A DNA stretch of 64,000 nucleotides from NCBI RefSeq assembly GCF_026151205.1, contig NC_087076.1:9398902-9462901 (forward strand), written 5' to 3'. Position numbers and translations under genes: made by a program. The notes below the pieces were generated by a model. The model ran no database searches and had not been told where the DNA came from. It saw only the letters and a list, made by a program, of their open reading frames with translations. Source of the DNA: Bolinopsis microptera (lineage: Eukaryota; Ctenophora; Tentaculata; Lobata; Bolinopsidae). Shown in pieces: positions 1-64,000 of the stretch (positions within the stretch are counted from its first letter, which is position 1; every line of letters starts with the position of its first letter).

Positions 1-3000
1 GGTGGAATAGTTATAATGTTCATTTTACCATTCCTCTTCGGAATAGCCCCAATCAAAGCGTCTAAAATGAAAAACGCAGCTAGATTTACAAGCATTGCTA
101 GCTGTTTTGGAGGGGGTGTTTTCTTCGGGACATGCTTTACTCACTTAATACCAGAGGTAAGCGGAATGTTTACCTGGGAACAAATAGAGATTCGGCGGGA
201 TGACAGGCTGAGCGCCGCCCAGTAAGGGGAATGTATGCTTAACTTGTTTTCACATCATGTTTAGATGCCTTTAGAATTTTAGGAAGCGAACATAATAAAC
301 AAAATCGAATTAATCTTAATAGGAATCGATTGGATTGCTTGCTGGTAGAAAATACCAGCGTACCTATTACAACATATGATTTAGGAAATAAAGAACGGAT
401 AACTATTGAAACAATAGTTTGAAACGAAACATTATTTAAGCAAAGAAAAAAGAAATTTCCCTCAAAAAAATACTGAATAAGTTCAAAACATATGTCCTAC
501 TTTTCAGGTAGCAGTAGAGATAAACCTATGGCGAGACAGCAGTGACAACAACTTTCTGAAATCTCTACCAATAGCAGAGATACTGGAGTGTATTGGTTTT
601 GTGAGCATACTCCTGGTGGAGAGTATGGTGGACTCCCATGGGCATGGCCACAGTCACGGCCAGGTTAGTGCAATCCTAGTGCAGCCTTTTAACGGCCGTT
701 TAACGGCTGTTTTTCACTAGAGAAGACATTAAAGATAACATCAATTACATGTGATTACTGATTAGAGGTCAGCTGTTGTCAAATAATGGTAACAAGATAA
801 GAGAAAGCGGCCTGCAAGAGCCAACGAGTTCAAAGGAAAAATATGATAATTGTCTGCTTTTACAATAATTAAAGTAACCACATGGAATCAACACGACGGA
901 CTGTTCCGGCACAGTTTCAATTTCAAGGAATTTAAGCCATATAGAAGTGTACAAAGTAATGATGATGAATGCAATGACTTCTATGTATGTACTCAAGCAC
1001 TAAATTGGTAAACATATACATTATTGAAAGTAAATCATTTCAGCCATTAACAGACGCAAATGGGAACAAGGAAGAAACTGTATCATTAAAAGAGATGGGT
1101 CAGTGTAATTTATTAGCAAATACGTTCTAAATTTCCGGTGAAAAAATCAACATGAAAAAAGTTACCTTTTCTGTGAAGTTCTACAATGGTAACATTTTAT
1201 TGCTGCAATTAAATGGTCCGAATCAAATTAATCTCTATAATTACACCCAGGTGAGACGTCTTCTTTGAGGATAAGCTCTGTCAATCCCCCACCTGTAGCA
1301 CAGCCCAAGGTAAATCTAACTTGAAGTTGAATATAAAACACCTAGTTATAAATTATCAACAGAAGGAAAGTCAAAAGGAGGCTGGGACCTATAATGATAA
1401 TAATGGTACTCGACTCAGTTATAAGTTGAATTATAAAGGTGGTGCCTCATGATGCTGCCTGTGCTCATCTGGTCCCTGATTATCAGGGTAATCGTCCTAC
1501 ACACCGTACAGCTGCTCGATAGTATGGAGATTAGAGATATTGACAGTTCTATTATTGCACGTCACCTGTACTTCCAGACCGATTATATCATTAGCTTTGT
1601 CCAGCGTGGCTTTGAGTGGGTGTAATCATGTATTTGATCAGAATCTATTAAGAACAATGTGCGAAATGCAAATGTATTTTACCCCGCCAATTGCATAATT
1701 AATTAGGTACCAAGCTTGACAAATATTGAGAAGATCATTTCGGACATATTTTATTTTCACCACGCCACTGAAATCATTATAAATCCAATGTGAAATGTAA
1801 AATTGAGTACCTAAAGTAGATACGATAAAGTTAGCACATTGAAACTTGATACGATTCCTAAAGTTATAAAGGTCCCATAGCTTCTAATTACAACTTTTTT
1901 ATCTACAGTTTAAGAAATGTTTGGCTGGAAGCTATATGGGGCCTTTAAGTTGAAACTATATTTCAGAAAAAAAGCGTAGGAGTGTTGATATTCGCACTAG
2001 CTGTTCACTCTGTATTCGAAGGACTAGCTATTGGCGTGGAAGCAAAAACGATGACCTTCATCCAACTTGCTGGAGCAATACTTATACACAAATGTGTGGT
2101 GGCGTTTGCTGTGGGAACCCGGCTTATAGACGCTGGATTGAAAATTAAGTGAGTTTTCTAAAAATTATGCTTTATAGGTCCACACATGAGAGTAAGGGAA
2201 CTTATAAGTTATACGTGCAATATATATTGCATGATAATCATTCAGTACCTAAGTAGAGGATTGGTCCAACGACCAACGTCCATAATGGTCGTTTTAGGAT
2301 ATATTTGAGGCATATGGTTGTAAATTGTCCTTTTTTCAATATCTTTTGTTCATAAGTCTAGGATTTAACTTTTAAGTACCAGGTGAGACTAAATCTTTCA
2401 GTAGTTTCTGAGCCTCAATGCACAAAATAATTCCATATTCCTCTTACCGATGTTAACGTAATCAGAAAGATTGACAGTAATTCTGGGGTTTAATTGGTCA
2501 ATAATGAATATTAATCGGTTGATTGCTGTCAAATGTCAAAAAACATGCCTCACCTCCCCACCAGAATCCACATCTATTAACACACCCATTCCTCAGAGGC
2601 ATTCTAACGAGTTTGACGATATTTTGTATAAGTACGCCAATAGGTATTGCGGTAGCTATGGGGATATTAGAGACTCTTGCTTCAGGATCTCATACAACTA
2701 TGGCTCTTGTTTCAGGTTTGTGGTTATGTAAGACGCTAAAAATTGTGGGTAGTTATAATATCCGAGAACATAAACGAGCATACTGGCGTCCAGTTACTGC
2801 AAGAAGCATAACGATAAGATTTAAAAATCAATCAATTCCGAGTATTTTGTCACAGTTAAATTACACATTCATAACTAAGAAGTTTTCCGCTACAGGTTTG
2901 ATACAGGGTCTGAGTACAGGTTTCTTCCTTTATATCACATTTGTTGAGATGATCTGCGATGAGATCAGGGACGGCAAAGATATGATGCTCAAGGTGAGAT

Positions 3001-3223
3001 ATTTTCCTGTTTTTAGCTATATTTAAATTTATTGTACAGACTTGAAGTCAAATTAATCCGCAATACCCATGGTATCCAATGATACTGAAGATGATTTTCG
3101 TCACGAAATAAATTCAATGGTAAAATTTCTTCGCAGACGCTGTTTCTAGCTATTGGAGTACTTATCATCGCTACCTCGACTGTAGTACACAACTACAGTA
3201 TGCTGATACGAATGGACAATTAG
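1..3223 (+). CDS. ZIP zinc/iron transporter (SLC39, ZIP1/2/3-like), 3' portion, eight exons
   Basis: A multi-pass membrane protein expected to move zinc or a related divalent metal into the cytosol. Exons joined by GT-AG introns with matching phases: 1-156 (open at the window edge), 508-663, 1044-1098, 1251-1309, 1967-2148, 2597-2715, 2896-2993, 3137-3223. Together they give about 303 residues and a stop; only the N-terminus (about TM1) is missing, so full length would be near the ~320 aa of animal ZIP1-3. Visible signatures: a TM2 segment around SCFGGGVFFGTCF, a His-rich cytosolic loop HGHGHSHG at the end of the second exon, the TM4 motif HSVFEGLAIG with its metal-binding His and Glu, the TM5 motif HKCVVAFAVG, a TM6 segment with STPIGIAVA, and TM7 GLSTGFFLYITFVEM. 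The 55-nt and 59-nt loop exons are the least certain, but their phases fit exactly. The weakest donor is G|GTCAGT after 1098. Confidence 0.9.
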
Positions 3224-3315
3224 CTTCTTAATTAATTACTCTAAGTTTATTACCCCCAACCTCAGCAGCCCTCCCTTTAATCACAATGAAACATCATTCA
3301 CAGTTGTTTTACAGG

Positions 3316-3495
3316 GGTCCGGACTCTAGGGCGTAAGACTCTAGGGCGTAAGACTCTAGGGTCTTAGGGTTAGGGTTAGGGTTAGGGTTAGGGTTAGGGT
3401 TAGGGTTAGGGTTTGGGTTTGGGTTAGGGTTAGGGTTAGGGTTAGGGTTAGGATAAGGGTTAGGGTTAGGGTTAGGGTGATGGTTAGGGTTAGGG
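3316..3495. mobile_element. Telomere-repeat MITE, one-ended copy with target-site duplication
   Basis: Starts GGGTCCGGACTCTAGGGCG, repeats the GACTCTAGGGCGTAA module, then runs into about 20 TTAGGG-type hexamers with variants, and ends TTAGGGCGG. It is flanked by an 8-9 bp direct repeat ((G)TTTTACAG), and the duplicate locus near 7626-7640 has the empty site with one TTTTACAG. It lacks the right terminal inverted repeat seen in the fuller copies at 22.26 and 34.39 kb. Confidence 0.75.
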
Positions 3496-4107
3496 CGGTT
3501 TTACAGCTGTCCGATTATTGTGGTGAGTAATGATATGAGCAATAATCACAGCGGACCGGACCTTTATAGAGATTCGATCGATTAGGATGTTAATTATGAG
3601 TTTTTCCAATTGTGTTTTACGCCTAATTAGAGTCTGGCTTAAACGTGTTTCTACAAATTGATCAATTTAAGTGTAACGAGGAACATCCCTATACCCATCC
3701 ATAATATTCCATATTAAAATATTTTTAACACTAAATTATTATTCCGGTTTAACATCCGTTGAGCTTTTGGTATGTAAAATGTTTATTCATCGTGTACAAT
3801 GCGTGAAAACTGAAAGATGCAGATTTTTTATTTTGTAAATCGAACGTTGAATAGGATTTATATTCGTTGAGGACAACACATCATTTTCAATTATAAAAAT
3901 AGTTTTTTTTTATTTATTCGATAAACATGATGAACAATTAATATCAATTTGCCAAATGAAATAATCCCCGAAAATGTTTACATTGATGAATTGATGAATG
4001 AATTGATGACAAATTTTCATTGAGGGATGATAACTAGAGGCAAAATAAGGTGCTGTGGTTTACGAATGATATCCTAACATGAACCACCTTATCATAATTA
4101 TCACGGA

Positions 4108-4196
4108 CATTACGTTCACGCTGAAGACCTTAGCGTGAATAATTATGTTTGTGATAATAATGTCTGTGGCATTATGGTCCGGTAAATATTTCCATT
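4108..4196. repeat. Short hairpin / possible MITE
   Basis: TTCACGCT, a 9-nt loop and AGCGTGAA form a perfect 8-bp stem. Imperfect inverted flanks (GGACATTA and TAATGTCT) extend it to about 90 bp. The duplicate has the same structure near 8147-8245. The ACCTTATC...GGACATTA...GTTCACG edge recalls the ACCTTATCGGAC family at 14.2, 42.55 and 57.9 kb, but the relationship is weak. Confidence 0.35.
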
Positions 4197-4748
4197 GATT
4201 TTAGTGTGTGTGTGTCCCTAGTCCTACATATGCGTAGACATGTGTGTTGCTGATAACTAGATTAGCTTATTATAGGATAAATATTATCACTCCTCAGTCA
4301 CATTCTAGAATTCGGAAAAAAAGTAAGAGATGAGCCAAAAAACAGATTTTCGTGAGTATCTTAAAAACTAAGCACTTGAGACCTTATATTGCTTCATAAC
4401 TTGTTTATAAATAAGGCTATTGCAGTTATTTTAGGCCAATATTCAAGTCTCTAAGTCTTTTAGAAGCCGAGATACAAAAATCCCAAATTTTCGCCTGAGG
4501 GCAATTTAGAAATTTCGCCCTGTAGGACTGGGACTAGCGATACAAAATGGGTACCTATGACTTTGGTTTGGACTGACCTAATGAAACTGAAAGACCCTGT
4601 GTTGTCGAAAAATTGTGGACATGGAAGTGCACACTCAACTACACTGAACACTCTGCTACTAGTACTAGAGTAATAGCAACTACAAACTTCTGAAGCAAAT
4701 AGTAGTGCTATAACATATTTTTCTGAAAAATTGTTACACAGAAGTCTT

Positions 4749-7541
4749 TACATGCTTTACTCACTTTAATACCAGAGGTAAGCGGAATGTTTACCTGGGA
4801 ACAAATAGAGATTCGGCGGGATGACAGGCTGAGCGCCGCCCAGTAAGGGGAATGTATGCTTAACTTGTTTTCACATCATGTTTAGATGCCTTTAGAATTT
4901 TAGGAAGCGAACATGATAAACAAAATCGAATTAATCTTAATAGGAATCGATTGGATTGCTTGCTGGTAGAAAATACCAGCGTACCTATTACAACATATGA
5001 TTTAGGAAATAAAGAACGGATAACTATTGAAACAATAGTTTGAAACGAAACATTATTTAAGCAAAGAAAAAAGAAATTTCCCTCAAAAAAATACTGAATA
5101 AGTTCAAAACATGTCCTACTTTTCAGGTAGCAGTAGAGATAAACCTATGGCGAGACAGCAGTGACAACAACTTTCTGAAATCTCTACCAATAGCAGAGAT
5201 ACTGGAGTGTATTGGTTTTGTGAGCATACTCCTGGTGGAGAGTATGGTGGACTCCCATGGGCATGGCCACAGTCACGGCCAGGTTAGTGCAATCCTAATG
5301 CAGCCTTTTAACGGCTGTTTTTCACTAAAGAAGACATTAAAGATAACATCAATTACATGTGATTACTGATTAGAGGTCAGCTGTTGTCGAATAATGGTAA
5401 CAAGATAAAAGAAAGCGGCCTGCAAGAGCCAACGAGTTCAAAGGAAAAATATGATAATTGTCTGCTTTTACAATAATTAAAGTAACCACATGGAATCAAC
5501 ACGACGGACTGTTCCGACACAGTTTCAATTTCAAGGAATTTAAGCCATATAGAAGTGTACAAAGTAATGATGATGATGCATGCAATGACTTCTATGTATG
5601 TACTCAAGCACTAAATTGGTAAACAACAATGTAGACATATACATTATTGAAAGTAAATCATTTCAGCCATTAACAGACGCAAATGGGAACAAGGAAGAAA
5701 CTGTATCATTAAAAGAGATGGGTCAGTGTAATTTATTAGCAAATACGTAATAAATTTCCGGTGAAAAAATCCACATGAAAAAAGTAACCTTTTCTGTGAA
5801 GTTCTACAATGGTAACATTTTATTGCTGCAATGGTCCGAATCACATTAATCTCTATAATTACACCCAGGTGAGACGTCTTCTTTGAGGATAAGCTCTGTC
5901 AATCCCCCACCTGTAGCACAGCCCAAGGTAAATCTAACTTGAAGTTGAATATAAAACACCTAGTTATAAATTATCAACAGAAGGAAAGTCAAAAGGAGGC
6001 TGGGACCTATAATGATAATAATGGTACTCGACTCAGTTATAAGTTGAATTATATAGGTGGTGCCTCATGGTGCTGCCTGCGGTCATCTGGTCCCTGATTA
6101 TCAGGGTAATCGTTTTACACACCGTACAGCTGCTCGATAGTATGGAGATTTGAGATATTGACAGTTCTATTATTGCACGTCACCTGTACTTCCAGACCGA
6201 TTATATCATTAGCTTTGTCCAGCGTGGCTTTGAGTGGGTGTAATCATGTATTTGATCAGAATCTATTAAGAACAATGTGCGAAATGCAAATGTATTTTAC
6301 CCCGCCAATTGCATCATTTAGGTACTGCAAGCTAGACAAAGATTGAGAAGATCATTTCGGACATATTTTATTTTAATTTTTCACCACCCCACTGAAATCA
6401 TTATAAATCTAATGTGAAATGTAAAATTGAGTACCTAAAGTAGATACGATAAAGTTAGCACATTGAAACTTGATACGATTCCTAAAGTTATAAAGGTCCC
6501 ATAGCATCCAATTACAACTTTGATATCTACAGTTTAAGAAATGTTTGGCTGGAAGCTATATGGGGCCTAATTTAGTTGAAACTATATTTCAGAAAAAAAG
6601 CGTAGGAGTGTTGATATTCGCACTAGCTGTTCACTCTGTATTCGAAGGACTAGCTATTGGCGTGGAAGCAAAAACGATGACCTTCATCCAACTTGCTGGA
6701 GCAATACTTATACACAAATGTGTGGTGGCGTTTGCTGTGGGAACCCGGCTTATAGACGCTGAGTTTTCTAAAAATTATGCTTTATAGGTCCACACATGAG
6801 AGTAAGGGAACTTATAAGTTATACGTGCAATATATATTGCATGATAATCATTTAGTACCTAAGTAGAGGATTGGTCAAACGACCAACGTCTATAATGGTC
6901 GTTTTAGGATATGATTGAGGCATATGGTCGTAAATTGTCCTTTTGCAATATCTTTTGTTCATAATTCTAGGATTCAACTTTTAGTTTTAAGTACCAGGTG
7001 AGACTAAATCTTTCAGTAGTTTCTGATCCTCAATGCACAAAATAATTCCATCTTCTTTACCGATGTTAACGTAATCAGAAAGATTGACAGTAATTCTGGG
7101 GTTTAATTGGTCAATAATGGGTATTAATCGGTTAATTGCTGTCAAATGTCAAAAACCATGTCTCACCTCCCCAGTACACATTCATAACTAAGAAGTTTTC
7201 CGCTACAGGTTTGATACAGGGTCTGAGTACAGGTTTCTTCCTTTATATCACATTTGTTGAGATGATCTGCGATGAGATCAGGGACGGCAAAGATATGATT
7301 CTCAAGGTGAGATATTTTCCTGTTTTTAGCTATATTTAAATTTATTGTACAGACTTGAAGTCAAATTAATCCGCAATGCCCATGGTATCCAATCCAATGA
7401 TACTGAAGATGATTTTCGTCACGAAATAAATTCAATGGTAAAATTTCTTTGCAGACGCTGTTTCTAGCTATTGGAGTACTTATCATCGCTACCTCGACTG
7501 TAGTACACAACTACAGTATGCTGATACGAATGGACAATTAG
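4749..7541 (+). pseudogene. Duplicated, broken ZIP transporter copy
   Basis: Second copy of the preceding ZIP gene inside a ~4.6 kb tandem duplication. It begins in the middle of the first window exon, with an extra T near 4767 that shifts frame, and has no upstream exons. Recognisable exons: 5127-5282 (His-rich loop), 5667-5721, 5869-5927, 6593-6760 (HSVFEGL and HKCVVAF motifs), 7209-7306 and 7455-7541 with the stop. Relative to copy 1, a 16-bp deletion after 6760 removes the end of the TM4/TM5 exon and its GT donor. A ~305-bp deletion near 7174 removes the whole TM6 exon. A normal ZIP protein cannot be made from it. It could instead be a null allele of the same locus assembled in tandem. 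Confidence 0.85.
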
Positions 7542-8333
7542 CTTCTTAATTAATTACTCTAAGTTTATTACCCCCAACCTTGCAGCAGCCCTCCCTTTAA
7601 TCACAATGCAACATCATTCACAATTGTTTTACAGCTGTCTGATTATTGTGGTGAGTAATGATATGAGCAATAATCACAGCGGACCGGACCTTGTGTTTTA
7701 CGCATAATTAGAGTCTGGCTTAAACGTGTTTCTACAAATTGATCAATTTAAGTGTAACGAGGAACATCCCTATACCCATCCATAATAAAAGTATTTTTAA
7801 CACTAAATTATTATCCGGTTTAACATCCGTTGAGCTTTTGGTATGTAAAATGTTTATTCATCGTGTACAATGCGTGAAAGATGCAGATTTTTTATTTTGT
7901 AAATCGAACGTTGAATAGGATTTATATTTGTTGAGGACAACACATCATTTTCAATTATAAAAATAGTTTTTTTAAATTTATTCGATAAACATGATGAACA
8001 ATTAATATCAATTTGCCAAATGAAATAATCCCCGAAAATGTTTACATTGATGAATTGATGAATGAATTGATGACAAATTTTCATTGAGGGATGATAACTA
8101 GAGGCAAAATAAGGTGCTGTGGTTTACGAATGATATCCTAACACGAACCACCTTATCATAATTATCACGGACATTACGTTCACGCTGAAGACCTTAGCGT
8201 GAATAATTATGTTTGTGATAATAATGTCTGTGGCATTATGGTCCGGTAAATATTTCCATTGATTTTAGTGTGTGTGTGTCCTATAGTCCTACACATGCGT
8301 AGACATGTGTGTTGCTGATAACTAGATTAGCTT

Positions 8334-9369
8334 GATTTGATTTGAAACTTTTACAAAATAGCAAGTATGCAAATGTACAGCAATTCGAACAAAAATATAA
8401 AATGGGCCGAAATGTATAAATGCTAAAAAGCGTGGGTCAGTGAAACAAGTACAGAGGACAACTTTCAGAACAGGAGTTTTTTGGCCGCCCAAAGTCTCAA
8501 TAACATCACCTCCACCTAGTAATAAAATTATGAAACGTGAAAAGTGTGAAACAATCAAATAATAATGTATTTATATAATATAATTGTCTCTCAAATACAG
8601 ACAACGTCCGTTAACTCTTAAAATACCCCTACAAGTACATATTATACTGATCGGTGTCCGAGAAACATGAATTACGTCATCATGGTGCCTTCTTAACCCG
8701 GCTACAGACCTTCCCGTTACGGATGTAGTGGTCGAGATGAGTCTGTTCAGCCCTTTTCTTCTTCAGGTCAGTTACCACGTTCTTCCTTGCTGCACGCTCT
8801 TCACTGGATCTATCAGGACAGATCCATACATCTTTGTGTGCATCAGCCATCCTCAGTCTCCCTGTTTTCATCAGAATCTGATGAACTGCTGTTGAGCTTG
8901 GGACGGTGATCTTGACTGGTCGGATAGCCGTGATACCTGGCCTCTTCCAGCCGACTCTAGTCGCTTCAAAATGAGGTTTCTCCCCGATCTCCTCCAATAC
9001 TGCGGTTACCAGAGCTGGAAGCTGTTCTCCATCCTCTTCTTTCAGTCCAAACACTATCAGGTTCTTGCTCCTGTCCTCCTCTGCAGCCACACTCTTTATT
9101 ACATTCTTCAGAATTTTACTGTTGCAGACCGCACCATTTGTGCTGTTCTTTTGTACAGCGGCACTGTAGCTCTTAATCCCTGTCTCCACCGTTGTTTGTA
9201 CTGTCTCTTCAACTGACGTCTTAAACAACTGTAGTTGTTCGTCCTTCTGCACTAGCATCTGGTCCTGCAACCTGACCATCTTTTCCTTGTCTGCTAGTGC
9301 TTCCGTCTTGAGGCACTCAACGATTTCCATCATAGCGCTCATCTGACTACTCTGCCGTCAAATTGCCGT
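8334..9369 (-). mobile_element. ORF1-only non-LTR retroelement (half-LINE)
   Basis: Precise ~1.04 kb insertion in duplication copy 2: the empty site in copy 1 reads GATTAGCTTATTATAGG near 4260. It is flanked by only a short (3-bp, CTT) repeat. On the minus strand it starts near 9369, encodes one intact ORF1-type protein and ends in a short tandem CAAATCAAATC, as in CR1/L2-type LINE tails. There is no endonuclease or reverse transcriptase, so it must have been mobilised in trans. Confidence 0.7.
8680..9342 (-). CDS. LINE ORF1-like protein (coiled coil plus RRM-like domain)
   Basis: Intact 220-codon reading frame starting MSAMMEIVECLK, filling most of the half-LINE. Residues ~10-75 are charged and heptad-like, consistent with a coiled coil. 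Residues ~90-185 run from RSKNLIVFGLKEEDGE through GRLRMADAHKDVWICPDRSSE to the ARKNVVTDLKKKRAE helix, the layout of the RNA-binding domain of CR1/L2/RTE-type ORF1 proteins in invertebrates. The C-terminus has YIRNGKVCSRVK. The family role would be RNA binding and chaperoning in the retrotransposition particle. An uninterrupted frame in otherwise decaying sequence suggests a recent insertion. The subclade is not determined. Confidence 0.72.
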   Translation of the reverse strand: MSAMMEIVECLKTEALADKEKMVRLQDQMLVQKDEQLQLFKTSVEETVQTTVETGIKSYSAAVQKNSTNGAVCNSKILKNVIKSVAAEEDRSKNLIVFGLKEEDGEQLPALVTAVLEEIGEKPHFEATRVGWKRPGITAIRPVKITVPSSTAVHQILMKTGRLRMADAHKDVWICPDRSSEERAARKNVVTDLKKKRAEQTHLDHYIRNGKVCSRVKKAP

Positions 9370-9929
9370 CTTATTATAGGATAAATATTATCACTCCTCA
9401 GTCACATTCTAGAATTCGGAAAAAAAGTAAGAGATGAGCCAAAAAACAGATTTTCGTGAGTATCTTAAAAACTAAGCACTTGAGACCTTATATTGCTTCA
9501 TAACTTGTTTATAAATAAGGCTATTGCAGTTATTTTAGGCCAATATTCAAGTCTCTAAGTCTTTTAGAAGCCGAGATACAAAAATCCCAAATTTTCGCCT
9601 GAGGGCAATTTAGAAATTTCGCCCTGTAGGACTGGGACTAGCGATACAAAATGGGTACCTAGATGACTTTGGTTTGGACTGACCTAATGAAACTGAAAGA
9701 CCCTGTGTTGTCGAAAAATTGTGGACATGGAAGTGCACACTCAACTACACTGAACACTCTGCTACTAGTACTAGAGTAATAGCAACTACAAACTTCTGAA
9801 GCAAATAGTAGTGCTATAACATATTTTTCTGAAAAATTGTTACACAGAAGTCTTTTAGGGTTGAAGGAACCTTTTGAATCGACCGGTCGTACAAAAAAAC
9901 ATGGGTTTAGATACCAAACATATTATAAT

Positions 9930-10246
9930 GGCTGGGTGGCCTAGTTGCCGAGCTTCCGCCTTCTGTACAGAAGGTTCAGGGATCGAATCCCAGTGTCGCT
10001 CAGTCTAGGGAGTAGCTAAGGATTCATCGGATCTATGCGATCTCCTCGGTCGACTCAGCCGAATGATAGGAAATTTGATTGAGGGTTAAATGAGGAGGGG
10101 TGCCTGTGCCAAAAAGATCAAGAATCTTAGGATACTCCTTCAGAACATCTACAATGTAGTGTACTGTAAAACAAGGGTGGTCGAACTATTCAATGACCCT
10201 GTAGATGAGTCTACGAACTTTACAAATTATACAAATTATTATTATG
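9930..10246 (+). mobile_element. tRNA-derived SINE
   Basis: The first ~70 nt look tRNA-like: box A-like TGGCCTAGTTGCCGA near 9937, an anticodon-arm-like hairpin CCTTC...GAAGG, and a box B-like GGATCGAATCC near 9980. A non-tRNA body follows to about 10215, then a short ACAAATT tandem tail ending near 10246. This is the architecture of a Pol III SINE with a LINE-type tail. The short ORF across it (10090-10338) is not a gene. Confidence 0.65.
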
Positions 10247-10440
10247 TCAGGAAATCGATTTTGAACAATTTTTATCAATCGCGACTGAAAAATTTGGCAC
10301 GTGAAATATTATTTCTTCAGTTATTTGCAAAAAAATAAGTGTTTTAGAGCTTCAAGAACCTTTCCAATCGATTCGACGTGCAAAAAACATAGATATAGAC
10401 CCCTAACATGTTAGGAATGACATTATATATATTTCTCTTA

Positions 10441-11210
10441 AATTGCGCCTGGACATTTTGGTACCAAAAATGGGCGTGGCCAAATGGGCAATTTTCCCGA
10501 TCTGAATTTTAGGGCTCCGAAGTTTTTTCGGTTCTAAAGACCTTTGAGAACCCCTTAAACAAATTTCAGCCCTCTACTATGAAATGCAGGTTTTGGTCTG
10601 ATTTTAACCGTAACTGACCGGACTAATAATATAAGTAATCTAATGAGGCAAGGTTTGCAGAATACTGCACTCTTATTGGCTAGTGAAAGGTCCGTGAAAT
10701 TGAAACATTCGGTCCGTGAAAAAGTGATAATTATGACCGATAAGTTATATTAAATTTGATATAAAGATAGTGTGATATTCCATGGATGCTAAGATCAAAG
10801 AGTTACGCAACACGAATAACGGGTAACCTTTGCGTACCAAATGTAATCTGGTGCACTGCAACTAGTGTTCCCATAGTAATCTAATGAGGCAAGGTTTGCA
10901 GAATACTGCACTCTTATTGGCTAGTGAAAGGTCCGTGAAATTGAAACATTCGGTCCGTGAAAAAGTGATAATTATGACCGATAAGTTATATTAAATTTGA
11001 TATAAAGATAGTGTGATATTCCATTGATGCTAAGATCAAAGAGTTAAGCAACACGAATAACGGGTAACCTTTGCGTACCAAATGTAATCTGATACACTGC
11101 AACTCGTGTTCCTATAGTAATTTAATGAGGCCAGGTTTGCAGAATACTGCACTCTTATTGGCTAGTGAAAGGTCCACGGCTTCTTCGCATTGGATGATGA
11201 ACATGTTTGT
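10441..11210 (+). repeat. Outer inverted segment, left side
   Basis: 10441-10640 (AATTGCGCCTGGACATTTTGG onwards) and the following repeat modules reappear inverted at about 50601-51360. They lie outside the main palindrome arms (12701-44232) and are either a remnant of a longer inverted duplication or two insertions of one repeat family. Confidence 0.75.
10635..11177 (+). repeat. 241-bp tandem repeat, 2.2 units
   Basis: Units start at 10635, 10876 and 11117 (GTAATCTAATGAGGCAAGG). The first two are nearly identical. The third ends after about 60 bp at the GGTCCACGG divergence point. The AATACTGCACTCTTATTGG module also occurs inverted at about 50655 and 51120. Confidence 0.85.
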
Positions 11211-11217
11211 CGGGAAG

Positions 11218-12153
11218 TTGGTCGTTTAGCTCCGGACAGTCTATGCAACGTCTATGCAACGTCCGTGCAACAACAAAAGAACCGTCTATGCAACGTCTAT
11301 GCAACGTCCCTGCACAATGAACACTCTATGCACACTCCCTGCACGGTCAGTCTATGCAACGTCTATGCAACGTCTATGCAACGTCCCTGCACAGTACCAT
11401 ATGAACACCGGCTACTAGCCGGCTACTAGCCGGCTAGTAGCCACTTTTGTAATAACAGCTCCTCAACTTCACATTAACAACCGGCTACTAACCGGCACTT
11501 GAAAAGTGGTCACTAGCCGGCTACTAACCGGCTACTAGCCGGCTAGTGACCACAAAGTGGCTACTAACCGGCTACTAAGCGGTCACTAGCCGGTTAGTAG
11601 CCGGTTAGTAGCCACTTGGTGGTTACTAGCCGGTTAGTAGCCGGTTAGTAGCCGGCTAGTGACCGCTTTCTAAGTGCCGGCTAGTAGCCGGTTTGGAACC
11701 GGCTACTAGTAGGTCTGCTTTAGAGCTCGGCTAATAGCCGGCTAGTGACCGCTTAGTAGCCGGTTAGTAGCCACTTTGTGGTCACTAGCCGGCTAGTAGC
11801 CGGTTAGTAGCCGGCTAGTGACCACTTTTCAAGTGCCGGTTAGTAGCCGGTTGGTAATGTGAAGTTGAGGAGCTGTTATTACAAAAGTGGCTACTAGCCG
11901 GCTAGTAGCCGGCTAGTAGCCGGCTAGTAGCCGGCTAGTAGCCGGTGTTCATATGGTACTGTGCAGGGACGTTGCATAGACGTTGCATAGACGTCGCATA
12001 GACGTTGCATAGACTGACCGTGCAGGGAGTGTGCAATGTGCATAGAGTGTTCATTGTGCAGGGACGTTGCATAGACGTTGCATAGACGGTTCTTTTGTTG
12101 TTGCATGGACGTTGCATAGACGTTGCATAGACTGTCCGGAGCTAAACGACCAA
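11218..12153. mobile_element. Foldback-type element with subrepeat-built inverted arms
   Basis: The ends match as inverted copies: TTGGTCGTTTAGCTCCGGAC at 11218 and its complement ending at 12153. Each arm continues inward through tandem 11-bp units (TCTATGCAACG), a GTACCATATGAACACCGG segment, and arrays of CCGGCTACTAGCC-like units that are themselves palindromic. The two halves meet near 11685. This is the layout of Foldback/Galileo-type elements. No transposase is visible. ORFs inside are products of the repeats. Confidence 0.75.
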
Positions 12154-12159
12154 GTTGCC

Positions 12160-12700
12160 TAAAAACGCTGACTTCTTGATCAACAGAATTGCAAAAAAAC
12201 AATGGTCTTATGAAATTTTGATTTTCTATTATTGGTATTTTGTGCTTAAGCCGGAACTGCTCTCCTTATCATAACCTGTATTTAAAAGGTTACTCGGTAA
12301 TATCAGTATTGCTGTCGTAACGGGGAGTCTGAAAGTAAATGTGAGTGATTTTATCATAATATCTTGAGATCTTGGCTATAAAACATTTGTACGTTACGAT
12401 TAACTGTGTTAATTCTACCATATTTGTTATCTATTATTCACTTCACGTTATCTCATAAGAAAAAGTAAAATTTAACAAAATTACTCACGATATTGTTATC
12501 AGACGGCAGAATGCAGATTCATTAGCTCCGATTTAGGGTGTTAATTGTTGTAACAGTAGTTTGAGCTCCCGGGTTCCCATGTTTGGAGAGACGGATGTCT
12601 CTAAAATCCAGTGTATCATCTGAGATTTGATCAAGATATTTATATCATCAGGGCTTCCAGTACTAATTACCATGCCATGATATCATATTATGAAGGGAGG
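12160..12700. other. No recognisable feature
   Basis: Between the foldback element and the start of the left palindrome arm. AT-rich sequence with no convincing exon or repeat. Confidence 0.5.
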
Positions 12701-13110
12701 GTCAAATGTATTGCCCCTGGAAATGTGTGGAAAATATCTCAAAATATGATAGGACTAACTGTGCAGTCCCAGCTCGGAACAGGAGGAAATTGAGTCGGAA
12801 TACTTTTCTACCAGCATCAGAACTACCAAGGTCAATAATAATGTTTTTAATAAAGTTCATCCCAAAAGGCTTCCAGAAAGCAAATCACGTGACCAAACAC
12901 CCACGTGGCACAGTCATATCCCGCTTTGAGAATATGGGAACCTGAAATAACTAATCGAATTACACCCAGTTGTTGGTCAGGGTCTCAAAAACGTGATAAA
13001 TCCATGATCTCATTAAATAGCCTTTAATGCAGTTAGCAGAAAAGCCATCACCCGAGTGCATATTAACTTTTAATCACTGACGATGAAGGGCGGAACTTAA
13101 CCTAGGTCAT

Positions 13111-13954
13111 GTGCCCATGGGGGTGATTCGGAATCAGATGATGATTAATCACTCTACACTCGACTGTCACGTGCCTTCTTCAACCCGTTCTCTAGCTGGC
13201 CCTGAACGACTATTCAATTTCAAAACCCTAACCCTCTCATCAGAATCTGATCTCAACCCTAACCCTAACCCAATCCTTAGCAAAAGCATAATATGCTGAA
13301 ACCCTAACCCTAACGAGAAATTAGATTAACTTCCTTATACGGTCATATCACGTGATCGAGACAGTTTTTCGCCAATATCTCGCCAGGGGAGCATTTTAAC
13401 CTTATTTCATGGGGGTTGATTCGGAATCAACGTCCGAAAATACATCGATTCAAGTTGGTTTCAACTGTCGGGGGCTTTTTTAGAACAATCTCGAAGATCG
13501 ACTGTAGAGTGATTTAGCACGCTCGGACGATGAAGGGCGGAACTTAATCATGTGGTCTTCTTCAGGTAATCTAGGCATTGTAATTGTCTCAAAATCCATG
13601 GTTCAAAGAGTACAGATAATGGTTTCCGTGGCGGGTAACCTCGTTAAGGTTTTATAGGTGCTATATGTAGTTTCACAATTTATTTATCTAGAGGGCAATT
13701 TATTTATTTGGTGTGCAGTTTGTCGTAGTTCCTCTTTTCAGAATAGAAGAACATTCGAGTTAACGCAATCGAGAGATCCTGTTTTGACTTTTGTAATACT
13801 CTGTAGACGCTCATTATTCTCAGCAGACATGAGTTTTCATATTTGCCGAAACAAACGGCAGACGAAATTTTGCGAACTGTTCATTTTAGAGACCGTCATT
13901 TGGCGTTATCAGAGTATTTGTGATTTATACCAACAGCGAGTTTTAAAGTTTTAA
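13111..13954. other. Non-coding outer palindrome region with conserved chance ORFs
   Basis: Two short frames (13111-13299, 13658-13954) are repeated in the right arm only because the DNA is duplicated there. No domain, splice structure or coding bias is visible. Confidence 0.5.
13220..13312. repeat. Degenerate interstitial telomeric repeats
   Basis: Scattered CCCTAA hexamers in three small clusters, interrupted by CTCATCAGAATCTGATCTC and a short AT-rich stretch. Mirrored at about 43618-43715. This context differs from the telomere-repeat MITEs. Confidence 0.6.
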
Positions 13955-14279
13955 GCTTTTCGCCCTGATATAAATGATAAAGTGATTTGTCAGCTGTTCA
14001 TTATACTATTTTGAAATATAATTGAACTACAATTTTAAGCATCAACTGCATTGCTTGAAAATGTATTTACTGTTAAACTCCTCTTTATAAAATTAAAACG
14101 TACATAAATTACAAAGGTTCTCATTATCTAAGAAACTAAATTATACAGAAGTTTACTGTATTACCTTATTGGACGTAATTTGACCAGGTAATATGTGAAC
14201 GGACATAATTTTGAACAGACATCTAGACATTAAAATGAACGCTCGAAAGCATTCATGATCAGTATATAATTTAACTACC

Positions 14280-14330
14280 TTATCGGACCTTTTTTTTAAA
14301 CGGACATTAAAGTGAACGATAGGGCAGTGG
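14280..14330. mobile_element. Half of an ACCTTATCGGAC MITE (left arm)
   Basis: ACCTTATCGGAC, a T-run, then AAACGGACATTAAAGTGAACG and ATAGGGC form one end of the element that is complete at 42549-42650. Here homology stops at ATAGGGC and a GCC/GGC-rich stretch (14330-14410) follows. Confidence 0.5.
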
Positions 14331-14579
14331 TGTGCGCCGCCGTGTTCTACCAAAATCGGCGGCGGCGTGGCCAAAATTAGCGGCGGCGGCGTTCGGCGGC
14401 GATGCCTGTGGACAATTGGCAGTTTCAGTTGTGACTCGACAAAATGGAAATTCATTGCTTAGGTAAACTAAGTCAATCCTTTACCGTAAAGGATTGACTT
14501 AGAGTTAGTATTAATAAGGTTTAGAATGTTGCAAATTTCACTTCAATTCATCGTTGACATAAACATTTTATTAAACTAA

Positions 14580-15600
14580 CATGTGTATATAAAAGTTTGA
14601 ATGTATAGAATATCTTATTATTGTGTTACTGTATAGTTATCCACAGATCCTTACTCAATGAAGGACTGTGTCGCATCTTTACTTATGTGTCTCTCACCTT
14701 TCTTCCCATCGCATTGGTCAAACTTAACGCGTCCCCAACATTTTCAGTCTGTAATTCATTCTAGTTCAGTAAGGGTAACTGAAGTTTGTTGACCCCGCAT
14801 TTTCTGTAGCCGGCTTAAGGCTTCTCTGTAACAACTAAGAACAAATCTAAAATTGTAAAGGAATTTCCATCGTTTTACAATGTAAATTTGTTTTAGAAAA
14901 TGTTTCCTGGCGACACTCGTTTTGTCTGACATAATACGTACAATTTGTTTGTATTTGCGTGACGTAATATTTAAACATGACGTAAAAATGGACACATTGA
15001 GAAAATGAACGAGCATTCGGAATTTTTAAACCATTGTCTCCCTCTATTAATTACTTGGTATTACCTCCCTTTACTAAGTTTCATATGTCAAAACAAACGT
15101 ATAAGATAAACAATTGTGGATAACTAAGACCTCATCATTCGTAACACACGATCCGGTGTTGTCTATACACGTGGTATTCCGAGTGACGTAGTCTACGAGG
15201 TACTGTCACGTGGTATTGACCCGTGATAGTTCTTAGCATTTACGGGGCTGATTACACCCTGGAGTATCAGTGTTTTTAAAAAACTGCCTTCCCACTTTTA
15301 TACTTCCTTCTACGATTCAACCTGGAGCTAGACTGGCATTGATTCTTATGAATATACAGTACGTTTATAAACGGAGGTCACATGAACAACACAAGCATCC
15401 ATTGATATGTCTACGAAATCGCACTGATACCAAGATGTCTGCACGCTACCTGATCAGATGGAAGGCCTCTCATTGGACAATGAAACACTTTTGAAGGTGT
15501 GAAAATCAGTTTTTCGGAATTTCGTCTCTTAATTTTTGAAAACTCCAAATTTCACAAATTTTGGTCGCAACGGTAAGGTATCCACGTGATCTTGAGCCGT
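14580..15600. other. No recognisable feature
   Basis: AT-rich palindrome-arm sequence, mirrored at about 41350-42350, without credible exons. Confidence 0.5.
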
Positions 15601-15611
15601 TCTGTAAGTAA

Positions 15612-15676
15612 TTATAAAACTGCTGACTAAAAAAACTCGTGCCTTCGGCCACTCGTTAGCGTCAGCAGTTCTATAA
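15612..15676. repeat. Short hairpin element
   Basis: TATAAAACTGCTGAC and GTCAGCAGTTCTATA form near-perfect inverted ends around CTCGTGCCTTCGGC. Mirrored at about 41255-41320. Confidence 0.5.
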
Positions 15677-15734
15677 CTAACCTTATAGACATCGGAAATG
15701 CATGCTTTTCCTGTAGCTTAAAACTATCCCAATT

Positions 15735-16285
15735 TTCCATAACAAGTAACTAATCAACGAGTCACCAGAATTGTGTTTCTATTGATTGATTAAACTTTGT
15801 GTTTTTTTGACCTGGTAAAATTATACTATTTTTGTTTATAAGTTTATATGTTCCTTCAGTGTTACAGTGGTACGTTACTTCATATTGAGTTCATTCTTAG
15901 CTTTAGATTTAAGTCTTAATCAAGGGCCATCTACTTAGAGTTAGGACGTCGGCAAAATAGGGAGGGGGTGGTTTTGGAATTTCGGACAAATCTGGACTGG
16001 GAGGGGTGGTTTCTGCAAATCTGGACGTCCGTGAAATTTTGGCATAATTAACAAAACTGATCCCATTTATTTCAATCTTTGAATTTTATTTCAACTCTTT
16101 GAATTTTATTAACAATGAATTCGAGTTGATTTATTCTTACTCTTAAATTAAAAGGTAGCTTGAATCGGGACGTCCGGGAGGGAGGGGTGCACCTCTGTTT
16201 TGAAAATTGGACACACCCGGACAGGGTGAGGGGGTGGTCTGAAAATCTGCGATTTTGGCGGAGTCCAAGTAAATGGCACTAACGG
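15735..16285 (+). mobile_element. MITE-containing repeat with GGACGTCCG ends
   Basis: Near-identical to 63451-64000, and mirrored at about 40668-41220. The core (about 15921-16285) begins GGCCATCTACTTAG...GGACGTC and ends GGCGGA...CCAAGTAAATGGC, forming imperfect terminal inverted repeats. Inside are GGAGGGGGTGGTTTT blocks. Frames inside are not genes. Confidence 0.65.
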
Positions 16286-17514
16286 GTACACGCTACGTGT
16301 TTTAAATCCATACGATCAAACGATGTGCCAGCTTTCCGGCCTATATTTTATACATTTAGGTATATGATTTTTATCTGATAATTAACTTGGTGTTCGACCA
16401 CGTAAGGCACGAATTCTCTGGGGTAGAAACGAGGTTATAATATACTGAGTAATATATTATATTAAATCAGTAAAAAAGTCATCAAGAATGTTCTCGTTTA
16501 AAAAACCATGAGCAATGAATGGATCAGAACAAACCGTAAAATAAGTACGAACCCGGTTAAACTGCGTCAAAAGTGACGCACTTTCTGGTAAACTCGCTCA
16601 AGAGCAAATTGTTCCCATATTATTCCTCTATCTCTGTTAAATTTCATCTGTTGTCACTCAAAGCCCAGAGAATTAAAATATTAAATATCAGCTGCTAACA
16701 ATTTCTCCGCAGTAAAATGGAAGCTTATTGGTACCCTATTATGCATCTAATTTCGATTTTCTTTATAGCGAAATGTTGGCCTTGTATCTGCTTGTTTTGT
16801 TGATCTGGCGGCTTGTGGGTTTAAAATGAAATGGTTATGAACCTGACATATTCCTGCTCTTCGATTTGTAACATTTACTTATTTTACGATTATAATAACA
16901 GGTCTCCAACTCCAAGCGCTGAGAAGTACTGGTACCTATCATCACATGGTACGCGTCGGACGTCAAGAGGATCCCGTGACTTCAAGAGGAGCTATATGTG
17001 GTGGAATTGTTGTGATGTTCTTATTACCGTTTCTGTTTGGGCTAGCTCCAAGCAAAGCAGCGAACTAAAAAAAACGCAGTAGATATACGGAATATTGCAA
17101 GTTGTTTCGGAGGGGGTGTTTTCTCGTAACTGCTTAATGCACTTGATACCTGAGGTCATAGTAAGAGTAATGAGGGTTTGGAATTTCCTTTTCAGATCAA
17201 TGATTTACGTACATCAGCAACTATTGGACAACTGGGCAGCTTGGTACTATATAAATCAACCCATTAACAAAATAATTTCACATATATAATATGCCACTAT
17301 ACGTAAAAAATCGAGCCTAAAAAGAGGTCCCTTTCCAGGTAGCCAATAGAGATTTACAATAATGGCGGGACACCAGCGACAAACAAGTTTCTGAAATCTC
17401 TACCTATAGCAAGATATTGGATGTTTTGGTTTTGTAGCCATACTTCTGGTGGAGAGCATTGATCAAGGGATGCATCTACAGTGCAGCCTGCTCCGGAGGT
17501 AAACACTGTCAGAG

Positions 17515-17670
17515 TACAGCTATTAGTTCCTAAATCAGTTATAGTCACTAAGTTACTACATTAGTTACCTAGTCAATTAGTTACTAAATCAGTTTATAGT
17601 CACTTAGTTAACTAAATTAGTTATAGTCAATAAAGTTACAACATTAGTTATAGTCACTTAGTTACTAATT
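17515..17670 (+). repeat. 26-bp minisatellite, part 1
   Basis: Degenerate tandem units close to TTAGTTACTAAATCAGTTAT plus AGTCAC. The array is interrupted by a MITE and resumes at 18183. Mirrored at about 39267-39425. Confidence 0.75.
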
Positions 17671-18182
17671 ACCTTACAAGACATATTTCTGCGGCCTAAT
17701 TGCGACGACCGAAATTTGGCGGTCCCGAAAATATGGCGAAATTGAACAAAAAAACGTCAAATTCTCGGACCGTAACAGAAAATAAGGGGATTTTTCATCA
17801 ATTTTTGTGACAGTAAGCAGTAAGGAAATTCTGAACTTCGGTATAAATCATGTTCAAACGTTGTCTGTATTAAGACTGTAACGACTTTTCATGTTATCAC
17901 ATACATGTGATTTTAGTGCAAATTTAAACTGTATTGCTTGGACATTCAATTCGTCATTGGTGTGGTGATAATTCGTCCCAAGATGCCAGAATTTATTTAT
18001 TTCTTTACTTGATATTACCTTTTTAGAAACAAAATAAAGCAGTGAAGGCACAGTCATTGAATAGCTAAAAAGATAATGCGACGGATTCTATTACCGACGA
18101 CTGAATTTTGGCGGTCGAAAAAAATATGGCGGAAAATTTTCGGAAAACCGCCCATTTCGTACGTTTAAATATTCTTGTAAGG
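17671..18182. mobile_element. CCTTACAAGA MITE inside the minisatellite
   Basis: About 510 bp with terminal inverted repeats ACCTTACAAGACATATTT and AAATATTCTTGTAAGGT, each followed inward by blocks containing CCGAAATTTTGGCGGTC. It splits a 26-bp tandem array, so it inserted after the array formed. Mirrored at about 38771-39266. No transposase. Confidence 0.7.
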
Positions 18183-18560
18183 TCGTTATAGTCACTTAGT
18201 TACTAAATTAATTATTAGTCACTTAGTTACTTATCAGTTATAGGCACCTTAGCTTACTCAAATTCATTTATATTTTTTTTTTTTTTTTTTGAATTTTTTT
18301 TTTTGTCAATTAAATACTAAAATTAGTTATATCACTTAGTGTACTAAATAAGTTATAGTCAACTTAGTAACTAAATTAGTTATAGTCACTTAGTTATAAA
18401 TGATTTTAGTCACTTAGTACTAAATCAGTTATAGTCACTTAGTTACTACTCATTTATAGGGCACTTAGTTACTAAATCATTTATAGTAACGCCTCCCATT
18501 AATTACTAAAATCAGTTACTAGTACTTGTTACTATATCAGTTCAACTTATTTACTAAATT
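18183..18560 (+). repeat. 26-bp minisatellite, part 2
   Basis: Continuation of the TTAGTTACTAAATCAGTTAT-type array, with a T-rich interruption near 18270-18305. Mirrored at about 38440-38770. Confidence 0.75.
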
Positions 18561-20929
18561 GCGCAATGCCCCAAGTGGCCGACTTAAGGTCTTGTGATAT
18601 AAGAAAATTTCATATTCGACTAAATAGCCTGCACTGGGTGGTCAAATCCATCGCACCAGATAAAAGGGGCTACAGATAATAACTCTGGACGTTTCTTATT
18701 TGAAACTGCTAATATTTAATCCATACCCAGAGGATCGTATCAATATCCATTAACATTATACACCATTTAAGTCAAACTGTCAGCTAATTTGAAATTTCCT
18801 CGTTCTTCAGAACAGACTCTGGAGAGTTAGAAGAAGTATCACCAAAAGCAAATGGTCAGTCCCATTCACATGGCAAACTTGATCGTATGTAATTGTATGA
18901 TAAGACTGATGATTCAAATTGTCATCCGTACGCCCCCACCCACTTCCTCTAGAGCACACATATTGGGTCCACTCCTATAGTGTCTGTGTAACCACTAACA
19001 CGCTAGAGGAGAACCTGTTTTATTTTACACAATTATCGTATACCTTTTTATACTTTTCAGATACTGCTGAAGCAAATGTAGAATTAGAAACAGCCTAAAT
19101 TAGCGTTGAAAGAAACGTTGGAGCAGCCTCAAAGGATACCGTGCAGTTCAATTATTCGAGAACAATTGTAACTTTTGGACCACACCATTTTACAATTTTG
19201 TCTTGTTTGAACCTCTCAAACATGCGCTAGATTCAGAGTCATAGACTACTCGCTAATCTTTTTTGAATGACAAGCGTATTTTTTCAGAAGCAAAAAGTAG
19301 GAGACTCGATATTTGCTTTAGCGGTGCATTCTGTGTTGAAGGACTTGAATTGGTGTGGAATCCAAGACTTCTGTCTTCCTTCAACTTGCTGGAGCAATAC
19401 TTAATACCAAATGCGTGTGTGGCGTTTGCTGTGGGACCAAAGCTGTTAGATGCTGGCTTGAAGTTGAAGTGAGTTTTACACAAAAAAGTGTCATTGAAAT
19501 CCCTTTAATCAAAAATTGATTTTATGAGTTGTAAAATTATGAATGAAAATATTACAAAGGTTGTGTTATTTAATATCTCTGGTCGATGATATATCAATGC
19601 GACTCGGCCACTACACAATACGAAGGTGGATGGATTCTATCCTAATCGAATTTTGATCAAAAAATACTCAGCATCTTTACTGACACCAGATATTTCTCAG
19701 GGGGATATTGATAAGCTTGTCTATTATTTTGTGTAGCTCGACCCTATAGGCATTGCTCGTGCCATTGGAATGTTGAGCTTCTTGCTGTGACCTCGGTTCC
19801 CGGACTACTATTTCTCTTGTGTCCAGGTTCGTTGATATGTTGGTTTGTTGATATTTGATCTGGTTGATATGCTGATATGTTGGTATGTTGGTCTGTTGGA
19901 TGCTTGGATATGTTGATGTTCGGTTTGTGATACTTGATAATGTTCATATGTTGGTTTTGTATGCTTTCAGGAAATGGTGTCACATCATGATAAGTTGATA
20001 TGTACGAATTTATAATTCGCGTTGTTTCATTGCTAGGACTGTAATGGTGACCTGTTATGGCAACGTGAACGATTACGTTTGGTACAGGTTAAAATTGGGC
20101 CGCTAGTTTGGGTCACTGCAATATTAGCATTAAACAGTATTTTTGATTCAAATCTTTTTGGATTAAATTGACCATGAATTATAAGAATTTATCCGCTACA
20201 GGTTTGATAAGGGTCTGAGGTACAGGTTTCTTCTTTATATCACAATTTGTTGAGGATGATCTGCGATGAGATCAGGGATGAGCCAAGATATGATGCGAAA
20301 GGTACGCTCCTCAAACACCTTTCAAGCACCTATCGCACATTTAACTTGTCGTAATTTTTCACGATCTTAACAAAGCAGGATGTTTTTCGTAACGAAATAG
20401 AAATTTACAACGAGTTTATTCAAAATCTATTTGACACTGTTTTTATCGCTCGGTTTGCTGATAATTGGTATTCTCAACCCGTGGTACACAACTACAGTGA
20501 TCACTCGCACTTGCCTGATGAACCTTTTACAGTTCCTACCTCTTCTCTTCCTTTCCTCACACCTGTCCTATCTGTCATTATCCTACACTATAACACTCTT
20601 ACACTACACTACCTCACATTCAAGGTGCACTTTACTCTCAACTGCTGCCTCTTTCACACCTCTGGCCATTAATACCTAGCTCTAATGGGCTGATCTACCT
20701 AGAAAGCACAGCCTTAAGAGTGTTAAATCGGACCAGAAGTGGACCACCAGAGCGTAACGATATTTCACCCTCTTATCTCTCATTAGACTTTGTCACTGAA
20801 ATACCCAATCTTGTTGTGAAACGACTCCTGCGATTTTATTAATTGTGAATTTTATCGGAGGGTACACTTCAATGATACTATAACTAGAGGTTTCGATGCA
20901 AAATTAGAGAGTTTTTCCAATTTACAAAT

Positions 20930-21130
20930 TTCAGTAAAAACCCCGATTGACCCGCAGCCATTCCCTTTCCACAAATAGGGCTTACAACAACATAGTGTAT
21001 TTGAAACAATCGAAAACCGATTTAACGCTAAACTCGACATACCGCAAATCCATTTACCGCAAACCCGATTTACCGCGCGGCCCTTTTCCTTTCCTCAAAC
21101 TCCACCGATAAATTGAGGATTACTGTATCG
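20930..21130. mobile_element. Possible MITE with AAACCCCGATTTACCGC motifs
   Basis: Several copies of CGATTTACCGCAAA-like motifs between CAGTAAAACCCCGATT and GGATTACTGTA. Mirrored at about 35790-36000. Inverted ends are short and imperfect. Confidence 0.4.
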
Positions 21131-22260
21131 AAAATATGCTTTCAAACTTGATCTGCGTATAGAGATTTTATTTATGGTTAATTAAATCATCCAAGCACTC
21201 GTGCTACTTTTAATTTTTATCGTTACATTATTATTAAGTTTAGCTTTAGTTGCAGAATATTATTGCAAACTGATTTTTGAGTTTTATAGTAATAACCTCA
21301 AATAAACTTAGTATAAATGGTATTAATTTAATGTGCTTAAACGTATAGATAGCAAATCTCTGGTGAGGAGTATGAGCTGAGGCAAATGTTGTGACACGTG
21401 CATTAATGATAAATCATTCAGCTTTCAAATTGACTAATAAACCCAGAATCACGGACTGGACACGTGTCAAAAAAAGTATGCTTCACCTCCCAACCTAGAA
21501 AACCACAAAAAATGGACTGGTAGTTTTTTACTTTAATGGGTTTCAATTGATTTGTATGATGGTGCTGACTGGTAGAATTCCTTGCGCAATTTCGAAATGT
21601 AATCGACAAATGTCATATTTGGAAATGTCGACCTTATCATTCCTTGTTTTACTTTAAAAGTTTAATATTCGTTAAATAGTACTTAGCTAGAGCAAATAGT
21701 GATATATTTGAGATTGCAGAAGTGGAGGGTGCCGTTCTCGGGGTGTATTTTAGCACGAGAACGTGACCCGAAGTGAGGGCTGACCCAAAAGCCGGATGTC
21801 ATTAATTATCCTTGAGTTAAGCGAGTTGTTCAATAAATTGTTTTTTGTACACCTTGTATGTCGAGTAAAGTTTTCTGTTGTCCCACATAATGTTACTTGC
21901 ATGAAATTGCTCTTACCCACCACTTAAAGCCCACTGCAATACTTTCATTTTGCCATAACTTAATCTTATATTTAACATAACTTATCAGAATGTACGAGCC
22001 CTTCTATTGAAAATCTTAGTGGAACACAGCAAGAAAGTTGAGGCCAATTCTTGTGCGAGGGTAGGGACCAAGATATCGTTTCTAACCCAATTATCTTTAA
22101 TGCTTCTCATCAGTAGCCACACTCTTACTCGGTTTCTGAACTGGATTCTGTTGGCTATCAGCTGCAGGACCGAGTCATTACCATTTCATCCATCTAGAAT
22201 AGTTCATTCATTATAATTTAAGCAGAAATGTTATAAATATGAAGTATACAAGTATACACA
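21130..22260. other. No recognisable gene
   Basis: AT-rich sequence mirrored at about 34620-35790. The 140-codon frame seen on the right side (34931-35353) is not open here. Confidence 0.5.
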
Positions 22261-22262
22261 GT

Positions 22263-22481
22263 GGGTCCGGGACTCTAGGGCCGTAAGAACTCTAGGCGTG
22301 AGACTTTAGGGCGGCGCCCTAACCCTAAACTCATCACCCTAACCTAACCCTACACCCTTATCCTAACCTAACCCTAACCCTAACCGAACCCAAACCCTAA
22401 CCTAACCCTAACCCTAACCCTAACCCTAAGACCCTAGGTCTCACGCCCTTAGAGTCTTACGCCCTAGAGTTCCGGACCCCG
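22263..22481. mobile_element. Telomere-repeat MITE, two-ended copy (left arm)
   Basis: Terminal inverted repeats of about 40 bp: GGGTCCGGGACTCTAGGGC near 22264, and GCCCTAGAGTTCCGGACCCC ending at 22481. Between them are GTGAGACT modules, a CGGCGCCCTAA turn, and about 18 CCCTAA-type hexamers. Same family as 3316-3495. Confidence 0.8.
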
Positions 22482-22519
22482 TAATGTACATACGTATGTG
22501 ATATGACTATTATAAATAA

Positions 22520-23465
22520 CAATAGGTACTGAATAGTGAACTATCTGAATAGAGAACCCCTGAATGGAGAAACTTCTGATAGTGAACTACTGAATAGAGA
22601 AACTACTGAATAGTGGAACTACTGAATAGAGAACTTTTGAATAGTGAACTACTGACTAGAGAACTACTGATAGTGAAACTATTGAATAGTGAACTACTGA
22701 ATAGGAACTACTGAATAGAGAAACTACAGATAGGAGAATTATGCAATAGTGAACTTACTGAATAGAGAACTACTGAAATAGTGAAAATACGACTTAGGGA
22801 AACTACTGATAGTTAACTACTGAAAAGAGAACTCTACCCTCGATCGTAGTGAACTACTGAATAGAGAACTACTGGAATAGTGAACCCGCTTCGACGAGTC
22901 GTCGACAGCTGACTAGTCCATATGTTGAGTGATGGTGCGCGATTGAGACTGAATAGTGACCCTTCCCCTGAATACGCAGAGCGTATCAGATTCATGAATA
23001 GTGAACTACTGAATAGTGAACTACTGAATAGTGAAAACTACTGAATAGGAACTAATGAATAGTGAAACTACTGATAGGAACTACTGAATCAGTGAACTAC
23101 TCTCCTTGAGAGAGAAGAGAGGACATATGAATAGTGAACTACTGATAGAGAACTACTGTATAGTGAACTACTGAATAGTGAACTACAGGCTAGTGAACTA
23201 CTGAATAGTGAACTACCGATTAGTGACTTACTTGAATAGTGAACTATGAATAGTGAATACTGTATAGTGAACTACTTGAATAGAGAAATAATGAATAGTG
23301 AATATTGAATAGTGAAACTATGAATAGTGAACTACTGAATAGAGAACTACTGAATAGTGAACTACTGAATAGTGAAAACTACTGAATAGTTGAATACTGA
23401 ATAGTGAAACTACTGACTAGAGATCTATTGAATTAGTGAAATACTGAATAGTGAAACTAATGGTT
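22520..23465 (+). repeat. 15-bp minisatellite (left arm)
   Basis: About 60 degenerate units of GAATAGTGAACTACT, with GAGAACTACT variants and two short unrelated interruptions (near 22890-22960 and 23101-23125). Mirrored at 33450-34350 with a different unit pattern. Confidence 0.9.
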
Positions 23466-23469
23466 AGCT

Positions 23470-24360
23470 AATCATTTTGTTTATCGAGATTCACGCAATG
23501 CTGCTATCTCTTATTAGTGCTGATAAGTAAAAACAGTGAAAGGGTTAAAGAATGTTAGTTGTATTTTAATGCATGCATTGTACAATGCAAGTGGCAGATG
23601 TCATTTGTTCAAATAACTATCAGGTATTTGAGCAAACTGTAATTCAGCACTTTAATTTTAAAGATATAACTCAATTATTAAAACTTTTTTTAAATGTCGA
23701 GCTGCGTACCTGCCAAGTTTTCAACGGTTTTCATAAAAATTGTAGGCGAAATTCCCTGAATGAAGTATGACGAACTTCCATCTTCTCGTGATTTACATTT
23801 TACTGTTCCAATCATTTTTGTTTCTTTTGTATAATTGGAATCCGAATACTTATTTTTCATTAAGTTTTTCTTCGGTGGAAATTTTTACAATTTTATTGCC
23901 TACACGACCAACAATTCTTACAGTTTCTTTTTAAATCTAATCATTTGTTTTTACCAAAGATATCAATATATTGTATAACATGACAATAAATATTTCATAT
24001 AAACAAGAAGGATTTTAAACAAAATCACAAGGACTACCATAGAGCATGATAAACCTTTTTAAAACGGATAAAAATAAATTTTAAACCATTTCGGCATGTT
24101 TCTAGTTCTCTTATCTCTCTCAGCCTAAGGAAAAATTATCCATAAATTTAAATAACTCAAGTCATTAGCTAGCTTACTGACACCCCACCTATACCTTTAA
24201 GTCCCGTTAATCCAGTTTAACGGTATAAGCGTAGACTCTCATCCCATAATGCGTCTGCTATGTCACCAGACTGACCTCTCTGCGTTGTCTTCCCTCAATC
24301 CTACACCGCGCCCCCCTCGAGAGAGATCTAGTAGCTGTATTTTCATATAAGGGTACGGTG
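23470..24360. other. No recognisable gene
   Basis: AT-rich, mirrored at about 32600-33440. Ends in GAGAGAGATCTAG-type sequence near the 3' end of a candidate minus-strand gene. Confidence 0.5.
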
Positions 24361-24961
24361 TCAGGTTGCTTTGCTAAGAGCTGTCTTCAGAAGCTCGAAT
24401 GCTAGAGATGTTCTGGATCGTGTCTGTCCCCGCCGTAGGCCCGTATGTAGATTGTAAGCGTCGGCCCACTGCTCCACACTTAGCTTGTCGTCTGTCGAGG
24501 CTGGAGGGTTGCTCTGGACGTCTGCAGGGAAAGTAGAAGCTTATTGTAGCTGCTAGGGTATTACGTCTTCATCCCATCCACCATTTTTTGACGACAGGAA
24601 CGCCATATCCATCTCAAGGCCACGGTCGTTCATTGCTCCGCTCCTGTAGCCATGAAGACGGAAGTAGGCCTTCCACGATATCCGTTACGGTGAATTTCCA
24701 GGTCAATGTCAGTAACGGTCCAGTTGGCACGCAGAATGATTCTCTCCTCAACTCCGCATCCTGAAGACTCGAGTGCTTTCTGGAACATCGGGCACTCGTA
24801 GGGTCGCAGATCTCTTCAAGGGGTTTTGGTTTAGGATTTTTTCGGAAATTTCCCTGATCGTCAGGGTTATGTCCAGATCGTTCGGAGGCTTCCGTCAGAG
24901 TCTGAGCGTCAGGTTCATCAGAAACTCGTTGTATCCGGGGGTCATTTGAGATTCTGGGCAT
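24361..24961 (-). CDS. Unrecognised candidate gene, 3' exons (left arm)
   Basis: A terminal exon reads about 53 codons from a CTGCAG acceptor at 24521 to a TGA at 24361-24363, including DDKLSVEQWADAYNLHTGLR and AFELLKTALSKAT. Its composition looks coding. An upstream block (24614-24961) is open in one frame for 115 codons; another frame has PYECPMFQKALESSG and ERIILRANWTVTDIDLEIHR, so the true frame is uncertain. Mirrored at about 31920-32550 with frame-changing differences. I do not recognise the family. Further 5' exons may lie near 25.0 and 26.2 kb. Confidence 0.35.
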
Positions 24962-25225
24962 TCCAGGTAGCCATCAGCTTCTTTCCAAGAGTAGTTGTCT
25001 TCCTCAATCGTCTGGTACGATGTTTCGAGTGCTGCCGGCCCCACAAGATTTGAGAAGTGCGACAGTCAGCAACCCTAGGACGCGTAGATCTTGGCATAGC
25101 TACAAATATGAAGGTAAAAATGAGTAAGGTTCAAAACATTTGAGGAATGTATCACTCAAAGTACGTGGAAAGTGGAATATTAGGTTTCATTTCCAAATTT
25201 AAATGATCGATACATTAAAATTGGA

Positions 25226-25495
25226 ACAGAGGGGACAGAGGGACAGAGGGACAGAGGACCAGAGGGGGACAGAGGGGACAGAGGGACAGAGGGACAGAGG
25301 GACAGAGGGACAGAGGGACAGAGGGGACAGAGGGACAGGAGACGAGGGCAGAGGGACAGAGGGACAGGGGACAGAGGGACAGTGGGACAGGGGCAGAGGG
25401 AAAGGAGGACAGAGGGACAGAGGGGACAGAGGGACAGAACGGACCAGAGGGACAGAGGGGACAGGGGACTGGACGGAAAGAAGGGGCGGACACGA
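25226..25495 (+). repeat. 9-bp minisatellite GGGACAGAG (left arm)
   Basis: About 30 near-perfect units of GGGACAGAG with occasional one-base changes. The long low-complexity frames on both strands are repeat artefacts. Mirrored at 31362-31632. Confidence 0.92.
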
Positions 25496-26142
25496 GGGAG
25501 TGATACAAACAAGTTCGAACTTGCATAACTCCTATACTGCACATACTACCGTTTGATCGATGATATTCAGACAAGAAATTAATCATATTCGTTACTGGGG
25601 ACGCGTTAAGAAAACTTGAAAGCAAAAAGGTACTAATGGGAAGACGGAAAATGGGACCAGCTTGCAGTTGGTTATCGAATCAAATTCAGTTTAGAACCAA
25701 TCGTGTGTTTTTTTCTCTGGTACATCTAATGTTATAATGTGTCGGCAGGAGGGTGTATTAGATATCTGTCAGACTCAAGATTGTGATAAGTTCAATTACA
25801 ATCTATATTTCGTACCCAATCTAATGTGATTATTTATGATTTTTTTCAGAATCCAACAGGAAGCTTACAAACTGAAACGCCTGAGTGTTTGCCTATGTCC
25901 ATCCCAAAAATATGATGGCATATATGCCGATCACTTTGTATCTTTTTATTGTTGAACTATGTTCTCTAATACGTTAATTATACATTCCATTAGCTGATAA
26001 CCGCTGCAGACAATTTATATGCTCCTGGACTAAAATTTACCAAATATGATTTGAGTTACAATGATATTTCAATAAATTTTCGTTAAGTTTTTATCGAATT
26101 TACAATTATAGGCTAAAATTAGCAGCACCTTTTAATTTTACA

Positions 26143-26472
26143 TTAGAAATGACAAAAGAGATGATGATCCGCCAGAAGCTGTGTAAAAATTAAATGTGGG
26201 GTCGATGTCAACTTGTCATCCCAATCTCCGTATGTGGAGAAGAACATTCCCTCAACATGGATCTCTGAGGATTTGTATAGGTAGCATACATACGACAATC
26301 CTTTCTTGAAACTAACCAAACACTGTTGCAGGTTATTTCTTCTTTTTACCATCGCTCCGCGCTCTTGTTCCAGTATACAATCAACTTCAGAGTGAGAGAG
26401 AAATTTCAGAACAAAGTGAACCACTATAGTATCACATTTAGGGTACAAACTATCTATTAAACCACTTACCAA
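26143..26472 (-). other. Open 109-codon frame, possible exon (left arm)
   Basis: Open frame with mixed charged and hydrophobic composition (HSEVDCILEQERGAMVKRRN, EIHVEGMFFSTYGDWDDKL). A GTAAGT donor-like site at its 5' edge means the frame start may be intronic. The mirrored frame near 30360-30690 is broken by indels. I do not recognise it; a death-fold-like helical pattern is possible but unproven. Confidence 0.25.
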
Positions 26473-26479
26473 CGGCCCG

Positions 26480-29400
26480 ATTAAAAACTTAAGCTTTTTT
26501 GGTCATCGTCAAAGTTTGTCGGAAAATATACCGAAAAAACCAGTCCCATGGCCATACTTTTTAGTTTTACCATTTCTTGATTAAGGCCGTTGTAAATTAC
26601 ACTCTTATTGGGGTTATTAATATAGATTTACAGCAAGATTTGGTCTCCCTCCAAATCAATATAATGTGCAGGGTTTAGGGTATTCGTACTAACCGAGCGG
26701 CTACTGAACTTATTTAATAACAATATTACATTCCGGTTTCTGGAAGTGGCCGTAAATAACACTTGTTTGAGAGGTAACACCCTCCATGTATGTAGAAGGT
26801 TTACAGGTATGTAGAAGGTCAACTGCAGGAAATTAGATAATGTTGTTCCGACACAACGAAGAAATTTATTACTTTTTTTGAAAAGAAAGCGTCATTATCA
26901 TACTATTCTTTTTCATTTGGAATATGATTTACAAACTTCGTCGCTTCATTTTTATATTTTTGTTTTTCGGCTCTCTTTAATATGGTAATTGGAACATCGA
27001 CTATACTATGACTAGAAGTAGTATCTGTCTGTTTACTTTTTCTTCAGTTTATTAAAAGTACGTACTTGTACGATATTTTGAAAAATACGTACTGTACGAA
27101 CTTCTCATTTTAGAACTTGGAGCGTAATTCTACTATCCACTTATTCATGCTACGCGTGAGACAGTACAGCTTGTTGAATGGCCTCGCCGCACGCTAACGC
27201 GTGGCTTTTTTCCCTAAACATAAACTTAAAGCCACGAAAAAAGTAGTGATTTTCATTCGCCGAAAGCTGACAAAGATTTTACTTGTACCTGACATGTTTG
27301 GTATTTTAATTGATAACCCATGCATGGTTTGTTTTAAACACAGAAGAAAGACTCATACTATACGGTATATTCTTTTGAAATTCGTCCATCCAACGCGAAA
27401 TAAGTATTAAAGGTGATAGATCATAACCACTAGTGCAGATAAAGAAACGTGATTCCTAATTGTGGTATATTGAGAAGATGTGTCCACATTGACCTCGACA
27501 ACTGCAAAAATATACATGTACAGATATCATTATTCCAGCATGGTTAGAATGAACATCTGCCATGCCATCCAAGGGGCAGGTAGCGGTATTCCGCAATTAA
27601 GCTCGCTAATAATTATTATAATTTGAATTACAATTGCTTAACATTATAAGCGTGTATTTTGTGTATGAGCTTATATTACCGGACACGTACATTTCAGTTG
27701 TCTGTTTGCAGTCATCAGTATTTTTCTGGTTTTTTACTCAAAATGTTTTACCAATAGAACTATTCTGTGGTAAGGCGACTCTTGAACTTCAGTTACGTGC
27801 GAACTAGAGTCCAGGTAGCGTAGGTACTGATCTAGGCTCGACAGACGTCAAACCAATTTTTATTTAGGGATTTTTCGAACTACAGTCGTGTACCTGGTCG
27901 GTTGCCAAACAAACATACCGCCTTATACAGCGGAAACAAGGGTATTTTTAGCCTTATTGTTTGTATTACGGATGATCTGTATATGAGCCTAGAAATCCGT
28001 GCAAATATTACATTTTCTTGCATATCCAATTTTTATCCATAATAATAGTGTTTACTTTGTGGCTTACTTTCGGGGAATTTACTTGAAGTTGAACACGAAA
28101 TCTGTCAGTCTTTGACCCAGTAACACTAGGCCTAACTGAACAATTAATATTAAATCTGGAGATATTGTGAGGTTTTTGTGACAAAGTAAAAAGCAATGTA
28201 ACTCCAAATCAGGAATTATATTCAGGTTTATCATTGCTTGTCAGTGTTTCTGCTAATCATGATCAAAGATACTTCGTTTGGTAAATGCATGTAGCCCACG
28301 ACATGATCACGCCCTTTTCACCTCGAGCGACGCTCGCCTTTACTATACCAATTTGAGATTATAATTAAAAGTAGATCACACATTCGGGAACTCACGTAAT
28401 TTTAATCCAAAATTGGTATTAGAAAATAAAATAGGTGAGGGCGGATCATGTGGGTGGTACATGGCAGTTACCAAACGGAGTATCTTTGATCATGATTTCG
28501 CAGAAACACTGACAAGCAATGATAACCTAAAATATTATTTGATTTGAGTTACATGCTTTTTACTTTTGTCACAAAAACCTCACAATAATCTCCAGATTTA
28601 ATATTAAATGTTCAGTTAGTCTAGTGTTACGGGGTCAAAGACTGACAGATGTTCGTGTTCAACTTCAAGTAAATTCGAAAGTAAGCCACAAAGTAAACAA
28701 CTATTATTATGGATAAAAATTGGATATGCAAGAAAATGTAATCATTTGCACGGATTTCTAGGCTCATATTACAATCATCCGTAATACAAACCTATAAGGC
28801 TAAAAATTACCCTTGTTTCCGCTGTATAAGGCGGTATGTTTGTTTGGGGCAACCGACAGGTACACGTACTGTAGTTCGAAAAACCCTAAATAAAAGTTTG
28901 ACTAGTCGTAGATAGATCAGTACATACGCTACTGGATCTAGTTCGACACTACTGAAGTACAAGGGGGGGGGGGGGGGGGTGGGGGGGTAGACGCCTTACC
29001 CACAGAATAGTTTTCTATTGTAAAACATTTTGAGTAAAAAAACCATAAAATACTGAGGACTGCAACACGACGAACTGAAAGTACGGTGTCCCCTATTATA
29101 TAAGGCTCATACACAAAATAAACGCCTTTTAATGTTATGCAATTGTTAATCCAATTATAAATAATTATAAGCGAGCTTAATTGCGGATTAGCCGCTACCT
29201 GCCACCTTGGGATGCATGCCGATGTTTCATTCTAACCATTGCTGGAATAATGATATCTGTCTGTATATTTTGCAGTTGTCGTGGTACAATGTGGACACAT
29301 CTTCTCAATTATACCACAATTAGTAATCACGTTTCTTTTATCTGCACTAGTGCTAGTGGTTATGATCTATCCCTTTAATACTGATTTTCGTGTAGGAATC

Positions 29401-31360
29401 GACGAATTTCAAAAAGAAATATACCGTTAGAGTATGAGTTGTTCTTTGTGTTTAAAACAACCATGGCATTGGTATCAATTAAATATAAAAACATGTCAGG
29501 TAAAAGTAAATCTTTTGTCAGCTTTCGGGCGAATGAAAATCACACTTTTTTTCGTTGGCTTTAGTTTAAGTTTAGGGTAAAATCCACGCGTTAGCGTGGC
29601 GGGCGGAGGCCATTCATCAAGCTGTACTGTCTCACGCTTAGCATGGATAAAGTATAGTAGAATAAGCTTCCAAGTTCTAAAATGAGAAGAGTACGTACAG
29701 TACGGTATTTTTGAAAATATCGTACAAGTACGTACTTTTAAATAAACTGGAAGAAAAGTATAACAGACAGATACTACTTATAGTAATAGTATTAGTGAAG
29801 TTCCCAATGACCATATTAAAAGAGTGCCGACCCCCCCCAAACAAAAATTCATAAAAATGAAGCAACGAAGTTAGTAAACTTCATATGCCAAAGGAAAGAG
29901 AAAAAATGATAAGGGACGCGTTATTTTCAAACAAGTAATAAATTTCTGTTTGTGTTCGGGAACAACAATTATCTAATTTCCTGCAGGTTGACCTTCTACA
30001 TACCTTGTAAACCTTCTACATACATGGAGCGTGTTACCTCTCAAACAATTTTTGTGTCGAGAGATATCGGCCATTAAGTCGATAACCGATTGGTAATATG
30101 TCCTAATCAAATGATTCAGTAGCCGCACGGGTTAGTACGAATACCCTAAACCCTGCACAATTATATTGGATTTGGAGGGTGGACCAAATTTGCTGTAAAT
30201 CTATATTAATAACCCAAAAGTGTGTAATTACGAAAACGGCTTAACTCAAGAAATGGTAAAACTTAAAAAGTAGATCGGCCACATGCGGACTGGTTTTTTG
30301 CGGGACGCATCTCTCCACCCGCTACCTCTTGACACGCGTGACCGATGCAAAAAGCTTAAGTTTTTTTATCGGCCGTTGGTATGTGGTTTAATTGATAGTT
30401 TATGTACCATAAATGTGATACTAAAGTGTTTCACTTTTTATGAAATTTCTTCTCACTCGATGGTCTGAATGTATACTGGAACAATGAGCGCGGAGCGATG
30501 TAAAAGAGAAATACCTGCAACAGTGTTTGGTTAGTTCAAGAAAGGATGGTCGTATTTAGATACCTAATAAAACTCCTCAGCGATCCATGGTTGGAAGGGG
30601 TATGTTCTCTCCAAGACGGAGTGGGGATGACCAAGTTGACACGTCCACATTTTAAATTTTACTCAGATTCTGGCGGTACATCATCTCTTTGGTCATTTCT
30701 AATGTTAAATTAAAGGGTGCTGTAATTTTTACTTATAAATTTGGTAAATTCGATAAAAACTTAACGAAAATTTATTGAAATATCATTTAACTCATCATAT
30801 GTGGTAAATTTTACGTCCCGGAGGGCATGAATAATTTGTCTGCAGCGGTTATCAAGCTAAAGGTAATAGTTATTATTAACGTAATTAGAAGAAGGAGTCA
30901 AACAATAAAAGATAAAAAGTGCTCGGCATATTTCCATCATATTTTTGGATGGACATTGCAAACACCTCAAGGCGTTCAGTGTTGTAAAGCCTTCCTGTTG
31001 GATTCTGATAAAAATCTTAAATAATCACATTATATGGGGTACAAATATAATCGTAAAAGAACTTATCCACAATCCTTTGAGTCTGACAGATTCTAAATAC
31101 ACCATCCTGCCGACACGATTAATTAAAACAGTTAGATACCATGGTAAAAAAACAACACGATTGGTTCACACTGAATTTTGATTCGATACCCAACTGCAAG
31201 CTTGGTCCCATTTTCCGTTTCTTCCATTAGTTACCTGTTGCTTTCAAGTTTGTTTAACGGTCCCCAGTAACGAATATGATTAATTATCTTGTCTTGAAAT
31301 ACATCGTCAAAACGGTAGTAAGGCAGTATAGAGTTTTTTTGCAAATCGACTTGTTTGTAC
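26480..31360. other. Palindrome centre, no recognisable gene
   Basis: Both arms here are AT-rich and free of credible exons. The symmetry point is near 28376, within about 120 bp of imperfectly paired sequence. A CGAACTAGAGTCCAGGTAGC module at about 27807 also occurs at 49198. Confidence 0.6.
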
Positions 31361-31361
31361 A

Positions 31362-31632
31362 CTCCCTCTGTCCCTTGTCCGTCTGTCCTAGGTTCCCTCT
31401 GTCCAGATCTGTCCGTCTGCCGCGAGACATCCCCTCCTGTCCCTCTTCCCTCTGTCCCTATGTCCTTCTGTCCCTCTGTCCTCTGTCCTCTGTCCCTCAG
31501 TCCCTCTGTCCCTCTGTCCCTCTGTCCCTCTGTCCTCTGTCCCCTCTGTCCCTCTGTCCCTCTGTCCTCTGTCCTCTGTCCCTCTGTCCTCTGTCCCTCT
31601 GTCCCTCTGTCCCTCTGTCCCTCTGTCCTCTG
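31362..31632 (-). repeat. 9-bp minisatellite (right arm)
   Basis: CTCTGTCCC units, the complement of 25226-25495, with a noisier first third. Confidence 0.92.
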
Positions 31633-31919
31633 ATTTCCATTTTAATGGATCGATAGTTAAATTTGAATGAACACATAATCTTCAACTTTCACGTACATTG
31701 AGTGATACATTCCTGATAAAATTGTGTGCGATAACCTTCTCATTATACCTTCATATCTCTTGCAGCTTGCCAAGAGTCTTACGCAGTCTAGGGTTGGCTG
31801 ACTGTCCGCACTTCTCAAAATCTTGGTGGGCCGGGGCACACTCGAATACATTCGTACCAGCGATTGAGGAAGACAATCTACTCTTGGAAAGTAGCTGAGG
31901 CTACCAGGAATGCCAGGAA

Positions 31920-32550
31920 TCTCAAATGACCCGGATACAACGAGTTTCTGATGAACTCTGACGCCTCAGACTCTGACTGGAAGCTCTCGAGATCTTGGAA
32001 ATAACCTGACGATCAGGGAAATCGAAAAATCCTAACCAAAAACCCCTTGAAGAGATCTGCGGACCTACGAGTGCCCGATGTTCCATGAACAGCTAGAGTC
32101 ATCAGGATGCGGATTTGAGGTGAGAATCATTTGCGTGCCAAGCTGGACCGTTACTGGACATTGGACCTGAAATCACCTAGCGGATATCGGGAGGGCCTAC
32201 TTCCGTCTTCATGGCTACAGGAGCGAAGCAATGAACGACGTGGCCTTGAGATGGATATGGCGGGTGTCCTGTCGTCAAGAATGAGTGGATGGATTGAAGA
32301 CGGTAATACCCTAGCAGACTTACAATTAGTTCCCCTGAGTGACTCACCTACATTCCGCAGACGTCCTAGAGCAACCCTCCTAGGTGACGTAGCCTCGACC
32401 TACAATCACATTCCACCAGCGAGCAGCTAAGAGTGGCACAGTGGGACGACGCTACAAATCTACTACGGGCTAAGGCCCGGGGACAGAACGATCCAGAACA
32501 TTCAAGCAGTTCGAGCTTTGAAAGAAGGGCTACTTAGCAAAGCAGAACTG
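31920..32550 (+). pseudogene. Mirror of the candidate gene 3' exons (right arm)
   Basis: Counterpart of 24361-24961. The terminal exon follows a CCGCAG acceptor near 32360 and ends near AAAGCAGAACTGA (about 32540). About 30 bp of extra sequence interrupts the reading frame after the first residues, and several indels differ from the left arm. Confidence 0.35.
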
Positions 32551-33449
32551 ACACCGTACCCTTATATGAAAATTGACAGCTGGATTCACGCGACCTGGAT
32601 ATGGAAGACACACGGCGGCCCCCCAAGAGAGGTCTTCTGGTTGACAACGCAGATTGTTTAATCTTACTTTAAACTTTAATTAACGGGGACTTAACTGAGT
32701 GGTTCATAACTCAAATGACTTGAGTTTAATTAAATTATGGATAATTTTCTTTTAGGCTGAGAGAGATAAGAGAACTCGAACAAGGCGAAATGGTGTTTAA
32801 AATTAATTTTTTAATCCGTTTTAAAAATGGGTATCCTGCATATGGTTAGTCTTGTGATTTTAAAATCCATATTGTTTTTAAATGAAATATTTTATTGTCA
32901 TGTTATACAATATATTGAATTTCTTTGTAAAAAACAAAATGATTAGGATTTAAAAGAAACTCGGTAAGATTTGTTGTTCGTGGTAGCCAATAAAATTGTA
33001 AAAATTTACCAACCTGAATAATAGAGATCTATAATGAACATAAATTTATCGTACCAATTATACAAAAATAAACAAAAATGGATTGGACAAGTATAAAAAT
33101 GTAAATCATGAGTAGATTGATTTTCGTCAACTTCATTCAAGAATTTCTCCTAACAGATTTTTATGAAAACTATTGAAACTTGGCAGTATCGCAGCTCGAC
33201 ATTTAAAAAAAAGTTTATAAAATTGAGTTATATGCCTTTAAAAATTAAAGTGCTGAAAATTACAGTTTGCTCAAAATTACCTGATCGGTTATTGACAACA
33301 TGACACTCTGGTCACCTTGGCAAATGCAGTGCACACAAGCGCATGCATTTAAAAATACAACTAACATACTTTAACCTTTCACTGTTTTACTTATCATGCA
33401 CTAATAATATATCAGCATTGCTTGAATCGCGATAAACAATTGGATTTAG

Positions 33450-34350
33450 CTAACCAGTAGTTCTCTATTCAGTAGTTCACTATTCAGATAGGATCTCTAT
33501 TCAGTAGAGGACCCTTATTCAGTAGTCCTTGTACTCATTCAGTAGTTCCAATATTCAGTAGTTCCCTATTCAGTAGTTCTCTATTCAGTAGTATTCACTT
33601 ATTCTGTGTTCACTATTCAGTAGTTCACTATTCAGTAGTTCTCTATTCAGTAGTTCACTATTCAGTAGTTCACTTATTCAGTAGTTCACGATTCAGTAAG
33701 TCTTATTCGGTAGTTCACTATTCAGTAGTTCACTATCAGTAGTTCCACTATTCAGTAGTTTCCACGATTCAGTAGTTCTCTTCAGTAGTTCACTATTCAG
33801 TAGTTCACTATTCAGTAGTTCCACTATTCAGTTGTTCTCTATTTAGTAGTTCACTATTCAGTAGTTCACTATTCAGTAGTCACAATTCAGTAGTTCACAA
33901 TTCAGTAGTTCACTATTCAGTAGTTCACCTCATTCTGGGTAGAGTTCACTATTCAGTAGTTCACCTATTCGTAGTTTTCACTATTCAGTAGTTCACTATT
34001 CCACGTAGTTCTCTATTCAGTAGTTCACTATTCCAGTAGTTCTCTATCAGTAGTTCAACTATTCAGTAGTTCTATTCAGAGTACACTATTCGTCAGATCT
34101 CTATTACAGTAGGTTCACTATTCAGAATTCTCATATCTAGTTAGATCTCTATTTCAGTAGTTCACTATTCAGTAGTTCACTATTCAATAGTTCACTATTC
34201 AGAAGTTCTCTATTCAGTTAGTTCACTCTTCAGAAGTTCTCTATTCGTAGTTCCACTATTCAGTAGTTCTCTATTCAGTATTAGTTCACCTATTAAGAAG
34301 TTCTCCATTCAGTAGTTCTATATTCAGTAGTTCACTATTCGTACCTATTG
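33450..34350 (-). repeat. 15-bp minisatellite (right arm)
   Basis: AGTAGTTCACTATTC units, the complement of the left-arm array. The interruptions near 22890 and 23101 have no clear counterpart here. Confidence 0.9.
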
Positions 34351-34390
34351 TTATTATAAATTAGTCATATCACATATGTATGTACATAAC

Positions 34391-34605
34391 GGGGTCCGGA
34401 CTCTAGGGCGTAAGGACTCTAGGGCGTGAGACTCTAGGCTCTTAGGGTTAGGGTTTAGGGTTAGGGTTAGGCGTTAGGGTTTGGGTTTCGGGTTAGGGTT
34501 AGGGTTAGGGTTAGGATAAGGGTTAGGTTAGGGGTTAGGGTGATGGTTAGGGTTAGGGCGCCGCCCTAAGTCTCACGCTAGAGTCTTACGCCTAGAGTCC
34601 CGACC
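34391..34605. mobile_element. Telomere-repeat MITE, two-ended copy (right arm)
   Basis: Mirror of 22263-22481: GGGGTCCGGACTCTAGGGCG at the left end, TTAGGG-type hexamers in the middle, a GGCGCCGCCCTAA turn, and the inverted end GAGTCCCGACCC. Confidence 0.8.
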
Positions 34606-36439
34606 CTAGGTGCTCCACTTCTTCTACTTGTATTCAATATATTTATAAACATTTCTGCTTAATTTATAATGATGAATCTATCTAGAAGGATTGAAATGGT
34701 AATACTCGGTATGGCAGCTGGAAGCCAACAGAATTCCAGTTCAGAAACCGAGTAAGAGGTGTGGCTATGATGATAAGCATTAAAGATATTTGGGTTAGAA
34801 ACGATATCTTGGTCCTACCCTCGCACAAGATTTGTCTCCTACTTTTCTTGCTGTGTTCCCCTAATGATTTTCAATAGAAGGGCTCCGTACATTCTGATAA
34901 GTTATGTAAAATAAGATTAAGTATGGCTAAATGAAAGTCTTGCAGTTGGTCTTAGGTGACGTGGGTATTAGATGCATTTCATGCAATGTACATATGTGGG
35001 ACAACAGGAAACTTTACTCGACATACAATGTACAAAAAGACAATTTATTGAACACTCGCTTTACTCAAATAATTGTCATCCGGCCTTTGGGTCAGCCGTC
35101 AATTCGGGTCACGTTCTCTTTGCTAAAATACCACCCGAGACGGCACATCCACTTCTGCAATCCCAAATATATCACCTTTTTAGCTCTAGCTAAATTACTA
35201 ATTAACCGGAATATTAAAACTTTTAAAGTAAAACAAGGAATTTTAAGGTCGACATTTTCAATATATGAACATTGTCGATTAATCCTGTCGAAGAAATTGG
35301 CAAGGAATTCAGACCAGTCAGCACAATCTTACAATTCAATGAATCCATTTTAAAAGTAAAAACGACCTACAGTCATTTTTAGTGGTTTCTGGTTGGGAGT
35401 GAAGCATACCTTTTTTTTGACACGTGACAGTGAGATTCTGGGTTTATTAGGGTCCAATATTGAAAGCTGATTGATTTATCAATATGTCACGTGGCAAAAC
35501 ATATGCCTCAGCTCAAATCCTCACCAGAATTTGCATCTCTTCGTTTAAGCCCCATTTAAATTATACAGTTATAACTAAGTTTATTTGAGGTAATTACTTA
35601 ATAAATTCCGAAAATCAGTTCAATAAATATTTCTGCCACTAAAGCTAATCTAAATAATAATGTACGATTAAAATAAAAGTATCACGAGTGCAAGGAGGGA
35701 ATTAATAAACAATAAATAAATCTCTCTACGCAGACTCTCACAAGAATTTGCGATGAAGTATATTCTCCTCTCCTATTTCGCTCCGATTACAGTAATACCT
35801 GCTACAATGCGTGTCTGTGTGCACAGGTGACCGAGACAAGGATAAGGCCGCGCGGTAAATCGGGGTTAGCGGTAAATCGCGATTTGCGTAAGTCGGAGTT
35901 TGCGGTTACATCGGTTTTCGATGTTTACAAATACATATGTGTAGTTAAGCCCTATTTGGTGGAAAGGATGGCTGCGGTAAATCGGGGTTTTACTGTAATT
36001 TGTAATGAGAAAAAACTCCTCTAATTTTGATCGAAAACCAGTTATTAGTATCATTGAAAGTGTACCCCTCAGATAAATTTTCGCAATTAAATTAAATCGC
36101 AGGAGTCGTTTCACCTCAGATTGGGTTATTTTCAAGACAAAAGTCTAATGAGGTTTAAGAGGGTAGAATGAAATATCGTTATCTGCTCTGGTGGTCCTAC
36201 TTCTGGTCCGATTTAAACAACTTCTAAGTTCTGGTGCTTTCTAGGTAGAATCCGCATTAGAGGTAGGTATTAATGGCCAGAGGTGGGTGAAGAGGCAGCA
36301 GGTTGAGAGTCAAGAGCACCTTGATGGTGAGGTAGTGTAGAGTACGAGTGTTATAGTGTAGATAATGTCAGATAGGACGTGGTAGTGAGGGAAGGATGAG
36401 ATGAGGTAGGAACTGTAGAAAGGTTCAATCAGCCAGTGC

Positions 36440-39400
36440 GAGACTTGACAGACTACCTGTCTAGGAGATGCGCGCTACTACGGTTGCAGATCTTACACTC
36501 AGCCGCACCTCGCTCGACAAAACCGCAGCCCCACCCCCCAGATAAAATACACCGCGAGCTTCGAAACTTTAGATTAGTCGCAAAATAATCTCTACTCGTC
36601 TTGTTTTTACTTTCAAATTTCGTACGAAAAACATCCTGCTTTGTTATTAAAAATCGTGAAAAATTAAGACACGTAAAAGTGCGTAGGTGCTTGAGAAAGG
36701 TGGTTGAGGATCTTACCTTCAATGCATCATATCTTATGACCATCCTGATCTCATAGCAGAACATTCTCAACAAATGTTGTATAAAGGAAGGAAAACCTGT
36801 ACTCAGACCCTGTATCAAAACCTGTCAGCGGATATAAGATGTGTAGTAATTCATGTTCAATTTATCCAAAAGATTTGAATCAAAAATACTTGTTTAATTC
36901 TAATATTGCAGAGACCCAAACTACGGCCCATTTTAACTTTGTACCAAACACGTAATCGTTCAACGTTGCCAGTAACAGGTCACCATTACGAGTCTAATCA
37001 ATTGAAACAACGCGAATTATAAAATTCTTACATATTCAACTAACATGATGTGACACCATTCGAAAGCAAACAAACCACAACATATGAAACAAATCAAGTA
37101 TCAACATAACCAACAATCAAAACATATCAAGCATCAAACATACCAACATACCACATATCAACCTATCAACATATCCAGTATCAACAAACATAATATCAAC
37201 GAACCTGACACAAGAGAAATAGTTAGTCCGGGGACCCGAGGTCACAGCGAGCTCCAACAGTCAATGGCAAGAGCAATGCTATAGGGGTAGCTACACAAAA
37301 TATTAGACAGCTTATCATTATCCCCCTGAGAAATCATTGGTGTCAGTACAAGTTTGGATGATATTTTTGTGATCAAATTCATTAGGATAGATCCATCCAC
37401 CTTCGTTTGTGTAGTGGGGCGAGTCGCATTATGTTATCGACCAGGATATTAAATAACACAAACTGTAATATTTTCATTCATAATTTACACTCATTAAAAT
37501 CTTTTGTGATTAAGGGATTTCTATGTCAACCTTTTTGTGTAAAAACTCACTTTTCAACTTCAATCCAGCATCTAACAGCTGTGTTCCCACAGCAACGCCA
37601 CCACGCATTTGTGTGATTAGTATAGGCTCCAGCAAGTTGAAGGAAGACAGAAGTCTTGGATCCACACAATTGCAAGTCCTTCAAAACACAAGATGCACCG
37701 CTAAAGCAAATATCAGTAACTCCTACTTTTTGCTTCTGAAAAAACTTACGCTTTCATTTCAAAAAATTAGCGAAGTACGTCTATACTTCTGGAATCTAGC
37801 GCATGTTTGGAGAGTTCAAAACAAGACAAATTGTAAAATGGGTTGTGTCCTAAAAGTTACAAATGTTCTCATTAATTGAACTGCCACGGTACCTTGGGCT
37901 GCTCCAAACGTTTCTTTCAACGCTATTTAGGCTGTTCTAATTATACATTTGCTTCACGCAGTATCTGAAAAGTTAGAATAAGGTTAACTTAATTGTTAAA
38001 TAAAACAGGTTCTCCTCTAGCGTAGTTAGTGGTACACAGACCTATAGGAGTGGACCATATGTGTGCTCTAGAGGAGGGGGGGGGGGCGTTACGGATGCAA
38101 TTTGAAACATCAGGTCTTATCATTACAATTACATACGTCAAGTTTTGCCATGTGAATGGGACTGACCATTTGCTTTTGGTGATACTTCTTTACTCTTCCA
38201 GAGTCTTTCTGACAGACGAGAAATTCAAATTAGCTGACAGTTACTTATATGGTGTATAATGTAATGATTGATACGATCTCAGGGTATGGCATTAAATATT
38301 AGCAGTTTCAAATAAGTAACGTAGAGTTATTATCTGTCGCCTTTATCTGGCGATGGAGTTGACCACCCTGATGAGGCTATTAGTCGAATATGGACATTTT
38401 TTTATTTCACAAGACTTAAGTCGGAAACTTGGGGCATGGCGCAATTTAGTAATAAGTTGAACTGATTTAGTAACTAAGTAATATAACTGATTTAGTAATT
38501 AAGTGATATAACTGCTTTAGTAACTAAGTGGATATAAATGATTTAGTAACTAAGTGACTATAACCTGATTTAGTTACAAGTGACTATAAATATTTATGTA
38601 ACTAAGTGACTTTAACTAATTTAGTTACTAAGTGACTATACTAATTAGTAACTAAGTGACTATAACTATTTAGTAATTAAGTGACTATAAATGATTTAGT
38701 AAGAAGCTGACTTATAATGATTAAGTAACTAAGTGACTCTAATTAATTTAGTAACTAGTGGACTATAACTACCTTACAAGACATATTTATAACGTACGAA
38801 ATTGTGGCGGTTTCCGAACATTTCGCCATCATTTTCGGACCCCCAAAATTTCGGTCGTCGTAATAGAATCCGTCATTATCTAGTTAGCTTATTACAAAGA
38901 CTGTGCCTTCACTGCTTTATTTGTTTCTAAAATAGTAATATCAAGTAAATAAATAAATAAATTCTGGCATCTTGCGGACGAATATCACCACACAATGCCG
39001 AATTGAATGTCAAGCTATAAGTTTAATTTGCATTAAAATACATGTATGTGTACATGAAAGTTTACAGTCTTAATACAGTCTAAAGTTGAACTGATTTTAC
39101 CGAATTTCAGAAATACCTTAGCTTACTGTTCACAAAACAATGATTGAAAATACCCTTATTATCTGTGGACGTCCGATTTGACGGTTTTTGTTCAATTTCG
39201 CCATATTTCGGACCGCCCAAAATTTCGGTCGTCGCAAATTAGGCCGCCATAATTATGTATTGTAATTTAATTTATTAATAAGTGGGACTATAACTAATAG
39301 TAGTATCTTATTGACTGATAACTAAATTAGTAATAAGTGTCTATAACTGGATTCGTAACTAAGTGACTATAAATAATGTAGTAACTTAGAGAATATAAAA

Positions 39401-40160
39401 CTGAATTAGTAATAAGTAGCTGTAATCTGACAGTGTTACTCCGGAGCAGGTGCACTTTTTAGGAAGCATCCCAATGGCATGCTAATCAACCAGAAGTATG
39501 GCTACAAAACCAAACACATTCCAATATCTCTTGGGTATTGGTAGGGATTTTCAGGAAATTGTTGTCGCTAGGGATGTCCCGCCATCTGTTTATCTCTATT
39601 GCTACATGGAAAGGGAACTATTTTTAGCTCGAATTTTTAAAGTATGGTGGCATTATTATATATGGTGAAATTAATTTTGTAATGGTTGATTTTATATACC
39701 AGCTGAGCCAGTTGACAATGGTGCGATGTACGTATATCATTGATCATTGATAAAGGAAATCAAAACCCTCATTACCCTTACAATTACCTAGGTATCACGT
39801 GCATGAAGCAGGTTCCGAAGAAACACCCCCTCCGAAACAACTTGCAATATTGGTATCATCTAGCTGCGTATTTTTAGTTCGCTGCTTTGAGTGGAGCTAG
39901 CCAAACAGAAACGGTTAATAAGACATCACAACAATGCACCACATTATGCTCCCTCATTGAATCAATGATTCCTCAGTTGCGTCCGACCGTTACCATTGCT
40001 GATAGGTACCAGTACTCTCAGCCGCTTGGAGTTGGAGACCTTTTTATATCGTAAAATATGTAATGTTACAAAATCAAGAGCAGGATTAGGGTCAGGTTCA
40101 TTAAACATTTCATTATAAACCAACACGCCGGCCAGATCACAAACAAAGCAGATACAAGGC
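36440..40160 (-). pseudogene. Second ZIP transporter gene, right palindrome arm (mirror)
   Basis: Reverse-strand mirror of 16902-20679. Recognisable parts: the TM2/TM3 exon near 39800-40055, the next exon near 39465-39600, the His-loop exon near 38155-38215, the HSVFEGL/HKCVVAF exon near 37545-37745, TM6 near 37200-37320 and the TM7 exon near 36715-36835. Its indels differ from those of the left arm, and within exons the better reading frame alternates between arms. Confidence 0.65.
38440..39425 (-). repeat. Mirrored 26-bp minisatellite split by the MITE
   Basis: Right-arm counterpart of 17515-18560: array, MITE (about 38771-39266), array. Unit counts and indels differ between arms. Confidence 0.75.
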
Positions 40161-40667
40161 CAAACATTTCGATTAAAAGAAAATCGAAATCTAGATGCAT
40201 AATAGGGTACCAATAAGCATCGTTTTCTGCGAGAATTGTTATCAGCTGATATGTTAATATTTTAATTCTCCCTGGGCTTGCGTGACAAGATTTATTTTAA
40301 CAGAGATCAGATAAATTGGGAACAATTAGTCTGAGCGAGTTTTACCAGAAAGTGCTCACTTTTGACCAGTTTAAACTCGGGGTTCGTACTTATTTTACGG
40401 TTTGTTCTTGATCCATTCATTGGCTCATGGTTTTTTTTAAACGGAGAAAATTCTTGATGACTTTTTTTACTGATTTATATAAATTATATTAGATCAGTTA
40501 AATTATATTATAACCTTCGTTCTACCCAGAGATAATTCGTGCCCTTACGTGTCGGAACACCTAAGTTAATTATCAGATTAAAAATCATATACTAATGGTA
40601 AATTAAAAATATAGGCCGGAAAGCTGGTCCATCGTTGATCGTATTGGATTAAACACGTAGCGCGTGT

Positions 40668-41220
40668 ACGTTAGGGGCCATTTACTTTGGGACGTCCGCC
40701 AAAATCGCAGATTTTCGGACCACCCCCCTCTCCCTGTCGGGATGTGTCCGAATTTTCCAAAAACCCACCCCACTCTCCGGGACGTTCCGGATTTCAAGCT
40801 ACTTTTAAATTTAAGAGTACAATAACATCAACTCGAAATCATATTAATAAAATTCAAAGAGATGAAAATAAATTCAAAGAGTTGAAATCAATGGGACGTT
40901 TTGTTAATTATGCCAAATTCGGACGTCCAGATTTTCAGAAACCACCCCCTCCCCGCTCCAGATTTGTCCGTAATTCAAAACAACCCCTCCCTATTGCGCC
41001 GTCCTACTCTAAGTAGATGGCCCTTGATTAAGACTTAAATCAAGCTAATAATGACTCATTATGAAGTTACGTACACTGTAAGCTGTAGGAAATATACACT
41101 TATAAACAAAATAGTATAATTTACACAAGGTCAAAAAAACACCACGTTAATCATCAATAGAGAACACAATTCTGGTGACTCGTTGATTAGTTACTTGTTA
41201 TGGAAAATTGGGATAGTTTT
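40668..41220 (-). mobile_element. Mirror of the GGACGTCCG MITE repeat
   Basis: Right-arm copy of 15735-16285. The GGACGTCCGCCAAAATCGCA end at about 40681 is intact. Confidence 0.65.
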
Positions 41221-42548
41221 AAGCTACAGGAAAAGCATGATGTCGAGGTCTATAAGGTAAGTTATAGAATGCTGACCTAACGAGTGCCGAAGGCACGAGT
41301 TTTGTCAGCAGTTTTATATTTACTTACAGCAGGCTCAAGATCACGGTGATTCTTACCGTTTGCGACCAAAAAATTTGAAATTTGGAGTTAATTAAGAGAT
41401 CGAAAATACCGAAAAAAACTGATTTTTCACACTTCAAAATTGTTCATTGTCCAATGAGAGGCCTTCCATCTGACAGGGTAGCGTGCAGGACATCTTGGGT
41501 AATCACGTGGCGTTTTCTTACCATATCCATGGGATGCTTGGTGTTGTTCATGTGACCTCCGTTCTAAAGTACTGTATTTTCATAAGTATCAAGACAGGCG
41601 AGCTCCAGGTTGACGGGTTAGAAGGAAGTAAAAGTGGAAGGACGTTTTTAAAACATGATACACCAGGGTGTAATCAGCGCCCTAAATGGCTAACGACTAT
41701 CACGGGTATACCACGAGACAGTACTCGTGACTACGTCACTCGGATACCACGTGTATAGACACACCGGAGCCGTGCTGTAACGATGAATGAGTCTTAGTTT
41801 TCCACAATGGTTTATCTTATACGTTTGTTTTGACATATGAAACTTAGGAAAGGGAGGTAATACCAAGTAATTAATAGAGGGAGACAATGGTTTAAAAATT
41901 CCGAATGCTCGTTCATTTTCTCAATGTGTCCATTTTTACGTCATGTTTAAATATTACGTCACGCAAATTACAAACAAATTGTACGTATTATGTCAGACAA
42001 AACGAGTGTCGCCAGGAAACATTTTCTAAAACAAATTTACATTGTAAAACGATGGAAATTCCTTTACAATTTTAGATTTGTCTTAGTGTTAGAGAAGCCT
42101 TAAGCGGTACAGAGAATGCGGGTCAACAAACTTCAGGTTACCCTTACTGATAAGAATTAATTACAGACTGAAAATGTTGGGGACGCGTTAAGTTTGACAA
42201 TGCGAGGGAAGAAAGTAGAGACACATAAGTAAAGATGCGAAACAGTCCTTCATTGATTATAGGTTTCTGTGATAACTTATACAGTATACACAATATATAA
42301 GATATTCTATACAGTCAAACTTTTATATACCACATGTTAGTTTTATAACAATGTTTATGATAAAAGCATCTCCTGGCAGAATAAAAGACTGAACAAAGAA
42401 TAATAACAAAAGGTTCAGGCAGTTATGTTGACAATTTTAATATACGCGAGAGATACGAAACATATAGATAGTAGATACAGTTCATCTATTAACTACAAAC
42501 TAGCTTTTTGTTATCATTAGATATAACATTAGCATGAAGCATCCACCT

Positions 42549-42650
42549 TATCGGATTTCATTTGAACGGACATTAATTGGACGCTGCCACGCTGGAGGCC
42601 CTATCGTTCACTTAAATGTCCGTTTAAAAAAAGTCCCGTAAGGTAGTTAA
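42549..42650. mobile_element. Complete ACCTTATCGGA MITE (right arm)
   Basis: About 102 bp. ACCTTATCGGAT, then GAACGGACATTAA, mirrors TAAATGTCCG and CCGTAAGGTAG at the other end. A related element is at 57933-58013, and half of it is at 14280-14330. Confidence 0.6.
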
Positions 42651-44370
42651 GTATATATGATCATGAATGCTTTCGAGCGTTCATTTCTTAATGTCTAGAT
42701 GTCTGTTCAAAAATTAAGTCCGTTAATATACCCTGGTCAAATTTACGTCGATAAGGAATAATACAGCTACATAAAACTTCTGTATAATTTGTTTCTTAGA
42801 TAATGAGAAAAAAACCTTGTAATTTATGTACGTTTTAATTTTATAAAGAGAGTTTAAACCAGTAAATACATTTCAAGCAATGCAGTTTGATGCTTAAAAT
42901 TGTAGTTCAATTATATTTCAAAATAGTATAATGAACAGCTGACAAATCACTTTATCATTCATATCAGGGCGAAAAGCTTAAAACTTTAAAACTCGCTGTT
43001 GGTATAAATCACAAATACTCTGATAACGCCAAATGACGGTCTCTAAAATGAACAGTTCGCAAAATTTCGTCTGCCGTTTGTTTCGGCAAATATGAAAACT
43101 TATGTCTGCTGAGAATAATGAGCGTCTACAGAGTATTAAAAAAGTCAAAACAGGATCTCTCAATTGCGTTAACCCGAATGTTCTCCTATTTTGAAAAAGA
43201 GGAACTATGACAAACTGCACACCAAATAAATAAATTGCCCTCTAGATAAATAAATTGTGAAACTACATATAGCACCTATAAAACCTTAACGAGGTTACCC
43301 GCCACGGAAACCATTATCTGTACTCTTTGAACCATGGATTTTGAGACAATTACAATGCCTAGATTACCTGAAGAAGACCACATGATTAAGTTCCGCCCTT
43401 CATCGTCCGAGCGTGCTAAATCACTCTACAGTCGATCTTCGAGATTGTTCTAAAAAAGCCCCCGACAGTTGAAACCAACTTGAATCGATGTATTTTCGGA
43501 CGTTGATTCCGAATCAACCCCCATGAAATAAGGTTAAAATGCTCCCCTGGCGAGATATTGGCGAAAAACTGTCTCGATCACGTGATATGACCGTATAAGG
43601 AAGTTAATCTAATTTCTCGTTAGGGTTAGGGTTTCAGCATATTATGCTTTTGTTAAGGATTGGGTTAGGGTTAGGGTTGAGATCAGATTCTGATGAGAGG
43701 GTTAGGGTTTTGAAATTGAATAGTCGTTCAGGGCCAGCTAGAGAACGGGTTGAAGAAGGCACGTGACAGTCGAGTGTAGAGTGATTAATCATCATCTGAT
43801 TCCGAATCACCCCCATGGGCACATGACCTAGGTTAAGTTCCGCCCTTCATCGTCAGTGATTAAAAGTTAATATACACTCGGGTGATGGATTTTCTGCTAA
43901 CTGCATTAAAGGCTATTTAATGAGATCATGGATTTATCACGTTTTTGAGACCCTGACCGACAACTGGGTGTAATTCGATTAGTTATTTCAGGTTCCCATA
44001 TTCTCAAAGCGGGATATGACTGTGCCACGTGGGTGTTTGGTCACGTGATTTGCTTTCTGGAAGCCTTTTGGGATGAACTTTATTAAAAACATTATTATTG
44101 ACCTTGGTAGTTCTGATGCTGGTAGAAAAGTTTTCCGACTCAATTTCCTCCTGTTCCGAGCTGGGACTGCACAGTTAGTCCTATCATATTTTGAAATATT
44201 TTCCACACATTTCCAGGGACAATACATTTGACGAAGCGTGCCGAAAAAGATACGATCTACTGCTCCTCAAGCATCGAGATCCGACCCAGGGCTCGAGATC
44301 TGAACCATGGCAGGCCCTCCCAAAGCATCAGGAGTCACGAGATCTGAGTCAAGTAACCTGAGCCAAGTAT

Positions 44371-44752
44371 CCAGCGTGCTAATGGTGCGTTCCATCAGTT
44401 TTGGAAGACATGAAACAGTAGAACTATAAGAACGCCCATCAAGATCCGTATCTACAAGGCTAACTTTCAAAGCTAGACGGACACGTTGTCAGTTTCCCAA
44501 TTTTTTACTGGATTAGAAACCAAACTATGGGAAGAGACTGAGAGGACGACTCCGTAAAGGCTGGATGGCCTGTGTTCTCGAGGATGCGGCTGACAGGTGT
44601 CGATAACATCAGCAGAGACGCAGTAAAACAGTTAACTCTAAAACGAGTGGACACCGTAGAACTCTAAAACGAGTTGACACCGTAGAAGAGATGTGTGTGA
44701 TACAGGCCACTCCAGGAGGAGACCTATTCAATCTTCATGTAGCATGTATGTA
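44371..44752 (+). pseudogene. Truncated, internally deleted RT element 3' fragment
   Basis: Matches 45786-46368 of the adjacent reverse transcriptase element, with an internal deletion of about 215 bp (after ATCTACAAGGCT) and further small changes. It ends at exactly the same TGTATGTA terminus as the longer copy, which supports that position as the true 3' end of the element. Confidence 0.8.
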
Positions 44753-44839
44753 TTAATATTTTACCAGGGTAAGCACAGGGCTCCAATGCTCTAAATTACA
44801 GTGGTCATGATCTATCCTATATTATCAATTGGGTTCAGT

Positions 44840-46368
44840 TGTCTGCCACCCCCAACTAGAGCTATTGTTTAAAAAGGTATGGGAGGAAGAGGTGATCCCC
44901 GAGGATTGGCTTAAAGGTGTTATAGTGGTTATCGGAAAGAAGGGAGACACCTCATGGCTCATACTGCTGCAATAATAGGGGTATAACTCTTAGGGCGACG
45001 TCTTCTAAGGTTCTTCAAATGGTTCTTCTTAAGAGGCTGGATATTGGAATGGAGTGTCTTCTTAGGAAAAATCAGTGTGGGTTCAGACGGAACCGCTCAT
45101 GTATTGATCAGATTTATTCCATCCGCACCATTATTCACAACTGCATTGAGTTTAACATTCCACTTTATGTTAATTTCATTGATTTTAAGGCAGCGTTTGA
45201 TTCCATCAGAAGAGAGTTTATTTGGTCAAGCATGAGACACTATGGACTTCCTGAGAAATATGTTAGAATCTTTCAGGCATTCTTCAACGGAACCATGAGT
45301 GCTGTCAGGGTTAATGGTGAAATGTCTTATTGGTTCTCTGTTAATTCGGGCACTGGACAGGGTGATATCCAGGGCCCTCCTGTATTTAATTTTTGTCTGA
45401 ACTTTGGAATCTTTTTGGCCGAGGTTCACAAGGCAATCAGTCATGGTGCTGTACTGCAAAAGGAACTAAAGGGTGCAGATGAAAAAGTTATCATGGATAG
45501 TGACTACGCTGATGATCTGGCAGTGATGGACAATACTGAAGAAGGGCTGCAAGAGTCCACTGATCTTATAGCTTATTACACCTCTTATGGTGGGTTAAAG
45601 ATCAACGCTAAAAAGACACAATGCATGGCGATCAGCAAGTGTGCGTCCCAGCGACCTTACACCGAAAGAGACAGTATAAAGCTAACAGTGGAGGGAGAAC
45701 CTGTTGAACAGGTCAGCAACTTTGTTTATCTTGGTGCCAACATCAGTGGGGATGGTACCATTGACCGATATCTTGACATCAGGATCCAGCGTGCTAATGG
45801 TGCGTTCCATCAGCTTTGGAAGATATGGAACAGTCGAACTATAAGAACGCCCACCAAGATCCGTATCTACAAGGCTGCTGTTATAACTATTCTGTTATAT
45901 GGAGCTGAAGTATGGAACACAACAAAGAAGCAAATGAAACGGTTTGAGGTCTTCCATCTGACCTCCCTGAGAAGAATCTTGAAGATAAAGTGGTTCTTCC
46001 ATGTCTCCAATGAAGAAGTTCTCAGGCGTGCTGGAATTAAGTCTATCGAAACTTTCATCGGTGCGGCTAGACTAAGGTGGTACGGACATGTTGTCAGAAT
46101 GCCAGAGACACGGTTTCCCAATTTCTTACTGGATTGGAAACCAAACTATGGAAAGAGACTGAGAGGACGACCCCGCAAAGGCTGGATGGCCTGTGTACTC
46201 GAGGATGCGGCTGAATTTACAGGTGTCGATAACATCAGCAGAGATGCAGTAAAACAGTTGGCTCTAAAGCGAGTGGAATGGAGGAACATGTTACGCCGTA
46301 GAAGAGATGTGTGTGATGCAGGCCACTCCAACGACTAGGAGGAGACCTCTTCATGTAGCATGTATGTA
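44840..46368 (+). mobile_element. 5'-truncated non-LTR retrotransposon (RTE-like)
   Basis: Begins within the RT domain (ELLFKKVWEEEVIPEDWLKG), has one frameshift near 44955-44965, then one long open frame to 46338 and a 30-bp 3' UTR ending ATGTATGTA. The endonuclease half is absent. It lies immediately outside the right palindrome arm. Confidence 0.85.
45019..46338 (+). CDS. Reverse transcriptase of a non-LTR retrotransposon
   Basis: 439 codons, open. Motifs in order: QCGFRRNRSCIDQI (finger region), NFIDFKAAFDSI (motif A, catalytic Asp), GTGQGDIQGPPVFNFCLN (motif B), DYADDLAVM (motif C, the catalytic Asp pair), GGLKINAKKTQCM (motif D), NFVYLGANISGDG (motif E). The C-terminal part has RLRWYGHVVRMPETRFPN and RLRGRPRKGW, the tail common in RTE/BovB-like elements. 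It would copy element RNA at a nicked target. The upstream part of the RT domain (from about 44840) is in another frame, so the ATG at 45019 is only where the open frame begins. The missing endonuclease makes the copy non-autonomous. Confidence 0.9.
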   Translation: MVLLKRLDIGMECLLRKNQCGFRRNRSCIDQIYSIRTIIHNCIEFNIPLYVNFIDFKAAFDSIRREFIWSSMRHYGLPEKYVRIFQAFFNGTMSAVRVNGEMSYWFSVNSGTGQGDIQGPPVFNFCLNFGIFLAEVHKAISHGAVLQKELKGADEKVIMDSDYADDLAVMDNTEEGLQESTDLIAYYTSYGGLKINAKKTQCMAISKCASQRPYTERDSIKLTVEGEPVEQVSNFVYLGANISGDGTIDRYLDIRIQRANGAFHQLWKIWNSRTIRTPTKIRIYKAAVITILLYGAEVWNTTKKQMKRFEVFHLTSLRRILKIKWFFHVSNEEVLRRAGIKSIETFIGAARLRWYGHVVRMPETRFPNFLLDWKPNYGKRLRGRPRKGWMACVLEDAAEFTGVDNISRDAVKQLALKRVEWRNMLRRRRDVCDAGHSND

Positions 46369-46614
46369 GAAATTCTCAAAGCACAGAAATGACGCTATCA
46401 TGTTTAAAAATGCGATTTTCCCTATTTTACCTGTATAAAAAACGCTATAAAAATGGGCGTGGCCCATGACGACATTATCCGAAACACTAGAGTCAAAAAA
46501 ATTTTTTTGGTTGTTCCTGACCCTATAGAGCAACTAATAAGATAGGGTCTCTAATTATTTGAACAACTTTTGGTAAAATGAACCGGTGAAATGTGTTAAA
46601 ATGACTGTAAGTAT

Positions 46615-47112
46615 ATCCAGGTGGACTAGTTTAGGAGAAGATCCCAGGATCGGTATATCCAGGTGGACTAGTTTAGGAGAAGATCCCAGGATCGGTATAT
46701 ATCCAGATGGATTAGTTTAGGAGCAGATCCCAGGATTGGTATATCCAGGTGGACTAGTTTAGGAGCAGATCCCAGGATCGGTATATCCAGGTGGACTAGT
46801 TTAGGAGCAGATCCCAGGATCGGTATATCCAGGCGGACTAATTTAGGAGCAGATCCCAGGATCGGTATATCCAGGTGGACTAGTTTAGGAGCAGATCCCA
46901 GGATCGGTATATCCAGGCGGACTAATTTAGGAGCAGATCCCAGGATCGGTATATCCAGGTGGACTAGTTTAGGAGCAGATCCCAGGATCGGTATATCCAG
47001 GTGGACTAGTTTAGGAGCAGATCCCAGGATCGGTATATCCAGGCGGACTAATTTAGGAGCAGATCCCAGGATCGGTATATCCAGGTGGACTAGTTTAGGA
47101 GCAGATCCCAAC
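46615..47112 (-). repeat. 42-bp minisatellite, about 12 units
   Basis: Units of ATATCCAGGTGGACTAGTTT plus AGGAGCAGATCCCAGGATCGGT, nearly identical. 42 is a multiple of three, so the minus strand stays open as a 14-residue repeat (LGSAPKLVHLDIPI). That frame continues without break from the UGT-like exon at 47113 upward. Confidence 0.92.
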
Positions 47113-47554
47113 ATCGCAAACTGTTCCAGTACGATAAGCTCAAACATGCCTTCGTGGAGAAGTTCCGAAAACTTGTTTCCAGTGAAATACGATATTGCGT
47201 GCCTACGATACTCATTACTCTATGTACGATACTCTATGAGGACATCCTATATTTGTCCAACAAGACCCACCATCATGTCCTCGGAGGGCAATGTCAAAGT
47301 TCTGTCTATAGCTTTCTCCCATCTTTTAAAGAATTGGGGGTCTCGATCATCAGTATAAGTTGCAAACTAAAAGTTTCTGTCACTAAAGTCAACTCTAGGA
47401 TCTTCATGGGCCCAAAGTCCGCTAATTTACTAGCTACTTGAACTTCAGTGGTGATATGCAGGTGTGAACCACGGAGTCCTGTTATCACCAAAACGTGTGC
47501 GGAGTCAAGTAGTGTAATCAGCAGGATGAGGAGAATAAACTGGTAAAATGGCAT
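47110..47554 (-). pseudogene. UDP-glycosyltransferase-like N-terminal exon, decayed
   Basis: Likely start at 47552-47554, reading MPFYQFILLILLITLLDSAH, a signal-peptide-like hydrophobic segment, then VLVITGLRGSHLHITTEV and SKLADFG...LTLVTETFS, the order of a UGT N-terminus (signal peptide, sugar-acceptor domain start). After about 47306 the frame breaks. A second frame reads RRHAISYFTGNKFSELLHEG and MFELIVLEQFAM up to the 42-bp array, with two in-frame TAG codons upstream of it. In the family, the enzyme glycosylates lipophilic compounds in the ER lumen. Either a pseudogene or error-damaged; no C-terminal UGT signature is visible. Confidence 0.45.
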
Positions 47555-47957
47555 AGCAAGGATTTTATGCGGAGAAATGTGAACGAGAAATGAATTAAGC
47601 CGGAGAGCTGCCCTTTCCAATTTTTGAACAAGAAACTTCAAATTAGGTTGATGCAGCTACTGTATCATATTATGACTGGAATTAAATAAAATAAAATGTA
47701 AAATATGATTTTCAACATAACAACAGCAAATTGTGAATTCTAGAAGAAAGTAGATTTTGTGAAGGAATACAAATAAAATACTAGATTAAAATACTAGATT
47801 TTAAGGAATTTTATTGCATATTATTATTACATATCAATATTACAACATATTACGTTGCTAACTATGCTAACTATTATATGACTTTGAAGAAAAAACTTCT
47901 AAAAGTAACCTTGGTGAAAAAAAAATATTTTGCTGAAGGTCTGTGGACCTTCCCGAT

Positions 47958-49919
47958 TGACAGTAGTTATGCCACATACGCTTTGGAAACAGGGGAAAGA
48001 TTCTGAAATATTTTGAAACTTATTTCAATCAGCCTTATCCGCTGAGCAAATGTGATCACGTGGGGATATCGGACTTTGTGGAGAACTGGGGACTTATTAT
48101 CTATCGGGATCGAATACCTTTTGTTCAACCCAGAAAAACCTAAGTCGAAGGGACAAGTGAATTTGGTGGTGAGTCATGAGTTAGCACATAATAGGTGGTT
48201 CGGAAACTTGTTCACAATAGAGTGGTGGTCAGGTCATGAAGGCCCAAAATGCCAACTCTTGGGAAAAAAATCAGAAAAACCGAGTAAAAAATATACCCTA
48301 AATATATTTTCTAGATATATAATGTATTTGCAGTGCTAAGAGTAAGATAGATGTCATATATTCGTTAACTATGCAATTTGATCGGCTCATGTCCCATGAT
48401 GATGTGATACTGATCACAAATCTTTAAGTTTACCTCAAAATATTGATCCTGCCTAAAATTGTGGGTCTGTGAAGGTCAGCGCGTATGTGTAATGCTATTG
48501 CACGCGGAATTTAGAATCGTGATTTATAAGTTCGTTTCATCTTTTCATGCGAAATTTTTATAAATCGGTAAAATGGAGTGTGTGCGTGAATTTTACAAAA
48601 GTCTTTACTTTTGATTATACATAGTGCAGCACAAATTAGTTCATGATGATGAACAATGTTATATAATAATTTGCTCCTTATCTAAACCAATTTTCCGGGC
48701 AATGCCTAATTTTCATTAAAAATTTTAACAGCGTTTAACCACAATTTAAGGGGGCATACACCAAAACAGGGGTTTGTGTCGGCCAACTCAAATGACCTCA
48801 TAGGAAGTTCAATGACCATACCATCTAGCACACCGTTTCCACATAAAAAATTAAATTTTACCCCACTCTTGACCCTGGACCTTCAACTGGTAGTCAATTT
48901 AACCCAAAATGAGCAGAAAAAACTGCACTGACAAAGAATATACAAAATACGGAAATAAAAGAACTAAGAAATGATCGGAATTCTTTTTTCTTAGAAATAA
49001 TCAAACCACGCCCCGGCCAGTATCTCGCCTAGATCGAAGGTGCTCTCACCGCCCAGTAAGTTTTAGAAAGCGGTCCATTGTTCGATAACAAGCAAAACAC
49101 AAATCAATAACTATTATATGGGTCCGACGACGTTTGTGACAAATATCTGACAAGATTCGCAGTTTAATTCGACAACCCTGTCGAACTTTGGTACGTGTCG
49201 AACTAGAGTCCAGGTAGCGTACTCTAGTTCGATAAATAGTTTCTGCTTGTGATCCAACAGCTATTGCCGTGTCCTTATCGTAGCACCACAGGGGTCAATG
49301 GCAGGTGCACGAAATCAGAAATTTCAAAACGTTTAGGTAATTTAAAAAAGCATTTTCTACCATATAGCAACCAGCGGTTGGAAATTTCAGAACCTTTCAG
49401 TACAATTTTAATTTTTCCGTTTGCCACTCGGTTCCGGTCAAACAAACAGGAAAATAGATTGTTTGTGATTTTATCTAGTGTGGTATTATTTAATGTGTGG
49501 TATGTAGTCAATATTTATATACTATACAATATAGATCTATAAATAAAGCGGAGTAGGAGTTACCTGGGACACCACGATAGCCTTTTATTTGTCCACTTAG
49601 TGATAGTCTAACTCTAACATTGTGCTAACTAACAATTGAGTCTGAGGTCAGTTAGACACCAACTCGTATAGTGATCAATTGTCTCAATTCATCCAGTCGA
49701 AGTTCTCTCGAACTACAGTACGTGACGGTGGAACCAAATCTGGCTGAATGAGGGGTTTGCAACCTACGTTCAGAGTTTAGGGACGGAGGACAGCACGGAT
49801 TTAATTATGTTAACGACCTGTTCTTAACATATTTTTAATGCTATAGCGTACAGCAAAGGGGCTTCTCTTCTCGGTCAAATGAACATGGTGATGGATCATA
49901 CGAGATCAGAGGTGACAAG
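47958..49919 (+). pseudogene. M1 family aminopeptidase fragment, frameshifted
   Basis: Zinc-dependent removal of N-terminal residues is the family role. Recognisable: YALETG near 47980, KYFETYFNQPYPLSKCDHVG and ISDFVENWGLIIYRD (47998-48110), then in a third frame NPEKPKSKGQVNLVVSHELA and HNRWFGNLFTIEWW (48128-48232), which contains the zinc motif HExxH. WNQIWLNEGFATYVQSLGTE at 49729-49788 supplies the downstream zinc-ligand Glu. AYSKGASLLGQM lies at 49847-49919 before a GTAAAG donor. There are two frameshifts in the first block, the GAMEN-type substrate motif is shortened to VEN, and there is an extra residue after HELAH. The C-terminal domain is missing, so it is probably inactive. Confidence 0.8.
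48233..49728. other. Intron or insertion within the M1 gene
   Basis: No exon recognised. Contains a perfect hairpin at 49198-49230 (CGAACTAGAGT, an 11-nt loop, ACTCTAGTTCG) and the GTCCAGGTAGCGTA module shared with about 27815. Confidence 0.5.
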
Positions 49920-50169
49920 GTAAAGATACAAGCTTCCAGAGTTCCAGGATGAAATGAAGGCTTATCTTGATGAGATACCACAATTAAAATTACCGATTTT
50001 TTTTCGTGTCCGTAAAATTTTGCGAATCGTGTGTCCTTTTTGCGAAATATACGGAGAAAAGTGTAGCGATTAAAAAATCGTAAGGTTAATACAATACTTA
50101 GTTTATTACACTTCACGGATGAGGATTATTTTATCTATCTTATGATGAAACATCGCCATAAAAGAAATC

Positions 50170-51180
50170 CAAAGTGCTGGCAGAAAGCCAGTATCTGTAG
50201 CTGGGACTAAAACTTATACAGTTATAGTGCTAGCCAATAGACACCAGGAACTTCAGTAAGCAAGAATCAAGATTCCCAAATCGTTTCAACAAAAACGAAC
50301 ACAAAAATTCAAAGTGTGCGTTACAGCAGGACGAACAAAATGATACTGTTGCCGTAAAAATACCATTAATAGCATATTTCAATTTAATTATAAAATGTAT
50401 TGTCTACTGAATGTATAGAGTACCCCTGAATGTATAATATGGTACCCCTGAATGTACAATATAGTACTCATGGCAACAACGCGAACAATAATAAAGATAA
50501 ACCCAGCGATACACTTACAGGATAAGGAACACGCTAGAAAGCGACATTACCAGACACCAGGACGAATGTTACCCCATGAGGCAGGCACAAATTGGATTAG
50601 TGTGACAAACATGTTCATCATCCAATGCGAAGAAGCCGTGGACCTTTCACTAGCCAATAAGAGTGCAGTATTCTGCAAACCTGGCCTCATTAAATTACTA
50701 TAGGAACACGAGTTGCAGTGTATCAGATTACATTTGGTACGCAAAGGTTACCCGTTACTTGTGTTGCTTAACTCTATGATCTTAGCATCCATGGAATATC
50801 TAACTATCTTTATATACCTTATCGGTCATAATCGAGATCCAAAGTGCTGGCAGAAAGCCAGTATATGTAGGGACTAAACCTTATACAGTTATAATAGTGC
50901 TAGCCAATAGACAACAGGAACTTCAGTAAATAAGATTCCCAATTCGTTTTAACTAATAAATTCCTACCTGGATAATCGTGCCGATCGCAGTTCGCATCAA
51001 GAAAGGAACACGCTAGAAAACGACATTACCAGACACTGTTACCCCATGAGGCAGGCACAAATTAAGTAGTGTGACAAATATGTTCATCATCCAATGCGAA
51101 GAAGCCGTGGACCTTTCACTAGCCAACAAGAGTGCAGTATTCTGCAAACCTTGCCTCATTAGATTACTTATATTATTAGT
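50170..51180 (-). repeat. Duplicated repeat module
   Basis: AAAGTGCTGGCAGAAAGCCA occurs at about 50170 and 50840, each followed by AGGAACACGCTAGAAA, a CCCCATGAGGCAGGCACAAA block and the GAAGCCGTGGACCTTTCACT block. The last is the inverted form of the 241-bp repeat module at 10.6-11.2 kb. Confidence 0.75.
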
Positions 51181-51357
51181 CCGGTCAGTTACGGTTAAAA
51201 TCAGACCAAAACCTGCATTTCATAGTAGAGGGCTGAAATTTGTTTAAGGGGTTCTCAAAGGTCTTTAGAACCGAAAAAACTTCGGAGCCCTAAAATTCAG
51301 ATCGGGAAAATTGCCCATTTGGCCACGCCCATTTTTGGTACCAAAATGTCCAGGCGC
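51180..51357 (-). repeat. Outer inverted segment, right side
   Basis: Inverted match of 10441-10640, ending at CAGGCGCAAT, exactly where the next element begins. Confidence 0.85.
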
Positions 51358-52627
51358 AATCAGAGGCACATATTAGGTGCGGTAAAAAAATCGAAATTAT
51401 GCGGTACCGCACTCGACTATAAAGGTAAAATGTGCGGTAAGGTGCGGTAAATTTTTACCAATTATGCGGCAAATGTGCGACGATTTTTTCGAAATTTGTG
51501 CGGGAATTGTGCGGTTTTCTTTTGCATTTTCTGAAGGACTTTGGAAATTCTAAACGTATAACCGCCGCTCTTATCAAATGTAGGTCTGTTTATGTGTTAC
51601 TGAGGGTGTAGTTCTTTACTAAGACCATGATTGAACCTATATTGAGATTCAGTTATCTGAGAACAGTGACTTGATCTGGTGGAGATCAGGAGACAGTTAT
51701 TTGAAGACGCCTCTTGATAGAGTCGATCAGATCCCATGCGTGATCGCAAATATGTGACACGCTTGTTGGCATTGATCGTCAGTACTTGTAAACCATTTGA
51801 TCCAAGATCCATTAAGCCCACTATAAAGCCAACGCTACAACGAATAGAGCTCATTACCCGATAAAAAGGGCTGCAGGTATGATCGAAGTACGGTAACGAC
51901 GAGGGTTCCATAACGGCCTGGGTCACGGTCCCGAAAGGGCCTGGGTCACGGTCCCGAAAGGGCCTGGGTCATGGTCCCGAAAGGGCCTGGGTCACGTATA
52001 GTAACCGGGTCACGTGGCCTAGGCATGAGTTCCAAAAGGGCCTGGGTCACGGTCCCGAAAGGGCCTGGGTCAGGGTCCCGAAAGGGCCTGGGTCACGGTC
52101 CCGAAAGGGCCTGGGTAACGGTCCCGAAAGGGCTTGAGTCAGGGTCCCGAAAGGGCCTGGGTCACGTGGTAACTGGTTCACGTGGCCTAGGTATGAGTTC
52201 CAAAAGGGCCTGGGTCAGGGTCCCGAAAGGGCCTGGGTCAGGGTCCGGTCCCGAAAGGCCTGGTCACGGTTCACGAAAGGGCCTGGGTCCACGTCGGTAA
52301 CTGGGTACGTGGCCTAGTATGAGTTTCAAAAGGGCCTGGGTCACGGTTCCGTAAGGGCCCTGAGTCTCGGTCCTAAAAGGGTCCTGAGGCACGGTCCTAA
52401 AAGGGCCCGACTTTAATTTTTTGGTTTTTTCACTCGAAAATCTTAACGCGAAAATTTTCAAGATTTATGCGAAATTACGCGGAAAAATGCTAGATTAGGC
52501 GGAAATATGCAGAAATTACAAAATGAGCGGAAGTGTGCGGAAAACAATAATTATGCGGAAATGTGCGGGGGAAAACGGTAATTGTGCGATCCCGCAACCC
52601 TTCGCAACCTAATATGTGCCTCTGATT
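51358..52627. mobile_element. Non-autonomous DNA element with perfect 21-bp inverted ends
   Basis: The left end contains CAGAGGCACATATTAGGT at 51361-51378 and the right end its exact complement at 52607-52624; three more paired bases outside give 21 bp. Subterminal regions are full of TGCGG/CCGCA words. The centre is a minisatellite. CAGAGG-type ends resemble hAT elements, but I see no 8-bp target duplication. No transposase. Confidence 0.75.
51915..52410 (+). repeat. 23-bp minisatellite with higher-order unit
   Basis: GGGCCTGGGTCACGGTCCCG plus AAA repeats about 17 times. Roughly every five to six units it is replaced by a GTAACTGGGTCACGTGGCCT-plus-AGGTATGAGTTCC variant (near 52001, 52166 and 52290), giving a higher-order pattern. 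The 109-codon frame here is a repeat artefact. Confidence 0.85.
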
Positions 52628-53310
52628 TTCTATTTCAAGGGGTCGTTCTGCCTGGACGGAACGGAATATCTCTACCTTTTTACTAATGTCCGTCCATTCC
52701 CAAAACTGAAAGTTATTAAAACGTTAAAAACTTATTATTTAAAAATTTTATAGAATAACGGGCGATTTTTTATTTTAAAACTAATTGATCTTTTCGAAAA
52801 TTCAGAAAAGTATCTTAGCCTTATTTCAGAAACCATATATTAAGATATGTAAAGTTTAATCCATATTGTCTGAGAGATTCATGGCTGTGTCATCTATTGC
52901 AAAACTTTATGATCCGCCACATCTCTCCAGAAAAAGCGTTGCATTTGGTTACACTCGCTGGGTCTCCCGCGGGGGCGGAGGTCATCTCTTATGATGATCA
53001 CCTTCAATTAAACTCAACAGTCACACCTCCTGTTACCTTGCTGATTTTTAATCCTGTTGTTTAGACACGTTTGGGCCCCAATATGGTTTTTTGGCCTCGG
53101 TGGAAGCCCATATATTTGGATCTGGAATGTGCGGGCGATGGTGAACCTGAAGCTCTGTATCTGATACATGAAAGTTAGAGTGACCTTCGTGTTGTGTCTT
53201 TGATGTTGATTTTCCATATTGCATTAGATAGGCCCTCCCATGGGTACCTTTTCTATTTCAAGGGGTCGTTCTGCCAGGACAAAAGGAATCCCTACCTTTT
53301 TCTACTGTCG
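52628..53310 (+). repeat. Direct repeat pair around TTCAAGGGGTCGTTCTGCC
   Basis: CTATTTCAAGGGGTCGTTCT and the next ~60 bp at 52629-52690 recur at 53250-53310 with about 80% similarity. The intervening DNA has no gene. Confidence 0.6.
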
Positions 53311-53449
53311 GCCATTCACAAACTGCACGTTGGAAGGTTATTCAGTTGTGATCTCTTGTACTTGCTGCGAACACTTTTTAATTCGTATCTCATAGCACGT
53401 TTAAACTACTTCCTGAAAAAACGCGCGATTAAAAACCACTAACCTGTTT

Positions 53450-54170
53450 TTCAACTTAAAATAATGCATTTATATTCTATAAAACTTACCTTTCTGAGGC
53501 AATAGTTTCACTCCGTTTGTAGCAAGTAATATGCTAATGTTAGAGCAAATGCATCTCACCAAACAGCAGACCTCCAGGTATCACATGTGGGGTTTCACTT
53601 CTGGTATTGGCTTCATTCCCGTTCCTTTTCCTTATTCTTTATATTATTTTTTTTATATAGTTTAATGGATGTTTACCTGGCTTGGGTTATAGAATCTGGC
53701 TGAATCATTAAATATACACATGAATTTTGGTGACCATTTTGCTGGTATTTTCAAGGGGAAACGAAGTGGTCGATATCAGCACTATCTTAAATTGAGTTAG
53801 ATATAGGCCTATGTGGATACCAAAATTCACGCCGCGAAGGGCCACTACATCAGTCCTCTTGGCCACGTATTCAATCGTTCGAACAAACTAAATTAAATTA
53901 TTGGAGCAGCTTTAATTAAGACTATGGTTGTTCACATATTATTACGTAATCAGCTGAGGTGGGAGAGGGGTTTCCAAATGATTACGCTAGTGTAATTTCG
54001 ACACAATAGCTATGTGTAAAAATGATTACGGAGGGGGGAGGGGTTAAACATTGTCCATGATTACATTATATGTGCATTACGACTCCTTACTGAAGTAATT
54101 ACGGAATTTAATTTTCTTGCCAAAAGCAGGAAACGTTTTATAGAATAATTCGTGCGTATTTAAAATAAAT
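53450..54170. other. No recognisable feature
   Basis: AT-rich, with one G-rich patch near 53960-54050. Confidence 0.5.
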
Positions 54171-54173
54171 ATT

Positions 54174-54704
54174 TTGGAAAACGCTTATTTTTACCTCCAA
54201 ATTGGTAGAATTGTCATGTGCAAAACACTGGGGAGTAACTCTGGAATTGAAGAGGGCAAGTTGTTGGGGCTCCGTGCTTTGATAGGATTAGCAGTTCTTG
54301 GTGATTTTGTTCTTAGGGCGTGGAATCCAGTGGCCATTCAGATCATGAGGTTATTGTCATCATCTAGAGGAAAAAGACCCAGACGTTACGCATTCCACCT
54401 CGTTGTGGTATTTTATACAATAGTTGTCACAAGTTCGCATGAAGTATTTTCGAGAAAAATGGTTATGACTAAAGTTAAGCTGGCAAAATTCTACGAGGGA
54501 AAGCAGCTAAGAGTTGCTCTCTCGATGGTGAGGTCGACTCAATATTCCAAGTCCTTGTTTGAATCCATTTGTAGGGACAGCCGACGACTTCAACGTTTGT
54601 TAAAAACCAAATACCCTTTTCCGGGAAAGCTTATACGATCTGTGGTAGATCTAAAAGGTTTAAAGGCAGGTTCAGGTAGGATTTTACAGATATGTCACTG
54701 GTAA
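54174..54704 (+). CDS. Orphan 176-codon open frame
   Basis: One of the longest non-repeat open frames outside transposon genes. Begins MENAYFYLQIGRIVMCKTLG. Two hydrophobic stretches (LLGLRALIGLAVLGDFVL near residues 30-48; YAFHLVVVFYTIVVTS near 71-87) could be membrane helices, followed by a basic C-terminal half (KMVMTKVKLAKFYEGKQLR, RRLQRLLKTKYPFPGKLIR). A possible donor (CAG|GTAGG) lies near 54677, so it could be an exon. Not recognised. A chance ORF is possible. Confidence 0.35.
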   Translation: MENAYFYLQIGRIVMCKTLGSNSGIEEGKLLGLRALIGLAVLGDFVLRAWNPVAIQIMRLLSSSRGKRPRRYAFHLVVVFYTIVVTSSHEVFSRKMVMTKVKLAKFYEGKQLRVALSMVRSTQYSKSLFESICRDSRRLQRLLKTKYPFPGKLIRSVVDLKGLKAGSGRILQICHW

Positions 54705-54709
54705 TGGTA

Positions 54710-57700
54710 CTGTCACGGACTTACCCAAGATAGCAAAGTAGAATGAGATATAACACATTAAAAAAGTGTTGCTTTTAAAAGTATTAGCTCTTAATCGTCG
54801 AGGAATTTAAATCATTGGGTTTCCTTGCGGAATACTTACACTTTTTTACATCATACATTGAAGCAAAGAGGCAAAAAATTGTAGCGTTAAAAGTGCTACA
54901 AAGTGTAAGTGCTTTTCGAGATTTTTATTTTATGATACTATATAATGAAGATTTAATAAACCGTCCAAAATATAGCCGAAAAATTCACAGCAGTTGTATT
55001 TACGTAATAGTTGTATTCTATGTATGCTAACTATCATTTCAAATTTGGAAAAAAATCTGGTTTTAACGAAGAGTTATAGACGCATCAAAAACTGTCATAA
55101 AAATTCATAATGTATGATTGTTAATGGAACCAACAGGTATACAATATCTGAAAGTTTTGCTAATAGCAATTTTGGTTGTGTTAACCCCATGTTATATCAA
55201 GCGTTCGTAGGACTGTCCACACGATGTCTTTTTGTAAAAAAAGCTGATCACAATGAACTCTCTACTTGTGCCAAACAATTACAAAACGTCATAGCAATAT
55301 TGTTATTGAACATTTAAGTCAGTTACAAAAGGTATAAAATGTCAATTAAATAAAAACAAATTAATGAATAGTACAGCAGGTTTAATAATACGTGATACAT
55401 TATTATATTATTCAGTGACCATGTATGTGTACGGGCAAAAAGTTGCATATCTAAGTCAAACTGTAAAATACCGTTATTAACAGGACTCTTTTCTAGTGTA
55501 TCATATACAACACAGTAATTATAAAAGATCAAGTAAATACTATAACATCGATTATCAAAAGTGGGTCCTAGGTGTCCTATGTATTTAAGTAGCAGAACCT
55601 TTTTATGAGTGTATTCAAATTTAGACAAAATAATTCGAATATTTTTGCTTGAGGTTCGGTTTGTTGGATGTAACACAATTTATTAAATGATCTGAATATA
55701 TTGCAAAAGACCACCCACTTTTATATTAACCGAACAGTTGCGAGGAAAATTAGCTCAAGGTAATTTAGGAACAGGTCGAATAATACAGGAATTTTGGTTT
55801 TTGAAAGAGTATTGAAGACACAAAAAGTTCCATTAGGAGCTGATTTCTGTTTTCCAATTTTATCCACTACCCAATATAAAATTTCGTTTTGTATTTGTTA
55901 ATGCTTTGTTCCGATATCTACTATCACTGTTGTGTTGTATTGTACCTTTTAAACCGGCATGAACTATCAATATCTGCTGTGATTTGGGGTTCATATGAAC
56001 TCTATAAGTGACAGTGGTAATTACGACTATATGAGTCTTATAGCTGTATACCACCACCTTTCTACAACAATCAATAATCTTTTCTAACTATTTGAATCGT
56101 TCATTATAAACCGCTATTTGAATGATCCATGTGTATTATCTAAAGTAGTGATAGATAACAAACCCCTCCGTATATAGTTTCTACTAGTACTGGAGACAAG
56201 GACTGTTACAAGTTCAAATCATTTCTTTTTTTTAAAGACCTGTTCGATTAATTTTAGGCAGATTCATTTGTCACAATCTGGCGTATTTATGGGTTACCAG
56301 TCAAGGTGATTTTATCATAGGTATTGAGATGGTTCAGAGCTGCTGAAACCCTCACGACTGTATAAAAACCAGTCCTCAGGGGCTCCAATGCTCTCATCTA
56401 CGAAGAAGAAACTAGCCCTAAACTCTGTTTCTAATTGTATGTAATTAGTAACATAAGAACGGTGATGAAATAAAAGGATAACCGATTGACTGGTACGGTT
56501 ATTCTGGCTGATTTCTTTGTGATCAGAAGCTATGCAGTATGATACTAAGCTGCGTGTCACCAGTGAAACTGATGAGGGAAATATAAGGACCCCGAATATT
56601 TGTTGTAGACCTCAACCATAGAATGATATTTTAGTGTCGTTCATATAATTTTAAAATGTTCAATCTGTAAAAACGTTGTTGTTATTTGGCTTGCAGGTTT
56701 GTACTCTTATTCGTCTGTGACCCACACAGTTTTGTTCATCAAAAAGCAGTTTCTGTTGAATAAAATACAAATCTCCAAATATGCACTAATAACAATACCA
56801 TTAACTGGACAGATTTAAACTTATTAACCTAGAAGTTTGGTTAATGTAAGTGTTTAGTTATATAAATTTATCTGATGAGTTAGCAGAATATATCAATATG
56901 TGATTAAATCTATCCAGTGAAGCTTTATCTTTAAACTTTTAAATCAGTGGATATCTTGAAAATGTTATGAGATGAGTGGTGGGTTTTGAAGGAAATTGTT
57001 TTTTCGACGTAATTGAACTAATCCGTACTGTACTTTTGCTGAATTTTGACAAATTTCTCTCCGGAGAAATTACTGCACCTTGATAACAGCCACATCATGT
57101 TTGAAATATGGTAAGTCATTCTTGTTTTAGTTTTTTTTTACGGTATAAAATTCATAAAAATTCATCTCTCTGTAGTGATGTTTTGTAATCGCGCTCTCTC
57201 TCACTCGCTCTCACTCTTCACTGCACTCGCACATCACTCTCTCTCTCAGATTCTCTCGCTTTTTGAACTTTCGTCGCTCTCTTAGTGATCGCTACATAGC
57301 AAATTGATATTGCATAATTAAAAATCTTATCATTTTTATTACCAAAACTAATACTTGCAAAATTCCACATCAAATTTACGATCGGTCCAGCTGCATTTAC
57401 AATCTAGTCCAAAATTATCCATCTAATCTGAACTGGTTTATATTTTTCATAAAATACACGCTTCGTAACGTTTAGTGTGTGTGGCACTCTCTTCTGTAGT
57501 GAGTTTGGCGCGTGTGTTGAACGTTATTTGGGTTAGGTCACCGATTACCCCACTGTTACACACTCCTTTTTTTTATTCAAGATAATAATGTGCAAACAGT
57601 TTATTTTCATATATTTTCATTTTGCACAACTCCTACCTATTTCATATCACGATCGAACTATCGTCCCTAATTTTCACGTGGATTGGTGATGTTACGCCCA

Positions 57701-57930
57701 CTAGAAATAAGACCAGCTTTCTGATCTTCGTCACGGCATTAGTGTGGTAGGATGTGAGTATAGTGAGTGTGTGATCCAAGCAAATAGCTGACTATATAAG
57801 CTATTCCATCACATACGCTTACTCGAGCGTTATTTGACAGGTATTGAACGGCGGACAATAATTTTGAAGCACTTTAAAATGAACGCTTGAAGGCATTCAT
57901 AATCAGTATTTAATTTAACTATTCTGATCG
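54710..57930. other. Mostly featureless AT-rich region
   Basis: No family recognised. Short frames are present on both strands (for example 55323-55676 minus and 56315-56560 minus) without supporting motifs. A CT/TCTC-rich low-complexity tract lies at about 57189-57290. Confidence 0.5.
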
Positions 57931-57932
57931 GT

Positions 57933-58013
57933 CTTTATTTGAACGGACATCAAAATTAAAGTTAGGGCCTCGAGCCTCCAATTAAAATTAGTTCAAATAA
58001 TGTCCGATAAGGT
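57933..58013. mobile_element. Small MITE, ACCTTATCGGAC family
   Basis: CTGATCGGTCTTTATTTGAA and the complement of TTCAAATAATGTCCGATAAG frame about 80 bp. Upstream sequence (AATGAACGCTTGAAGGCATT at about 57877) also resembles the flank of the family members at 14240 and 42680. Confidence 0.55.
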
Positions 58014-58315
58014 ATTTCACGTTAACCTTGTTCCTGTCTCCATATGATATCCTGTTTTTATGTTTTACGTGTACGATTACCAATTCTTGTGAAGTTAATT
58101 GCAATTTTACGCTTTTGTATTACCGCGACCCTACCACCCACGCTAGCCTCCTTTCGCATTAGCGCCATCATATCTATCTGAATTTTCGATGCAGTCTTAC
58201 GGTGGTTGTGAGTTGCAGGTTGTGTGTGATAATATATCTAACAATAATATTCACATAAACATGTAAATTTTAGAACCAGTAAACTGGCAATATTGCACTA
58301 AAACTCCTTAGTAAA

Positions 58316-58336
58316 GTAAAAAAAAAAAAAAAAGTT
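58316..58336. repeat. Poly-A tract
   Basis: Run of about 17 A near 58319-58335. No adjacent retroelement was identified. Confidence 0.6.
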
Positions 58337-58848
58337 TACATGATAACAAAGGGAAAAGAGTTGACAGGAGGAACATCAGTTTCAGAAGCCTTTTGGTTTT
58401 ACGGAACTACTTAATTAAGGCTACCACATTATTTCAATGATATTTTAAAAAAAGTTTATCTTAAAGTGTAACAATGTTCCAGTTACTGTTTACAGATAAA
58501 CCAAGTTGTAATTGATATCCTTGACATTTTTTACTGGAAGCGTTTACAAATACGTCACCTGGTAACGAATGAGGGATAATTGTTGTATAAATGCCTCTTC
58601 CATACAAAATAGCAATTATAACAACAAAATATATATAAACAGTAAATCAAATATTTTCGGTTCACTTGAACAGGTGATTACCCGAGTTTATACGACAACA
58701 GTTTTCAAGTCCCTCCATCTTCTAGTGAACCCACAATGTTGTTTGTAGTTGTCCCCATGAAATGTAGAATGATGGTGTGTTTGGCAACAATCATCTGTGT
58801 TATGGGATCTCCTGTGTTGTTGTTGCTTTCAGGGTTCCCTCGTTGTTA

Positions 58849-60615
58849 TTATGATATCTTTCCAGGTGGCCCTCCTTCTGAACTTGCAATATGTTTACCG
58901 TGAAAGTGGAATGTTGCGTGTTTACTCACCGTATCTTTCTTCTCCTGAGATTCAATCCATTTTCTGATTTCTTCTTTACACTCAATAGTTCTCCATTTAA
59001 AACGATGGTATTTGAGAATCTTAGTGGGAGCTGTTCTGCACCAAATCAGAAATTTTTCCTTCCATGCAACTTCTTTGTAGAAAGTAATAATTTTCACAGA
59101 GTCTACAAATTCTTCAAACTTGTGTGTGAGGAAATTTCATCAGTTTCCTTAATAGGTTCGTTACAAAGTTTTTATTTTCTTTTCCACCTTACTACAATAG
59201 CTACAACACCAGGACTCAGTTTCATCATCAGTGATAGCGTTAATAATGCGAACAACTCACAAGTGCTTTGCAGTATTGATAAGGTCAGAGTTGTCCTCTA
59301 AATGAAAATCCAATATCAGGGAAGTAGCAACTGATGACTGTGCACTTGTGGTAGTTTGTATACTTTTTTTCATCAGACCATTCTATTTCACTACGATCAG
59401 AAACGGGAGTGATCAATATATCACTGTCCTTAGCCTCTCAAGTTTTCAGCTGTCTTTTATATTGGTGGGTAAAACAGTCTTTAATTCTCCTCATGAAACC
59501 TTTCAATGAACACTTGTTTAGTTCCCCTGACTCGCTCTTCTCATGTATTCCTAGTATACAGTAAAGACAAGGTTTCATGACTTGAAGTCAGTAGTTAAAG
59601 TCCGTTGAGAGAAGAATCTTTTTTTCCGTTTATCTTCATCTCCTTTTTAGGAGTGGACTTGACTGTATTGTTCATTCTACTAACGTGTATAGTGTGTCCC
59701 ATGTGTTTAAATCGAGTGTTAACGTTCGCCGATTGAGGCTTTCCTTTCTTGTCTGGGTTTTGTACTGTGAAGTAAAATAAGGAGCAGCAGAGCAATATAT
59801 AGATTAAGTGCTACTGATACATAGCCAAGGTACTTTATCCAATCTCAATAGCTTCTAGCACGACGATACTTGCTAACACTGTCACCATGGATACTTCAAC
59901 GAGATGAAACGTGTAGATGATGAAAAGTACAGTGGTGCTCTCAGGTGATTCTGTGTGGTTCACTATCAGGGACAGCAAAATCTATGGGATGTCTTAGATT
60001 GACAATGAGCCTTTCACTCCACGATAAGCACAGTTTTCAGCACAAATCGTCCTAAAGTGACTAATGTTGAGTCTGACCACCACCCTCTTCCAATATGTAG
60101 TCCCATGTTACACACTTCCTCTGAGGGGATTCGCATTCATATGCATCATCTCTTGTGATAAGCTGATAAGTGAATTATCAGTGTATATCATGTGTAGTCC
60201 AATCCAGCAGCAATATCCAAGTCTTGTTGATTACGCTGATAAGGTGTCGAATTAGGCGCATCATGAGGCGAGGTAATTTCAGCAGTAAATTTGCTATGAA
60301 TGAAAACCAAGATTTCGTCTGTATCCGTGAGGGTACTACATTTACCATACAGCTGCACGACATATCTTTTCAAAACCAGATAGTTTGTATGTTAAAGTGA
60401 CGATTGGCCGTTTACACTGTCGTACAATACGTCAAGTAGATTTTTGACTCGTCCTCTCTGGAAAACAACGTTTTGTAGAGTATGATTATTTTTTTACAGT
60501 ACACGGTACATTTTTCCAAAATCTTCTCTGTACGGTCAAGCCGGCAAAAATGAAACTTCTTTTCGATCTCTTCACTCAACATCTGACTTGTCTGTGTAGA
60601 GCCAAAACAACTCAA
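58849..60615 (-). CDS. Unrecognised gene, downstream coding blocks with a candidate transmembrane helix
   Basis: Successive minus-strand blocks look coding but sit in different frames. 60412-60615: QMLSEEIEKKFHFCRLDRTEKILEK. 59763-59842: a hydrophobic helix YVSVALNLYIALLLLILL. 59290-59580: CSLKGFMRRIKDCFTHQYKR, then SDILITPVSDRSEIEWSDEK after one stop. 59170-59280: ITDDETESWCCSYCSKVEKK. 58849-59140: KIITFYKEVAWKEKFLIWCR to a stop, rich in Lys and Glu. Lys/Glu-rich composition over several blocks on one strand favours a real multi-exon gene damaged by indels. The RLDRT segment before a membrane helix faintly recalls inositol-trisphosphate receptors, but I would not name it. Confidence 0.35.
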
Positions 60616-60949
60616 ATGCAGGGAGACCGGGTGTAGTGGAACTGGTATAACACTTCGCTCTCATAAAAAGTATGTATTGCTGAGAGATATCAAGACCTAT
60701 GTTACCATAATTTAATATATTGTCCCTATTAATCCTCTACATCTCATCCTCGATCAAACTAAATTATCTAAAACCAACAAAAAATACTCACATTATAACG
60801 ATGTGTGTAGTGTGTGTGTTAAAAAAACGAATAATAGAAAACCCCCCCCCACTAATATCCGGGTATACTTTTCTCTCTAGTTAATCTTAAATCTCAGACC
60901 TATTTTAATAATCTAATACATTACAACGATATAAGCACACAAAATTTCA

Positions 60950-62085
60950 ATAATACCCCCCAATCCCCCCTGAGCCAACACGAAATGCATCACTTAGTCG
61001 ACACTTGTGCTTCTTTTCCACGCAACTAAAATATTTGTTTATAATATCAGCAGCAGTCTTAGATAACTCATCATTCTTACCCAGTACAGTATTACTCCCT
61101 CATTTAAATCACATGTTTTACTAGTTACTTGGTGACCAACTGAGGGTTGTTACACGTGAGCCTTAAAACAATAGACCGAAGTATTTTATATCGACATTCC
61201 TCTGATAGTAGATCAGATTTTAACAACTTAAAACAAGCGTCTGTAAACTGTTGTGTAGAGAAATGTTCGTGTAATAAATACCATGCTGTCAGCAGATATT
61301 TTGATACAACCACAGGTCTCCTCCAAACACTTACCTTATCTGCACAATTGTTTAATAAGCAGTAAGTAGTACAGGTATTTATTATACCTGTTCACTGATA
61401 ACACTAGCTATCTGTCATTGATATCAACACTACTTGTCATGTTCGTTAACATCCCCAACACGTTACACACTATGTCATTATCTTCTCGCTCAAGGTCTCG
61501 ATCAGTGATGGTTATTAACAAGGATAACACCGTGTTTTAGCCAGGTAGAGGCGGGTTAGTGTTTGTTACGATATGCTTACTCTTAAAGTTGCAGTGATAT
61601 TGTACAATAACCTCTTATCGTGAATTGTGTTTACACTCTGTAATTAAGAGATTAAACGATGCCTTTCCTGACCAGTAATCGTTTATCTTTATTATTCCCT
61701 CGTACCGCTACTCTCCTGATGATGTAGGTAAGGTCCCTCCGACACTGTAGTTCAGTGTTATCCTCATACAACTCACAGAACTTGTCCATAAAGTTTATTG
61801 TTACTAGTTCACTGATAACTTGTTTTTTTACATCTTCCTCACTTGCAGGTATTTCTTTCATATTGTAGTAACTTGCTTATCTCTTGTGAGGGTAAAATTG
61901 TTTATAGGTACAAGTATTTCTAACAGTTCTGAGCTCTTTACGGTGGTTAAGATATTTATGATGGAGTATCGTTTCTAGCACGATTACTTACTTCTTCTTG
62001 TACTATAGATTTAATAATGTCTCTGACAAATATCCGAGCTGCTTCTTAAATACAACTAATTTTTCCTGCATGTCTTTCCCCACAG
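60950..62085 (-). CDS. Armadillo/HEAT-like helical repeat protein, unrecognised gene
   Basis: Several minus-strand blocks with Leu-rich helical pairs. About 62006-62077: KDMQEKLVVFKKQLGYLSET. About 61862-61985: SIINILTTVKSSELLEILVP. 61652-61861: EDVKKQVISELVTINFMDKF and LQCRRDLTYIIRRVAVRG. About 61410-61531: EREDNDIVCNVLGMLTNMTS. 61125-61380: LLNNCADKVSVWRRPVVVSK, then FTDACFKLLKSDLLSEECRY. About 60960-61090: KNDELSKTAADIINKYFSCV. The spacing of hydrophobic residues and NVLGMLTNMT-type segments resemble armadillo-type repeats. Frames change between blocks; some changes are plausible introns, one near 61862 looks like an indel. Probably continuous with the tandem repeats upstream and the blocks downstream. 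Confidence 0.45.
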
Positions 62086-62089
62086 TCTT

Positions 62090-63447
62090 TGGGAATCAGG
62101 TGTCCATGAGAAACAATACTACTTCATGTAGTGCAACGTCTCAACATATCATCATTATTCCCCCCACTTAACAAATAATTTCTTTTTCTTGCTGCACACC
62201 ATCTTTTACAAGACTTGGTAGCTTGTACCATGTTATCTTTACATGATATGTCACTGAGAACTGTTACCATGTTCTAGTATTGTGTAGGAGAAGTCGTCTG
62301 ATTCTGTTACAGTTTTCCAGTATTCAACTGGTGAGATTCTACTATCCACTATAGATTTGTCGTCTGGTTGTGTCCCCTTGCAAATTGGTGCTTTCTGAGG
62401 AGCAACCTTCCACAATTCCATCATTACTTCGCCACTTAACAAGTAATTTCTTTTATCTTGTTGTACAAAACCATCATTTACAAGACTTGGTAGTATGTAC
62501 CATGTTATCTTTCGCATGATATGTCTATGAGAAATGTTTACCTTGTTCAGTATTGTGGTATGAGTCTTTGATTCATGTACAGTTTTCAGTATGAACTGGG
62601 AGATTTACTATTCCTCTATAGATTGTCGATTCTTGTTGATGTCCCATCAGTGCATATTGTTGCTTCATGTTAGGTAACGTCTTCACAATATTATCATTAC
62701 TCTCCACTTAAAAGTAATTTTTATCTTGTTGTACATACCATCTTTTACAAGACTTGGTAGATGTACCATGTTATCTTCATATGATATGTCACTGAAAACT
62801 GTTACCATGTTCAGTATTGTGTATGAGTCGTCTGATTCTGTACAGTTTTCCAGTATGAACTGGGTGATTTATATCCACTATAGATTGTCGATTTGTTGTG
62901 TCCCACCAGTGCATATTGTTGCTTCACGAGAGCAACCTTCCCCAAAATATCATCAGTACTTCTCCACTTAACAAGTAATTCTTTTATCATGCTGTACAAC
63001 CTTCTTTTACCAAGACTTGGCAGATGTACAAGTAATCTTTAATGATATGTCTCTGAGAAACGTTACCATGTTCATATTCGTGTTCAGAGTTCGTCAAGAT
63101 TCTCTACGTTTCCAGTATGAAAATGGGAGATTTCTACTATCCACTCTAGATTGTCGATCTTGTTGCGTCCCATCAGTGAATTGTGCTATCATGCGGAGCT
63201 ACCTCTCCACAATAACATCCATACTTCTCCTCTTAACAAGTTATCTTTTATCTTGCTGTACAACCCATCTTTTACAAGACTTGGTAGATTGTTACCATGT
63301 TATCTTTACGTGATATGTCTCTGAGAACTGTTACCATGTTCAGTATTGTGTATGAGGTCGTCGTCTGATTCTGTAAAGTTTTCCAGTATGAACTGGGAGA
63401 TTCTACTATCCACTATAGATTGTCGATCTTGGTTTGCGTCCATCAGA
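62090..63447 (-). repeat. About five tandem ~264-bp coding units
   Basis: The AGACTTGGTA landmark recurs at 62211, 62483, 62750, 63013 and 63277 (spacing 272, 267, 263, 264). On the minus strand a unit reads YTILNMVTVLSDISYEDNMV, HLPSLVKDG, QQDKRNYLLSGEVMMELWKV and QSIVDSRISQFILENCTESD, about 88 residues. The spacing hovers around a multiple of three, and one unit (62251-62517) is open across its length, so these look like repeated armadillo-like modules of the neighbouring gene. Other units carry 1-5 bp indels that break the frame. The array ends abruptly at 63447 in an unrelated repeat. Confidence 0.7.
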
Positions 63448-64000
63448 GCATTTTCCATAACAAGTAACTAATCAACGAGTCACCAGAATTGTGTTCTCTA
63501 TTGATTGATTAAACTTTGTGTTTTTTTGACCTTGTGTAAATTATACTATTTTGTTTATAAGTTTATATTTCCTACAGCTGTACAGTGTACGTACTTCATA
63601 TTGAGTCATTATTAGCTTTGATTTTAAGTCTTAATCAAGGGGCCATCTACTTAGGAGTTAGGACGTCCGGCAAATAGGGAGGGGGTGGTTTTGGAATTAC
63701 GGACAAATCTGGACTGGGGGAGGGGGTGGTTTCTGAAAATCTGGACGTCCGGAAATTTTGGCATAATTAACAAAACTGTCCCATTTATTTCAACTCTTTG
63801 AATTTTATTTCAACTCTTTGAATTTTATTAACAATGAATTCGAGTTGATTTTATTTGTACTCTTAAATTTAAAAGTAGCTTGAAATCCGGACGTCCGGAG
63901 GAGGGGGTGGTTTTGAAAATTCGGACACACCCGGACAGGGAGAGGGGGGTGGTCTGAAAATCTGCGATTTTGGCGGACGTCCAAAGTAAATGGCCCCTAA
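63448..64000 (+). mobile_element. MITE-containing repeat with GGACGTCCG ends (third copy)
   Basis: Near-identical to 15735-16285. The core from about 63637 (AAGGGGCCATCTACTTAGG) to the window end (GGACGTCCAAAGTAAATGGC, then CCC) shows the terminal inverted repeats best. It abuts the tandem coding units directly. Confidence 0.7.

Follow-up and report, generated by a model that had tools for sequence, protein, structure and literature searches.

Organization of the locus

The window analyzed here is a stretch of 64,000 nucleotides from the Bolinopsis microptera assembly (contig NC_087076.1, positions 9,398,902 to 9,462,901), and all coordinates below are counted from its first letter and continued past its end where needed. 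The left flank contains two ZIP-transporter-like paralogues in tandem (130-2560 and 4750-7173), which are 95% alike by self-BLAST; a Pfam Zip match at 2523-3023 (E 3.8e-07) scored 30.1 bits, under the curated cut-off of 35.1. The right part of the window carries a clean reverse-transcriptase element at 44853-46369 (RVT_1, E 3.4e-24). A tRNA scan found no tRNA genes. Between these flanks, self-BLAST confirmed that the inverted symmetry of 12701-44232 is present in the assembly sequence. The parts of the locus are listed below, with the strand where one is assigned and the basis in brackets.

1..12700: left flank P with tandem ZIP-transporter-like paralogues (self-BLAST, Pfam)
12701..14060, + strand: X_A, clean right end of the presumed left contig and first 1.36 kb of arm 1 (allele-like differences to X_B)
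14061..14325, + strand: X continued, transition zone in which arm-to-arm indel differences start (alignment)
14326..14557, + strand: MITE-like repeat where the left contig presumably ends (unrelated sequence of similar length at the mirrored place of arm 2)
14558..28382, + strand: arm 1, putative forward pass of a raw fold-back read (differences to C3 and arm 2)
28368..28396: putative turn of the read, a genomic loop of ~25-30 nt with no adapter-like sequence (limits read from alignments)
28383..42359, - strand: arm 2, putative return pass of the same read (differences to C3; spectrum mirrors arm 1)
42360..42872, - strand: transition zone, probably still raw read, with an inferred boundary (alignment)
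42873..44232, - strand: X_B, clean left end of the presumed middle contig, in opposite orientation to X_A (allele-like differences to X_A)
44233..62121: Q, presumed middle contig of doubtful placement and orientation (no allelic copy among the scored candidates)
62122..63450, + strand: probable second raw gap fill, a noisy array of a 264-bp unit (comparison with the C4 copy)
63450..64000, + strand: start of C3, a clean copy of the arm content that continues past the window to 75962 (alignment)

The two halves of the symmetric region are reverse complements of each other, with the turn near the middle, and the inner self-complementary alignment (BLAST; 16,818 columns, 12,935 bits) rules out a chance origin. 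The mirrored order that was originally predicted is present, with ZIP-transporter-like blocks, six tandem arrays, and a mobile-element copy. The predicted center near 28376 was close to the turn, which the alignments place near 28382, with a loop of ~25-30 nt. Nor are the arms near-perfect. The outer 1.6 kb are 96.5% identical (12701-14325 versus 44232-42598, BLAST), whereas the inner ~28 kb are only 81-85% identical, with 84.6% for 14558-20398 versus 42359-36617 and 80.9% for the self-complementary stretch 20504-36442 (1448 mismatches and 1004 gap openings; both BLAST). One mirrored spot holds unrelated blocks, namely, the MITE-like repeat at 14326-14557 (232 bp) and a different sequence at 42360-42597 (238 bp). 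Indel differences between the arms begin within 14061-14325, so raw sequence must be present there in one arm or in both.

Comparison of the arms with a third copy

A third and clean copy of the arm content, C3, lies downstream of the arms at 63450-75962, mostly outside the window. Its identity is 89.0% to arm 1 and 87.8% to arm 2. Compared with C3, arm 1 (15732-28366) has 321 substitutions (59 transitions [ts] and 262 transversions [tv]) with 345 deletion and 379 insertion events, and arm 2 (28397-41208) has 313 substitutions (49 ts and 264 tv) with 347 deletion and 438 insertion events. Each arm thus differs from C3 by ~2.6% substitutions and 60-65 indel events per kb at a ts/tv of ~0.2, and the three sequences form an additive star, with 596 substitutions between the arms. 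A first global alignment of the arms (ts 1110, tv 1917) was discarded because the aligner settings had forced mismatches. The segment 14558-15731, compared with arm 2, has 33 substitutions (2 ts and 31 tv) and 78 indel events. The longest error-free runs relative to C3 are 69 and 74 in the two arms, and none reaches 100 bp. For five of the six mirrored tandem arrays, indels amount to 0% in C3 versus 6-14% in the arms; for the sixth, to 3-5% versus 11-14%. A point against an artefact is that errors are rarer in presumed exons in arm 1 (0.072 versus 0.093 per bp) but not in arm 2 (0.101 versus 0.098 per bp), and small indels of the arms occur in all four presumed exons tested. Genuine long palindromes keep clean arms. 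Like the human Y chromosome palindromes P1-P8 (PMC6218980), the locus has large inverted arms with genes and repeats; it differs from them in the small indels within presumed exons and in the clean third copy nearby.

Most changes relative to C3 are private to one arm. Of the 12,513 positions of C3, those with a substitution confined to one arm number 285 for arm 1 and 272 for arm 2, while both arms carry the same substitution at 27 and different ones at 3. Deletions are private to arm 1 at 389 positions and to arm 2 at 426, and they coincide at 44. Another 20 positions are substituted in one arm and deleted in the other. The two passes are therefore mainly, not strictly, independent (557 positions substituted in one arm versus 30 in both), and, as a point against an artefact, coincident changes outside the arrays exceed the expectation under independence for both substitutions (30 versus 6.6 expected) and deletions (28 versus 10.8 expected). 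The 27 alike substitutions (18 ts and 9 tv) are SNP-like, as SNPs of one molecule would be. It also counts against an artefact, however, that 21 of these 27 are crowded within 73695-75886. For a genuine palindrome, the original prediction had also envisaged cruciform extrusion, gene amplification, and arm-to-arm conversion. This reading is not supported, as the arms at about 14558-42359 appear to be noisy, largely independent readings of a clean downstream sequence.

Error spectrum of the arms

The mostly private changes of the arms relative to clean C3 are one-directional and rich in indels and transversions. The ts/tv values are 0.23 for arm 1 and 0.19 for arm 2, with 2.26 and 2.51 indel events per substitution, respectively. 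Compared with each other, the arms have a ts/tv of 0.19 and 2.05 indel events per substitution, unlike the mutation-like differences expected for a genuine palindrome. Control repeats of the same genome mostly have ts/tv of 0.6-3.3 and 0-0.56 indel events per substitution; the exception is the C3 array pair (ts/tv 0.39), and a satellite row of 20-bp units at 78033-82310 was left out of the controls because its alignment slid into self-identity. The substitution spectra of the two arms agree when taken in the reading direction through the center (chi2 p=0.27, r=0.95) and disagree when taken on the C3 strand (p=1.2e-10, r=0.31). This match in only one reading direction, with the same spectrum on both passes, argues that the arms would derive from one raw fold-back read.

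A real and old inverted duplication of C3, with arms decayed by mutation to ~81% identity, would agree with the mirror order that is intact across 31 kb and with the presence of three copies in the assembly. We consider it extremely improbable. Decay would not keep C3 as a near-exact common ancestor, and a ts/tv of 0.2 with 2.3-2.5 indels per substitution is not expected from it; most tested repeat pairs of the same genome differ from this pattern. The spectrum mirrored between the arms, also not expected from decay, argues strongly against such a duplication.

As for the source of the read, nanopore substitution errors are transition-rich, and a nanopore origin is disfavored because transversions dominate here (ts/tv ~0.2). 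Missed or missing SMRTbell adapters are among the causes of palindromic PacBio reads, and palindromes were reported in 0.5% of the reads of an unamplified control (Pacasus; PMC6218980). The same fold-back read could thus have arisen from a missed adapter rather than from a native DNA hairpin. This appears unlikely, as the turn consists of genomic sequence that continues into C3 to ~75965, and a search with the adapter sequence found no adapter-like match at the turn (score 13 versus a background mean of 14.2, with 68 of 100 background windows scoring as high).

Origin of the palindrome

Based on these sequence comparisons, we conclude that the 31.5-kb palindrome is almost certainly not a real feature but an assembly artefact, in which one raw fold-back long read was pasted as a gap fill. 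The second alternative of the original prediction, an assembly that folds back in error and wrongly multiplies what lies inside, is supported by the third copy and by the error spectrum. A single molecule, most likely PacBio CLR, would have read the X side and C3 for ~14 kb, turned through the loop, and read back. Its raw sequence would then have been inserted into the gap between two scaffolded contigs, of which the left one carries X_A at its right end and the middle one carries X_B, in the opposite orientation, at its left end. Because X lay at both ends of the fold-back read and at both contig ends in opposite orientation, the read would have seemed a bridge. The true locus would hold one C3 per haplotype, represented by the clean copy at 63450-75962. 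A gap filled in this way would explain the observations on the arms, C3, and the spectra. The parts that we infer are the type of instrument, the step at which the gap was closed, the wrong position or orientation of the middle contig, and a native hairpin instead of an adapter at the turn.

For B. microptera, CLR libraries, wtdbg, HiRise, TGS-GapCloser, and Pilon are reported (PMC10232365), which would apply here if the window belongs to that assembly. TGS-GapCloser fills a gap with the best of the read segments that align to the contigs on both sides, and it accepts the layout of the scaffold unchanged, both in order and in orientation, "ignoring possible assembly errors" (PMC7476103). Our case resembles such fills in that a segment spanning both contig ends was apparently inserted. 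It differs in that the paper (PMC7476103) describes error-corrected candidate reads as the normal input, with a run without correction also mentioned, whereas the fill here looks uncorrected over its C3 part. That the arms over C3 look unpolished although the pipeline includes Pilon counts against an artefact; short reads may have mapped to the clean C3 instead, leaving the arms unpolished. A further point against is that fold-back reads were virtually absent from PacBio HiFi and Mas-Seq sets and made up 0.03% of Iso-Seq, in a paper whose text makes no mention of CLR (PMC12870357). As in published fold-back and palindromic reads (PMC12870357; PMC6218980), the second half here reverse-complements the first, with errors on both passes; the difference is that the sequence has remained within a finished chromosome and is deduced to be a read from its error spectrum.

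The two X segments differ by 15 substitutions (12 ts and 3 tv) and 3 indel events, which is allele-like and unlike raw noise. These clean differences, and the two different flanks that X_A and X_B adjoin, would also suit a real inverted pair of 1.36 kb flanking a gap, with only the raw arms being an artefact. We regard such a pair as quite unlikely, since a contig from the other haplotype placed in the wrong orientation suffices without it, and the 40 candidates scored, of 3,194, included no third copy of X beyond its MITE. That Q represents the other haplotype of P is disfavored. Allelic copies were not seen for Q 44200-50500 (40 of 2,303 candidates scored) or for Q 52410-62100 (39 of 2,857 candidates scored), and the longest inverted match between P and Q, which is partly a dispersed repeat, is 252 bp (10442-10693 with 51109-51360, 99.6%). 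A real haplotype difference may underlie the artefact, with one haplotype running directly from P through X to C3 and the other carrying the ~18-kb Q beside X, possibly inverted, so that no read other than a fold-back one could span the contig ends left by this difference; we put this forward as a tentative and rather doubtful possibility.

The segment at 62122-63450 is probably a second raw gap fill, less certain than the first. Across 1269 bases aligned to the C4 copy, it has 89 substitutions along with 76 indel events. By contrast, aligning the C4 array to itself at six different shifts gives 49-94 mismatches and 0 gaps.

Implications

Taken together, a clean third copy, errors that are mostly private, and spectra that match in the reading direction alone provide a test that needs no reads and can be used on further large palindromes from older long-read assemblies. 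For B. microptera, the published chromosome would hold ~28 kb of raw read sequence beside a probably misplaced contig. The artefact would add two broken copies of the ZIP-transporter-like gene and of the enclosed repeats, such that counts of genes, inverted repeats, or segmental duplications at this locus would mislead.

Inverted symmetry and a clean third copy

Self-comparison confirmed an inverted symmetry spanning 12701–44232, with six tandem arrays in mirrored order, but not its description as near-perfect in the original prediction. Arm-to-arm identity falls from 96.5% over the outermost 1.6 kb to 84.6% over the next 6 kb inward and 80.9% in the inner alignment (20504–36442; 1004 gap openings). 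The window corresponds to 9398902–9462901 of contig C5. When the 264.65-Mb genome was searched with the symmetry center, we found, besides the palindrome itself, a match ~47 kb downstream. This clean third copy (C3; 63450–75962, mostly beyond the window) has 89.0% identity to the content of arm 1 (15732–28396) and, on the other strand (75932–63450), 87.8% identity to that of arm 2 (28397–41208). The likeness stops at 75932–75962, and the chromosome continues past that point.

Error patterns in the arms

Compared with C3, arm 1 (14558–28382; compared over 15732–28366) has 321 substitutions, 345 deletion events, and 379 insertion events in 12,040 aligned bases. The counts for arm 2 (28383–42359; compared over 28397–41208) are 313, 347, and 438 in 12,034. 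Single-base events predominate among the indels (628/724 in arm 1 and 636/785 in arm 2), and the transition/transversion ratios (ts/tv) of all substitutions are 0.23 and 0.19, respectively. These changes are mostly private to one arm: among 12,513 C3 positions, 285 are substituted only in arm 1 and 272 only in arm 2, while both arms are substituted alike at 27 and unlike at three. With tandem arrays masked (10,265 positions kept), coincident events in both arms exceeded the expectation under independence for substitutions (30 observed, 6.6 expected) and deletions (28 observed, 10.8 expected). All 27 alike substitutions (18 transitions and nine transversions by our own count from the list) are outside the masked arrays. 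Unlike the arm substitutions as a whole, they have the transition-rich makeup that SNPs between the molecule of the read and the C3 haplotype would show. The excesses of coincident substitutions and deletions and the clustering of 21 of the 27 in C3 73695–75886 (2.2 kb, beyond the window) count against this SNP reading, although we attribute the substitution excess to these SNPs.

The spectra of two mutated DNA copies should be independent of the direction in which the assembly reads them. Along the assembly plus strand, the substitution spectra of the two arms agree (chi-square p = 0.27, r = 0.95), whereas on the C3 strand they disagree (p = 1.2e-10, r = 0.31). For example, A>C in the reading direction was counted 63 times in arm 1 and 53 times in arm 2, but the C3 strand gives 26 for arm 2; for deleted C, the corresponding counts are 119, 150, and 43. 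One instrument pass would produce both spectra. The arms behave as raw readings of C3. Of the two alternatives originally raised, a genuine inverted duplication is contradicted by this dependence on reading direction, while a fold-back assembly error is favored by the clean C3, the mostly private errors, and spectra that match only in the reading direction. We consider it almost certain that the symmetry is an assembly artifact, namely, a raw fold-back read used as gap fill, rather than a real genomic palindrome.

Repeats from the same genome mostly differ from the arms in error pattern, although the ts/tv of 0.39 in one C3 array pair indicates that this ratio by itself cannot separate all cases. 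The control row for a 20-bp satellite was void and is left out.

Same-genome controls: ts/tv; indel events per substitution
ZIP paralogs, 130–2560 vs. 4750–7173: 0.91; 0.40
3498/7626 pair: 1.25; 0.56
TE pairs (n = 4): 0.62–1.00; 0.08–0.27
MITE pairs (n = 4): 1.0–3.0; 0–0.22
Reverse-transcriptase element comparisons (n = 5): 2.0–3.25; 0.06–0.17
C3 array pair 70252/70357: 0.39; 0.52

A 15-bp array has 93% matches and 0% indels in C3; in the arms, matches drop to 70% and 78%, with 14% and 12% indels, respectively. For five of the six mirrored arrays, the indel rate is 0% in C3 versus 6–14% in the arms; for the sixth (3471–3676 of the downstream stretch L006), the values are 3–5% and 11–14%. When aligned to six family members, a mobile-element copy outside C3 (~15152–15687) has 26–29 gap openings in arm 1 and 17–19 in arm 2, compared with 0–5 among the members themselves; the raw stretch thus extends past C3.

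ZIP-type transporter-like blocks were found in the left flank and C3, with one Pfam match below the curated cut-off. They form a tandem cluster (130–9855 and, beyond the window, 64693–68018), in which the left flank has two copies that are nearly identical and C3 has a diverged copy. Four presumed exons (BLAST blocks rather than annotation; 653 bp in total) each carry 6–9 indel positions in arm 1 and 9–14 in arm 2, and translated matches of the arms are broken across frames. Event densities per bp in these exons versus elsewhere are inconsistent between arms (0.072 vs. 0.093 in arm 1; 0.101 vs. 0.098 in arm 2), so there is no consistent sign of selection.

Outer ends, turn, and assembly procedure

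The outer ends of the symmetry are clean and presumably represent the ends of two contigs:

12701–14060, X_A, clean, end of the left contig
42873–44232, X_B, clean, end of the middle contig

X_A and X_B differ by 12 transitions, three transversions, and three indel events, which looks like the difference between two alleles. No third copy of this sequence outside its MITE was found among 40 scored of 3,194 candidates. The clean-to-raw joins are estimated at ~14558 and ~42873. One mirrored position is occupied by unrelated blocks, MITE-like and 232 bp long in arm 1 but 238 bp long in arm 2; a MITE at a contig end, where the read did not align, may have led the gap filler to leave unlike blocks of similar length. 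For ~230 bp near 14840–15072, the arms are identical except for one gap, with noise around, which is consistent with patchy short-read polishing where reads have no rival copy.

By our reading, the symmetry turns near 28382. Arm 1 runs in C3 to ~75965 and arm 2 restarts at ~75936 on the opposite strand, suggesting a loop of ~25–30 nt of genomic DNA. No adapter-like sequence was found at the turn: the match to the SMRTbell adapter sequence scored 13, equaled or beaten in 68 of 100 background windows. A native hairpin end therefore seems likelier than a missed adapter.

A table in PMC11797021 gives the Bolinopsis microptera assembly as 265 Mb with 13 chromosomes (largest 26.2 Mb) and 346 scaffolds, and PMC10232365 gives 97.23% of bases in 13 chromosome-scale scaffolds. 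The pipeline described there includes wtdbg 2.4, HiRise scaffolding, TGS-GapCloser gap closing, Purge Haplotigs, and Pilon, with CLR and HiFi libraries over three species; Bolinopsis appears to be the CLR-sequenced one, given that hifiasm was used for the sponges (PMC10232365). Palindromes are reported for 0.5% of unamplified PacBio reads (PMC6218980), and fold-back reads as virtually absent in PacBio HiFi and Mas-Seq and 0.03% in Iso-Seq (PMC12870357). TGS-GapCloser is described as retaining gap-filling bases only and accepting scaffold order and orientation as given (PMC7476103). This tool is likely the faulty step, although we are less certain of this than of the artifact.

Flanking sequences and the middle contig

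A 264-bp-unit array (62122–63450) adjoins C3 on the left. Aligned to its copy in another contig (C4) over 1269 bases, it shows 76 indel events, a rate of ~60 per kb like that of the arms. Six shifted self-comparisons of the C4 array, in contrast, gave mismatches and zero gaps. The substitution pattern of the 264-bp-unit array (70 per kb, ts/tv 0.65) does not resemble raw error, and we therefore read the array as true divergence plus raw noise. It is probably a second raw fill, though we are less confident here than for the arms.

Several other repeats were observed. In the left flank, a 1-kb self-complementary stretch (11205–12166; 85%) over 11-bp-unit arrays looks natural and hairpin-prone, and an interstitial TTAGGG array (3364–3495) has 22 copies; a CCCTAA array is present in C3 (L006 6040–6153). 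Just right of C3, a 20-bp satellite array extends 5.5 kb with ~277 copies (4202–9666 of the downstream stretch L007; 78202–83666 by offset). A 42-bp minisatellite (46611–47110; 11.9 copies, 95% matches) has long open frames through the array on both strands.

If the second fill is right, the presumed middle contig (44233–62121) would be flanked by raw fills on both sides. Searches with 44200–50500 and 52410–62100 of this contig found no allelic copy among the candidates scored. We infer that it is misplaced, misoriented, or present in one haplotype only. The left flank and this contig share a 252-bp inverted match (10442–10693/51109–51360; 99.6%), partly dispersed repeat, which might hint that the two are linked. 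The contig also contains a reverse-transcriptase-domain element (44853–46369) that is 98–99% identical to most copies scored, suggesting that this family has probably been recently active.
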